Positions 1 to 49,211 of a stretch of 49,211 nt of DNA are shown piece after piece; position 1 is the first letter of the stretch, and each line of letters begins with the position of its first letter. Source of the stretch: Roseinatronobacter alkalisoli. Lineage in GTDB: Bacteria > Pseudomonadota > Alphaproteobacteria > Rhodobacterales > Rhodobacteraceae. Below the pieces are notes generated by a model. That model made no database searches. It was not told where the DNA came from and worked only from the letters and a program-made list of their open reading frames with translations. The translations under genes were made by a program, and so were the position numbers. The stretch is from the NCBI RefSeq assembly GCF_028745735.1, contig NZ_JAQZSM010000026.1:1-49211 (forward strand), given 5' to 3'.

Positions 1-2
1 AG

Positions 3-152
3 GCGCTTCTGGACCGCGTCTGGGGGCGCGACATCTATATCGACACGCGCACTGTGGATGTGCATGTGGGAAGGCTGCGCAAGACATTATGCACCACCGG
101 CGGCCCCGACCCCATCCGCACCGTCCGAGGCGCAGGCTACGCCATGGGATAA
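3..152 (+). CDS. phoB: Response regulator, PhoB/OmpR type, C-terminal end (partial)
   Basis: Only the last 49 residues are present; the 5' part lies outside the window. The reading frame starting at base 3 gives a winged-helix DNA-binding end with the recognition-helix pattern RTVDVHVGRLRK followed by the wing sequence RTVRGAGYAMG and a TAA stop. This pattern is characteristic of PhoB, the response regulator that activates phosphate-starvation genes, but the OmpR family shares much of it, so the exact member is inferred. The gene is convergent with cobT, with only 20 bases between the two stop codons, and no clear terminator fits into that gap. Confidence 0.8.
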   Translation, partial: ALLDRVWGRDIYIDTRTVDVHVGRLRKTLCTTGGPDPIRTVRGAGYAMG

Positions 153-172
153 CACCCCAGACCGCGCGACAG

Positions 173-2041
173 CTACATCACGCGCCTGATCCCGCTGAAG
201 CGCGCCCTTGCGCGCGGGTCTTTGTCAAAAAGTGCGGCCAGTTGTTCGGTCATCGCCCCGGCCAGTTGTTCGACATCGGTAATGGTGACCGCGCGTTCGT
301 AATAGCGTGTCACATCATGCCCGATACCGATGGCCAGCAATTCTACTGCGCGGCGGCGTTCGACCAGCGCAATCACATCGCGCAGATGGCGTTCCAGATA
401 ATTGGCCGCATTGACCGACAGGGTTGAATCATCCACTGGCGCGCCATCGGAAATGACCATCAGGATCTTGCGCGCCTCTGGCCGGGCCAGCATGCGGCGA
501 TGCGCCCATTCCAATGCCTCGCCGTCGATATTTTCCTTCAGCAAACCTTCTTTCATCATCAGGCCCAGATTGGGGCGCACGCGCCGCCATGGCGCATCGG
601 CCTGTTTATAGATGATATGGCGCAGGTCATTCAGCCGCCCCGGTTGCGCGCTGCGCCCTTCACCCAGCCAGCGTTCGCGTGATTGCCCGCCTTTCCAGGC
701 GCGGGTGGTAAAGCCCAGGATTTCTACCTTCACATTGCACCGCTCCAGCGTGCGGGCCAGAACATCGGCGCAGATTGCGGCAATGGAAATGGGGCGTCCG
801 CGCATGGACCCGGAATTGTCCAGCAGCAGCGTGACCACAGTATCGCGGAATTCGGTATCTTTTTCCTGCTTGAATGACAGCGGTGTGGTGGGGTTGGCGA
901 CAACCCGCGCCAAGCGGCCCGCATCCAGAATGCCTTCTTCCAGATCAAACAGCCATGACCGGTTCTGCTGCGCCTGCAGGCGGCGCTGCAATTTGTTGGC
1001 AAGCCGCGACACTGCGCCTTTCAGCGGTTCCAGCTGCTGGTCCAGATAGGCGCGCAGGCGTTCCAGTTCCGCCGGTTCGGCCAGATCTTCGGCGCGGATT
1101 TCCTCGTCAAAGGCGGTGCTGAACACCTTGTAGTCTGCGCTTGCTTCGGAATGGGGGGCAGGTGGGGGCGGGTCGAGCGGTGCTTCGCCTTCGGGCATGT
1201 CGGCTTCGTCCGACATCTCGTCGCTGGCATCCTGATCAAGGGCGGCATCGGCCTGCGCGCTGTCCTGTACGGGGCTGTCTTCGTCGCTGTCCTCGTCGGA
1301 TTGTTCATCCTGCCCGGTGCTGTCGGGATTGTCCTGCTCTTCGGGCTGGTCCTCTGCTTCGGTATCGGTGCTGTCATCCTCGTCGCCGGTATCGTCGGGG
1401 TCATCGCCCAACTGGTCGCCATAGCCCAGATCCGCGATCATCTTGCGCGCAAACCGGGCAAAGGCGGTCTGGTCGTTCAGTGCCTGTTCCAACCCCTCCA
1501 GTGTCCCGCCTGCACGTTCTTCGATGAAACCGCGCCACAGGTTCAGCACCTGATCGGCCCCTTGCGGCAGGGCGCGGCCCGTGGCAAGTTCGCGGATCAT
1601 GTAGCTTGCGGCAACGGGCAGGGGGGCATCCTGCCGGTTGCGGATCTGGGCATAGCCCTTGCGGGTCGCGTCATGGGAAATGCGCGCGTCGATATTCTGG
1701 GCGGTGCCCGGCATGTGGCGGGCACCCACCGCTTCGCAACGCGCATCTTCCATGGCCTGATACAGCTCGCGCGCTATCGGACCTGTCGGCAGATAGCGTG
1801 CATGGGTCGCGTCATCATGAAAACGCAGGCGCAATGCCAAAGTGTCCGCCGTGCCGCGCGCCAGTAACACCTCGTCGCGGGTCATGCGGCGGGTGACCTG
1901 TGGCAGGCGCATGGTGTCGCCACTGACGCCCGGCGGATCCACCGAATAGGTGACGGTCATCTCGCGCATATCGGCCATTGTGCGCGTCGCATCTGACAGC
2001 GCTTTCTTGAACGGGTCGGCAGGGTTGTCGGTGCGGGTCAT
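173..2041 (-). CDS. cobT: Cobaltochelatase subunit CobT
   Basis: CobT is the large subunit of the aerobic cobaltochelatase (CobNST), which inserts Co2+ into hydrogenobyrinate a,c-diamide at the expense of ATP in cobalamin synthesis. The 622-residue protein has the expected layout: an N-terminal helical region beginning [17 protein letters not shown], a very acidic low-complexity linker around residues 210-290 rich in D, E and S, and a C-terminal von Willebrand A domain from about residue 400 with the metal-ion-dependent adhesion motif DNSGSMRG. CobT works with the AAA+ subunit CobS, found 3 kb away on the same strand. In many relatives cobS and cobT are close together; here three unrelated genes and at least one terminator separate them, so they are unlikely to share a transcript. 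Confidence 0.95.
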
Positions 2042-2117
2042 GCGCGCTTGCTCTTGTTGCCAGGGTGGTCATTCCAGAGATAGACCAGCGCTGGCGGAAA
2101 AGAAAGCGCCGCCGCTG

Positions 2118-3035
2118 TCAGAATCGGGGTGTCGGTGCGATGCAATCAATCCCGCGATATTCCGAACAGCCGATCATCACGCCGCTCATGCCGCCCAACT
2201 GGTTGCCAAAGCCGAATGCGCCTGCCGCTTCTTCGGCATTGGGACCATAGAATGCGCCATCCAGCTCGCCCCAGGCTTGCTGCCCGCCATAGGTGAAACT
2301 GGTGTCTTCCGTGTTGAAAAAACGCGCATTGGGGTCGATGGCCGCGTTGTCAAACCCGGCATTCAATGCGGTTGTCAGGCCAGTCGCATCATCGCGCAAT
2401 GTGCCGGTGAACTGACCGGACAGCCGACCTGCGGCAAAATCAGCATCCAGAACCGTGCTCCCGTTGGCCCGGCCTGCAAAACGGTTGCCGCCGCTGATCA
2501 TGCTGGCCCCCGACTGGAATTGCCCTGTGTAGTTTACCGCTGTTCCGGGCAGGTTCACAGTGGCCGTTGTCCCCGGTCCGGCATGGATTGCGGCAAAACC
2601 GTTCTGGTCCTGATTGGGGCCATAGCCATTCACGGCAAAAGCACCGGCATAGGACAGCACACCGCTTAGCTCATTCACCAGATAGGCGCTTTCGGCGTTG
2701 ATTGCCGTACATTCGGGCACTGTGGCCCCGCCGCCCGCACGGTTGCATTGCACGCTGACGCCGACCATCGGGCCATTGTGGAAATCCACCCGCGCCCCGC
2801 TGCCACGCCCCGCGGCATTATAGACCATCGTTGCCTCTACGCCGGCGACCGGGTCCTGCCCGTCGCGTGCCAGCACGCCGCCTGAATTCCCCTGACCTGA
2901 TTGCACCAGCGTATTGCCGGGGCCACTGGTCATGACGTTTGTGTGGGACTGGGGTGCCATGCCCATGCCCCCGTCATCGCCGCAGGCGGTCAGGGCAGTA
3001 ATGGCCAGGCAGGAAACAGCGAATATGCGCAACAT
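2118..3035 (-). CDS. TbpB-like beta-barrel lipoprotein
   Basis: The 305-residue product starts with a short signal peptide ending in a lipobox, LTAC, with the lipidated cysteine at residue 18, so it should be a membrane-anchored lipoprotein. The mature part is rich in Gly, Ala, Asn and Thr. It ends in a pattern of alternating strands (VLDADFAAGRLSGQFTG, ARFFNTEDTSFTYGG, GELDGAFYGPNAEEAAGAFG) typical of the C-terminal eight-stranded barrel of transferrin-binding protein B and related surface lipoproteins. The motif GAFYGPNAEEAAGAFG is the usual hallmark of that barrel. The ligand is unknown, and the fold does not prove iron or transferrin binding. It is divergent from the flavin reductase gene across 256 bases, and downstream it runs towards cobT with a 76-base gap. 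Confidence 0.75.
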   Translation of the reverse strand: MLRIFAVSCLAITALTACGDDGGMGMAPQSHTNVMTSGPGNTLVQSGQGNSGGVLARDGQDPVAGVEATMVYNAAGRGSGARVDFHNGPMVGVSVQCNRAGGGATVPECTAINAESAYLVNELSGVLSYAGAFAVNGYGPNQDQNGFAAIHAGPGTTATVNLPGTAVNYTGQFQSGASMISGGNRFAGRANGSTVLDADFAAGRLSGQFTGTLRDDATGLTTALNAGFDNAAIDPNARFFNTEDTSFTYGGQQAWGELDGAFYGPNAEEAAGAFGFGNQLGGMSGVMIGCSEYRGIDCIAPTPRF

Positions 3036-3246
3036 GATCAGGACTCTCTGGTGGTTTTGAAAATCTGATCATCTGATGCCAGTCAAACATGTCCGAAATT
3101 GGAAGGAATAGCGGTCAAGCTGGCGCAATATTGCGACTTTGGAAACAATTCCTGCCGCAATCACGGTTTTGTCAGCCCCGTGGCCGTTTGCACATTCGCG
3201 CACAGACGCTGTGCAACCCTCTGTGTTTTCAATTGGGAACAAATGT

Positions 3247-3264
3247 TTACCTACATGGTTGTAA
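3247..3264. promoter_or_regulatory. Candidate operator TTAC-N10-GTAA
   Basis: An imperfect palindrome, TTAC separated by ten bases from GTAA, lies 28 bases upstream of the flavin reductase start codon, where a repressor would overlap the promoter. HxlR-type regulators of quinone and flavin oxidoreductases often use TTAC/GTAA half-sites; that link is an inference. No HxlR gene is in the window. Confidence 0.3.
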
Positions 3265-3291
3265 GTTAAAACCAACATGAGAAGGCGCATT

Positions 3292-3879
3292 ATGTCCCAA
3301 ACACCCCGCATTGCCGTGATCTTAGGCTCCACCCGCGAGTCCCGCTTCGGCGACACACCTGCAAAATGGATTCTTGAACGTGCGCAGGCGCGTGATGACT
3401 GGGATGTCGAGTATCTCGACCTGCAGGATTTCGACCTTCCGCTGTTCAACGAAGTGGCATCCAATGCCTGGGCCCCGACAGAAGACCCCAAGGCACGGGC
3501 ATGGCAGGAAAAGATCGGCCAGTTCGACGGCTTCATCTTTGTCACCGCAGAATATAACCGTTCCATCCCCGGCGCATTGAAAAACGCGCTGGATCAGGCC
3601 TATGTCGAATGGAACCGCAAGGCGTTCGGCATTGTCAGCTATGGCTCCGTCGGTGGCACCCGCGCCGCAGAACATCTGCGCACCATCGGGATTGAATTGC
3701 AGATGGTCTCAACCCGCGCGGCCGTACATATCGGCGGCAGCGATTTCTTCACGGTTCACCCCCTGGGCGGTGATCCCAAACCCATGTCAGAGATTGAGGG
3801 CTCTATCGGCCCGTCAGCCGATGCCATGCTGGAAGATCTGGACTGGTGGACCCGCGCGACAATGACCGCACGCGGCTGA
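3292..3879 (+). CDS. NADPH-dependent FMN reductase family protein
   Basis: The 195-residue protein is a single flavodoxin-like domain. The N-terminal phosphate-binding loop GSTRESRFGD holds the FMN phosphate, and TAEYNRSIPGALKNALDQ is the second characteristic flavin-binding stretch of the NADPH-dependent FMN reductase family. Members reduce FMN, quinones, azo dyes or metal oxyanions using NAD(P)H in the cytoplasm; the natural substrate here cannot be told. An upstream in-frame ATG exists at 3277, but the ATG at 3292 was chosen because the Shine-Dalgarno sequence GAGAAGG sits six bases before it and would lie inside the coding region of the longer form. A strong hairpin terminator follows directly, so the gene is probably monocistronic. 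Confidence 0.85.
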   Translation: MSQTPRIAVILGSTRESRFGDTPAKWILERAQARDDWDVEYLDLQDFDLPLFNEVASNAWAPTEDPKARAWQEKIGQFDGFIFVTAEYNRSIPGALKNALDQAYVEWNRKAFGIVSYGSVGGTRAAEHLRTIGIELQMVSTRAAVHIGGSDFFTVHPLGGDPKPMSEIEGSIGPSADAMLEDLDWWTRATMTARG

Positions 3880-3901
3880 TCCGACGGTCTGCTGCAAGAA
3901 C

Positions 3902-3927
3902 AGGGCGCACTTCGGTGCGCCCTTTTT
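3902..3927 (+). terminator. Rho-independent terminator after the flavin reductase
   Basis: A perfect nine-base-pair stem, AGGGCGCAC/GTGCGCCCT, closed by a UUCG tetraloop and followed by a run of T, lies 23 bases after the stop codon. This is a textbook intrinsic terminator. Confidence 0.9.
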
Positions 3928-4000
3928 GCTGGGGGGCAGGGCAGGAATGCGGGACGGAGCGGACAGTCGCTCAGTCGAACAAACGCAAGTCTCTCAGGTG

Positions 4001-4978
4001 TCATTTATCAACATTGAGTTCACTAAGTCTCGAAGTTGATGCCTTACCAATTTCTAGAATCGCAAAGCGGACGGACATTATGTGTTTCTCAACGTCGTCG
4101 CAAGATACCAATAACCGATCTCCAGCGGCTAAATTTTCTCCACTATTTTTTATGTAATCTGGATCAACGACTCCTCTCTTGTGGACAAATAGGTGACGGC
4201 GCTGATTTAACAGCCATAGGTCCCCGGTTAGAGCGCTCGAAACTTCTTGAGAGTTGAATAAAGTTCTCGCAATAGCGCGCAATGCGAAAAGACTGTCTAA
4301 TCGCCTTGTGCCTAAGATAATATCTCCCATTTTATCTGATAGGTCAAACCCAAATTGATTAAGCGACTTTATATCAATTGTTTGCTTTGAGCTTAGATCT
4401 TTAAATCCCGGAGCATTGGCAACCTTAATCGCATCGCCAGGAAACTTATTGAGCCATTGAGTAAAAAAAGATCTACCAAAACTTTCAAATATTGACCAAA
4501 CAGAAATGATTGTCTGGATTTGAAGTTCTTGAAGAGCTTGTTGAATTTTAGCAGATTTCAATTGTCTGCTCAAGTCCATGATAACTTGATCTCTTAAAAA
4601 TATTTTGCCCTCCTCGCTATCAAGAAATCCCTTCATTTTCTCATTTGATCTTTCCAAAATCGCAAAAGGAGAAGTATCCACAACTTCTGCCTTGGGGTTA
4701 GACTTTTTAAGCGCCAAAATACTCTCAGAGGCGTGAATACGATCAAATTTACGTTGAAGCGTATATTCGTTAACCAGCTGATATGGTAGCTCGGCAGCTG
4801 TAATCACTCCAGTAAGCGCTGAAGTCGCTGCAGAAAAGGGTTCGTGAAATATGAACTCAGTATTTGAATAGGGAGCCAACGGCGTCAGAAAGTTTTCGTC
4901 TGAGAAAATAAAGAAATTATCCATAACCTCATTTGCGAGGTCGATAATATTCTCAGAATTAATATCGTCGGATGTCAT
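4001..4978 (-). CDS. AT-rich HEPN-domain-like protein, putative RNase
   Basis: The 325-residue product is mostly predicted helical and matches no core family I know. Two elements suggest a HEPN fold of the RiboL-PSP type. One is a helix at about residues 157-177 with IFESFGRSFF, resembling the first HEPN helix. The other is LNQRRHLFVHKRGVVD at about 258-273, which holds R261-x4-H266, the R-x4-6-H catalytic signature of HEPN ribonucleases, followed by the VVD often seen in that branch. HEPN proteins commonly act as toxins or phage-defence RNases; that role is inference. The gene is visibly AT-rich: two sampled 60-base lines gave 33% and 45% G+C, against about 58% in the adjacent flavin reductase. 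Codon choice also differs from its neighbours, pointing to horizontal acquisition. No antitoxin gene or nucleotidyltransferase partner lies next to it, and its Shine-Dalgarno sequence is poor. Confidence 0.6.
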   Translation of the reverse strand: MTSDDINSENIIDLANEVMDNFFIFSDENFLTPLAPYSNTEFIFHEPFSAATSALTGVITAAELPYQLVNEYTLQRKFDRIHASESILALKKSNPKAEVVDTSPFAILERSNEKMKGFLDSEEGKIFLRDQVIMDLSRQLKSAKIQQALQELQIQTIISVWSIFESFGRSFFTQWLNKFPGDAIKVANAPGFKDLSSKQTIDIKSLNQFGFDLSDKMGDIILGTRRLDSLFALRAIARTLFNSQEVSSALTGDLWLLNQRRHLFVHKRGVVDPDYIKNSGENLAAGDRLLVSCDDVEKHIMSVRFAILEIGKASTSRLSELNVDK

Positions 4979-4983
4979 GGGGT

Positions 4984-5002
4984 TCGATTAATATCTCGAT
5001 TA
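4984..5002. repeat. Direct repeat TCGATTA upstream of the HEPN-like gene
   Basis: Two copies of TCGATTA, 12 bases apart from start to start, lie 6-24 bases upstream of the start codon of the AT-rich gene. A related TCGATA follows. The position suits an operator or translational control site, but no function is shown. The rest of the 231-base gap up to cobS holds no supported gene. Confidence 0.35.
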
Positions 5003-5182
5003 CTCGATAGCTACCTTAATCATCGCTCCTTTGCGATCCAAAAGCAAGGAAAGTCTGCGATACGTCATAAAAGTTAGTTCTCAGATGCGCACTGATCAAG
5101 ATTGGCGAACCGCAGTCTATGCGCTTTTGGCGACGGAACTTAGGTAGACCGTCCGCAATGGGCTCTTCCGCGCACCCCGCAC

Positions 5183-5206
5183 AAAAAAGGGGCCTTGCGG
5201 CCCCTT
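5183..5206 (-). terminator. Rho-independent terminator after cobS
   Basis: Read on the minus strand, a GGGGCC/GGCCCC stem with a four-base loop is followed by six T. It begins four bases past the cobS stop codon and separates cobS from the AT-rich gene downstream. Confidence 0.85.
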
Positions 5207-5209
5207 CAT

Positions 5210-6181
5210 TTACCCCAGTGCCATGCTGACGGCCGATTCCGGCAATTCCTCGTCAAAGCAGCGCTGATAGAATTCCGCCACGGTCTGGCGTTCCAACTCG
5301 TCGCATTTGTTCAGGAAGGACAGCCGGAACGCATAGCCGATGGACCGGAAAATGCGTGCGTTTTCGGCCCAGTTGATGACAGTGCGCGGCGACATGACCG
5401 TGGACAGATCGCCATTCATGAATGCTGTGCGCGTCAGGTCCGCGACAGTCACCATCTGGCTGATTTCCTGCCGGCCCTTGGCGGTGTTATAGGCCGGGTT
5501 CTTGGACAGAACGATGGCGGTTTCCGCGTCATGGCTCAGATAGTTCAGCGTGGCGACCAGTGACCAGCGGTCCATCTGCGCCTGGTTGATCTGCTGCACA
5601 CCATGATACAGGCCCGTCGTGTCGCCCAGACCCACAGTATTCGCTGTGGCAAACAGCCGGAAGCTGGGATGCGGGGTGATGATTTCATTCTGGTCCAGCA
5701 GCGTCAGCTTGCCGTCATGTTCCAGCACGCGCTGGATCACGAACATCACATCGGGGCGGCCCGCGTCATATTCGTCGAACACAATCGCAACCGGGTTGCG
5801 CAGTGCCCAGGGCAGGATGCCTTCCTGAAACTCCGTGACCTGCACCCCTTCCTTCAGCTTGATCGCGTCCTTGCCGATCAGGTCGATGCGGCTGATATGG
5901 CTGTCCAGATTCACCCGCACCGCAGGCCAGTTCAGCCGTGCCGCGATCTGTTCGATATGGGTGGATTTGCCGGTACCGTGATAGCCCTGCACCATGACGC
6001 GGCGGTTATAGGCAAAGCCCGCAAGGATGGCCAATGTCGTGTCTGGGTCGAATTTATACGTCGGGTCCAGCGCAGGCACACGGTCGGTCGCCTCGGCAAA
6101 GCCCTTGACCGTCATGTCACTGTCGATGCCGAATACATCCCGCACATGGATTTCTTCGGTCGGTTTCAATGGTGCCGTCAT
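5210..6181 (-). CDS. cobS: Cobaltochelatase subunit CobS
   Basis: CobS is the AAA+ ATPase subunit of aerobic cobaltochelatase and forms a ring with CobT that drives Co2+ insertion by CobN. The 323-residue protein starts [20 protein letters not shown]. It has the Walker A motif GYHGTGKST at about residue 75 and the Walker B-like [13 protein letters not shown]. The sequence [15 protein letters not shown] is the sensor I region of MoxR/CobS ATPases. A longer open frame reaches 6358 but its extra part is unlike the family, so the ATG at 6181, which restores normal length, was chosen. An intrinsic terminator follows immediately. No cobalamin riboswitch was recognised upstream. Confidence 0.95.
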
Positions 6182-6413
6182 ACTGTCATTTCCCGCGTGA
6201 AAGTGTCGTCGATGCGCGAAGGGGCGCGTTTGCCTAGTCTGTGGAACATATCCCGCGCAGGTGCAAGGGGAAGGGCGCGCGATGATTGCGCTGCCGCGCC
6301 CCTTCCGGTGCCTGCGGTGGTTGGTGTGAAATACTCCCGCCGCGCGGGCAACTTGCACAAACCCGATATTGCCCGCTTTCCAATCGCTGCAGTTCCTGCT
6401 TCAGGATACCCCT

Positions 6414-7799
6414 TCAGGCCCTTGAAACTGCGTCGATAATTCGCGCCCATGACCTGATGCCGCGATGAAAGCTGTCCAGATCATACTTTTCATTTGGCGA
6501 GTGTATCTGATCATCATCCTTGGCAAATCCGATCAGCATGGAATCCATGCCAAGGATCGATTTGAAATAGCCCGCAATCGGGATCGACCCGCCTGCGCCA
6601 ACGAATGCAGCGGGTTTGGGCCATTCGTCGCTCAGGGCTGCGCGCGCGGCTTCAAATGCGGGATGGCTGGTTTCCATGACCGATGCGGGAGATGCGCCAT
6701 GGTCGATGAATTCCACCCGGCAATCGGCGGGAATGCGGGCGCGCACGAAATCACGAAATGCCGCGCGCAATTCCTGCGGATTCTGGCTGCCCACCAAGCG
6801 GAAGCTGACCTTGGCAGATGCGCGCGCAGGCAGCACTGTCTTGAACCCGGCCCCGGTATAGCCTGCGGTCATGCCGTTGATTTCGCATGTCGGGCGCGAC
6901 CAGATCATTTCCAGCGCGCTGCGCCCGGCCTCTCCGGCGGGGTGTTTCAGTCCGACAGACCCCAGAAACGCATCCGCGTCAAAACCCAGCCCGTCCCATT
7001 GGCTGCGCAGCGCGTCGGTCAGTTCCGGCACGCCATCATAAAAACCGGGCAGGGTGACGCGCCCCTGATCATCATGCAGATCGGCCAGAATGCGGGCCAG
7101 AACACGCGCGGGGTTCATCGCCGCCCCGCCAAATGCGCCCGAATGCAGGTCACGCGCCGGGCCGTGAATGATGATTTCTTCGCCCAGAAGCCCGCGCAGC
7201 ATGGTGGTGATGGCGGGGGTCTGCGCGTCAAACAGCCCTGTGTCGCAGATCAGCGCCAGATCGGCGCGCAATGCGTCGCGGTTTGCTTCCAGATAAGGCA
7301 CGAGCGAGGGCGAGCCGCTTTCTTCCTCGCCTTCCATGCAGAATGTCAGCTTCACCGGAAGCGTGCCATGCACCGCCAGCCATGCACGACAGGCCTCAAC
7401 GAAGGTCATCAACTGGCCCTTGTCGTCGGATGCGCCGCGCGCGCGGATCACTTTTCCGTTGGCTGTGTCCTCGATCACGGGGTCAAACGGGTCGGTGTTC
7501 CACAGGTCCAGCGGGTCAACCGGCTGCACATCATAATGGCCATAAAACAGCAAATGCGCCCCATCCTGCGCGCCCCCGGTTGCCACCACCATCGGGTGGC
7601 CGGGCGTTTCATCCTTGCGGGCTGAAAATCCAAGATTATTCAGGTCGTTAACCAGCCATTGCGCGGCGCGGTCGACATCTGATGCAAATGCCGGATCGGT
7701 GGAAACCGATGGGATGCGCAGCAAATCCTGCAACCGGTCCAGGGCATCGGGCAGGTCCTGGTCAATCCGTGCCAGAACCTTGTTCAGGTCGTTTGTCAT
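6414..7799 (-). CDS. M20 family dipeptidase/peptidase
   Basis: This 461-residue protein is a metal-dependent M20 peptidase with the usual two-zinc catalytic domain interrupted by a dimerisation domain. Visible signatures are the metal-binding YGHYDVQPVDP, the bridging aspartate in GASDDKGQ, and the EGEEESGSP loop with the catalytic glutamate pair. The sequence most resembles cytosolic dipeptidases of the CNDP/ArgE group, so cleavage of dipeptides is likely but the substrate is unknown. The open frame extends far upstream to 8144, but that part is not family-like. The ATG at 7799 was preferred over the adjacent ATG at 7802 because GGAG lies six bases upstream of it. The gene runs towards cobS with a 232-base gap, so cotranscription is possible but not shown. 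Confidence 0.9.
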   Translation of the reverse strand: MTNDLNKVLARIDQDLPDALDRLQDLLRIPSVSTDPAFASDVDRAAQWLVNDLNNLGFSARKDETPGHPMVVATGGAQDGAHLLFYGHYDVQPVDPLDLWNTDPFDPVIEDTANGKVIRARGASDDKGQLMTFVEACRAWLAVHGTLPVKLTFCMEGEEESGSPSLVPYLEANRDALRADLALICDTGLFDAQTPAITTMLRGLLGEEIIIHGPARDLHSGAFGGAAMNPARVLARILADLHDDQGRVTLPGFYDGVPELTDALRSQWDGLGFDADAFLGSVGLKHPAGEAGRSALEMIWSRPTCEINGMTAGYTGAGFKTVLPARASAKVSFRLVGSQNPQELRAAFRDFVRARIPADCRVEFIDHGASPASVMETSHPAFEAARAALSDEWPKPAAFVGAGGSIPIAGYFKSILGMDSMLIGFAKDDDQIHSPNEKYDLDSFHRGIRSWARIIDAVSRA

Positions 7800-7903
7800 C
7801 ATGCTCTCCGCGATATGTGTCGGGCGCAGCCTATCAAAGCATCTCGGGCTGTCCAGCCCCGCTTCAGTGTTTATAAGCAGCGAACAGGTTACGATTGATT
7901 CGG

Positions 7904-8320
7904 ATGATAAATGACATGACACCACGCACCCTGCTTCCAATGGCCGCCGCCTTAGTCTGTATGTCTGTTGCGGCAACATATGCCGATCCCGCAAACTTGC
8001 AGCGTTTTGAATTGGCGAACACGCAGATAACCCTGCATCAGCATGGGTTCCTGAATGACGAAGAACTGGCGACATTGCGCCTTGTCGGCCAGAACGAAGA
8101 AGCGCTTGCGCTGTTTCTGCCCGAGGGCAGCGGGTTCGGCGCATTGGCGGTTGCGCCCGCTGACGGGTTTATTCGCAACGGCATGCCTGCGGCTTCGGCT
8201 GTGGCGCTGTCGGATTTGCCGGATATGGAGCGTGCGAAACAGGCCGCCATCGCAGAATGCAACAGCCTGCGCAGCGGTGGACGGGCTTGCGAAATCGTGC
8301 TGGAAATTGCGCCGCGCTGA
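7904..8320 (+). CDS. Small secreted protein of unknown function
   Basis: The 138-residue product has a plain signal peptide (hydrophobic LLPMAAALVCMSVAATYA, with probable cleavage before DPAN) and an otherwise soluble mature domain of about 110 residues. Two cysteines near the C-terminus (AECNSL and GRACEIV) could form a disulfide, consistent with a periplasmic location. I do not recognise a named domain. The start is uncertain: ATG codons at 7904 and 7916 and a TTG at 7895 are in frame, and none has a strong Shine-Dalgarno sequence. It precedes hemA on the same strand by 181 bases that contain an FNR-type site, so the two genes are probably transcribed separately. Confidence 0.7.
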   Translation: MINDMTPRTLLPMAAALVCMSVAATYADPANLQRFELANTQITLHQHGFLNDEELATLRLVGQNEEALALFLPEGSGFGALAVAPADGFIRNGMPAASAVALSDLPDMERAKQAAIAECNSLRSGGRACEIVLEIAPR

Positions 8321-8378
8321 AGATGCGGGGAGTCGCGACAATCGGTCGCTGCAATTTTGATTTGTTCTAATCGCATGT

Positions 8379-8392
8379 TTGATTTAGGTCAA
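8379..8392. promoter_or_regulatory. FNR/FnrL binding site upstream of hemA
   Basis: TTGATTTAGGTCAA fits the FNR-family consensus TTGAY-N4-RTCAA exactly. It lies 110 bases upstream of the hemA start. In Rhodobacter the anaerobic regulator FnrL is known to act on hemA and other tetrapyrrole genes, so low-oxygen control of hemA is the likely meaning. Confidence 0.8.
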
Positions 8393-8501
8393 AGGCAACA
8401 GTTTTCCCCTGTCGTATCAGGGTTCGTATCGGCACGTTGAAAAACATGCGTCAGATAGATATAAAAGAATATGTACCCAGCCAACCGCGAGGGAGAGGGT
8501 C

Positions 8502-9725
8502 TTGGACTATAACGCTGCGCTCGATACCGCCATTCAAAGGCTTCATGATGAAGGCCGTTACCGGACCTTCATCGATATCGAACGTCGTCAGGGCCAGTTT
8601 CCGCATGCTGTGTGGACACGCCCGGATGGCGGACAACAGGATATCGTCGTCTGGTGCGGCAATGACTATCTGGGCATGGGGCAGAATCCGGTCGTGTTGC
8701 AGGCGATGAATGAAGCGCTGCACGCAACGGGTGCAGGGTCCGGCGGCACGCGCAATATTTCCGGCACGACTGTGTATCACAAACGGCTGGAAGCCTCGCT
8801 TGCTGATCTGCATGGCAAGGAATCGGCGCTTGTCTTCACCTCTGCCTATATTGCCAATGACGCGACGCTTTCGACCCTGCCGAAGCTGTTTCCCGGCCTG
8901 ATCATTTATTCCGACGCGCTCAATCACGCCTCCATGATCGAAGGGGTGCGCCGCAATGGCGGGGCCAAGCGTGTTTTCCGCCATAATGACGTGGCCCATC
9001 TGCGCGAATTGCTGGAAGCGGATGACCCCGCAGCGCCCAAGCTGATCGCGTTCGAATCAATCTATTCCATGGATGGTGATTTCGCCCCGATCGGGGAAAT
9101 CTGCGATCTGGCGGATGAATTCGGCGCGCTGACCTATATCGACGAAGTTCACGCCGTGGGCATGTATGGCCCGCGGGGGGCGGGTGTGTGCGAACGTGAC
9201 GGAATGATGCACCGGATCGACATTATCAACGGCACGCTGGCCAAGGCTTACGGCGTCATGGGCGGCTATATCGCGGCTTCCGCCAAAATGTGCGATGCGG
9301 TGCGGTCCTATGCGCCGGGCTTCATTTTCACGACGTCAATTCCCCCCGCTGTGGCGGCAGGTGCGGCGGCATCGGTAGAATATCTGAAGACTGCACAATA
9401 TTTGCGCGACAAGCAGCAGGAGAACGCCAGCATCCTTAAAATGCGCCTGCGCGGGCTGGGATTGCCGATCATTGATTACGGCAGCCATATCGTTCCGGTG
9501 CATGTGGGCCACCCTGTCCATTGCAAGGCAATTTCGGATATGTTGTTGACGCAAAACGGAATTTACGTCCAGCCGATCAATTTCCCGACAGTGCCGCGTG
9601 GCACCGAACGGCTGCGCTTCACCCCCTCGCCGGTGCATACGCCACGTATGATCGATGAGCTTGTGCGCGCAATGGATGGGCTTTGGGCGCATTGTGCGCT
9701 GAATCGCGCCGAAATTTCTGCCTGA
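8502..9725 (+). CDS. hemA: 5-aminolevulinate synthase
   Basis: The enzyme condenses glycine with succinyl-CoA to give 5-aminolevulinate, the first step of the Shemin route to haem, bacteriochlorophyll and cobalamin. The 407-residue protein is full length. It shows the glycine-rich [11 protein letters not shown], the PLP-contacting [10 protein letters not shown], and the catalytic lysine in [14 protein letters not shown]. Translation appears to start at a TTG: the residues after it, [17 protein letters not shown], match the family's N-terminus, and the purine-rich GAGGGAGAGGG lies directly upstream, whereas the nearby ATG at 8471 is out of frame. An FNR box lies further upstream. The enzyme supplies precursor for the cobalamin branch represented here by cobS and cobT. 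Confidence 0.97.
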
Positions 9726-9849
9726 TAAATCTTAGCGCTTCAATTCCGCGTGAAAACCCGTATACTCTGATCAATCGTCAATGGATCACAAGAAGTCCGT
9801 GTCGGTCATGTGGTTTTTGGGCAACAAAATCTGTGTTTAAGGGGCGGGA

Positions 9850-11073
9850 ATGAAGTGGTTTGGCAGCAAACCCGAGGCTGAGGCTGAAGCGCAGACAGGT
9901 GCTGTGGGCTTTGATGATTTCGAAGTACGCTTGGGTGACCTGATGCGTGGCGAGCGGGCCACTATGGGAAAATCGTTGCTGGATGTTCAGCGGGAACTGC
10001 ACATTCGGGCGACATATATTTCGGCAATAGAAGCGGGCGATCTGACTGCATTCGAAGCGACCAGCTTCGTTGCGGGCTATGTGCGCTCCTACGCCCGGTA
10101 TCTGGGGATGGACCCGGACTGGTGCTACGCCAAGTTCTGCGCCGAGACAAATTTCGCCATCAATCCCGATCTTCAGAAAACCCCGACACCCAAACGGCCG
10201 AATGTGCCGGTCAACCGTGATTTTCAGACAGGTCTGTTGTCGCGCACAAGGCTGGCGGTCGAACCGGAACCGTTCTGGCGCAGGCTGGATCTGGGCGCGC
10301 TGGCATCAATTGCCGTCCTTCTGGCCTTGATTGGCGGGCTTGGATATGGCGGCTGGACCGTCCTCAAGGAAGTGCAGCGGGTGAACCTTGTCCCCGCTGA
10401 CCAGCCGCCCGAAGTCATGGCGGATCTGGACCCGGTGATGAGTGGTGCTGCCCCCCGTGTTGCGGAAAATGGCACGGATGACTTGCGCATCGGCCGTGAC
10501 GACCCGGTTGTCGCGAATGCGCAAGGCGTGGTGCGGGCCTATCGTCCCGAAGCGCTGGATGCACCGGTTATGGTGTCGCGCGATGGCCCGATTGCCGCGA
10601 TAAACCCGCGCGGCACCGGGGCGGATGACGGCGCGGCACAAACCCGTGACGCAATAGAGCGTGCCCTGGCCGATGCGTCGGGCGGCGTTTTCGCACAGGG
10701 CGACGAGGTTGTGACCGCCGATGTGCGTGTCACCCGTGATGGCCCCCCGCAGGTAGAGGTGCTGGCCGTGCGGCCAAGCTGGATTCGCGTGCGCGCCGCT
10801 GATGGCACTGTACTGTTTGAACGCATTCTTGATGCGGGCGAACGCTACACTGTGCCGCAATCCGAAGAACCTTCCATTCTGCGCGCCGGAAATTCCGGTT
10901 CGGTTTACGTACTGGTCGACGGGCAACCCTTCGGCCCGACTGCACCGGGTGCGCAGGTTGTGGATCAGGTCCGCTTGTCGCCGGATGCGGTGTCTGAACG
11001 CTTTGCCGTTGCTGACCTGAGCGGTGACAGTGATCTGCAGAATTTCGTGGATTTCGCGCAGGCTCCTGACTGA
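9850..11073 (+). CDS. RodZ-like helix-turn-helix membrane protein (DUF4115)
   Basis: This 407-residue protein has the RodZ layout. A cytoplasmic helix-turn-helix lies at about residues 25-95 (LGDLMRGERATMGKSLLDVQ through SFVAGYVRSYARYLGMD). One membrane helix lies at about 155-175 (LASIAVLLALIGGLGYGG). A long, poorly conserved linker leads to a C-terminal beta domain of the DUF4115 type (EVLAVRPSWIRVRAADGTVLFE). RodZ links MreB to the cell-wall elongation machinery in rods; whether this homologue does so is inferred. The start ATG has GGGGCGGG just upstream. The same pairing with ispG occurs in many proteobacteria, and here ispG follows after 114 bases on the same strand, suggesting a shared transcript. 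Confidence 0.85.
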   Translation: MKWFGSKPEAEAEAQTGAVGFDDFEVRLGDLMRGERATMGKSLLDVQRELHIRATYISAIEAGDLTAFEATSFVAGYVRSYARYLGMDPDWCYAKFCAETNFAINPDLQKTPTPKRPNVPVNRDFQTGLLSRTRLAVEPEPFWRRLDLGALASIAVLLALIGGLGYGGWTVLKEVQRVNLVPADQPPEVMADLDPVMSGAAPRVAENGTDDLRIGRDDPVVANAQGVVRAYRPEALDAPVMVSRDGPIAAINPRGTGADDGAAQTRDAIERALADASGGVFAQGDEVVTADVRVTRDGPPQVEVLAVRPSWIRVRAADGTVLFERILDAGERYTVPQSEEPSILRAGNSGSVYVLVDGQPFGPTAPGAQVVDQVRLSPDAVSERFAVADLSGDSDLQNFVDFAQAPD

Positions 11074-11187
11074 CACGCGCCGCAATGGCAGGTGGCAGTT
11101 CACAGTCCCGCAGGGCCGGTTGCCGCCTGCGGTGAAGTGGTTTATCTGTAGCGCGACAGTTCCCTGCTGGCAAAGGCGCGCATCCGG

Positions 11188-12318
11188 ATGGACCATAATC
11201 ATATTCGCCCATGGCGCAACATTGCACGGCGCAAATCCCGCCAGATCATGGTCGGGAATGTGCCTGTCGGTGGTGACGCACCCATCAGCGTCCAGACCAT
11301 GACCAACACCGATTCGGGGGATGCGCCTGCAACGATCCGCCAGATTCTGGCCTGCGCCGAGGCCGGGGCCGATATTGTGCGTGTGTCCGTGCCCGATGTC
11401 GCGGCCAGCAGCGCACTGCGCGAAGTGGTGCGCGAAAGCCCGGTGCCCATCGTGGCCGATATTCATTTCCACTATAAGCGCGGGATCGAAGCCGCCGAGG
11501 CGGGCGCGGCCTGTCTGCGCATCAACCCAGGGAATATTGGCGATGCGGGCCGCGTGCGCGATGTCATCAAGGCCGCGCGCGATAACGGCTGTTCCATCCG
11601 GATCGGGGTGAATGCCGGGTCGCTGGAAAAGCATCTGCTGGAAAAATATGGCGAACCTTGCCCCGATGCCATGATCGAAAGCGGGCTGGAGCATATCCGC
11701 ATCCTTCAGGACAATGATTTCCACAATTTCAAGATCAGCGTGAAGGCGTCTGATGTGTTCATGTCGGCAGCGGCCTATATGGGCCTGGCAGAGGCAACAG
11801 ACGCGCCCATCCATCTGGGCATAACCGAAGCGGGCGGTCTGGTTTCGGGCACGGTCAAATCGGCCATAGGGCTGGGCAATCTGCTATGGATGGGAATTGG
11901 CGATACAATCCGCGTGTCCCTGTCCGCTGACCCGGTGGAAGAAGTCAGGGTCGGTTATGAAATCCTGAAATCGCTGGGGCTGCGGCATCGCGGTGTGAAT
12001 ATCATTTCCTGCCCGTCCTGTGCGCGGCAGGGGTTTGACGTGATCAAGACCGTATCGGCGCTGGAAGACCGGCTTGCCCATATCAAGACCCCCATGAGCC
12101 TGTCGATCATCGGCTGCGTGGTCAATGGTCCGGGCGAGGCATTGATGACCGATATCGGCTTCACCGGTGGTGGCGCAGGGGCGGGGATGGTCTATCTGGC
12201 GGGCAAGCAAAGCCACAAGATGGACAATGCGCAGATGGTGGACCATATCGTCGAACAGGTCGAACGCCGCGCCGCCGAAATTGACGCAGCGCAGGCGCAG
12301 GAACAGGCCGCAGAATAG
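11188..12318 (+). CDS. ispG: 4-hydroxy-3-methylbut-2-enyl diphosphate synthase
   Basis: IspG is the [4Fe-4S] enzyme of the MEP isoprenoid pathway that reductively opens 2-C-methyl-D-erythritol 2,4-cyclodiphosphate to HMBPP in the cytoplasm. The 376-residue protein has the TIM-barrel signatures [12 protein letters not shown] and [11 protein letters not shown]. The cluster ligands are visible as Cys275 and Cys278 in ISCPSCARQ and Cys310 in [11 protein letters not shown], with the nearby glutamate as fourth ligand. The short C-terminal tail is Ala/Gln/Glu rich. The ATG at 11188 gives the normal bacterial length. The gene ends 42 bases from the convergent putA stop. Confidence 0.97.
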
Positions 12319-12324
12319 CCGACA

Positions 12325-12347
12325 GGGCGCGTGCCACGCACGCCCCC
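12325..12347. terminator. Possible bidirectional hairpin between ispG and putA
   Basis: GGGCGCGTGC and GCACGCCCC form a stem with a CAC loop and one bulge, located in the 42-base gap between two convergent stop codons. There is no T-run on either side, so it is a weak terminator candidate. Confidence 0.35.
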
Positions 12348-12360
12348 TTACGCCTTCCTG

Positions 12361-15300
12361 CTACGATTCGCCGATTTCCGCCAGAAGCTGCGCATTCCCG
12401 CCTGAAGCGGTCGTATCCACGCACAGATGGCGTTCCAGCAGAACATAGCCTGCATCCGGTGCTTCCGTGATCAGGGGCACAATCGGCCCCTCTCGCCGGG
12501 AGAGAGTGCGCGCAATCTCGCGCGCCTGGTCTTCCGGTCCCCAGAAAATCACGGCGGAAAAGCCGTCAAGCCGGTCCAGCCCTTCCGGAATGCCCCCGGC
12601 TGTGATGGCAATGCCCCCAAGCGCGCGTACCGCGTCGGCCTGCATGTCTGCCTGCGCGGGTTGCGGGCCCAGACACAGAACCGGCAGGCGCCGGGCGTGG
12701 CGCAACCTGTTGGTTTCGCCCGTAGGGCCGGGCAATTCCTGATCGGGGGGCAGCGGCGCGCTGGCTGGTGCGGGGGCCGCCAGCGCCTGTTCCAGCACCG
12801 CGTGCGGCACGGTCGGGGCGGACTGGTCACTGTGGTCCACGCTGGTGCGCGTGAAACGGTGCAGGTAGTGCGGCCCGCCCGCCTTTGGCCCCGTTCCCGA
12901 CAGCCCTTCGCCGCCGAAAGGCTGGCTGCCGACAACCGCGCCGATCTGGTTGCGATTGACATATATGTTGCCCGCGCGCACCCGGTCGACAATATGCTGA
13001 ACCCGCGCATCGATGCGCGTGTGTAACCCGAAGGTCAGCCCATAGCCGCTGGCGTTGATGTCATCTATCACACGGTCCATATCCGCGGCGCGGAACCGTG
13101 CAATATGCAGCACCGGCCCGAAAACCTCTCTCGTCATGGCCTTGATGCCGGTAACGCGCAACGCAACCGGTGCAATGAAATACCCGTCCGAGGGGGCGTT
13201 GATACGGTGCAGCAAGCGCCCGTCGCTGGTGGCCTGCGCTACATATTCGGTAATCTGGTCGCGCGCGTCATTGTCAATGACCGGGCCGATATCGGTTTCC
13301 AGATGCCAGGGGTCGCCAAGGCGCAATTCGTCCATTGCGCCAAACAGCATTTTTTCCACATCCTCGGCGATATCTTCCTGCAGATACAGGCAGCGCAACG
13401 CCGAACAGCGCTGGCCCGCAGACTGAAACGCCGATGCCAGAATGTCGCGCACGGCCTGTTCGGGCAAGGCTGTGCTGTCCACGATCATCGCGTTCAGCCC
13501 GCCGGTTTCGGCAATCAGCGGCGCGTCCGGTGACAGGTGTTCGGCCATCGCGCGCCGGATCAGCAGTGCGGTATCTGTGGACCCGGTGAAGGCCACGCCA
13601 CCCACGCGCGCATCCGATGTCAGCGCCGCGCCGACACTGGCACCGTCGCCCGGCAGCAATTGCAGCACATCGCGCGGCACACCCGCTTCATGCAGCAGGG
13701 TGGTGGCAAAATGGGCGATGACCGGCGTCTGTTCTGCGGGTTTGGCCAGAACTGCGTTGCCCGTCGCCAGCGCCCCGGCAATCTGGCCGGTGAAAATAGC
13801 CAGCGGAAAATTCCACGGGCTGATGCAGGTGAATACCCCGCGCGCGGGCGCATCAAGGCTTTGCGCCTGCAATGCATAATAGCGCAGGAAATCCACCGCT
13901 TCGCGCAATTCACCTACCGCATCAAGTTGGGTTTTCCCCGCTTCGCGCGCCAGAATCGCAAAGATCGCGCCGAAATGGTCTTCATACAGATCAGCGGCGC
14001 GGTTCAGAACCTGCGCGCGGGTGGCTGCATCAGCGTTCCATGCACGGGCGGAAGCCAGTGCCGCGCTCACATCCTCGGGCGCGGCCTGTGTCACCTCGCC
14101 CAGATGGTCGGTCGGGTCGGCGGGGTTGCGGGCGTCGTAGCTTGTGCCCCCTGTCACCTTGCCCGCCAGCAGCGGGCCTGCGTGGAAATGCGCTGTCATA
14201 TGCGGTTTGCGCGCGGCGGTAATCGCCGCAAGATCGGACTGGCAGGTCAGATCCCAGCCGCGCGAATTGCGACGGTCCTTGCCAAACAGGTCCGGCCCGA
14301 CCGCCAGCTTCGGATTGCGCCCCTCCGGCAGCGCGTCCAGCGCCGCAAAGGGGCAGGCGGCCACGGTTTCGGGCGGGACATCGGCATCGACAATCTGGTT
14401 CACGAAGGATGAATTCGCCCCGTTTTCCAGCAACCGCCGCACCAGATAGGCCAGCAGATCCTTATGCGCGCCCACTGGCGCATAGATCCGGCAGCGCGTG
14501 GCATTGCGGGTCAGAATCAGGTCATGCAGCGCTTCGCCCATGCCATGCAGGCGCTGAAATTCATAATCCAGCGGGTTGATCTGCATGTCCTTGGCCATAT
14601 GCAGCACCGCAGCGGCGGTATGCGCATTATGGGTGGCGAATTGCGGATAAAGGCGCGTGGTCATGCCCAGCAGCTTGCGCGCGCAGGCAATGAAATTGAC
14701 ATCCGCAGCCGGCTTTTGTGTCAGCACCGGAAACCCGTCCAGCCCCATGACCTGCGCGCGCTTGATTTCGGTGTCCCAATAGGCCCCCTTGACCAGCCGC
14801 ACCATCAGTTTGCGGCCATGCAATCCGGCCTGATCGTTCAGCCAGTCGATTACATCGCCCGCGCGCGGGCCATAGGCCTGCACAACCACGCCGAACCCGT
14901 CCCAGCCGTCCAGTGCGGGGTCGCGCAGCACTTCACCGATCACATCGAGCGACAGGGCCAGCCGGTCCTGTTCTTCGGCATCGATGTTGAAGCCCATGCC
15001 CAAAGCCGCCGCCAGCCGCGCCAGTTCGCGCAGACGGGGCACCAGTTCGGCCATGACCCGGTCGGCCTGCGCCAGTTCATAGCGCGGGTGCAGCGCGGAC
15101 AGCTTGACCGAAATGCCGGGATTGGCGCGGATGTCATTGCCGGTGGAAGCCGCGCCAATGCTGCGGATGGCGCTGCGATAGGCCGCGTGATAGCGCTGTG
15201 CATCCGCCATGGTGCGGGCCGCTTCGCCCAGCATGTCATAGGAATAGCTGTAGCCACGCGCTTCCATTTTGGATGCGCGGCTCATGGCGGCGTTGATGGT

Positions 15301-15822
15301 TTCCCCCAGAACGAACTGGCGGCCCATTTCCTTCATTGCGCGCCCGACAGCGGTGCGGATGACAGGTTCGCCCATCCGCTTGACCGCGCCGCGCAGGGCC
15401 TGTGCCGCGGTCTGTCCGCGATCATTCAGTACGCGCCCGGTCAGCATAAGCGCCCAGGTTGATGCATTGACCAGACTGGACGAGGACCGCCCCAGGTGCC
15501 TGCCCCAGTCCGATGGCACGATCTTGTCTTCGATCAGGTCGTCTATCGTCGCGGAATCGGGCACGCGCAGAAGCGCTTCGGCCAGACACATCAAGGCAAT
15601 GCCTTCGTCGGTGGACAGGCCGTATTCGGCCAGAAACACCTCCATCATGGCGGGGGCCGCATGGTTGCGGATATCGGCAACAAGGCGCGCGGCGTCAGCG
15701 GCAATTTTTGCGCGCGCGGCGTTGTCCAACGCGGCCAGTTCGCGGGCATTGGCGACGCTGTGCGCTTCATCTCGCAGGATGTGGTCGGAAATCTGGGCAG
15801 GGATGCGCTGTTGCAGTGTCAT
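12361..15822 (-). CDS. putA: Bifunctional proline dehydrogenase / P5C dehydrogenase PutA
   Basis: PutA oxidises proline to glutamate in two steps: FAD-dependent proline dehydrogenase to P5C, then NAD-dependent P5C dehydrogenase, with substrate channelling at the membrane face. The 1153-residue protein has a PRODH barrel at about residues 150-460, with MVRLVKGAYWDTEIKRA and YEFQRLHGMGE. An aldehyde dehydrogenase domain at about 550-1010 follows, with the glutamate in IAETGGLNAMIV and the nucleophile in FQSAGQRCSALR. A C-terminal extension completes it. It lacks the N-terminal ribbon-helix-helix of E. coli PutA, so it cannot autoregulate; the divergent Lrp-type gene presumably does this. The ATG at 15822 was chosen over 15861 because AAGG lies eight bases before it and the extra residues look non-coding. 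Confidence 0.95.
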   Translation of the reverse strand: MTLQQRIPAQISDHILRDEAHSVANARELAALDNAARAKIAADAARLVADIRNHAAPAMMEVFLAEYGLSTDEGIALMCLAEALLRVPDSATIDDLIEDKIVPSDWGRHLGRSSSSLVNASTWALMLTGRVLNDRGQTAAQALRGAVKRMGEPVIRTAVGRAMKEMGRQFVLGETINAAMSRASKMEARGYSYSYDMLGEAARTMADAQRYHAAYRSAIRSIGAASTGNDIRANPGISVKLSALHPRYELAQADRVMAELVPRLRELARLAAALGMGFNIDAEEQDRLALSLDVIGEVLRDPALDGWDGFGVVVQAYGPRAGDVIDWLNDQAGLHGRKLMVRLVKGAYWDTEIKRAQVMGLDGFPVLTQKPAADVNFIACARKLLGMTTRLYPQFATHNAHTAAAVLHMAKDMQINPLDYEFQRLHGMGEALHDLILTRNATRCRIYAPVGAHKDLLAYLVRRLLENGANSSFVNQIVDADVPPETVAACPFAALDALPEGRNPKLAVGPDLFGKDRRNSRGWDLTCQSDLAAITAARKPHMTAHFHAGPLLAGKVTGGTSYDARNPADPTDHLGEVTQAAPEDVSAALASARAWNADAATRAQVLNRAADLYEDHFGAIFAILAREAGKTQLDAVGELREAVDFLRYYALQAQSLDAPARGVFTCISPWNFPLAIFTGQIAGALATGNAVLAKPAEQTPVIAHFATTLLHEAGVPRDVLQLLPGDGASVGAALTSDARVGGVAFTGSTDTALLIRRAMAEHLSPDAPLIAETGGLNAMIVDSTALPEQAVRDILASAFQSAGQRCSALRCLYLQEDIAEDVEKMLFGAMDELRLGDPWHLETDIGPVIDNDARDQITEYVAQATSDGRLLHRINAPSDGYFIAPVALRVTGIKAMTREVFGPVLHIARFRAADMDRVIDDINASGYGLTFGLHTRIDARVQHIVDRVRAGNIYVNRNQIGAVVGSQPFGGEGLSGTGPKAGGPHYLHRFTRTSVDHSDQSAPTVPHAVLEQALAAPAPASAPLPPDQELPGPTGETNRLRHARRLPVLCLGPQPAQADMQADAVRALGGIAITAGGIPEGLDRLDGFSAVIFWGPEDQAREIARTLSRREGPIVPLITEAPDAGYVLLERHLCVDTTASGGNAQLLAEIGES

Positions 15823-15854
15823 CGAGAAAACCTTTTTCAGGACTTTGGCCCAGT

Positions 15855-15934
15855 ATTGCATAGATCAGGATTGCATATCGTCCGTATTTTGAATTATAGA
15901 AGCAAAATTGACCAATTATTGTGGATAATGCAAT
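15855..15934. promoter_or_regulatory. putA/putR divergent control region with three ATTGCAT repeats
   Basis: The 115-base gap between the divergent putA and putR genes is AT-rich. It contains ATTGCATA at 15855-15862, ATTGCATA at 15870-15877 and the inverted ATGCAAT at 15928-15934. The first two are 15 bases apart from start to start. Multiple spaced boxes around a divergent promoter are typical of Lrp/AsnC regulators, so these are the best candidate PutR sites. Confidence 0.55.
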
Positions 15935-15937
15935 ACA

Positions 15938-16408
15938 ATGAACCGCGTAAAGATGGACGGTTTCGATCATGCGATCCTGCGAATTCTTGCCGTCGAGGGG
16001 CGCCTTAGTGTGACCGACCTTGCGTCGCGTATCGGGCTGACAAAATCGCCCACGCAGGCGCGCGTACGCAGGCTGGAAGAGCAGGGCGTCATCTACGGAT
16101 ATCGCGCCATGATAGACCCGCATCAGATTGATGCAGCCCATATCGCATTTGTTGAAGTGAAGATGTCGGATACACGCGAAACGGCATTGCAGGCTTTCAA
16201 TGATGCAGTGCGCAATATTCCTGAAATCGAAGAATGCCACCTTATTGCCGGGGCGTTCGATTATCTGCTGAAGGTGCGCAGCCGCGATATAGCGTCCTAC
16301 CGGCGTGTTCTGGCAGAACATATTTCCGGATTGCCGTATATCACCTCCACCTCGACACATGTGGTGATGGAAGCGGTCAAGGAAACCGGCGCGCAGCCTG
16401 CGTTCTGA
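15938..16408 (+). CDS. putR: Lrp/AsnC family regulator, probable proline-responsive PutR
   Basis: The 156-residue protein has the Lrp/AsnC layout: an N-terminal helix-turn-helix at about residues 8-60 (DHAILRILAVEGRLSVTDLA, GLTKSPTQARVRRLEEQGVI) and a C-terminal RAM domain that binds an amino-acid effector and builds octamers (VEVKMSDTRETALQAFNDAV, LIAGAFDYLLKVRSRDIASY). Its position back to back with putA is the conserved context of PutR, which activates putA in response to proline in alphaproteobacteria. That assignment rests on context plus family. Two ATG codons, 15938 and 15953, could start it; neither has a good Shine-Dalgarno sequence. Confidence 0.85.
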   Translation: MNRVKMDGFDHAILRILAVEGRLSVTDLASRIGLTKSPTQARVRRLEEQGVIYGYRAMIDPHQIDAAHIAFVEVKMSDTRETALQAFNDAVRNIPEIEECHLIAGAFDYLLKVRSRDIASYRRVLAEHISGLPYITSTSTHVVMEAVKETGAQPAF

Positions 16409-16421
16409 AGCGCGCATTATT

Positions 16422-16610
16422 GGGGCCATGCACAAAGCCCGCGCCAGCGGTGGGCCGGGGGCTGCCGGTCCCACATTGGAGATGTTCACTTTATGCTGGC
16501 AGCATAACCCCGGCCTTCAAAGCGTGAGTCAACATCAGCTAAACCGGCAGGCCGCGGGACGGCCCGCCGATGGCGTGGGCCAGCCTGCGGCGTTTGCTCC
16601 GCGCCTTTGA
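16422..16610 (+). repeat. Structured intergenic repeat, copy A (long form)
   Basis: This is one of six related elements in the window. It begins GGGGCCATGCACAAAGCCCG, contains a central hairpin TTATGC-TGGCA-GCATAA, and ends with the arm around GGCAGGCCGCGGGACGGCCC. It starts 14 bases after the putR stop and fills most of the 270-base gap to the convergent gene ending at 16679. Copy C aligns with it almost end to end. Confidence 0.85.
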
Positions 16611-16678
16611 AAAAATGCCACCAACTGCTTCAGCCCGCTAGCAATCAGCGCTTGCCTGTCCTTCTGACATGATCATGC

Positions 16679-17884
16679 TTAGTGGCGGGTTGCAGTCAGC
16701 AAGGGCATTGGCCCGCTGCGCAGGATCAACTCGCCCTGATTGCCGATATCGAACCCGTTCGCATGTTCCAGCGCATCCAGAAAGCGCAATTCCAGATTGC
16801 GCAGCGCGGTCGGGCAGGCCAGCCGCGTTGTGCCCAGATCGCTGATCGACAAGGCATGATCACTGATTTCCGCCATCCCGACATAGCGATTGCAGGCCAG
16901 CCGCCCCGATATCTGACCATTCATCACTTCCAGTGTCAGATCGGGAAAATCCGCGCCCTGCGCATTTAACGGAACACCGAAAAGCGCGCTGACATGCCAT
17001 GCGCTGCCATGCAGCAGACTTAGCGGCGATCCGGCGCAGCCCGGGCTTTCACTGCCTGCGCGCCGGGACAGGGCGGCAGTCACAGGGTAGGGGGTACGCG
17101 CATGTGCCAGCCTGCAGGGGGCATCCGTCAGGCGCAGCGACATCGCATCGGATGCGAAGATGATATCCCCGTCATCACTCCGGCTGGCCTGCATCTGGTC
17201 AATCGTATCGTGATCGCCATCTGGTCGCGGCATGGTAACAAGCGCCTGCTCGCGCGTCAGGTCAATCTGCCAGCTTGCATCTGCGGCAAAGGCCGTAATG
17301 GGCAGGATCGGTTGTGCCGGAATGCGCGCGCAGGTCTGCGGCGCTGTGTCGGGCGCGGTAACGATGATATATTGCCCGGTATCCTGAAGCTGCGTGCCAT
17401 CGCTGGCCAGAAAGTTTTCATCGCTGTCGTCACCGGGCAAAAACAGGCGTGGCGGTTGCATGGAAATGGCGCGCAGCCCGTCCATGCGGCGCGCCAGCAC
17501 CAGCACATCCCCGTCATCACAGGCCCAGGCCGACCGGAAGCCAAGCGCAAGTATCGGATATAATGCGATATCCGGCAGGGCGCTGCGCCCGTTCAGCTGA
17601 ACAGGGGCGCTTTGGGCCAGTAGCTGGCCGTCATGCACCAGCCCCGCTTGCAGGCTGGCCGCCTGTCGCGGCAGCGTATCGAAACTGTGGGTGGCTGTGC
17701 TGTCATGGGCGCGGGCGTCAAGGCGCTGCTGGGCCAGCAACTCTCCGGCGCTATTGCGCACGACTGCGACGGCTTCGGCGCCATGTGGTATGGGGACATC
17801 CCATTGCACTGCTGCTGTCACATCGCGTGCGATACCGGGCGCAGCTGTCGCAAGCACGGTCATCGCAGCAAGATATGAACGCAT
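16679..17884 (-). CDS. Secreted protein with YbaY-like, MliC-like and META/HslJ domains
   Basis: The 401-residue protein carries a signal peptide (SYLAAMTVLATAAPGIA). Three regions follow. The first, at about residues 22-110, is a beta-sandwich resembling YbaY/YscW-type domains (LLAQQRLDARAHDS). The second, at about 135-225, has the two-cysteine pattern of MliC lysozyme inhibitors (SAWACDDGDVLVLARRM ... QTCARI). The third is a C-terminal META/HslJ domain with CNRYVGMAEISD and TTRLACPTALRNLELRFLDAL. An envelope-stability or inhibitor role is an inference. It shares this architecture with the gene at 30060-31007, so the two are paralogues. The ATG at 17884 was chosen because GGGAG lies six bases upstream; the open frame beyond it runs into efp. 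It is transcribed in the same direction as efp, 130 bases downstream of it. Confidence 0.75.
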   Translation of the reverse strand: MRSYLAAMTVLATAAPGIARDVTAAVQWDVPIPHGAEAVAVVRNSAGELLAQQRLDARAHDSTATHSFDTLPRQAASLQAGLVHDGQLLAQSAPVQLNGRSALPDIALYPILALGFRSAWACDDGDVLVLARRMDGLRAISMQPPRLFLPGDDSDENFLASDGTQLQDTGQYIIVTAPDTAPQTCARIPAQPILPITAFAADASWQIDLTREQALVTMPRPDGDHDTIDQMQASRSDDGDIIFASDAMSLRLTDAPCRLAHARTPYPVTAALSRRAGSESPGCAGSPLSLLHGSAWHVSALFGVPLNAQGADFPDLTLEVMNGQISGRLACNRYVGMAEISDHALSISDLGTTRLACPTALRNLELRFLDALEHANGFDIGNQGELILRSGPMPLLTATRH

Positions 17885-18014
17885 GGCATGCTCCCGCAGT
17901 TTCAGCCCCTTATAAGGGCTTAGCGCAAAGACGCCCCGCGCCACAAGGCGTATCACGGGAAAGATACCATCATGCCGGGCAGGGGGCCTGAAACAGCCCC
18001 CCAAACCGCGTAAC

Positions 18015-18578
18015 CTAGGCGCGTTCGGAATACTCAAAGGTTTCGGTATTCACCACGATATCTTCGTCCTGGCCCACAAAGGGCGGCACCAGAATGCGCA
18101 CACCATTGTCCAGAACCGCCGGTTTGAAGCTGTTTGCCGCAGTCTGCCCTTTGACGACCGGCTCGGTCTCAATGATCTTGCAGATCACTTTTTGCGGCAG
18201 CGAAATATTCAGCGCTTCTTCGCCATAATATTCGACAGTCACGGTCATGCCATCCTGCAGAAAGGGGCGGCGGTCGCCCAGAATTTCCACGTCCAGTTCG
18301 ATCTGCTCGAAGGATTCCATGTCCATGACCACAAGGCGGCCATCGGTTTCATACAGGAATTGCTGGTCCTTTTGTTCCAGCCGGACACGTTCCACCTTGT
18401 CTTCTGAGCGGAAACGTTCGTTCAGTTTGCGTCCGTCGCGCAGGTTCTTCATCTCGACCTGTGCAAATGCGCCACCTTTTCCGGGTTTCACATGGTTGAC
18501 CTTGACGGCAGCCCAAAGCCCGCCATCATGTTCCAGAACATTGCCGGGACGAATCTCGTTTCCGTTGATTTTAGGCAT
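18015..18578 (-). CDS. efp: Elongation factor P
   Basis: EF-P binds stalled ribosomes between the P and E sites and speeds peptide-bond formation at polyproline stretches. The 187-residue protein is full length with all three beta-barrel domains. The loop that reaches the P-site tRNA is [10 protein letters not shown] with Lys34, the residue modified by EpmA-type enzymes in bacteria that use that route; no modification enzyme is in the window. The C-terminal domain ends [11 protein letters not shown]. The Shine-Dalgarno region upstream of the ATG contains AAGG. The gene is divergent from the small gene at 18788. Confidence 0.97.
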
Positions 18579-18787
18579 GGGGTTACCTTGCTTTGCCTTG
18601 AATAATTGGTCTGCGCCCCTATATCCCGCAGACAGGGCTTAGGCAAGAACTCGATCTTGTGCCATGTATTTTTGCACCCATGTTAAAAATGCATGGCTGG
18701 TATGCGTCACCAGCGTAGCGAATCACAACGTAAACCGCGTATGCAGGCCCAAGCGGTAAATGCAAGAGCAAGAACAAGGAATGAAAT

Positions 18788-19114
18788 ATGTTCGATGCAG
18801 CGGATGGAACGGCCTTCACGCATGAGCAAGGGGCCCGTGCCCGCAAACTTTTCGCAGCTGTGGTACTGGCTGCACTGGATGATGCGATTGCGGATGACAA
18901 GAAATATGGTAACGGCCCGGAGCAGATTGCCCGCTGGGCGCGTTCGCGCGACGGGCGCGAAGTGTTGAGCTGCGCAGGCATCGACCCGAATGAACGTGTG
19001 GTTTCCGGCCTGATGGAATTTGTCGCCAAAGGCGTGCGCACGTCGGTTGCACTGTCGCGCGAAGAAAGCGAGCGGCGCAATGCCGCCGCCGCAGCGGAAG
19101 CTGAAGCCGCCTGA
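18788..19114 (+). CDS. DUF6280-type conserved small protein
   Basis: This 108-residue soluble protein has a highly regular, mostly helical sequence (ARKLFAAVVLAALDDAIADD, NGPEQIARWARSRDGREVLS, ERVVSGLMEFVAKGVRTSVA). I recognise it as the small family annotated DUF6280 in Rhodobacterales. No function is known to me. The strong conservation and the good Shine-Dalgarno AAGGAA six bases before the ATG indicate a real, well-translated gene. It ends in a strong intrinsic terminator and appears monocistronic. Confidence 0.85.
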   Translation: MFDAADGTAFTHEQGARARKLFAAVVLAALDDAIADDKKYGNGPEQIARWARSRDGREVLSCAGIDPNERVVSGLMEFVAKGVRTSVALSREESERRNAAAAAEAEAA

Positions 19115-19141
19115 CCTGACTGGCCGATACAAGAATTTCTG

Positions 19142-19171
19142 CCCCGCGCATAAGGCTGCGCGGGGTTTTTT
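19142..19171 (+). terminator. Rho-independent terminator after the DUF6280-type gene
   Basis: An eight-base-pair stem CCCCGCGC/GCGCGGGG with an eight-base loop is followed by six T, 27 bases after the stop codon. Confidence 0.92.
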
Positions 19172-19291
19172 ATTTTCATATGCGGTGATGGCTGCGGGCG
19201 CTGATGTCTGGCGTTTTGGGTATGTTCTGGCGTGTAATCAGCTTGGTTTATCCGCAAATCAGGTCAAATCTGATCTGACACCTATATGTGC

Positions 19292-19383
19292 GTATCCCAA
19301 ACGCGCGGAGCAAAGGCCGCAAGGCTGGCCCACGCCACCGGTGGGCCGTCCCGCAGCCTGCCGCTGGCGCGGGCTTGGTGCGA
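19292..19383 (-). repeat. Structured intergenic repeat, copy B (short form)
   Basis: Read on the minus strand, this copy begins at the CACCAAGCCCGCGCCAGCGG arm and passes directly into CAGGCTGCGGGACGG, skipping the roughly 95-base middle part of the long form. It ends TTTGGGATAC, as copy D does. It lies in the 338-base gap between two convergent genes, which otherwise holds only the terminator at 19142 and no supported gene. Confidence 0.8.
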
Positions 19384-19452
19384 AGGAGCGTCCGTTGTCT
19401 TGCCAGCGTTATTCCCCGCAAACGGGGTATTTCCACCAGCCAAACCCCAACT

Positions 19453-20232
19453 TTAACCGCTCATCTGTGTCAGGAAACCGTCGATCGCATCTGCCGTCGT
19501 GGCGGGGTGCGTCAGCGGCAGCATATGCCCGGCGCCGCTGATGCATTGCGCCTGCGCATCGGGTAACCTTTCGCATAGCGCGGCGTTGATCGCGCCTGCA
19601 ACGGGTGGCGACGCGCTGCCATGCAGCAGCAATACCGGCGCGCGTAACCCCTCCAGCCGTCCCGGTGCCAGAATACCCGCGCTGTCGTCATATATGGCCG
19701 GGGTCGTTGCCATGATCAGCGGTATTTTCGCGGAAATCCGGTCCTGTTCTGCAGGGGGCATTTCGCGGAAGGGCGTGCCCGTGCCCCATAAATCCAGAAA
19801 CAGCGCCGCAGCGGTGTGATAATCGCCAAGGGCGATGGCGCTGGCGAATTCCGCATCATGGGCGGCATGGGCCGCGTATTCGGGGCGGCTTCTGGCGGCG
19901 GCGAATAAAACCGGCTCTATCAGCACCAGGGCGCGCACCAGATCAGGGCGTTCCAGCGCCAGACGCAAGGCGATTGTCGCCCCGAAGGAATGCCCGATCA
20001 GCAGTGATGGTGCCTGCAGCAGGGTCTGGGCATGGGCGACGCATTGCCCCTGAAACTCGCCCGTCCCGTCCCAGTCGTCAGACCGGCCATGGCCGGGCAT
20101 GTCAAACCCCTGCGCCGCAAGCGGGGTGCGCATCGCGGCCAGCAGCGCCCGCCAGTCGCGCGCGCGGCCAAGGGCGCAATGCAGCATCAGGGCGGGCATG
20201 CCCTGTGTGCTGAACCGGTAATCGGCAATCAC
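19453..20232 (-). CDS. Alpha/beta-fold hydrolase
   Basis: The 259-residue protein is an alpha/beta hydrolase with the nucleophile elbow GHSFGA at about residue 99. The oxyanion region is near MLHCALGRARDW, where the common HG has become HC. The acidic residue is likely near VLLLHGSASPP, and the catalytic histidine lies in ISGAGHMLPLTHP. It resembles esterases or lactonases of the MhpC/PcaD group, but the substrate cannot be inferred. Its start codon overlaps the stop of the upstream isomerase gene by four bases (ATGA), so the two are translationally coupled and probably act together. Confidence 0.85.
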   Translation of the reverse strand: MIADYRFSTQGMPALMLHCALGRARDWRALLAAMRTPLAAQGFDMPGHGRSDDWDGTGEFQGQCVAHAQTLLQAPSLLIGHSFGATIALRLALERPDLVRALVLIEPVLFAAARSRPEYAAHAAHDAEFASAIALGDYHTAAALFLDLWGTGTPFREMPPAEQDRISAKIPLIMATTPAIYDDSAGILAPGRLEGLRAPVLLLHGSASPPVAGAINAALCERLPDAQAQCISGAGHMLPLTHPATTADAIDGFLTQMSG

Positions 20233-20825
20233 ATGGTGACCCCAAGATGCTGCGCCAGAAAATCCAGCCTGTCCTGCCCCCAGAAGCGTTCCTCCCCCAC
20301 CACGAAGAACGGTACGCCGAACACACCATCGGCCACCGCGTCTTCCAGATTGCGGGGATAGATTTCGGCACCTTGCAACATGCCACTGAAGGCAAGCGCA
20401 GGGTCGAAACCCGCAGCCGTCAGGCAGTCGCGGATCACGTCATCATCTGCGATATTGCGGTCTTCGGCCCAGCAGGCGCGGGTCAGGCCATACAGCAATT
20501 CCGCCATGTCCCCGCCGCCCGATTCCTGTGCGGCGATGATGGCATAGGATGCGGGCGCGGGGTTGGTCGGGAAAAATGCCGGGCGCAGCGTCAGGGGCAT
20601 GTCCAGCCGGTCCGACCAGCGGCGCAATTCCTGCAACCGGTATGCTTTGCGGTTGTCATGACGCTCGGCCAGCACCTGCCCGCCGGTGCGCGCGAACAGC
20701 GCTGTCGGGTCAAGGGGCTTGTAGCGCAGGCTGGCACCCGCCTTGGCCGCGATCTGTGCCGGACGCTTGCCCGCCAGATATGTCCAGGGCGACAGGGGCG
20801 TAAAGTAGTAGTCAATATGTGGCAT
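20229..20825 (-). CDS. 2-hydroxychromene-2-carboxylate isomerase family protein
   Basis: The 198-residue protein is a thioredoxin-fold DsbA-like member of the HCCA isomerase / kappa-class glutathione transferase family. The N-terminal YFTPLSPWTYLAG places a serine-proline motif where DsbA has CxxC, as in glutathione-dependent isomerases. The helical insertion and the C-terminal GVFGVPFFVVGEERFWGQDRL are typical. Family members isomerise hydroxychromene carboxylates in naphthalene breakdown, but most such genes outside those clusters have unknown substrates, and no naphthalene genes are seen here. It forms a coupled pair with the downstream hydrolase. Confidence 0.88.
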   Translation of the reverse strand: MPHIDYYFTPLSPWTYLAGKRPAQIAAKAGASLRYKPLDPTALFARTGGQVLAERHDNRKAYRLQELRRWSDRLDMPLTLRPAFFPTNPAPASYAIIAAQESGGGDMAELLYGLTRACWAEDRNIADDDVIRDCLTAAGFDPALAFSGMLQGAEIYPRNLEDAVADGVFGVPFFVVGEERFWGQDRLDFLAQHLGVTM

Positions 20826-20931
20826 TTGTCACGGCTCCTTGCCTTGGCGGTTTGCAAGATCGTAGCGGGGTGGTAAGCGGTGTCAATCTTGTCCGAATCC
20901 ACTCCGGCCCCATTTCGTCAAGGATTGCCCC

Positions 20932-21951
20932 ATGATCGACCGCACTGAACCCAAGCTGATTTCCGGCAACGCGAACATACCGCTTGCCAAGGCCATAGCG
21001 CGACGCATGTCGCTGCATCGTGGCATGAATGTCGGGCTTGTTGATGCCCGTGTGGAACGGTTCAACGATCAGGAAGTCTTTGTCGAAGTGTATGAAAATG
21101 TCCGTGGCGAGGATATGTTCATCATCCAGTCCACGTCGAACCCCGCCAATGACAACCTGATGGAATTGCTGATCATCGCTGATGCGCTGAAGCGGTCGTC
21201 GGCATCGCGGATCACGGCAGTTATTCCCTATTTCGGCTATGCCCGTCAGGACCGCCGCACCAAGGCCCGCACGCCGATTTCCGCCAAGCTGGTGGCGAAC
21301 ATGATCGCGCAGTCCGGGATTGAACGCATTCTGACGCTGGATCTGCATGCCGCCCAGATTCAGGGGTTCTTCGATATTCCGGTGGATAACCTGTATGCCG
21401 CGCCGGTATTCGCGCTGGATGTGCTGCATCATTTCAAGGGCCGTTTGCAGGATGTAACCGTCGTGTCGCCCGATGTCGGCGGTGTGGCACGCGCGCGCGA
21501 ACTGGCCAAACGCATTGGCTGTGCGCTGGCCATCGTGGATAAACGCCGCGAAAAGCCCGGTGAAATTGCCGAAATGACGGTTATCGGCGATGTAAGCGGC
21601 AAAAGCTGCATCATTGTGGACGATATCTGCGACACTGCCGGAACCCTGTGCAAGGCCGCCGAAGTCTTGACAGAGGCCGGCGCAACAGAAGTTCACAGCT
21701 ACATCACCCATGGTGTGCTGTCCGGCCCGGCCGTGGAACGCATCACAAATTCGGTCATGAAATCATTGGTGATCACCGATTCCATCGCGCCCACCGAAGC
21801 AGTGAAATCCGCCCATAACATCCGCATTGTGCCGACCGCACCGATGTTCGCCCAAGGTATTCTGAATACCTGGAAAGGGACATCCGTGTCGTCGCTCTTT
21901 GACACCGAAACGCTGACCCCGATTTATGAAGGGCTGTACGGCGAGGTTTGA
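20932..21951 (+). CDS. prs: Ribose-phosphate pyrophosphokinase
   Basis: Prs makes PRPP from ribose 5-phosphate and ATP, feeding purine, pyrimidine, histidine, tryptophan and NAD synthesis. The 339-residue protein has the class I features: [19 protein letters not shown], the catalytic flexible loop with DKRREKPGE, and the PRPP-binding site [16 protein letters not shown]. It is slightly longer at its N-terminus than the E. coli enzyme, which is usual in alphaproteobacteria. AAGGA lies seven bases before the ATG. The gene is divergent from the isomerase/hydrolase pair and is followed 39 bases after its stop by copy C of the intergenic repeat. Confidence 0.97.
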
Positions 21952-21990
21952 GATCTGCTGCTTTTTCCGGGGACGGGGGGAAGCGGTCGC

Positions 21991-22180
21991 GGGGCCATGC
22001 ACCAAGCCCGCGCCAGCGGTGGGCCGGGGACTGCCGGTCCGACGTGAGAGGGGTTCACTTTAAGCAGGCGGCATAACCCTGGCCTTCAATGCTTGAATCA
22101 GCACCAGCGAAACCGGCGGGCTGCAGGGCGGCCCACCGCTGGCGCGGCGGGCTGCGCCCTTTACTCCGCGCGTTTGGGAC
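21991..22180 (+). repeat. Structured intergenic repeat, copy C (long form)
   Basis: This copy starts GGGGCCATGCACCAAGCCCG and ends with CTCCGCGCGTTTGGGAC. Its two arms, GCGCCAGCGGTGGGCC and GGCCCACCGCTGGCGC, are perfectly complementary. It occupies most of the 301-base gap between the convergent prs and nfeD-like genes; the remaining bases contain nothing I can support as a gene. Confidence 0.85.
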
Positions 22181-22252
22181 TCTCCAACACCTGTTTCACA
22201 CCAGAACCGACAAGCCGTGCGCATACCGGCGGGTATGCTCCCGCCCCGCCCT

Positions 22253-22585
22253 TCAGTCCTGCGTGCCGTCGGGTGGCGCGCTTTTCCTGCGGTCCGATTT
22301 CGGCAGCGAATCCAGCGAATCGAAATCGTTGATGTCACGGTGGGATTTGCGCCACGCGGCGTTCCAGCGTGACAGGCCCAGCCACACCACCAGCCCCAGC
22401 GCCGCCCAGATCAGCGCCTGAACCAGAACCGGCAGCCCCGGCATCAACCAGACCAGCGCGGCCACTGCCACAGCCCCCAGCGCGAACCCAAGCGCGACAT
22501 AGACAGTGGTCATCATTTCCGCGATCAGCAGGATCACGGCAATGATGCCCCATATCATCCAGTCCGGCAGGCCAAGGTTTTCCAT
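22253..22585 (-). CDS. NfeD-like membrane protein
   Basis: This 110-residue short NfeD protein has two or three closely spaced membrane helices (WMIWGIIAVILLIAEMM, VALGFALGAVAVAALVWL, VLVQALIWAALGLVVWLG) and a charged cytosolic tail. The long-form protease domain and most of the OB-fold domain are absent. NfeD proteins usually pair with SPFH/band-7 proteins, and this one follows directly after such a gene with three bases between the stop and start codons. A role in membrane microdomains or membrane-protein quality control is the usual inference. Confidence 0.88.
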   Translation of the reverse strand: MENLGLPDWMIWGIIAVILLIAEMMTTVYVALGFALGAVAVAALVWLMPGLPVLVQALIWAALGLVVWLGLSRWNAAWRKSHRDINDFDSLDSLPKSDRRKSAPPDGTQD

Positions 22586-22588
22586 TGC

Positions 22589-23443
22589 CTAGATGTCTTT
22601 CAGGATGGCTGCCGCCTCGCGGAAGGCATTGGACGGCCCGCCCGGCAGCATGATCAGCTTCGCATTGTCGGATTTGGCCAGCCCTTCCAGTGCTTCGATC
22701 TGCATGCGCGCGGTCTGGAACACCAGCGCTTCCTGCGCATTGGCCCCTTCCAGCGAGGCCGCAATTTCACGGTTGGCCTCGGCATTGGCATGCGCAATGG
22801 CGCGGATACCGTCTGCGCGGCGCTGCGCTTCATAAAGCTCGCCATCGGCGTTCAGCTCTGCCGCGCGGCGCTGGCCTTCGGCGCGGGTGATGGCGGCGCG
22901 GCGTTCGCGTTCGGCGGCCAGCACTTCTGCCATGGCCTTCTGGGTGGTTTCATTCAGACGCACATCGGTAATTTCCGACCGGCTGATGCGGATACCATAG
23001 GTCTTGCCCGCATCTTCCAGCGCTTCCAGCAGCGCCAGGTTCAGCGACCCGCGGTCCGACTGCACCGCGTCCAGTTCCACCTTGCCCAGTTCAGACCGCA
23101 CCAGCGACTGTACCAGCCCGATCACCAGATCATCGATCTTGTTGACACGGAACACCGCCGCTTCGGGGTTCTCAATGCGGTAGACCACCAGCAATTGCGC
23201 ACCGAAAACCACGTTATCGGCAGACACGACTTCCAGTTCAATGTCGTTCAGAACCTGATCATTGACGGGCACGTTGGCATGCACACGGTCCAGAAACGGG
23301 ATGATGATATTAACACCCGCATCCAGCGTCCGTTGATAGGCCCCAAGCCGGGTGATGACCAGATTGCGCGACTGCGGCACAATCTTCAGCCCCATGATGA
23401 CAATCAGCACCAGAAGGACAACAAGCGCCAGAATTAGTTCCAT
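22589..23443 (-). CDS. SPFH/band-7 domain protein (QmcA/slipin type)
   Basis: The 284-residue protein has one N-terminal membrane helix (LALVVLLVLIVIMGL), the SPFH domain from about residue 22 (RNLVITRLGAYQRTLDAGVNI), and a long coiled-coil with repeated AERERRAAITRAEGQRRAAEL heptads. A C-terminal oligomerisation stretch ends it. This is the stomatin/QmcA arrangement; such proteins form large cage-like or raft-like membrane assemblies and often associate with FtsH or NfeD. The following nfeD-like gene is three bases away, so the two form an operon. Confidence 0.92.
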   Translation of the reverse strand: MELILALVVLLVLIVIMGLKIVPQSRNLVITRLGAYQRTLDAGVNIIIPFLDRVHANVPVNDQVLNDIELEVVSADNVVFGAQLLVVYRIENPEAAVFRVNKIDDLVIGLVQSLVRSELGKVELDAVQSDRGSLNLALLEALEDAGKTYGIRISRSEITDVRLNETTQKAMAEVLAAERERRAAITRAEGQRRAAELNADGELYEAQRRADGIRAIAHANAEANREIAASLEGANAQEALVFQTARMQIEALEGLAKSDNAKLIMLPGGPSNAFREAAAILKDI

Positions 23444-23503
23444 CAGACCAGCCTTTTTGATTATATTGGATTGCGGCCATGGTCGCGCGAAAACGCGCGC
23501 TGT

Positions 23504-24727
23504 TCAAGCCATATCAGCAGTGGCGAACCGGCGCGAATACAGCAGCAACGCCAGCGCAGCCCCGGCGAAGGCCAGATTGCCTGCAACCAGTGTGTCTGGG
23601 GTGCCATTATAGGCCATGGCCACCGGCACCGATAATACTGCCGCCCCGATGGTGGACAGCGACATCACCACCGAAGACCCGATGCCCGCGATATGCCCCA
23701 GCGGTTGCAATGCCAGCGCATTCAGGTTGCCGAAGGTCAGGCCGATGGTGAAAAAGGTGGAACACATGAAGGCGAAGAACAGACCGAAATTCCACGGCGC
23801 AGGCAGGTCAATCTGCAGCAGCCCCAGAAACAGCGCCGACACCAGCACCTGCCACGTAAAGGCGAATGTCGCCAGTGTCCGCATTCCCAGCCGCATGACA
23901 AGCTGCGCATTGGCCATGCTGGCCGTGCCTGCAATCAACGCCGTGGCCGCGAACCACAGGTGAAATGTGGCGGCCCGGTCATAGATTTCATCAAAGATGA
24001 TCGGCAGGTTTGACAGCCATGTGAACAGCGGCGCGAAGGAAAAGACCAGCGCCGCCACATAGACCATGACCGCACGATTGGTGCCGATCTCCGCAAGGGC
24101 GCTGCCAATCGCTGACGGGCTTAACGGGCGACGCCGCGCCAGCGGCAGGGATTCAGGTTGGCGCAGAAACAGCCACAGCCCGCTGACCAGTCCGAAAGCC
24201 ACGAAGGCATAGAAAATCGCGCGCCAGTCCGCCAGCGCGATGATCCCGGCCCCGATCGTGGGCGCGATTGCCGGAACCAGCACGAATAACGTCATGATGA
24301 TGGATGTCACCCGCGCCATCGTGCGGCCCTCATAGAGGTCGCGCACCATGGCCGTGGCCACCACACGCGGGGCGGCGGCCCCCAGCCCCTGCAACAGGCG
24401 CGCGCCCAGCAGCGCCTCTATCGTCATGGCATGTGATGCCAGCAGCGACCCGCCGACATAGAGCACCAGCCCCCCCAGCAGCACCGATTTGCGCCCATAA
24501 GCGTCCGATACCGGCCCGCAAACCATGATCCCCAGCCCCAGACCCAACACAAAGACGGGGATTACCAGTTGCCCCCGTGTTGGTGCCGCAGGCGACAGTT
24601 CCGCGCCAATGACCGGCAGCGCGGGCAGCATTGCGTCAATGGCGAATGCAATCATGGCTGACATCAGCGCCATCAGCGCCACAAATTCCCCGAAGCGCAG
24701 GGGCTTGGTCGGGGGGAAGGGGATCAT
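23504..24727 (-). CDS. Bcr/CflA family multidrug efflux transporter (MFS)
   Basis: The 407-residue protein has twelve predicted membrane helices and the MFS motif A in the loop after helix 2, GPVSDAYGRKSVLLGG. The N-terminus FVALMALMSAMIAFAIDAML and motif C-like VPAIAPTIGAGI are typical of the Bcr/CflA drug:H+ antiporters of the inner membrane. Substrates in this family include bicyclomycin, chloramphenicol and sulfonamides, but none can be assigned. Its start overlaps the stop of the DsbA-like gene by four bases, making it the third gene of a tightly coupled operon. Confidence 0.93.
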   Translation of the reverse strand: MIPFPPTKPLRFGEFVALMALMSAMIAFAIDAMLPALPVIGAELSPAAPTRGQLVIPVFVLGLGLGIMVCGPVSDAYGRKSVLLGGLVLYVGGSLLASHAMTIEALLGARLLQGLGAAAPRVVATAMVRDLYEGRTMARVTSIIMTLFVLVPAIAPTIGAGIIALADWRAIFYAFVAFGLVSGLWLFLRQPESLPLARRRPLSPSAIGSALAEIGTNRAVMVYVAALVFSFAPLFTWLSNLPIIFDEIYDRAATFHLWFAATALIAGTASMANAQLVMRLGMRTLATFAFTWQVLVSALFLGLLQIDLPAPWNFGLFFAFMCSTFFTIGLTFGNLNALALQPLGHIAGIGSSVVMSLSTIGAAVLSVPVAMAYNGTPDTLVAGNLAFAGAALALLLYSRRFATADMA

Positions 24728-25356
24728 GCGGGTGGGTCCAGCTCATCAATGATATTGCGCCATGTTTCGACCGATTGCGCGCCGGGAACTGCGTATTGCT
24801 GCGCAACTACGAAGAACGGCACGCCGGAAATGCCGCGCGCGCGGGCATCACGGTCTGCGGTGGCAATGATGTCGCGGTCGGCGTCGCTGTCCAGAAGCCG
24901 CGCAATCATGCTGCGGTCCAGCCCGACGGAGTCGCCCAGTGCCAGCAGGGTTTCACTGTCGCCGATATCGCGCCCTTGCTGGAAATAGGCGCGGAACAAA
25001 GTGCTGACCATGGCGGTCTGCCGCCCTTCAAGCCCGGCCCAATGGATCAGCCGATGCGCGTTCAGCGTGTTGGGCGTGCGGGTGATGGCGGGCAGGTCCA
25101 GCGTCAGGCCGGTGTCTTCCGCAGCGTCGATAATCGGCTTATGGGCATCCAGTATCCCTTTGGCATCGCCGAATTTCATCGCCATGTATTCGTCGCGCGA
25201 CATGCCTGTTGCGGGCATGTCGGGGTTCAACTGGAAGGGTTTCCAGCGAATATCGAACGGGTGGTCGGGGCGGCTTTCAAGCGCGCGGTCCAGCCGGGCC
25301 TTGCCGATAAAGCACCATGGGCAGACAGGGTCGGAATATATGTCCAGCCGGATCAT
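24724..25356 (-). CDS. DsbA family oxidoreductase (FrnE-like)
   Basis: The 210-residue thioredoxin-fold protein has a CPWC active site at about residues 12-15 (YSDPVCPWCFIGK), the helical insertion, and the cis-proline region RGISGVPFFVV. There is no signal peptide, so it acts in the cytoplasm, unlike true DsbA. FrnE-type proteins are linked to thiol redox and polyketide modification, but the substrate here is unknown. It overlaps both neighbours by four bases, indicating strict coupling with the CoA ligase and the MFS exporter. Confidence 0.9.
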   Translation of the reverse strand: MIRLDIYSDPVCPWCFIGKARLDRALESRPDHPFDIRWKPFQLNPDMPATGMSRDEYMAMKFGDAKGILDAHKPIIDAAEDTGLTLDLPAITRTPNTLNAHRLIHWAGLEGRQTAMVSTLFRAYFQQGRDIGDSETLLALGDSVGLDRSMIARLLDSDADRDIIATADRDARARGISGVPFFVVAQQYAVPGAQSVETWRNIIDELDPPA

Positions 25357-26870
25357 GACGGGTCCTCATAGTTGTTGCGCAGGGCGCGACGTGACAATTT
25401 GCCATTGGCCCCGCGCGGCAGGCTGTCGCAATGGCGATACAGGCGCGGCTGCTTGTAGCGTGCCAACCGGCCGGCGGCAAAGGCTTCCAGTTCCGGCAGG
25501 GGCAGGGCCTCGGGGCCGGTATAGAAGGCCGCAATGACGGTGACACCGGGTTTCACTTCGATTTCGGTGCAGGCAATATCGGTAATGCCGGGATGATCAG
25601 TCAGCGTGCGTTCGACTTCCAGTGGGGAAACGCGGAACCCGCCTGCATTCATCATGTCGTCATTGCGCCCGACATACGTGATTGCGCCATCTTCTGCCAT
25701 GCGGGCATGATCGCCGGTCAGGAACCAATCCCCGGTCAGCGGCAGGTCCGGCTGCGTGTCCGCGCCCAGATAGCCCAGCATCAGGCCGGGGTCGCTGCGG
25801 TGAATGGCCAGCATGCCATCCTCGCCACACGGGGCGGGCTGGCCATCCGCGCCCAGCACGGCAAGCTGCCGCCCGTCCTGCGGGTAACCTGCGGACCCAA
25901 TGGGGGCAGGGCGCGCGGGGCTGGAGGAAATATAGGTCGAACATTCCGACATTCCCAGCGCTTCATAGATCGCCGTGCCTGTCGCCGCGTGCCAGCCCGC
26001 GCGGGTTGCGTCGGGCAGTTTTTCGCCCGCAGACAGCCCATGGCGCAGGCGCGGCAGCTCCAGTTTTTGCCCGTCCTTCAGCAATTGACGATAGACCCCC
26101 GGCACGGCGGCAAAGAGTGTCGCGTCAAAGCGTTTCAGCATCAGCGCCAATGGCGCGCCGGTTTCGGGAATAAGCGCAGTTGCGCCAATGGCCCAGGGGT
26201 CCATCAGCCCGGTGCCCAGCGTATAGGTCCAGTTGAACGCGCCTGCATGCAGAACGCGGTCATCGGCGCGCAGCCCATACCAGCCATCCCACATCATCCG
26301 CCGCGCCCAGACAGCGCGGTGGGCATGCACCACTGCGCGCGGGTTCCCGCCGCTGCCCGATGTATAGATGATATATCCCGCCCGGTCAGGCGCGCCCATA
26401 TGCCAGTCGCATGGCGGCAAGTCCTGCATCCGGCGCAACTGCGCGCAGTCCAGTGTCGGTGCCGGATGATCGGGCAGGGCCACGCCGTCAGATGCCAGCA
26501 CCAGTGCAGGTGCCACCTGCGCCGCAATCTTGGTGATTTCCGGCCCCGTCAGTTGCGTCGATGTCGGCACCGGCACCAGCCCCGCCGCCAGCGCGCCCAG
26601 ATAGGCCACCGGAAAATCCACGCTGTTGCCCAGCCGCAGCAGCACGCGGTCACCGGGGTGCAGGCCCGCACGCAGCAACCCCTGTCCGGTGCCGCGCACC
26701 GCCGCTATCAGCCGCCCATAGGACCAGCGTTCGGCCCCGGATGCGCGCACAATCTGCAACGCGATCTTGTCGGGCGTCTGTTCCCCCGCCGCCAGCACAT
26801 AGCGCGCCATGTTGAACGGCGCGGGGCAGGGCGGGAATATCGCAGGGCGGGTGGTAGATAACATGTGCAT
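25353..26870 (-). CDS. AMP-forming acyl/aryl-CoA ligase
   Basis: The 505-residue protein belongs to the ANL superfamily of adenylating enzymes, which activate a carboxylic acid with ATP and transfer it to CoA. It has the P-loop YTSGSGGNPR, the A5 motif YEALGMSECSTYISS, the hinge region FLTGDHARMAEDGAI and the C-terminal catalytic lysine in GANGKLSRRALR. The overall pattern is closest to benzoate-CoA ligase type enzymes, but the acid cannot be predicted. In-frame ATG codons at 26870 and 26864 are both possible starts. It heads a coupled operon with the DsbA-like and MFS genes and is divergent from an XRE-cupin regulator, which likely controls it. Confidence 0.88.
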   Translation of the reverse strand: MHMLSTTRPAIFPPCPAPFNMARYVLAAGEQTPDKIALQIVRASGAERWSYGRLIAAVRGTGQGLLRAGLHPGDRVLLRLGNSVDFPVAYLGALAAGLVPVPTSTQLTGPEITKIAAQVAPALVLASDGVALPDHPAPTLDCAQLRRMQDLPPCDWHMGAPDRAGYIIYTSGSGGNPRAVVHAHRAVWARRMMWDGWYGLRADDRVLHAGAFNWTYTLGTGLMDPWAIGATALIPETGAPLALMLKRFDATLFAAVPGVYRQLLKDGQKLELPRLRHGLSAGEKLPDATRAGWHAATGTAIYEALGMSECSTYISSSPARPAPIGSAGYPQDGRQLAVLGADGQPAPCGEDGMLAIHRSDPGLMLGYLGADTQPDLPLTGDWFLTGDHARMAEDGAITYVGRNDDMMNAGGFRVSPLEVERTLTDHPGITDIACTEIEVKPGVTVIAAFYTGPEALPLPELEAFAAGRLARYKQPRLYRHCDSLPRGANGKLSRRALRNNYEDPS

Positions 26871-26911
26871 GATTTATGCCCGCCGCGTGACAGTTGCAAG
26901 TCCATGCACGC

Positions 26912-26921
26912 TTGCGTAAAG
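26912..26921 (+). promoter_or_regulatory. TTGCGTAAAG motif in the CoA ligase/XRE divergent gap
   Basis: TTGCGTAAAG lies nine bases upstream of the XRE-cupin start, in the 60-base gap between the two divergent genes. The same ten bases occur twice in tandem at 35217-35238. It is a candidate operator of the XRE regulator. Confidence 0.35.
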
Positions 26922-26930
26922 AGAACCGCC

Positions 26931-27554
26931 ATGAGTGACCCTGAAAACACCAGTGTTATCCGCATTGCCCGCGCAGGCGGTGATGTCGAACCCGCCCAGC
27001 CCATCGATCTGGCTGAACGGGTGCGTTCCCTGCGCCGTGCGCGGGGCTGGACGCTGGAACAGGCCGCAAGGGCCGCCGGGCTGGCGCGATCCACCCTGTC
27101 CAAGATCGAAAACGGGCAGATGTCGCCCACCTATGACGCGCTGAAAAAACTGGCGGGGGGGCTGGAAATTACGGTGCCGCAATTGTTTACCCCCCCTGAA
27201 ACCACGCGGGCCGGTGGGCGCATGGCGCTGACATCGCGCAGCGAAGGCACCTCCCACCCGACGCCGACTTATGACCACCGCTTGCTGGCCGCACAACTGA
27301 CGTCGAAGAAGATGTTGCCCTATCAGGCCCGCGTGCGGGCGCGCAGCATGCAGGATTTCGACGGTTGGGTGCGCCATGGCGGCGAGGAATTCCTGTATGT
27401 CCTGACCGGCGAAATCCGGCTGTTCACCGAATTCTATGCGCCCGTGGACATGAAACGCGGTGACAGCGCCTATTATGACGCGACCATGGGGCATAATGTC
27501 GTGTCATTGTCGCGCGAGGATGCGGAAATCCTTTGGGTTACTTCGCTGGACTGA
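26931..27554 (+). CDS. XRE-family regulator with C-terminal cupin domain
   Basis: The 207-residue protein combines an N-terminal XRE helix-turn-helix at about residues 28-85 (RVRSLRRARGWTLEQAARAA, LARSTLSKIENGQMSPTYDA) with a C-terminal cupin sensor domain (HGGEEFLYVLTGEIRLFTEF, KRGDSAYYDATMGHNV). Such regulators sense small molecules and control neighbouring catabolic or transport genes. A longer frame starts at 26865 inside the divergent gap, but the ATG at 26931 was preferred because it gives a normal N-terminus and lies after AAAGAGAA. The divergent CoA ligase operon is its probable target. Confidence 0.9.
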   Translation: MSDPENTSVIRIARAGGDVEPAQPIDLAERVRSLRRARGWTLEQAARAAGLARSTLSKIENGQMSPTYDALKKLAGGLEITVPQLFTPPETTRAGGRMALTSRSEGTSHPTPTYDHRLLAAQLTSKKMLPYQARVRARSMQDFDGWVRHGGEEFLYVLTGEIRLFTEFYAPVDMKRGDSAYYDATMGHNVVSLSREDAEILWVTSLD

Positions 27555-27574
27555 ACGGTGGATGGCCGGGGGGA

Positions 27575-27762
27575 GTATCCCAAAAGCGCGGAATTAAGGC
27601 CGCAGGCCGCCGCGCCACCGGTGGGCCGTCCCGCGGCCTGCCGGTTTTGCTGGTGTTGACTCACGCCTTGGTCGTCAGGATTGTGGAGCCTGCATAAAGT
27701 GCATTCCACCCGCGCCGGACCGGAAGACCCCGGCCCACCGCTGGCGCGGGCTTGGTGCGTGA
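27575..27762 (-). repeat. Structured intergenic repeat, copy D (long form)
   Basis: On the minus strand it runs from CTCACGCACCAAGCCCGCGC to CCGCGCTTTTGGGATAC. The outer stem AGGCCGC/GCGGCCT is perfect. The copy fills most of the 248-base gap between the convergent XRE-cupin gene and ppk1, starting 20 bases after the former's stop. Confidence 0.85.
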
Positions 27763-27802
27763 GAACACCCGCAAATCAGCCCCACCCGCCACAATCGCAG
27801 AT

Positions 27803-29986
27803 CTAATCATCCTCATGGGTCAGTTCGGGCACATCCTCGGCCCCTGCTGACCCGCGCCCCGAAAGCGACGGGTTCTCCATGAAAAACCGATGGCAGTTGA
27901 ACAGGCGGCGTTCCTCTCCCTCACCTGGCAGAACGCGCAGCGCGGGGCCATCGGGTTGCAGTACCCAGCTTTGCGCCTCATCCGCCAGATTTGCGGCCAT
28001 GATCTGGCGCACGATCTGGGCTTTCACGGTCAGATTGTTGATTTCCACCAGCGTTTCCACCCGCCGCACCAGATTGCGGCCCATCCAGTCTGCCGAACTG
28101 ATGAATACCCGCGCCTGATCCGATGGCAGGCCCGCGCCATTGCCGAAACAGACAATGCGCGAATGTTCCAGAAACCGGCCCACGACGGATTTGACGCGAA
28201 TATTCTCGGACAGGCCCTGAATGCCGGGGCGCAGCCCGCAGATGCCGCGCACGACAAGGCTGATTTCCACACCGGCGCGGCTGGCCTCATACAGGGCATC
28301 AATCACACCGGGGTCGATGATCGAATTCATCTTGGCCCAGATCTGCGCGGGCCTGCCGGAACGGGCATGTTCCGCCTCCGCCGCGATAAGCTGCAACAGG
28401 CGCGATTTCATGCTGATGGGCGAAATGGCCAGATTTTCCAGCATTGCCGGTTCAGCATAGCCGGAAACATAGTTAAACACCCGCGTGGCATCGCGCCCAA
28501 GCGCCGCGTCACAGGTGAACAGCGACAGATCTGTGTAAATCCGCGCCGTGATCGGGTGGTAATTGCCGGTTCCGAAATGGGTATAGGTGACCAGCTTGTC
28601 CCCTTCGCGGCGCACAACGGCGCTGATCTTGGCATGGGTCTTGTAGTTCACAAACCCATAGACGACATGCGCGCCTGCACGTTCCAGCCTGCGCGACTGG
28701 CGGATATTTGCGGCTTCGTCAAAGCGTGCTTTCAGTTCGACAAGTGCTGTGACGGATTTGCCCGCCTCTGCGGCTTCGCACAGGGCGGCAACGATAGGGC
28801 TGTTGCGCGACGTGCGGTAAAGCGTCTGGCGGATGGCCAGCACATCGGGATCGCGCGCCGCCTGTTCCAGAAACCGCACCACCATGTCAAAAGTTTCATA
28901 GGGGTGGTGCAGCAACATGTCCTTTTGCCGGATGGCGGCAAACATGTCGCCATGATGGTCCTGCACACGTTCGGGTACGCGCGGGGTGAAACCGGGCCAT
29001 AACAGGTCTGGGCGGTCATCCAGCACCAGTTCCTTCAGCGTGGAAATGCCCATGATGCCCTGCACCTCTATCACTTCGGCATCGGACACGCCCAGTTCTT
29101 CCATGACCAGATCGCGCAGATCCTGCGGTGCGCCTGTCGAAATCTTCATGCGCACGACTTCGCCCCGGCGGCGGCGTTTCAGGGCCACTTCGAATTCGCG
29201 GACCAGATCTTCGGCTTCCTCCTCGACTTCCAGATCGCTGTCGCGCAACACCGAGAAGGTGCACGATCCCAGCAACCGGTAGCCCGGAAACAGGTTGTCC
29301 ATTTCCGCAAGAATCAGTTCTTCCAGCGGCAGCATGCGGATGCTGTCGCCGGGCAGGCGCAGGAAACGGTCAATCTGGCCAGGAACTGGCACCAGCGCAT
29401 CCAGCTTGCGCCCACGCTTGTCTTCCAGCTCCATGGCCAGCGAAAACCCGGCATTCGGGATGAACGGAAACGGGTGCGCGGGGTCAATGGCCAGCGGCGA
29501 CAGAACGGGAAAGACATTCTCCAGGAAGTATTGCGCCACTGCCGCGCGGTCCTGCTCACTCAGGTCGTGGCGCGACAGGATGGTGATTCCGGCTGCTGCC
29601 AGAAGGGGGCGCAGAATGGCCCAGACATCCTGCTGCTTTTCCATCAGGCTGCGCGCATCTTCGTTGATCAGCACAAGCTGCTCTGCGGGGGTGCGCCCGT
29701 CATCGGACGGGCTGCTGTTGCCCGCGCGCGCCAGTTGCCGCAGGCCCGCCACCCGCACTGTATAGAATTCATCCAGATTGGCCGCCGAAATGGACAGAAA
29801 ACGCACCCGTTCCAGCAATGGCACACGCGGGTTCATCGCTTCTTCCAGCACGCGCCAGTTAAAGGCCAGCCATGACATTTCGCGGTTGAAAAACCGTTCC
29901 GGCCCGGCAGGGTCAAACCCTTCCAGCACCTGTGGGGCGGGGAATGGTGCATTCAGGAAATCGGCGGATGGAAGGGTCTGGGTCAT
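27803..29986 (-). CDS. ppk1: Polyphosphate kinase 1
   Basis: PPK1 reversibly polymerises the terminal phosphate of ATP into inorganic polyphosphate. The 727-residue protein has the N, H, C1 and C2 domain order. It begins with the typical [20 protein letters not shown], has the phosphorylated histidine in [18 protein letters not shown], and has [16 protein letters not shown] in the C2 domain. The ATG at 29986 follows AGGA by four bases and gives normal length; the longer frame to 30052 is less likely. In many proteobacteria ppk is followed by ppx (exopolyphosphatase); here the intergenic repeat and a convergent regulator follow instead. Confidence 0.96.
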
Positions 29987-30059
29987 GGTATCCTGTATAC
30001 TGGCGGAATATGACGGTTTTGTCATGTCAGACGCGAATGGCCGACAATTCATTCAGGTA

Positions 30060-31007
30060 TTATCTGCGCGCGCTGATGACCGGCTGCCCCCCCGCCATCA
30101 ATGTCAGCCTGCCGGTTTCCGGCACCAGTTGATACCCGTCCACACGGCGCAGCATGGCCGTGAACTGGTGTTCCTGTTGCATCATCCCGTCAGGGCAGGC
30201 CATCATTGTGCTGGCAATCCGCCCGAAAGACAAGATGCCGCCATGCCGCCGGTACCCGCCAATCAACCGGTTGCACCCGACAGAGGCACTCATGCGCCCG
30301 TCGGCATAAAACACAAGTTCGGTGCGCGACGGGAATACGGTGGGTTTGTCGCTGATCGCGGTAATTCGCCAGACCCCCTGGGTGATGTCCTGTTCGGGGC
30401 GGATCAACCGGCATTCGGACAGTTCGGCACCATCAATGCGCAACAGTGCCGTGTCCACCTTGATATGGATGGACGTCGCCGCATTGTCCGGTGCTGCGTA
30501 AAGTGCGCCTGATGCGGCCTCGGCCGGGGTCATGATGATGACCTGTTCGTTGAAGCGCAGCCGCAGATCATCCGGCAGGAACCCGATTTCCAGCAATTGC
30601 GTGCCGCATGCCAGAAGCGATGCAAACCCCATGGGCGCAGTGCGCAATGCGCGGATGGGGCCAAGATCAACCGGGTCCGTGCCCGCTGCGATGGCCACAG
30701 GTTCGGTCAGCCAGACCATATCATCCGCTGCGCGCAACCCAGCACGCAGGATCAGGGGCCGGTCTGCGGGCGCGTCCAGCTCAAAGGCAAAAGGGCTTTG
30801 CGTTCCACCGGCAAGCCGCCGCTGCGCGACCAGTGTTGTGTCGGTGTCGTCGCTGATATCGACAATCACCACAGAGTGATCTGGCACTGCCATCCGTTCC
30901 AGCAGCGTGATCTGCCCGGATATCCGGCGGTTTGTGTCCTGCGCGGCAAGCGGGGCGGCCAACAGGCCGGACAGCAGAAAAAAACATATCGACAGAAATC
31001 GGATCAA
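30060..31007 (-). CDS. Secreted protein with YbaY-like, MliC-like and META/HslJ domains
   Basis: The 315-residue protein has a signal peptide (FLSICFFLLSGLLAAPLAAQ). An N-terminal YbaY/YscW-type beta-sandwich follows (ISGQITLLERMAVPDHSVVI). The central segment has the MliC-like cysteine and SGALYAAP patterns (LLACGTQLLEI ... ELSECRLI). A C-terminal META/HslJ domain follows (SVGCNRLIGGYRRHGGILSF, TMMACPDGMMQQEHQF). It is the clearer member of the pair with the gene at 16679-17884. The domain set suggests an envelope-protective role, perhaps including lysozyme inhibition, but this is inference. It lies between hdaA and ppk1 on the same strand with gaps of 94 and 73 bases. Confidence 0.8.
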   Translation of the reverse strand: MIRFLSICFFLLSGLLAAPLAAQDTNRRISGQITLLERMAVPDHSVVIVDISDDTDTTLVAQRRLAGGTQSPFAFELDAPADRPLILRAGLRAADDMVWLTEPVAIAAGTDPVDLGPIRALRTAPMGFASLLACGTQLLEIGFLPDDLRLRFNEQVIIMTPAEAASGALYAAPDNAATSIHIKVDTALLRIDGAELSECRLIRPEQDITQGVWRITAISDKPTVFPSRTELVFYADGRMSASVGCNRLIGGYRRHGGILSFGRIASTMMACPDGMMQQEHQFTAMLRRVDGYQLVPETGRLTLMAGGQPVISARR

Positions 31008-31101
31008 GGCGGCCCCCGGGCATGAAAATGAATGACATAAAGATTATGCAGCACCCGGCCCGCATACAAGTAGGCGAAAATGCCGGATACGCGCTTGTGA
31101 C

Positions 31102-31815
31102 CTATCCGCGATCGGCAAGCGCGTTCAGGATGTCTGCGGCCAGCTGGCGTGAAATGGGCTTCTTGCGCGCCAGTGCTTCGGCATCCAGCAGCGCGACGAT
31201 GCGTTGCGCCCCCCCAAGGGAGCGTTCCATCCGCGCCAGAAGATAGGGAACAAGCGTATCGGAAACGGTGACCTGCCGGTCGGCAAACAGTTTGGTCAGC
31301 ACAGCGGCCAGAAGCGCATCATCGGGCGCCGCCAGCCCGACATGCGCCGCAGCCTGCAGGCGCGAGGCCAGATCAGGCAGGCACAGGCCCCAGTCGCGCA
31401 CAGGCGCGCGCGCCGCCAGCAGCAATTGCCCGCCCCCCGCCGCCAGCAGGTTATGCAGATGAAACAGCGCCGCTTCCAGCCGGGGCTGGCCCGCGATCTG
31501 ATGGGTATCATCCAGCGCCACGCAGGTCCGTGCAGCCAGCGCGGGCAGGTCTGCCCCCTCCAGCGCGGTTGCGCGCAGCAGGGCCGCGCCGTGGTGGTTG
31601 GCCCAGATATGCAGCAGATGGGTCTTGCCCGCCCCTTCGGGACCGGTCAGCACCAGCTTGCCCGCAGGCCAGTCGCCCCTGGTGATCATCTGAAGCGCAT
31701 GGGCATTGCAGGGTGCGGGCACGAAATCGCTGCGCCCATAGGATGCGGGCAGGGCCAGCGGCAGATGTATCTGTCCGGCGCGCGGTGGGGGTGAGGGGGG
31801 GCGCGATGATGGCAT
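31102..31815 (-). CDS. hdaA: DnaA-homologous regulator HdaA
   Basis: The 237-residue protein is a short AAA+ DnaA relative lacking the DNA-binding domain IV. It begins with the clamp-binding-type motif QIHLPLALP, has the Walker A GPEGAGKTHLL and the degenerate Walker B CVALDDTHQ. In alphaproteobacteria HdaA works with the DNA polymerase sliding clamp to stimulate ATP hydrolysis by DnaA and prevent re-initiation. It follows the permease gene after three bases, so the two are cotranscribed; this order, permease-hdaA-ppk, is common in the group. Confidence 0.9.
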   Translation of the reverse strand: MPSSRPPSPPPRAGQIHLPLALPASYGRSDFVPAPCNAHALQMITRGDWPAGKLVLTGPEGAGKTHLLHIWANHHGAALLRATALEGADLPALAARTCVALDDTHQIAGQPRLEAALFHLHNLLAAGGGQLLLAARAPVRDWGLCLPDLASRLQAAAHVGLAAPDDALLAAVLTKLFADRQVTVSDTLVPYLLARMERSLGGAQRIVALLDAEALARKKPISRQLAADILNALADRG

Positions 31816-31818
31816 GCG

Positions 31819-32853
31819 TCACTCCCTTCCGTAAAGCGCGCTGTTTTGGTATTGCGCGATCGCGAAACGCACCAGCACCCCGATGGCTGCTGCGACCGGC
31901 ACCGCGATCAGCATGCCGGTAAACCCGAACATGCTGCCAAAGGCAGATACGGCAAACAACAACCAGACCGGGTGCAGCCGCACCGAATTGCCCACGATGC
32001 GCGGCACAAGGATATTGCCTTCCAGCACCTGCCCGACCGCGAAAATCGCAACCACCGCTGCAATCATGCCCGGTTCACCCCAGAACTGCCACAGCGCAAC
32101 CCCGATGGCCAGAACCCCGCCCACGATCGCGCCGATATAGGGGATGAAGGAAATCAGCCCCGCCACCACCCCGATGGCCAGCCCGAACTGCAGCCCCACC
32201 AGCCCCAGCGCAGTCGCGTAATAGGCCGCAAGGATCAGGCATACCGTGACCTGTCCGCGTACAAACCCCGCAATGGCACGGTCAACGTCCTGGCCGATCT
32301 GGCGCAGGGTGGGGGCGTGCTGTCGCGGCAGCAGATCATCGGCCCCGCGCATGACCCGCGGCCAGTCCAGCAACAGATAAAACGCAACGACAGGGGTGAT
32401 CAGCAGGAAGATGACCGCACTGACCACACCCGACACCCCGCGCAGCACGCCCTGCGCAAGTCCGGCACCCCGCTCGCGGATGGCGTCCCCCATTGCGGCA
32501 AGGGATGTTTTCAGCGTGTCTTCCAGATCGGGGAAATACCGGGTCAGAAATGTCTGCGCCTGCTGCAACAGGTCCGGCGCGGTTTCACTTAATTGCACAA
32601 GCTGGGCGACGACGGCAGGGATGATCAGCAACCCCGCCAGCACCACAGCCCCGAGTGCCAGACACATCAGCCCCGCCACCGCCAGCACGCGCGGCACGCC
32701 AGCAGCCATCAGCCGCAGGACAAGGGGATTCAGGAAATAGGCAATCGCGGCCCCTGTGACAAAGGGCAGCAACACATCCCCCATCACCCAGAGCAGCGCG
32801 ATGAAGCCAAGGGTGGCAATGCCCCAGAAGGTGATTTGTGTGCGGATCGGCAT
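31819..32853 (-). CDS. AI-2E family transporter (PerM-like)
   Basis: The 344-residue membrane protein has about eight predicted helices, with the family pattern near the start (LLWVMGDVLLPFVTGAAIAY) and the loop-helix LISFIPYIGAIVGGVLAIGV followed by NILVPRIVGNSVRLHPVWLL at the C-terminal end. Members are proposed to export AI-2 or other solutes or to act as Na+/H+ antiporters; the substrate is not predictable. The ATG at 32853 gives the usual N-terminus MPIRTQITFW; the frame continues upstream without family resemblance. It is directly followed by hdaA. Confidence 0.9.
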   Translation of the reverse strand: MPIRTQITFWGIATLGFIALLWVMGDVLLPFVTGAAIAYFLNPLVLRLMAAGVPRVLAVAGLMCLALGAVVLAGLLIIPAVVAQLVQLSETAPDLLQQAQTFLTRYFPDLEDTLKTSLAAMGDAIRERGAGLAQGVLRGVSGVVSAVIFLLITPVVAFYLLLDWPRVMRGADDLLPRQHAPTLRQIGQDVDRAIAGFVRGQVTVCLILAAYYATALGLVGLQFGLAIGVVAGLISFIPYIGAIVGGVLAIGVALWQFWGEPGMIAAVVAIFAVGQVLEGNILVPRIVGNSVRLHPVWLLFAVSAFGSMFGFTGMLIAVPVAAAIGVLVRFAIAQYQNSALYGRE

Positions 32854-32979
32854 CAGGCGTTCCAGTCGGCTTGGCGGTAAGGTTCCCCTATGCCATATCG
32901 CGCGGTGCTGGCAGGTGTGCAAGTCTTCTGGCACGCACACAGGCGGTAAAAGCACCGCCACTGCCCCTGCCGGGGCAGG

Positions 32980-33000
32980 AAAAGGGGGCTGTCTGCCCCC
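32980..33000 (-). terminator. Rho-independent terminator after the TerB-like gene
   Basis: Read on the minus strand, GGGGGC/GCCCCC with a five-base loop is followed by TTTT. It lies about 90 bases downstream of the terB-like stop and upstream of the permease gene. Confidence 0.65.
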
Positions 33001-33027
33001 CTCGGGCCTTCGGCCCTCACCCCCCGA

Positions 33028-33047
33028 GGATATTTTTCCAGAATGAA
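33028..33047 (+). repeat. Short intergenic motif GGATATTT...CCAGAATGAA, copy 1
   Basis: The 20 bases GGATATTTTTCCAGAATGAA follow a hairpin (CCTCGGG at 33000-33006 pairing with CCCGAGG at 33023-33029). A near-identical motif follows another GC-rich hairpin at 43359. Similar sequences are, from memory, common between genes in Rhodobacterales; their function is not known to me. Confidence 0.55.
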
Positions 33048-33086
33048 TGGGGGGCGGGAATGATGATATTCTGCCCGCGGCCGGGG

Positions 33087-33509
33087 TTACAGCCGCATAT
33101 GGCGTGCGCGGGCGCCGCGTTCGATCGCCGCCGCATGCAGGCGGTCTATCTGCAGTTCATGGCGGATTTCTTCCAGCAGGCGCAGTTCCGCCTGTGACAG
33201 TTTCCCGTCGGAAGCGGCCACATCGCAGGCGATGGTATAGGCGGTTTCGTTCAGCTTTTCCGGCAGATTGCCATGGACAAGGCCGAACAGGGCATCAAGC
33301 CCGTCTTCTTCTTCCAGCAGGTCGAACACGGTCTGGGCAATGGTCTTGATGCGGTCCGCGTCATATTCCGCGAAGATCGGCAGGTGATTGACCAGCGCCT
33401 GAATCGCCACCAGTTCGGCGGTGCGGATTTCCTGATCCGCGGCAGATACGGCGATCATGAGCGCAACAAGGCAATCCTGCGGCGACAGCGGATGAGGCTC
33501 GGGCGACAT
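33087..33509 (-). CDS. TerB-like tellurite-resistance family protein
   Basis: The 140-residue all-helical protein has the two acidic helix-loop elements of the TerB fold (SAADQEIRTAELVAIQALV and DVAASDGKLSQAELRLLEEI), each carrying Asp/Glu residues that bind a metal in TerB. Family members occur in tellurite resistance and in more general stress loci, and there is no ter operon here, so tellurite resistance should not be assumed. It is divergent from lysK and ends in a terminator on the minus strand. Confidence 0.85.
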   Translation of the reverse strand: MSPEPHPLSPQDCLVALMIAVSAADQEIRTAELVAIQALVNHLPIFAEYDADRIKTIAQTVFDLLEEEDGLDALFGLVHGNLPEKLNETAYTIACDVAASDGKLSQAELRLLEEIRHELQIDRLHAAAIERGARARHMRL

Positions 33510-33612
33510 TGGGTGGTCCTTCGGGATTGGTCTGCAACCTACAGATTATTGACGCGGCGCCAAAGGCGCAATAGGGAGAGGGGCTGTAATTCAACCCCCA
33601 CAAGGAAGTGAA

Positions 33613-35196
33613 GTGTCCATGTCCGCACTGCGCGATGCCGCCCTGACATCCAAAGCCTGGCCTTTTGAGGAGGCCCGTAAACTGGTTGCGCGCATCAAGG
33701 GCAAGGCCCCTGAAAAGGGCTATGTGCTGTTTGAAACGGGCTATGGCCCGTCCGGCCTGCCCCATATCGGCACATTTGGCGAAGTGGCGCGCACGACAAT
33801 GATCCGGCGCGCGTTTGAGCTGATCTGCGATGTGCCCACGCGGCTGATCTGTTTTTCCGATGATGTGGACGGCATGCGCAAGGTGCCCGAGAATGTGCCG
33901 GACCCGGTTGCGCTGCGCGAACATCTGCAAAAGCCGCTGACATCCGTGCCGGACCCGTTTGGCAAATATGAAAGTTTCGGCCATCATAACAACGCCATGC
34001 TGCGCCGGTTTCTGGACACGTTCGGGTTTGAATACGAATTCATCAGCGCGACCGAATATTACAAATCCGGCAAATTCGATGCGGTGCTGTTGCGCGCCGC
34101 CGAGCGCTATGACGAGATCATGGCGGTGATGCTGAAGTCCCTGCGCGAAGAACGCCAGCAGACCTATTCCATTTTCCTGCCCATCCACCCGGAAACGGGG
34201 CGGGTGCTGTATGTGCCGATGAAACATGTGGATGGCGCTAAGGGCGAGATCACATTTGACGACGAGGACGGGCGCGAATGGACGCTGCCGGTCACGGGGG
34301 GGCAGGTAAAGCTGCAATGGAAGCCCGATTTCGGTGCGCGCTGGGCGGCGCTGGATGTCGATTTCGAAATGTATGGCAAGGACCATTCGACCAACACGCC
34401 CATCTATGACCGCATTTGCGAAATTCTGGGCGGGCGCAAGCCTGAGCATTATGTCTATGAGTTGTTTCTGGATGAAAACGGCGAGAAGATCAGCAAATCC
34501 AAGGGTAACGGGCTGACCATCGATGAATGGCTGACCTATGCCAGCACGGAATCGCTGTCCTATTACATGTTTCTGAAGCCGCGCACCGCCAAGCGCCTGT
34601 CATGGGATGTGATCCCGAAGGCGGTTGATGAATATCACCAGCAATTGCGCGCCTATCCCGGCCAGACGCCGGAGCAGCAGGTGGCCAATCCTGTCTGGCA
34701 TATTCATGGTGGCAAACCGCCCGTGTCGCATATGGTGGTCAGTTTTGCGATGTTGCTGAACCTGGCATCGGTTGCAGGGGCTGCGGGCAAGGACGGGCTT
34801 TGGGGCTTTATCCGCCGCTATGCGCCGGATGCGGCCCCTGAAACTCACCCCGATCTGGATCAGGCGGCGGGGTTCGCCTTGGCCTATTTCCGCGACTACG
34901 TGGCCCCTGCGCGCCGGTTCCGTGCGCCGGATGACCGCGAACGCACCGCCATGGTGGATCTGGCGGCGCGGTTGCGCGACTGGCAGGGCGGGCTGGACGC
35001 AGAGGAATTGCAGACCCTTGCCTTCGCGGTGGGCAAGGATCACGGGTTTGAAAACCTGCGCGACTGGTTCAAGGCACTTTATGAGGTGTTGCTGGGCCAG
35101 TCCCAGGGTCCGCGTTTTGGCGGGTTCATAGCGCTCTATGGTGTGGATGAAACGGTTGCGTTGATTGACCGCGCATTGGCGGGTGATCTGGCATAA
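33613..35196 (+). CDS. lysK: Lysyl-tRNA synthetase, class I
   Basis: The 527-residue enzyme charges tRNA-Lys. It is the class I form, found in archaea and most alphaproteobacteria, rather than the class II LysS. The Rossmann-fold signatures are [13 protein letters not shown] (HIGH motif) and KISKSKGNG (KMSKS motif, about residue 292), and the C-terminal helical anticodon-binding part is present. The start is probably the GTG at 33613, six bases after AAGGA; the ATG at 33619 is less well spaced. It is divergent from the terB-like gene. Confidence 0.97.
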
Positions 35197-35214
35197 GTGA
35201 TCCGGATACCCCCT

Positions 35215-35238
35215 TTTTGCGTAAAGTTTTGCGTAAAG
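35215..35238 (+). repeat. Tandem 12-base repeat TTTTGCGTAAAG x2
   Basis: Two perfect adjoining copies of TTTTGCGTAAAG lie 30 bases upstream of the DUF4864-like gene start and 18 bases after the lysK stop. The core TTGCGTAAAG also occurs at 26912. A protein-binding site is likely but unproven. Confidence 0.5.
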
Positions 35239-35268
35239 ATGGTATACTTGCGCGAAAAGGGGGTCATC

Positions 35269-35670
35269 ATGCGTGCGATATTTGCGGCATTGGGGCTTGT
35301 GCTGGCCGTGAGCACTGCACAGGCACAGGACCATGCCGGTATTGGCCAGACCATCGAAAGCCAGATCGCCGCGTTGCAGGCGGATGATTTCGACCGTGCC
35401 TTCAGCTTTGCCAGCCCCGATATAAAGCGCCTGTTCGCAACGCCGGAGCGGTTTGGCGCGATGGTGCGGAACGGCTATCCGATGGTGTATCGTCCCGCAG
35501 ACGTCACCATGCTGGAGCAGACCGAAACCCCGGCAGGTGTGGTTCAGCGTGTCATGATCCGCGATGCGCAGGGGCGGCTGCATTTTCTGGCCTATCAGAT
35601 GGTGCCTGCGGCGGATGGCTGGCAGATCAACGGTGTGCAGTTGCTTCAGGCGCCTGAAACAGGTGTCTGA
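35269..35670 (+). CDS. Secreted DUF4864-like protein
   Basis: The 133-residue product has a signal peptide (AIFAALGLVLAVSTAQAQ) and a mature alpha+beta domain resembling DUF4864 / NTF2-like folds: IGQTIESQIAALQADDFDRA, FASPDIKRLFATPERFGAMV, and the C-terminal strands HFLAYQMVPAADGWQINGVQ. It is presumably periplasmic; no function is known to me. The ATG at 35269 has AAAAGGGGG upstream; the open frame reaching back to 35197 covers the tandem repeat and is not coding. The gene follows lysK by 72 bases on the same strand. Confidence 0.85.
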   Translation: MRAIFAALGLVLAVSTAQAQDHAGIGQTIESQIAALQADDFDRAFSFASPDIKRLFATPERFGAMVRNGYPMVYRPADVTMLEQTETPAGVVQRVMIRDAQGRLHFLAYQMVPAADGWQINGVQLLQAPETGV

Positions 35671-35708
35671 GGCGGGGTTTGCGCGGGCTGCGAATGGCGT
35701 TGTGGTCG

Positions 35709-35890
35709 CCCCAAGGTGCGGAACAAAGGCCGCAGGCTGGCCCACGCCATAGGTCTGGCCGTCCCGCGGCCTGCCGATTGCGCTGATGTCAGTTCAAGCT
35801 TTTGAACTCAGGAGTATGCCGCCCGCATAAAGCGAACTTCTACAACGCGGGACCGGCAGACCCCGGCCCACTGATGGCGCGGGCTTCAAC
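35709..35890 (-). repeat. Structured intergenic repeat, copy E (long form)
   Basis: On the minus strand it reads from AAGCCCGCGCCATCAGTGGG to the arm AGGCCGC/GCGGCCT, which is a perfect stem, and ends near TTCCGCACCTTGG. The central hairpin TATGC-GGGCG-GCATA is kept, while the inner stem has decayed to GGCC/GGCC. It fills about half of the 393-base gap between the DUF4864-like gene and the beta-helix gene. The other half holds no supported gene. Confidence 0.85.
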
Positions 35891-36063
35891 CGTCCGGTTC
35901 AGGCCAGTCAGCCCCTGCCCGCAAGGGCAACGCACGCTGCCCTCAACGAGGTTTAACCGCCCTTTGATATAGTCTGCCCTGTCCGGATGATCGGTCAGGT
36001 AGGCAATCCGCGCCCCTGAACGTCATCCGATTGCAGAAATCGACTGACAAGAGAGGGTCTTTC

Positions 36064-38352
36064 ATGAACCTGGCCGTTACCAACCCGCAGGCAATTACGC
36101 CCCCGCCGTTTTCGGCAGGTCTGGACCAGTGGTCGCAAACCACGGGCCGCCCCGGAACACCGACATATGACACTGCCGCATATGCCGCTTTTGTGCCCGC
36201 TGACCCCGATTTCAGCGGCGCGCTGGAAATTCAGCATATCAGCGCCACGACGCGGCTGCGCTGGATGGGGGAAGTGCCGGTCCTGCCCGGCAGCTACCTG
36301 CGCGTACGCGCGCGCATCAAGGCAATGGCCGGTGTCATGCCGGATATACGCATTGCAACATGGGCGGGCGACAGCAGCGGCACCGAAATTCCGGGACTGA
36401 CAACCACCGGCCCACAGGTGACGCTGACCACCTATGGCCAGATTGTCGAAGTGTCGGCCATCATCGGCACCGGCGCGCGCCCGGGTGTGAACATGGTCTG
36501 GCCGCTGTCTGTGAATATCGCGCATGTGGGGCTGGACCTGACCGGCCCGACAGGCGGGGTGGTGCGCATCGATGACCTGATCATCGAGGATATTTCCGTC
36601 CTTTATACCCGCGACATGCTGGGCCTTGTCGATGTGCGCGATTTCGGCGCGCTGGGCGACGGGGCAAGCGATGATCACAGCGCGTTTCTGGCAGCGATGG
36701 CGGCGGCAAACGGGCGCAGCCTGCTGGTGCCAGAGGGCGTGTTTGCCCTTGGCGATGATCTGACGATCAGCATGCCCGCAGTGTTTCGCGGCACGCTGAG
36801 CATGGCGCCCGAAACCGTGCTGATCCTGCAGCAGAATTTCAACCTGCCCGGCTATGAAGCGGCCTTTGGCAGCGCTGAACTGGGGTTTCGCAAAGGGGTG
36901 CAGGCGCTGTTTCACAGCAATGAACATATGGAATTCAACCTGAAGGGGCGGCGCGTCCCCTTGACCGCGCCTGTCGATGTGTTCGCGCTTGCGGGCTATG
37001 ATGACACATCGCGGCGCAGGGTGCTGGCCGATGGTCAGCTGGATTTCATCAACAGCCCCGCATGGGACACTGAAACCGTGACGGGTATTGCCACCTACAC
37101 ACCATCCAGCCCGCTGTTGTTAAGCGGCATCAGCAATGTGGCCGCCATTCCCGTGGGTGCGCGCGTCAGCGGTGTCGGCGTGGGCCGCGAAGTATATGTG
37201 CGTGCGCGCAATGTGGCGGCGGGTACACTGACCCTCAGCCTGCCGCTGCATGGTGGCGCGATGACGCAGGAATTCACCTTTGAACGCTTCAGATACGGGC
37301 TGGATTTTTCGGGCTTTTCCAGTCTGCGCAATTTCGAATTCCACAATCTGGAATTCATCTGCCGTGGTCGCGGTTCGGCGGTCATGCTGGCCGAAGGGGG
37401 GCGGATTTTCCGCTTCCATCAATGCGATTTCAACCGCCCGCGCGACCGGGCCATCACATCGATCGGGGTGGCATGTCAGGGGTTGATGATCGACAATTGC
37501 CAGTTCAGCAGTTCGCAGATGACAATGAATTCGCAGGATCGCACGGTCATCGGCTTTAATGTCAACAATAACGATACCAAGATCCGCAACAACCGCGTTG
37601 TGCTGTGGGCGCATTTCGGGGTGGTGGCCGGCAGCGGCCATATCATCAGCGGCAATCACTTCTTTCAGGGTGATTCAACTGCCGCGGGCATACGTCAGGC
37701 AGGACTTGTCCTGAGTGCGGGAAATGTCAAAACCACCGTGACCGGCAATTACATAGATAATTGCTTTATCGAGATGACCAATGAACATGACGCCTTCCCC
37801 GACCATACCACGGGCTTTTCCTTTGGCGGGTTGACGGTCACCGGCAATATCTTCTTTGCGATCAGCGTCGCGCCATGGTTCCGTTACCTTGTGTTCAAAC
37901 CCTATGGGTCAGGGCATTTCATTCAGGGGCTGGTGGTTCAGGGCAATGTGTTCCGCCTGTCGGGCAACGCGATAGAGCGGGTGGAGGTCGTGGATACCAC
38001 ATTCGCGGGACTGCAATATAACCGCTTCCGCAATGTGCTGTTCCAGAACAACAGCTATAACGGCGTTGATTTCCCGACAGAAAGCCCGAGCGTCATCATT
38101 CATGAACAAAACACCGCAGCCACGAACTGGACCATCGATTCAGGTGGCAAAATGCCCTTTGGCGGGCGGGTGCGCACTGTGACATCGGTGGTCATGGAAG
38201 ATGCGGCGCGCGATGACAGCGACACAATCCGCCATGAGGCACCCTATGTGCAGGTCAATCAGGGACCGGACAGCAATCAGGCGCGGTTGCGCTGGCCGGT
38301 GGCCACACGCGGACGCGCGATTGTGACCATGCGCGTTGACCGCCCGCTATAG
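36064..38352 (+). CDS. Large pectate-lyase-like beta-helix protein (GH28-related)
   Basis: The 762-residue protein has an N-terminal beta-sandwich of about 180 residues that looks like a carbohydrate-binding module. It is followed by the hallmark VRDFGALGDGASDDHSAFLA, which opens the right-handed parallel beta-helix of pectate-lyase / GH28-related proteins and phage tailspikes. The rest is a repeated pattern of short strands with Asn/Gly turns (IRNNRVVLWAHFGVVAGSGH, VTGNYIDNC, VVQGNVFRL). There is no signal peptide, so export would need a dedicated system. An extracellular polysaccharide-binding or depolymerising role is inference. The ATG at 36064 has AGAGAGGG six bases upstream. The next gene lies on the opposite strand, six bases away. 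Confidence 0.8.
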   Translation: MNLAVTNPQAITPPPFSAGLDQWSQTTGRPGTPTYDTAAYAAFVPADPDFSGALEIQHISATTRLRWMGEVPVLPGSYLRVRARIKAMAGVMPDIRIATWAGDSSGTEIPGLTTTGPQVTLTTYGQIVEVSAIIGTGARPGVNMVWPLSVNIAHVGLDLTGPTGGVVRIDDLIIEDISVLYTRDMLGLVDVRDFGALGDGASDDHSAFLAAMAAANGRSLLVPEGVFALGDDLTISMPAVFRGTLSMAPETVLILQQNFNLPGYEAAFGSAELGFRKGVQALFHSNEHMEFNLKGRRVPLTAPVDVFALAGYDDTSRRRVLADGQLDFINSPAWDTETVTGIATYTPSSPLLLSGISNVAAIPVGARVSGVGVGREVYVRARNVAAGTLTLSLPLHGGAMTQEFTFERFRYGLDFSGFSSLRNFEFHNLEFICRGRGSAVMLAEGGRIFRFHQCDFNRPRDRAITSIGVACQGLMIDNCQFSSSQMTMNSQDRTVIGFNVNNNDTKIRNNRVVLWAHFGVVAGSGHIISGNHFFQGDSTAAGIRQAGLVLSAGNVKTTVTGNYIDNCFIEMTNEHDAFPDHTTGFSFGGLTVTGNIFFAISVAPWFRYLVFKPYGSGHFIQGLVVQGNVFRLSGNAIERVEVVDTTFAGLQYNRFRNVLFQNNSYNGVDFPTESPSVIIHEQNTAATNWTIDSGGKMPFGGRVRTVTSVVMEDAARDDSDTIRHEAPYVQVNQGPDSNQARLRWPVATRGRAIVTMRVDRPL

Positions 38353-38358
38353 CGCCGG

Positions 38359-39090
38359 TCAGCGGCGTATCGTCGCCCCGCGCAGCTGTTTTTCGACAGT
38401 GCGGACAATACGTTGCCTTTCACTGTCGAACGCGGCCGAATCCAGATCGAAATAGGACCATCCATTGGCGGCGCAGCGGGCCTTGATATCCTTGCTGTGC
38501 TGCACGATCTGGCGGGCCATGCGGTGCAGGTCGGCATCCGATCTGCTATGCGATGTCCAGCAATCATGGACCTTGCGAAAGGCGATCATGCTTTCGGCCT
38601 TGCGCGCGGGATCATCCAGCGCATAGCCGATGGCAAAGCATGGAACGCCGCGCCGCGTGGCCCAGTGGGGCAGCGTCACGCCATTGTCCAGAAATATGGT
38701 CCCTTCCAGCAACAGCCCTGTCGGATGGGCCAGCAACAGACGTTTGTAGATATATTTGACCAACCGCAGCTTTGTGGCCTGATCACACCCCAGATGGGTT
38801 GCATTGCGCAGCCTGTCGCCGGGAATGTGGTACAGCCGGTTGCGCAGCGCCACCTGCTGCGCCACCAGCGTCTTGCCGCAGCGCATTGCGCCGGTGACAA
38901 TGGATGACGGCACCGGCGCAGGGGCATAGGCGGCAATATCCGCGAACAGAAGCTGCAGATAGGCATCGACCCCGGCCTTTGTCTGTGCAGGCGGGCCATC
39001 CGGAAGGGGGATTACGGGCAATCCGTTGCGCGCAGGGTCCGGGGAAAACAGCCTGTGCCGTATGTTGTGTATGTGCTTTTTCAATTGCAT
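38359..39090 (-). CDS. P-loop NTPase/sulfotransferase-like protein
   Basis: The product, 243 residues from the chosen start, has a Walker A-like GAMRCGKTLVAQQ near residue 60. The fold after it looks like a small kinase or sulfotransferase, with TGLLLEGTIFLDNG as a possible Walker B strand and the C-terminal NGWSYFDLDSAAFDSERQRI. I do not recognise a defined family. It could modify glycans or act as a nucleoside-type kinase. Two starts are plausible: the ATG at 39090, after AAGGCAGG, and an ATG at 39153, after GAAGG. It ends six bases from the convergent beta-helix gene, which suggests the two travel together. Confidence 0.65.
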   Translation of the reverse strand: MQLKKHIHNIRHRLFSPDPARNGLPVIPLPDGPPAQTKAGVDAYLQLLFADIAAYAPAPVPSSIVTGAMRCGKTLVAQQVALRNRLYHIPGDRLRNATHLGCDQATKLRLVKYIYKRLLLAHPTGLLLEGTIFLDNGVTLPHWATRRGVPCFAIGYALDDPARKAESMIAFRKVHDCWTSHSRSDADLHRMARQIVQHSKDIKARCAANGWSYFDLDSAAFDSERQRIVRTVEKQLRGATIRR

Positions 39091-39306
39091 CCATACCTGC
39101 CTTGAGTCCAGACATCTTGTGCGCGCCCGGGGCGCAGGGTTCAAGCCTTTCATATCACCTTCGCGCGCCCCCTTTTGCCCACGCCCCTGTGACCGGCGCG
39201 CGTGTCTTTGTGCTGGATTGAAAGGCGCGTTCAGGTTAGACTTGGCAACAGACCCGAAAAATCGGGCAAAAACAGGCAAAAACAGCGGTTCTATCGAGGC
39301 AGTCGC

Positions 39307-40485
39307 ATGACAGAAATGGTTTATGGCACCGCGCCTATGCGCGTGGTGGACCCTATCCTTCCGCGTTGGTGGCGCACCATTGACAAGATGACCCTGACAG
39401 GGGTGTTGTTGCTGATGGCCGTGGGGTTGCTGCTGGGGCTTGCGGCATCTCCGCCTTTGGCCACGCGCAACGGGTTGCCGCCGTTCTTCTATGTGCAGCG
39501 GCAGGTGTTTTTCGGCATTCTGGGGCTGATAGCCATGCTGGGCCTGTCCATGTGTTCGCCCGAACGCATACGGCGTTTTGCGGTGGTGGGGTTCTTTGCC
39601 AGTCTGCTGGCGCTGATGCTGTTGCCGTTTTTCGGCACTGATTTCGGCAAGGGGGCCACGCGCTGGTTCAGCCTTGGTTTCGGGTCGTTCCAGCCGTCTG
39701 AATTTCTGAAACCCATGCTGGCAGTATTTGCCGCATGGCTTATGGCATCATCGCAGGACCTGAACGGCCCGCCGGGACGGGCGCTGTCCTTCGGGTTCAC
39801 GCTGCTTGTGGTGGGGTTTCTGGCCCTTCAGCCGGATTTCGGGCAGGCCGCGCTGATCGCCGCAGGCTGGATGATCATGTATTTCGTGGCCGGTGCGCCC
39901 ATGGCGCTGCTGGTGGGTATTGCCGGGCTGGTGGTTGTGGGTGGCTGGGCGGCCTATAATTCGTCTGAACATTTTGCCCGCCGTATTGACGGGTTTCTGG
40001 CCCCGGATGTGGACCCGCGCACCCAGATGGGCTATGCGCAGAACGCCATTTCCGAAGGCGGATTTTTCGGCGCGGGCGTGGGCGAAGGGCGCGTGAAATG
40101 GTCCCTGCCTGATGCGCATACCGATTTCATCATCGCTGTGGCCGCCGAAGAATACGGCTTCATTCTGGTGTTGTTCATCATCGGGCTTTACGCGCTGATC
40201 CTGCTGCGGTCGTTGTTCAGGCTGATGCGCGAACGCGATATTTTCATCCGTCTGGCAGGAACCGGCATTGTGGCGGTGTTTTCCATTCAGGCCATGATCA
40301 ATATGGGCGTTGCTGTGCGTTTGCTGCCGTCGAAAGGCATGACTTTGCCGTTCGTGTCCTATGGTGGGTCGTCCCTGCTTGCGACGGGCATGGCAATCGG
40401 TATGCTGCTGGCATTCACACGCACCAGACCACAGGGCGAGATTGGCGAGATTCTGTCGCGCCGTGGACTGGGTTCAGGGGGCTGA
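39307..40485 (+). CDS. ftsW: Divisome peptidoglycan polymerase FtsW
   Basis: The 392-residue SEDS protein has ten predicted helices. FtsW polymerises lipid II at the division septum together with a class B penicillin-binding protein. Recognisable SEDS stretches are [20 protein letters not shown], the loop [20 protein letters not shown], and [17 protein letters not shown]. The short N-terminal cytosolic part begins [20 protein letters not shown]. The gene is followed by murG after one base. Confidence 0.95.
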
Positions 40486-40486
40486 C

Positions 40487-41587
40487 ATGGCCAAGACACC
40501 GCTTGTTCTGATTGCCGCCGGGGGCACGGGCGGGCATATGTTTCCTGCGCAGGCCCTGGCAGAGGCGCTGCTGGCGCGGGGCTGGCGGGTCAAGCTGTCC
40601 ACTGATGCGCGTGGCGCGCGCTATGCAGGCGGGTTTCCACAGGCGGTCAGGGTTGACAGGGTAAACGCCGCGACTTTCGCACGCGGCGGGGTGCTGGCAA
40701 AGGCGGTTGTGCCGCTGCGGCTGGCCGCGGGCGTTTTGCGTGCGATCATGGGCATGGTGTTGGACCGCCCGCGCGTTGTCGTGGGGTTTGGCGGCTATCC
40801 GACTGTGCCCGCGCTGGCGGCGGCGGTCGTGCTGCGCATTCCGCGCATGATCCATGAACAAAACGGTGTGCTGGGGCAGGTGAATGCGTTTTTTGCCAGG
40901 CGCGTCAACGCCCTGGCCTGCGGCACATGGCCGATTCAGGGCGCGGAGGGGGTTGAAGGCGTGTTCACCGGCAACCCCGTGCGCGCTGCTGTGCGCGACC
41001 GTGCGGGCGCAGGGTATATCGCGCCCGGTGATTACCCGATGGACCTGCTTGTCATTGGCGGCTCGCAGGGGGCGCGTATCCTGTCGGATGTCGTGCCGGA
41101 CGCGATTGCCGCGCTGCCTGACGATGTGAAACGCAATCTGACTGTGTCCCATCAGGCGCGCGAAGAAGATATTCCGCGCGTTGTCGCGGCCTATGACGCG
41201 GGCGGGGTCAGCGCAGAAATCGCGCCCTTTTTCGGCGATATTCCCCGCCGCCTGTCGGAATGCCAGCTGGTCATCAGCCGCGCGGGTGCGTCATCTGTCG
41301 CCGATATTTCGATTATCGGGCGCCCGTCGGTTCTGGTGCCCTATGCGGCGGCGGCGGGGAACCATCAGGCGGCGAATGCCAGAATGCTGTCGCGGGTGGA
41401 TGCGGCAGTGGTTTTCCCCGAATCACAATTCGCCGCCCCTGCGTTAAGCGAAACCCTGTTATCAATCCTGACCAATCCAAAAGCGGCCAATTCAATGGCG
41501 CGCGCCGCGCTGTCTGCCGGGCGCCCGGATGCGACAGAACATCTGGTCGCGCTGGTCGAATCCCTTGCCCGAAAGGAACAGCCATGA
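40487..41587 (+). CDS. murG: UDP-GlcNAc:lipid I N-acetylglucosaminyltransferase MurG
   Basis: MurG converts lipid I to lipid II on the inner face of the membrane by adding GlcNAc. The 366-residue GT-B enzyme has the glycine-rich loop [35 protein letters not shown], and the UDP-binding region [11 protein letters not shown] and [20 protein letters not shown]. It starts two bases after the ftsW stop and overlaps murC by four bases (ATGA), so the three genes are one operon. The order ftsW-murG-murC is the conserved dcw cluster order. Confidence 0.96.
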
Positions 41588-42996
41588 GTCCCGCCACAAA
41601 ACTGCCGACCGATATCGGCCCGATCCATTTCATCGGTATCGGCGGCATTGGCATGTCGGGCATTGCCGAAGTGCTGATGACACATGGCTACCGCGTGCAG
41701 GGGTCGGATATGAAGGCCAGCGCCATCACTGACCGGCTGGCGGAACTGGGTGCGGAAATCTTTGTCGGGCAGCGCGCGGAAAATATTGGTGATGCCGAAG
41801 TGATCGTGGTGTCCACGGCCATCAAACCCGACAATCCCGAACTGGCTGCAGCGCGGCGCGCGGGTTTGCCGGTGGTGCGCCGGGCGGAAATGCTGGCCGA
41901 ACTGATGCGCCTGCGTTCCAACATCGCAGTGGCGGGGACGCATGGCAAAACCACCACCACAACCATGGTCGCCACCCTGCTGGACCGTGGCGGGCTGGAC
42001 CCCACTGTCATCAATGGGGGCGTGATCCATGCCTATGGGTCCAATGCGCGCGCAGGCGCGGGGGAATGGATGGTGGTCGAGGCCGACGAATCCGACGGGT
42101 CGTTCAACCGGCTGCCTGCAACGATTGCGATTGTCACCAATATTGACCCCGAACATATGGAACACTGGGGCAGTTTCGATGCGCTGCGCAAAGGGTTTTA
42201 CGATTTTGTCAGCGGGATTCCCTTCTATGGGCTGGCAATCTGCTGCACGGATCATGCGGAAGTACAGGCACTGGTTGCCCGCCTGACCGACCGGCGCGTT
42301 GTGACTTTCGGGTTTAATGCGCAGGCCGATATCCGCGCGGTCAATCTGCACTATGACAAGGGAATCGCGAAGTTTGATATCGCGTTTCAGGATGAAGGCC
42401 GCGTGATCGAAGGGTGCAGCCTGCCGATGCCGGGGGATCACAATGTGTCCAATGCGCTGGCCGCTGTGGCAGCAGCGCGGCATCTGGGGATGAACGGCGC
42501 GGAAATCCGCGCGGCATTGGCCGGTTTCGGGGGTGTGAACCGCCGCTTTACCCGCGTGGGTGAAGCCGGGGGGGTGACCATCATCGATGATTACGGCCAT
42601 CACCCGGTCGAGATTGCCGCCGTGCTGCGTGCCGCGCGGCAGGCGCTGGGCGGGCAGGGGCGGGTGATTGCGGTGCATCAGCCGCACCGCTATTCGCGCC
42701 TGTCGAACCTGTTCGAGGAATTCTGCACCTGTTTCAATGAAGCCGATGTCGTGGGCATCGCGCCGGTCTATGCCGCCGGAGAAGACCCGATTGCGGGCGC
42801 CAGCCGCGATGACCTGCTGACCGGGCTGGCTGCGCATGGGCATCGCGCGGCCTATCCGGTGACCACAGAGGATGATCTGGAAGCGCTGGTACGCGCACAT
42901 GCAGGCCCCGGTGATATGGTTGTCTGCCTTGGCGCGGGCACGATTTCTGGCTGGGCACATGCGCTGTTGCCGCGCTTGCAGGCAAAGGCTGCCTGA
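41584..42996 (+). CDS. murC: UDP-N-acetylmuramate--L-alanine ligase MurC
   Basis: MurC adds L-alanine to UDP-MurNAc using ATP, the first amino acid of the peptidoglycan stem peptide. The 470-residue protein has the N-terminal UDP-binding [16 protein letters not shown], the ATP-binding [13 protein letters not shown] at about residue 116, and the ligase-family [15 protein letters not shown] near the C-terminal domain. It overlaps murG by four bases. In relatives murB and ddl usually follow; here a small membrane protein follows, overlapping the murC stop by one base. Confidence 0.96.
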
Positions 42997-43283
42997 TGGG
43001 GCCGGAGGTGCGTATCTATCTGTTCATGGCGGCGGCGGTCTTTGCCGGTGCTGTGCTGGGTTTTGTGTTGCTGCGCAATGGCTGGCGCAGGGCCTTTGGC
43101 GCGGTTGTGCTGGGCCATGTTCTGGCGGCGGGCGGGATGTTCTTGTCCTTGCGCGGCGGGTCCGGCCAGATGGACGGGCTGGCGATGGCCATTCTGCTGT
43201 CGGTTTTCGTGCTTCCTGCCATACTGGGCCTGATCATCGGGGGCTGTGTGGGGTGGTGGCGCAGGGGGCGCAGCAGTTTCTGA
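42996..43283 (+). CDS. Small inner-membrane protein, unknown family
   Basis: The 95-residue product has three predicted membrane helices (YLFMAAAVFAGAVLGFVLL, RAFGAVVLGHVLAAGGMFLS, AMAILLSVFVLPAILGLIIG) with a short basic C-terminus WWRRGRSSF. I do not recognise the family; it does not look like the DUF2484 protein that often lies between murC and murB. Its ATG overlaps the murC stop (TGATG), so it is translated by coupling as the last gene of the ftsW-murG-murC operon. A cell-envelope role is suggested only by that position. Confidence 0.7.
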   Translation: MGPEVRIYLFMAAAVFAGAVLGFVLLRNGWRRAFGAVVLGHVLAAGGMFLSLRGGSGQMDGLAMAILLSVFVLPAILGLIIGGCVGWWRRGRSSF

Positions 43284-43322
43284 GGGGGGGCTTGGGTGGC
43301 TGCCGCCCCCCAAACCCCCTGC

Positions 43323-43348
43323 CTGAAGGGGGGCACGCCCCCCTTCAG
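43323..43348. terminator. GC-rich palindrome after the ftsW-murG-murC operon
   Basis: CTGAAGGGGGGC and GCCCCCCTTCAG form a nearly perfect 11-base-pair hairpin with a four-base loop. It lies 39 bases after the last stop of the operon and between it and the convergent GMC gene, so it can end transcription from either side, although the T-run is poor. Confidence 0.6.
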
Positions 43349-43358
43349 AAACCCCGGT

Positions 43359-43379
43359 GGATATTTATACCAGACTGAA
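43359..43379 (+). repeat. Short intergenic motif GGATATTT...CCAGACTGAA, copy 2
   Basis: GGATATTTATACCAGACTGAA differs from the copy at 33028 by one inserted base and two substitutions and, like it, directly follows a strong GC-rich hairpin. It ends three bases before the convergent GMC stop codon. Confidence 0.55.
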
Positions 43380-43381
43380 CA

Positions 43382-44998
43382 TCAGGGCGCGGCGTCCTGC
43401 AGGATCATGTCGGCGGCTTTTTCGGCGATCATGATGACCGGGGCCTGGGTATTCCCCGAGGTGATGCGCGGCATGACCGAGGCATCTGCCACGCGCAGCC
43501 CGCCAATGCCCCTGACGCGCAGGCGCGGGTCGAGCACGGCGCGGTCGTCACTGCCCATGCGGGCAGTGCCTGTGGGATGAAAGATGGTCGAGGCGATGTC
43601 ACCCGCGCCGCGGGCCAGTTCGGCATCGGTCTGGTAGTCCGGGCCGGGCCTGAATTCCTGCGGGTGGTAGCGCGCCAGTGGCGCTTGTTCCATGATCCTG
43701 CGGGTCAGGCGGATGGCGCGGGCTGCCACCAGCCGGTCGGTGTCGGTTGACAGGTAATTCGGCCGGATCAGGGGATGGGTCTGTGGATCGGGGGAGGTGA
43801 GATGCACCTGTCCGCGGCTTTCGGGGCGCAGGTGGCACACGCTGGCGGTGATGGCGGGGAAGTTATGCGGCGGCTGGCCGAAGGCGTCCAGCGTGACAGG
43901 CTGGACATGGTATTCGAGATCCGGCGTGGCAATTGTGTCGCTTGAGCGCGCGAAGGCGCCGAGTTGGCTGGGAGCCATGGACATGGGGCCGGTCCGGCGC
44001 AGCATGTATTCCAGCCCGATCATGCCTTTGCCCCAGAGTGTCGCGGCCATTGTGTTGAGTGTCGGCACCCCCTGAACCCTGAAGGCGCAGCGGATTTGCA
44101 GATGATCCTGAAGGTTTTCACCCAGTTCGGGAATATCAAGAACCGGGGTGATGCCGTGGTTTGCCAGCAATTCCGCCGGTCCCAGACCCGATAGCTGCAT
44201 CAGATGCGGGGTCCCGATTGCGCCTGTGGCGAGAATGGTTTCGCGCCCGGCCTGTGCGCATGCAGGCGCGCCCTTGTGGCGGAAGCGCACGCCCGTGACC
44301 TGGCGTTCCGACAGGACCAGCCCTTCGGCCTGGGCATGGGTCAGCACGGTCAGGTTGGGCCGGCGCATGGCCGGGCGCAGGAAGCCGCGCGCGACCGACC
44401 AGCGCAGCCCCTTGCGCTGGTTGACCTTGAAATAGCCCACGCCGAAATTGTCGCCGAGGTTGAAATCCGGGGTTTCGGGAATGCCTGCTGCGATGGCGGC
44501 ATCTTTCCAGGCATCCAGAATTTCCCAGTGCAGGCGCTGCTGTTCGACACGCAATTCGCCGCCCGCGCCATGCTGGCCGGGAATTTCGCCCTGATAATAG
44601 TCTTCGGATTTCAGGAAATAGGGCAGCACATCGTCCCAGCCCCAGCCGGTATTGCCCATCTGCGCCCAGGTGTCGTAATCGGCGGCCTGTCCGCGCAGGT
44701 AAAGCATGCCATTGATGGAGGAGCACCCCCCCAGCAGCCGCCCGCGCGGGTACAGCAGGCTGCGCCCGTTCAGGCCGGGTTCCGGCGCAGTGCGGTAGCG
44801 CCAGTCGGTGCGCGGATTGTCGATGCAATACAGGTATCCGACCGGAATATGGACCCAGTGATACCTGTCGGACCCGCCCGCTTCCAGCAACAGAACGCGC
44901 GTGGCGGGGTTCGCGCTCAGGCGGTTTGCCAACACGCATCCGGCGGACCCCGCGCCCACGATGATGTAGTCGAATGTTCCGAAATCCTGCACGCCCAT
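43382..44998 (-). CDS. GMC family FAD oxidoreductase (choline dehydrogenase-like)
   Basis: The 538-residue flavoprotein has the FAD-binding VGAGSAGCVLANRLS near residue 13, the GMC signature GGCSSINGMLYLRGQAADYD, and the C-terminal catalytic region TIFHPTGTARMGSD with GNTQAPVIMIAEKAAD. Enzymes of this shape include choline, alcohol and polyethylene glycol dehydrogenases; the substrate is unknown. There is no BADH or betaine gene nearby to support choline. The ATG at 44998 gives the normal FAD-fold start; the open frame continues to 45085 but the added residues look non-coding. It is divergent from the ABC operon. Confidence 0.92.
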   Translation of the reverse strand: MGVQDFGTFDYIIVGAGSAGCVLANRLSANPATRVLLLEAGGSDRYHWVHIPVGYLYCIDNPRTDWRYRTAPEPGLNGRSLLYPRGRLLGGCSSINGMLYLRGQAADYDTWAQMGNTGWGWDDVLPYFLKSEDYYQGEIPGQHGAGGELRVEQQRLHWEILDAWKDAAIAAGIPETPDFNLGDNFGVGYFKVNQRKGLRWSVARGFLRPAMRRPNLTVLTHAQAEGLVLSERQVTGVRFRHKGAPACAQAGRETILATGAIGTPHLMQLSGLGPAELLANHGITPVLDIPELGENLQDHLQIRCAFRVQGVPTLNTMAATLWGKGMIGLEYMLRRTGPMSMAPSQLGAFARSSDTIATPDLEYHVQPVTLDAFGQPPHNFPAITASVCHLRPESRGQVHLTSPDPQTHPLIRPNYLSTDTDRLVAARAIRLTRRIMEQAPLARYHPQEFRPGPDYQTDAELARGAGDIASTIFHPTGTARMGSDDRAVLDPRLRVRGIGGLRVADASVMPRITSGNTQAPVIMIAEKAADMILQDAAP

Positions 44999-45191
44999 CC
45001 CCCCGGTTTTGGGCAGTGTGGCCAAGCGTGCGGGGGGCTTCAAGCGGGAAAATGTCGCACAGCGCCGCGGCTTGAATTTTTCCAAGTGATCAAATTTCTT
45101 GCATCATCGTGGCGAATGCCCAAGAATACATCATTATGACGCCGCCATGGGTGGCGCCTGCGTCCGCGCGATGACAGATTGCCAAACACCA

Positions 45192-45211
45192 CTTACGCAA
45201 ATTGACGTAAG
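45192..45211. promoter_or_regulatory. Inverted repeat CTTACG-N8-CGTAAG
   Basis: The palindrome lies 21 bases upstream of the substrate-binding protein start. It contains TTGCGTAA on the minus strand, the same core as the motifs at 26912 and 35217. A regulator site for the ABC operon is likely; the regulator is not in the immediate neighbourhood. Confidence 0.45.
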
Positions 45212-45231
45212 ACCAACAGGAGGGTTCTTGA

Positions 45232-46236
45232 ATGTTCCACCGCACTTTGACTGCTGCAATCGGCTTTGGTGCCCTTGCGGTTTCTGCTCATGCGCAGACA
45301 AGCATGCCATTCGCACTGGACTGGCGGTTTGAAGGGCCGTCTGCGCCTTATTTCGTGGCCATCGACAAGGGCTATTTCGCAGATGCGGGCCTGGAGGTGG
45401 AAGTGACCGCAGGGCAGGGCAGCCTTGATGCGATTCCCAAAGTGGCGACGGGTGCATTCCCGGTGGGTTTTGCCGATATCAACAGCCTGATCAAGTTTCT
45501 GGACCAGAACCCCGATGCGCCGGTGATCGGTGTGATGATGGTCTATGACAAGCCGCCATTCGCCATTGTGGGGCGCAAGTCGCTGGGTATTGAAACCCCG
45601 TCCGATCTGGAAGGGCGCATTCTGGGTGCCCCGCCCCCCGATGGTGCATTCGCGCAATGGCCGATTTTCGTGGCGGAAACCGGCATTGATGAATCACAGG
45701 TCACCATTGAACCCGTGGGGTTCCCGACGCGCGAGCCGTCGCTGGCCGAAGGCACTGTTGCGGCTGTGACCGGGTTTTCGTTCACATCATTCCTGAGCAC
45801 GGCGCGGCTGGGCGTGCCTGAAGATGATCTGACCGTCATTCTTATGGCTGATCATGGGGTGGACCTTTATGGCAACGTGATCATCGCCAATACGGATTTT
45901 GCTGAAGCCAACCCTGATGCGGTGTCGGGCTTCCTGGAAGCTGTTGCCAAGGGCTGGGTGGACACGATTGCAGACCCCGAAGCGGCGATTGAGTCACTGG
46001 TCAGCCGGAACCCCGCAATGGATGGCGAACTGGAATTGCGCCGCCTTGAACTGGCGCTGGCCGATACGGTTGTCACCGACTGGGTTCTGGAAAACGGCAT
46101 GGGCATTATCGATGCCGATCGTTTCGCCAATTCGCTGGAGCAGATCAAGCTGACCTATGAATACCAGACGGAACCCGATGCATCGGTCTATTTCACCGAT
46201 GCTTTCCTGCCCGAAGGCGGGTTCAAGCTGGACTGA
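45232..46236 (+). CDS. ABC transporter substrate-binding protein, NMT1/THI5-SsuA type
   Basis: The 334-residue periplasmic protein has a signal peptide (TLTAAIGFGALAVSAHAQ) and the NMT1/SsuA-type fold: FALDWRFEGPSAPYFVAIDK, GYFADAGLEVEVTAGQGS, and KVATGAFPVGFADINSLIK. Members bind sulfonates, taurine, nitrate or pyrimidine precursors of thiamine; the ligand here is open, and I found no TPP riboswitch. A strong AGGAGGG lies seven bases before the ATG. It heads an operon with the ATPase and permease that follow. Confidence 0.9.
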   Translation: MFHRTLTAAIGFGALAVSAHAQTSMPFALDWRFEGPSAPYFVAIDKGYFADAGLEVEVTAGQGSLDAIPKVATGAFPVGFADINSLIKFLDQNPDAPVIGVMMVYDKPPFAIVGRKSLGIETPSDLEGRILGAPPPDGAFAQWPIFVAETGIDESQVTIEPVGFPTREPSLAEGTVAAVTGFSFTSFLSTARLGVPEDDLTVILMADHGVDLYGNVIIANTDFAEANPDAVSGFLEAVAKGWVDTIADPEAAIESLVSRNPAMDGELELRRLELALADTVVTDWVLENGMGIIDADRFANSLEQIKLTYEYQTEPDASVYFTDAFLPEGGFKLD

Positions 46237-46296
46237 TACATGGTGAGCGACCAGCGCGGCGTGGGCTGCGCTGGTGATACTGGCTTCGGGGGCGGG

Positions 46297-47094
46297 ATGC
46301 AGAATCTTATCGAAATCAAAGGTGTGAAGCACGCCTATCAGACTGATGCAGGGCCGTTGCCGGTTCTGGACGGGCTGGAAATTTCTGTTCCCGAAGGCGG
46401 GTTCGTGGCTGTGGTCGGCCCGTCAGGTTGTGGCAAATCCACCCTGACGCGGTTGATCGCGGGCCTGATGAAACCCGATGAGGGCGAAGTCTGGCTGCAT
46501 GGCGAAAAGGTCAAGGGGCCGCGGTCCACTGTGGGCATGGCGTTTCAGAACCCGGTGCTGCTGGAATGGCGCACGATTCTGAAAAATGTGCTGCTGCCGC
46601 TGGAAATTGTGCCCAGCAAATTGTCGCGCAAACAGGCAGAGGACCGCGCGCGTTTCCTGCTGTCGCTGGTGGGGCTGGAAGGGTTCGAGGACAAGCGCCC
46701 GTCGGAATTGTCGGGCGGCATGCGCCAGCGCGCCAGCCTGTGCCGCGCGCTGATCCATCAGCCTGATGTGCTGATTCTGGACGAACCTTTCGGCGCGCTG
46801 GATGCGTTCACCCGCGAGGATTTGTGGCAGACCATGCACAGGGTCAAGGAACGCGAACCCTTTACCGGGGTGCTGATCACGCATGACCTGCGCGAATCGA
46901 TCTTTCTGGCCGATCAGGTTGTCGTGTTGTCGGGCCGTCCTGCGCGCACGCAATATGTGCTGGATGTGCCGTCCAGCGGGCCGCGCACATTGGAAGACCT
47001 GTATACCGCTGTGGCCGCAGAACAGCTGAACATCCTGCGCCACCAGATTCAGATTGCCCAGGGGCGCAGTACCGCAGGGGAGGGCGCGGCATGA
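46297..47094 (+). CDS. ABC transporter ATP-binding protein, NitT/TauT type
   Basis: The 265-residue ATPase has Walker A VGPSGCGKSTLTR, the signature LSGGMRQRASLCRALI, Walker B VLILDEPFGALDAF and the switch histidine in LITHDLRES. It belongs to the TauB/SsuB group and energises uptake by the neighbouring permease. Translation could start at the ATG at 46240 or, more like the family, at 46297 (MQNLIEIKGVKHAYQT); the second was chosen but the Shine-Dalgarno sequences do not settle it. Its stop overlaps the permease start by four bases. Confidence 0.9.
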   Translation: MQNLIEIKGVKHAYQTDAGPLPVLDGLEISVPEGGFVAVVGPSGCGKSTLTRLIAGLMKPDEGEVWLHGEKVKGPRSTVGMAFQNPVLLEWRTILKNVLLPLEIVPSKLSRKQAEDRARFLLSLVGLEGFEDKRPSELSGGMRQRASLCRALIHQPDVLILDEPFGALDAFTREDLWQTMHRVKEREPFTGVLITHDLRESIFLADQVVVLSGRPARTQYVLDVPSSGPRTLEDLYTAVAAEQLNILRHQIQIAQGRSTAGEGAA

Positions 47095-47858
47095 ACAAGC
47101 ATATTCGCGCCTTTGTCGTGCCGGTTATCGCTGTAGTGGTGTTTCTGGCCTTCTGGGAATGGCTGGTCTGGTTCAATGGCTGGCCACGATTCAAGATGGC
47201 GGCCCCGTCGGACCTGCCGCCAGCGTTTGAACGCCATTGGCCGCTGTTTCTGTCGATGGGTTGGCAGACATTGTGGCGCACAGTGGTCGGGCTGTTTCTG
47301 GCGGTGCTGTTCGGCACGCTTCTGGGCATGATCATGGGGTTTTCGCGCACCATGCGCGATGCGCTGTATCCGCTGTTGGTGGGGTTCAATGCGATCCCCA
47401 AGGCGACAGTGGTGCCGATTGTCGCGCTGATGTTCGTGGGCCAGCATGATTTCAACACGGTGCTTCTGGCCTTCATGATTTCGTTCTTTCCGATTGCGGT
47501 GTCGGTCAGTATCGGCCTGTCCACGCTGGAACCTGAATACCGCGATATTCTGCGCAGCCTTGGCGCATCGCAGGCCACGATCTTCTGGAAGATTGCCCTG
47601 CCGAAAACCCTACCGGAATTCTTTGGCGCGTTGAAAGTGGCGGTAACACTGGCGTTCATCGGCACCAATCTGATGGAAATCGTCAGCCCGCATGGGCGGG
47701 GCTTGGGCGCGTTGTTTGATTCGGGGCGCACAAATTCGGACTTTCCGCTGATGTTTGCGGTGTTGATTGCCTTGGCGTTTCTGGGGATCGTGCTGTATTA
47801 CATCGTGGTGGCGCTGGAAAAGATATTCGCGGGCTGGGCAGAACGCGCGCCGGGGTAG
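47091..47858 (+). CDS. ABC transporter permease, NitT/TauT type
   Basis: The 255-residue protein has six predicted helices and the cytosolic EAA-like loop YRDILRSLGASQATIFWKIA that docks onto the ATPase. With the preceding two genes it makes a complete importer in the inner membrane. The ATG overlaps the ATPase stop by four bases. Copy F of the intergenic repeat begins 67 bases after its stop. Confidence 0.9.
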   Translation: MNKHIRAFVVPVIAVVVFLAFWEWLVWFNGWPRFKMAAPSDLPPAFERHWPLFLSMGWQTLWRTVVGLFLAVLFGTLLGMIMGFSRTMRDALYPLLVGFNAIPKATVVPIVALMFVGQHDFNTVLLAFMISFFPIAVSVSIGLSTLEPEYRDILRSLGASQATIFWKIALPKTLPEFFGALKVAVTLAFIGTNLMEIVSPHGRGLGALFDSGRTNSDFPLMFAVLIALAFLGIVLYYIVVALEKIFAGWAERAPG

Positions 47859-47924
47859 GGCGGGCCGTCGCCTGCTGGAATCACATAGCTGGTTGGATGT
47901 GGCTGAAGGGGGCATTGATGCCTG

Positions 47925-48012
47925 GATCAAGCCCGCGCTGTCGGCAGGCCGCGGGACGGCCCGCCGGTTGCGTGGGCCAGCCTTCGGCCTTTGTTCCGCA
48001 TCTCGGGAATAC
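47925..48012 (+). repeat. Structured intergenic repeat, copy F (short form)
   Basis: AAGCCCGCGC passes through TGTCGG directly into CAGGCCGCGGGACGGCCC, the same internal junction as copy B. The outer stem is AGGCCG/CGGCCT. It ends near GGGAATAC. It lies in the 312-base gap between the ABC permease and the EamA transporter, both on the plus strand; the remainder of that gap holds nothing I can support as a gene. Confidence 0.75.
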
Positions 48013-48170
48013 CCCCAAATGTCCGCATCAGGCTGATTGCATCCCGCGCAGCCACGCGAAAGGCGCAGTCCTGTTGTTCCCGCGCCGCCGGGAAACGCAA
48101 AAAGGGGCTCGCGGTTTTGCACGACATGCTCCTGCTTGACACTGCTGCCCGCTTCCTCCCTGATGCGGGC

Positions 48171-49049
48171 ATGAATGATCATCTGAAGGGGTTGCTGATC
48201 ACGGGCCTTGGTGTCCTGTTCATTGTCCCCGATTCCCTGTTTGTGCGGCTGATAGAGGCGGATGGCCTGACCATCGCGTTCTGGCGGAACCTGTCATCGG
48301 GCATGTTCATCATGCTGTTCGTGCTGGCGACCCAAGGGGGCAGTGCCGTTGCCAGCGTTTCGCGCAGCGGCGGGGCAGGGCTGATCTATGTGGTGTTTTT
48401 CGGCACATCGGCTGCGGGGTTCGTGCTGGCGGTCACATTGACCAGTGTGGCCAATGTCGTTTTCATCATCGCCACAATGCCGGTTTTCGCGGCCATCCTC
48501 AGCCGGGTTTTCCTGGGCGAGCTGATAAGCCGCCGCATGATCTGGACGATGGCGGGTGTGTTCGTGGGCATGGCCATCATATTGGTGGGGTCGCGGAAAA
48601 CCGCAGGGGCGCATTGGCATGGCGACCTGATGGCGGTGGGGGTTGCCTTTTGCTTCGCTGTTGCCATGACCGCCTTGCGCAAATTGCGCGGGCGACCCAC
48701 GCTGCCGCTGTTGCCGGTGGCGCTGATCGGGTCTGCGCTGGTTCTGGCCCCGTTTGCCGATATCGCGGGGCCGGTTCCGGGGCAGTGGTGGCTGCTGCTG
48801 GGGCATGGCGCGTTCATCACTGTCGCCAGTTCGCTGATGACGCTGGGGCCGCGCTATATCACCTCGGCAGAGGTGACATTGCTGATCTTGCTGGAATCCA
48901 TTCTTGCGCCGGTTCTGGTGTGGTTTCTGCTGGGCGAAGATCCGGGGCAGTTAACGCTGGTGGGCGGTGCGGTTGTGATTGCGGTTTTGCTGCTGTCGAA
49001 TCTGGTGGTGATGTGGCAGTTGCGGCGCAACCGGGTGCTGGTGCGCTGA
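48171..49049 (+). CDS. EamA/DMT family transporter
   Basis: The 292-residue protein has ten predicted helices in two EamA halves: LLITGLGVLFIVPDSLFVRL and IATMPVFAAILSRVFLGELI in the first, LMTLGPRYITSAEVTLLILL and ESILAPVLVWFLLGEDPG in the second. EamA proteins export amino acids, metabolites or drugs; the substrate is not predictable. The open frame reaches back to 47991 through copy F's tail, but the ATG at 48171 (MNDHLKGLLITG) fits the family start. No strong Shine-Dalgarno sequence is seen. Confidence 0.88.
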   Translation: MNDHLKGLLITGLGVLFIVPDSLFVRLIEADGLTIAFWRNLSSGMFIMLFVLATQGGSAVASVSRSGGAGLIYVVFFGTSAAGFVLAVTLTSVANVVFIIATMPVFAAILSRVFLGELISRRMIWTMAGVFVGMAIILVGSRKTAGAHWHGDLMAVGVAFCFAVAMTALRKLRGRPTLPLLPVALIGSALVLAPFADIAGPVPGQWWLLLGHGAFITVASSLMTLGPRYITSAEVTLLILLESILAPVLVWFLLGEDPGQLTLVGGAVVIAVLLLSNLVVMWQLRRNRVLVR

Positions 49050-49099
49050 CATCTGATCAGATCAGGTTGAAGGCTGGTTTGGCTTAAAGCCTCGAGCCT

Positions 49100-49211
49100 T
49101 TAACTTGATCCATATCCTGCTTCGCAGCAGTAATTCCAGCATTCCTGCGGTGTGAACAGATCGCAGACTTCGGCGAGTGCGTCGAACATCTGGTCGAATG
49201 TTCTGGCCCCG
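49100..49211 (-). mobile_element. IS630-type transposase, C-terminal end (partial)
   Basis: On the minus strand the last 36 codons read FDQMFDALAEVCDLF, then TPQECWNYCCEAGYGSS and a TAA stop. This matches the usual end of IS630-family DDE transposases (DALxxxxxxFxPxECxNYxxxAGY). The catalytic part and the far end of the element lie outside the window. The near inverted repeat should lie between 49050 and 49100, but I cannot fix it without the other end. Confidence 0.75.

What the first reader, a model, noticed from the sequence alone, without database searches (positions are those of the whole stretch)
16422..48012. Six-copy structured intergenic repeat family with complementary arms
Copies at 16422, 19292, 21991, 27575, 35709 and 47925 share a left arm (AAGCCCGCGCCAGCGGTGGG), a central hairpin in most long copies, and a right arm (GGCAGGCCGCGGGACGGCCC onward to GGGATAC). 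The left arm is complementary to part of the right arm over 18-20 bases. The right half can fold as AGGCCGC enclosing GGCCCAC/GTGGGCC and closed by GCGGCCT. Copy B keeps the outer stem through a T-G wobble. Six copies in 49 kb, in both orientations and only between genes, indicate an actively spread or selected element. I do not recognise it as a named REP, BIME or MITE family.
Basis: partly seen in the sequence, partly recalled or inferred. Interest (0 to 1): 0.8.

Follow-up and report, generated by a model that had tools for sequence, protein, structure and literature searches.

The report
Rhodobacteraceae-wide structured intergenic repeat family
The six repeats are copies of a folded, roughly 173-letter DNA element that sits between genes, mostly where two genes run into each other, occurs from one to over a hundred times per genome in many members of one bacterial family, and matched no catalogued repeat or RNA family that could be checked here.

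Summary
The six copies are real: four long, two shortened, three per strand, all intergenic. They belong to a ~173-nt structured repeat. The host genome gives 127 matches among 150 scored candidates. Covariance models match 178 of 394 sampled genomes of the host's GTDB family, here called Rhodobacteraceae, but none of 380 other Alphaproteobacteria. Rfam: no match at gathering (window) or at E<=1 (four loci).
Across genera 96.9% of stem cells stay paired, with two-sided changes at 16 of 31 pairs. The right strand pairs equally well with a 3' copy of the left-arm end, a mutually exclusive alternative.
Copies lie at gene 3' ends: 43 of 70 between convergent genes against 13.5 expected; 27 of 37 in a second set. 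Between related species, sites persist but the element is often in opposite orientation and at paralogue-level identity, so copies are moved or exchanged.
No RAYT-type transposase in the host. Best reading: a non-autonomous mobile element whose folded single strand is under selection, tolerated or used at 3' ends. Mobiliser and function are inferred, not shown.

The parts
16433..16607 (+). copy A, long form (left arm from ~16439, conserved apical block with CACTTTATGC, right arm ending ~16578, 3' hairpin to 16607); between convergent genes 15938-16408 (+, AsnC/Lrp) and 16679-17956 (-)
   Evidence: R1 hit 185.5 bits; fold; gene calls
19300..19378 (-). copy B, short form: outer left-arm end joined to the right arm; inner left arm and apical block missing; between predicted gene 18788-19114 (+, no Pfam test of this frame) and 19453-20232 (-, alpha/beta hydrolase)
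   Evidence: R1 hit 57.6 bits; alignment
22002..22174 (+). copy C, long form; between prs 20932-21951 (+) and 22253-22585 (-), convergent
   Evidence: R1 hit 173.1 bits
27583..27755 (-). copy D, long form; between HTH/cupin gene 26931-27554 (+) and ppk 27803-29986 (-), convergent
   Evidence: R1 hit 181.9 bits
35713..35888 (-). copy E, long form; 42 nt after the DUF4864 gene 35239-35670 (+), before 36064-38352 (+), tandem
   Evidence: R1 hit 163.2 bits
47927..48004 (+). copy F, short form; between 47091-47858 (+, ABC permease) and 48126-49049 (+, EamA), tandem; the orthologous gap in G033 is 36 nt without an element
   Evidence: R1 hit 61.7 bits; fold

Best explanation
The six repeats are copies of a non-autonomous, structured mobile repeat of Rhodobacteraceae (in the GTDB sense; NCBI splits it). 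Core ~173 nt: a 27-pair imperfect stem made by two inverted arms, a ~75-nt apical block with conserved cTTTAT and, less strictly, GCC-AAATCCG and CCAAATCG, and a 3' hairpin of the type GCGCGGC-GGCC-TNC-GGCC-TTGATT-CCGCGC. The 3' CCGCGC is a copy of the outer left arm, so the right arm can pair with either, never both. SHOWN: family-wide spread, copy-number differences, covariation, both pairings kept, intergenic and convergent bias, turnover and orientation change at shared sites. INFERRED: the folded single strand (G.T wobbles exceed A.C mismatches on one strand) is the form recognised or used by an enzyme supplied in trans; copies landing elsewhere are lost, while those between stop codons survive and serve, in either orientation, as a stable hairpin at mRNA ends. 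The enzyme is not identified.
For: Spread: R2 matches in 178 of 394 family genomes (at most 7 candidates scored per genome, so a lower bound) and 0 of 380 non-family genomes of the class (same limit). With 150 candidates scored: 127 in G000, 140 in G033, and 10 to 136 in 12 genomes of 12 other genera, chosen for their good hits. Structure: 96.9% of cells paired against 84.5% shuffled and at most 45.8% in slid versions, 16 of 31 pairs with two-sided changes; alternative stem 97.5% paired, two-sided changes at 2 of 6 pairs. Polarity: G.T against A.C 43:6 across genera, 88:21 in G000, 47:9 in a second set. Context. Turnover: of 247 orthologous gaps G000/G033, 8 filled in both, 7 only in G000, 5 only in G033; orientation opposite at 6 of 7 comparable shared sites, and at 2 of 3 against G028. 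Identity at the G000/G033 shared sites (0.72-0.82) is about that of random copy pairs (mean 0.78); only one of the seven ranks high (2 of 21). G033 against G028: 2 of 5 shared sites opposite, one of them reversed between outer arms within flanks of 93-94% identity. G002 against G027: same convergent gene pair, the gap is little more than the element, opposite orientation. Full-length copies on plasmids of Roseinatronobacter and Pseudosulfitobacter.
Against: No transposase: no Y1/RAYT match in G000 or G028 and only a sub-cut-off fragment in G033; other transposase families were not sought. Of ten genes lying between neighbouring copies, 8 have clear Pfam matches, none to a transposase. No target-site duplication or clean empty site was found. 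Opposite orientation at shared sites could be inversion in place or repeated insertion into favoured gaps; the data do not separate these. Three of the five G033/G028 sites keep orientation, one at 0.94 identity; 9 further copies there had no anchor and were dropped. Site sharing between G000 and G033 is significant over all gaps but not among convergent gaps alone (p 0.096). Single-sequence folding energies are no better than shuffles for two of the three long copies tested (z -0.54 and -0.61; copy A -2.72).
Confidence: 0.6

Rival explanations
1. A host-selected RNA element at mRNA 3' ends (bidirectional stabiliser, decay barrier or termination aid), kept because it works for both genes of a convergent pair; spread is secondary.
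For: Strong convergent bias (43 of 70; 27 of 37). Where a neighbouring gene could transcribe the + strand (convergent, tandem-same), pairing is kept better: pooled G.T:A.C 108:16 against 26:13, unpaired cells 60/2220 against 30/596 (p 0.007 and 0.006, cells not independent). Conserved apical sequence.
Against: In tandem gaps orientation is random (10 same, 14 opposite; 7:7; 5:4). The replication set alone is not significant overall (p 0.27 and 0.14; its G033 part alone gives 0.026 for unpaired cells). Without the four most polymorphic pairs the G000 wobble excess falls to 32:19. Terminator-like sites are not depleted before elements (8 of 82 against 9.6 expected). Avoidance of promoters alone would give the same gene context. 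216 of 394 family genomes gave no match (capped search).
Confidence: 0.25
2. A classical MITE of an IS with a DDE transposase: terminal inverted repeats, target duplication, parental IS elsewhere (a special case of the best reading, so the odds overlap).
For: Outer arms GGCCTGAA/TTCAGGCC in 19 of 98 long copies, nine at 218-219 nt spacing; exchange at one site runs from arm to arm.
Against: Outer arms were not recognised in 79 of 98 copies, and the flanking conserved sequence in Pseudosulfitobacter is another one (by eye). The family-wide core ends are direct, not inverted, copies of CCGCGC (by eye). No IS with these ends was found, but I did not search for one systematically.
Confidence: 0.15
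3. A member of the CcrM-associated intergenic repeats (CIR) of Caulobacter and other Alphaproteobacteria.
For: Both are >100 nt and intergenic (CIR ~110 bp with GANTC, passages of PMC2229807; inverted-repeat organisation of CIR is recalled). A GANTC site sits at one fixed position in 25 of 38 rows other than those of G000, G028 and G033.
Against: R2 finds nothing in 380 non-family Alphaproteobacteria. The 3' hairpin pattern gave only single 3-mismatch hits in 7 of those 380, but it also missed the four other family members sampled, so it is a weak test. GANTC is only mildly enriched in G000 copies (3.18 per kb against 2.25 in other gaps). The CIR paper itself was not held.
Confidence: 0.07
4. 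REP/BIME elements mobilised by a RAYT.
For: Inverted pair of palindromic arms; 3'-end and convergent location as described for REPs (abstract of PMC3733652).
Against: No RAYT in G000 or G028; core 173 nt against 20-40 bp; not the short stems of 8-9 bp with A/T pairs at the first two positions given for CGTC families (PMC3733652 section 6).
Confidence: 0.05

Closest known systems
REP / BIME / REPIN elements with RAYT
   Same: High-copy, intergenic, hairpin-forming, at gene 3' ends and between convergent genes, inverted pair of arms, non-autonomous
   Different: 173-nt core with conserved apical block and competing 3' hairpin; no RAYT found in the host; not 20-40 bp tagged palindromes
CIR (CcrM-associated intergenic repeats) of Caulobacter and other Alphaproteobacteria
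   Same: Alphaproteobacterial, >100 nt, intergenic, a GANTC site in many copies
   Different: No detectable match of this family outside the GTDB family in 380 genomes; GANTC not universal; CIR sequences could not be compared
ERIC and Correia/NEMIS elements
   Same: Structured intergenic MITE-like repeats of similar size (NEMIS 155 and 107 bp forms, PMC2229807; ERIC size recalled), with long and short forms in NEMIS
   Different: Other classes of Pseudomonadota; TIR with TA ends listed for them (PMC2229807) were not recognised here; no sequence comparison was made
Rfam structured RNA families (e.g. SAM/SAH of Rhodobacterales)
   Same: Covarying structure restricted to one group
   Different: Multi-copy, no fixed gene partner, no Rfam match at E<=1 for four loci

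Membership tests
REP/BIME with RAYT | RAYT (Y1_Tnp, PF01797) in the carrier genome, flanked by the repeat | tested here: not met
   0 matches in G000 and G028, sub-cut-off 30-aa fragment in G033; the two genus members with a Y1_Tnp over the cut-off (G005, G020) have one R1 match each. Other genera were not searched for PF01797.
REP/BIME with RAYT | Short 20-40 bp palindrome tagged GTAG or CGTC | tested here: not met
   Core 173 nt with a 27-pair stem; definition from PMC3733652 abstract and section 6
REP/BIME with RAYT | Extragenic, 3' of genes | tested here: met
   70 of 70 intergenic, 43 convergent
Classical IS-derived MITE | Terminal inverted repeats at both ends of full copies | tested here: inconclusive
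   Outer arms in 19 of 98 copies of G000 and G033
Classical IS-derived MITE | Target-site duplication | tested here: inconclusive
   No clean empty site; sequence outside genes too diverged or the site rearranged
Classical IS-derived MITE | Parental transposon with the same ends | not tested
   Only PF01797 was sought genome-wide
CIR (Caulobacter) | Sequence/structure similarity to CIR1-4 | not testable with these tools
   Paper PMC166474 not held; indirect: 0 of 380 other Alphaproteobacteria match R2
CIR (Caulobacter) | Conserved GANTC (CcrM) site | tested here: inconclusive
   25 of 38 rows at one position, but only 29 of 61 G000 long copies have any
Any Rfam family | Match to the covariance model | tested here: not met
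   0 at gathering for the window; 0 at E<=1 for L001, L073, L075, L076

The most novel reading that the evidence does not exclude
A previously undescribed class of mobile structured nucleic acid: one strand folds into either of two mutually exclusive stems sharing a strand, a conserved apical block is the recognition signal for an unknown enzyme, and whole cassettes are exchanged or inverted at fixed positions between convergent genes, where they act as orientation-independent 3'-end elements across the Rhodobacteraceae.
Probability: 0.3. Interest if true: 0.85.

Novelty: new variant of a known kind. Interest (0 to 1): 0.72.

Why it matters
Rhodobacteraceae include model phototrophs and abundant marine bacteria. 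A covarying repeat found in 178 of 394 sampled genomes of the family, at over 100 copies in some, would be a missing annotation class and a repeat population without a known transposase. Shared sites with flipped or exchanged cassettes make the open question of how REP-like elements move, and why they accumulate at 3' ends, directly testable; the R1/R2 alignments give a ready model for annotation.

Tried and rejected
RAYT mobilisation: not supported for the host. Autonomous version flanked by the element: ten genes between close copies are ordinary or unknown. Fixed-locus RNA gene: among 73 flanking genes from 39 loci only five cross-locus similarities appeared, so no common partner. Terminator replacement: an apparent depletion of terminator-like sites before elements (8 of 82 against 24 of 104) vanished with length-matched controls. 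Whole-element strand asymmetry of folding energy: + more stable in 38 of 58 and 26 of 37 (two Roseinatronobacter sets), but only 17 of 41 across genera; there the main stem alone is more stable on + (30 of 41 with RNA, 39 of 41 with DNA parameters), so RNA and single-stranded DNA cannot be told apart. Pseudosulfitobacter strains for an empty site: the one variant strain looked at has a rearranged, not empty, site. The ppk neighbourhoods of 80 named loci: strong hits in L088 only (one full, 174 bits; one weaker, 52.6 bits), two short weak hits elsewhere.

Biases: the 30 copies of A3 and the first 834 kb of G000 (plus the window) were picked because they held top hits, so their density (70 copies) is not the genome average; the second set (C1, C65; 757 kb) had 16 long copies at E<=1e-22. 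In one search, 76 non-overlapping matches were found; one search used the 70 scoring >=35 bits. Orientation counts leave out one shared site with two copies in G000 and include one short copy. In one search, 9 of the 19 copies in the two genomes had no anchor and were dropped. Genes are from my own finder, not a published annotation. Alignments A5-A8 were fitted to R1, which leans towards the main stem; the alternative outer 3' stem was not in R1. In A6, 12 of 41 rows are from the host's genus and 29 from 28 other genera. Fisher tables for unpaired cells used totals instead of paired counts, a small error; one search used the right ones.

Names: G033 = Roseinatronobacter sp. S2 rests on identical plasmid coordinates; G028 and G027 are named by equal contig lengths; the host itself is only placed in that genus by kinship. 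The family name in the GTDB sense is recalled.

Papers: PMC3733652 (abstract, outline, section 6, passages); passages only of PMC8632094, PMC2864571, PMC10508151, PMC2229807, PMC10969869, PMC2267715; PMC6006769 searched for four terms, no passage found; everything else search listings. The CIR definition beyond those passages is recalled.
Full report
OBSERVATION. The six copies exist at the stated places. A covariance model finds them as four full-length copies (163-186 bits) and two short ones (58 and 62 bits), three on each strand. The short forms join the outer left arm directly to the right arm. The two arm 20-mers, with up to 3 mismatches, are expected 0.02-0.03 times in the window by chance and occur five times each.

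HOST GENOME. The window is contig C50 of a 4.84-Mb genome. Named ppk relatives and search kinship place it in the genus Roseinatronobacter as GTDB draws it. blastn lists 41 matches with 40 of 177 candidates scored; R2 gives 127 matches at E<=1e-4 with 150 of 4504 candidates scored, so the true number is at least 127 at that threshold. Rfam has no match in the window at gathering and none at E<=1 in four element loci.

DISTRIBUTION. R1 matches 29 of 37 genomes of the genus at E<=0.001; three (G000, G028, G033) reach the 75 candidates scored, G034 has 73 and G016 67. In the family, R1 matches 143 of 394 and R2, built from 41 sequences (12 of the genus, 29 of 28 other genera), 178 of 394, both at E<=1e-4 with at most 7 candidates scored per genome. 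In the class, 385 genomes were searched in the same way: 3 of 5 family members match, 0 of the 380 others; this is also a negative control for the model. A pattern for the 3' hairpin gave single 3-mismatch hits in 7 of those 380 against 3 for the reversed control pattern, but it hit only G000 among the five family members, so it is a weak test. With 150 candidates scored, 12 genomes of 12 other genera, chosen for good hits, carry 10 to 136 matches each. Named carriers: a Roseinatronobacter sp. S2 plasmid and Pseudosulfitobacter plasmids with full-length hits, and partial matches in Salipiger plasmids.

STRUCTURE. In the 41 aligned copies, 96.9% of stem cells form standard pairs (shuffles 84.5%; slid versions at most 45.8%) and 16 of 31 pairs show changes on both sides. 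Within G000 alone the signal is weaker but present: 8 of 30 pairs, 40 cells against 10.5 shuffled. The outer right strand (columns 147-152) pairs with the 5' arm in the main stem and, equally well (97.5%), with a 3' copy of that arm, with two-sided changes at 2 of 6 pairs; rows L192, L194 and L198 change all three segments together (by eye). The apical cTTTAT is conserved (TTTAT in at least 90% of the rows outside the top six), GCC-AAATCCG and CCAAATCG less strictly, the 3' segment well. Energies of single sequences are unremarkable against shuffles for two of three long copies, so the case rests on covariation.

WHICH STRAND. In the stems, G.T exceeds A.C on the + strand: 43:6 across genera and 88:21 in G000, 47:9 in an independent set. 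A requirement on both DNA strands at once would show no such bias. In G000 the excess drops to 32:19 without the four most variable pairs. Pooled over both Roseinatronobacter sets the excess is larger where a neighbouring gene can transcribe the + strand (108:16) than where it cannot (26:13), p 0.007, cells not independent; the first set alone gives p 0.016, the second alone 0.27. Folding energies of whole elements show the strand bias in the two Roseinatronobacter sets but not across genera.

GENE CONTEXT. With my own gene finder, 70 of 70 copies in 834 kb are intergenic: 43 convergent (13.5 expected from gap length), 24 tandem (39.5), 3 divergent (17.0); 41 of 108 convergent gaps there hold a copy. 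These contigs were hit-rich by choice. In a second set of 37 long copies (16 from C1 and C65 of G000, 21 from G033): 27 convergent, 5 tandem-same, 4 tandem-opposite, 0 divergent, 1 inside a predicted gene. In 37 loci of other genomes: 17 convergent, 14 tandem (7 same, 7 opposite), 4 divergent, 2 at an edge. Terminator-like sites are not replaced by the element once lengths are matched.

EVOLUTION AT SITES. Of 247 orthologous gaps between G000 and G033 (median protein identity ~91%), 8 are filled in both, 7 only in G000, 5 only in G033, 227 in neither; sharing is far above chance over all gaps (p 2e-8) and in tandem gaps (4e-5), not significantly so in convergent gaps alone (0.096). Yet at comparable shared sites the orientation is opposite in 6 of 7, and sequence identity (0.72-0.82) is about that of random copy pairs (mean 0.78); only the same-orientation site ranks high (2 of 21). 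Between the closer G033 and G028, 5 shared sites show 3 same (0.85-0.94 identity) and 2 opposite (0.81, 0.83), flanks 86-98%; 9 other copies had no anchor. At one opposite site the flanks (93-94%) run up to outer arms GGCCTGAAGCTG on the left and TTCAGGCCA on the right, and everything between is reversed. G002 and G027 carry the element in opposite orientation in the same convergent gap, which consists of little else. So sites persist while cassettes are inverted or replaced. Repeated insertion into favoured gaps, inversion in place and exchange between copies are not separated.

MOBILISER. PF01797 is absent from G000 and G028. No transposase shows among ten genes lying between neighbouring copies, and the flanking genes of 39 loci share almost nothing. 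Other transposase families were not searched.

VERDICT. A real, family-wide structured repeat that no searched resource was seen to describe (Rfam; paper listings). It works most like a REP/MITE-type repeat; the REP definition was tested and not met, the MITE definition is open. I file it as a new variant of a known kind.

Noticed in passing
G000 C98:107680, C98:111307, C98:62611, C54:281803: Four copies carry what looks like the same extra ~40-nt palindromic insert in the 3' hairpin, perhaps a second small repeat nested in this one.
   Followed up: no
L238:1420-1720: A Pseudosulfitobacter plasmid copy has a ~25-nt insert in the right arm.
   Followed up: no
L206:1501-1673 and 1831-2003: Two full copies on the same strand 157 nt apart.
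   Followed up: no
L231:2071-2295: A second repeat next to the element, with 82% matches on other Pseudosulfitobacter plasmids.
   Followed up: no
A6 column 169: A GANTC (CcrM) site at one fixed position of the 3' hairpin in 25 of 38 rows other than those of G000, G028 and G033.
   Followed up: partly
window 36064-38352 (+): A long predicted gene (ORF of up to 773 aa) without any Pfam match at 1e-5, just after copy E.
   Followed up: no
G005 and G020 (L083, L084): Y1_Tnp genes over the Pfam cut-off in two genus members that have only one R1 match each.
   Followed up: no
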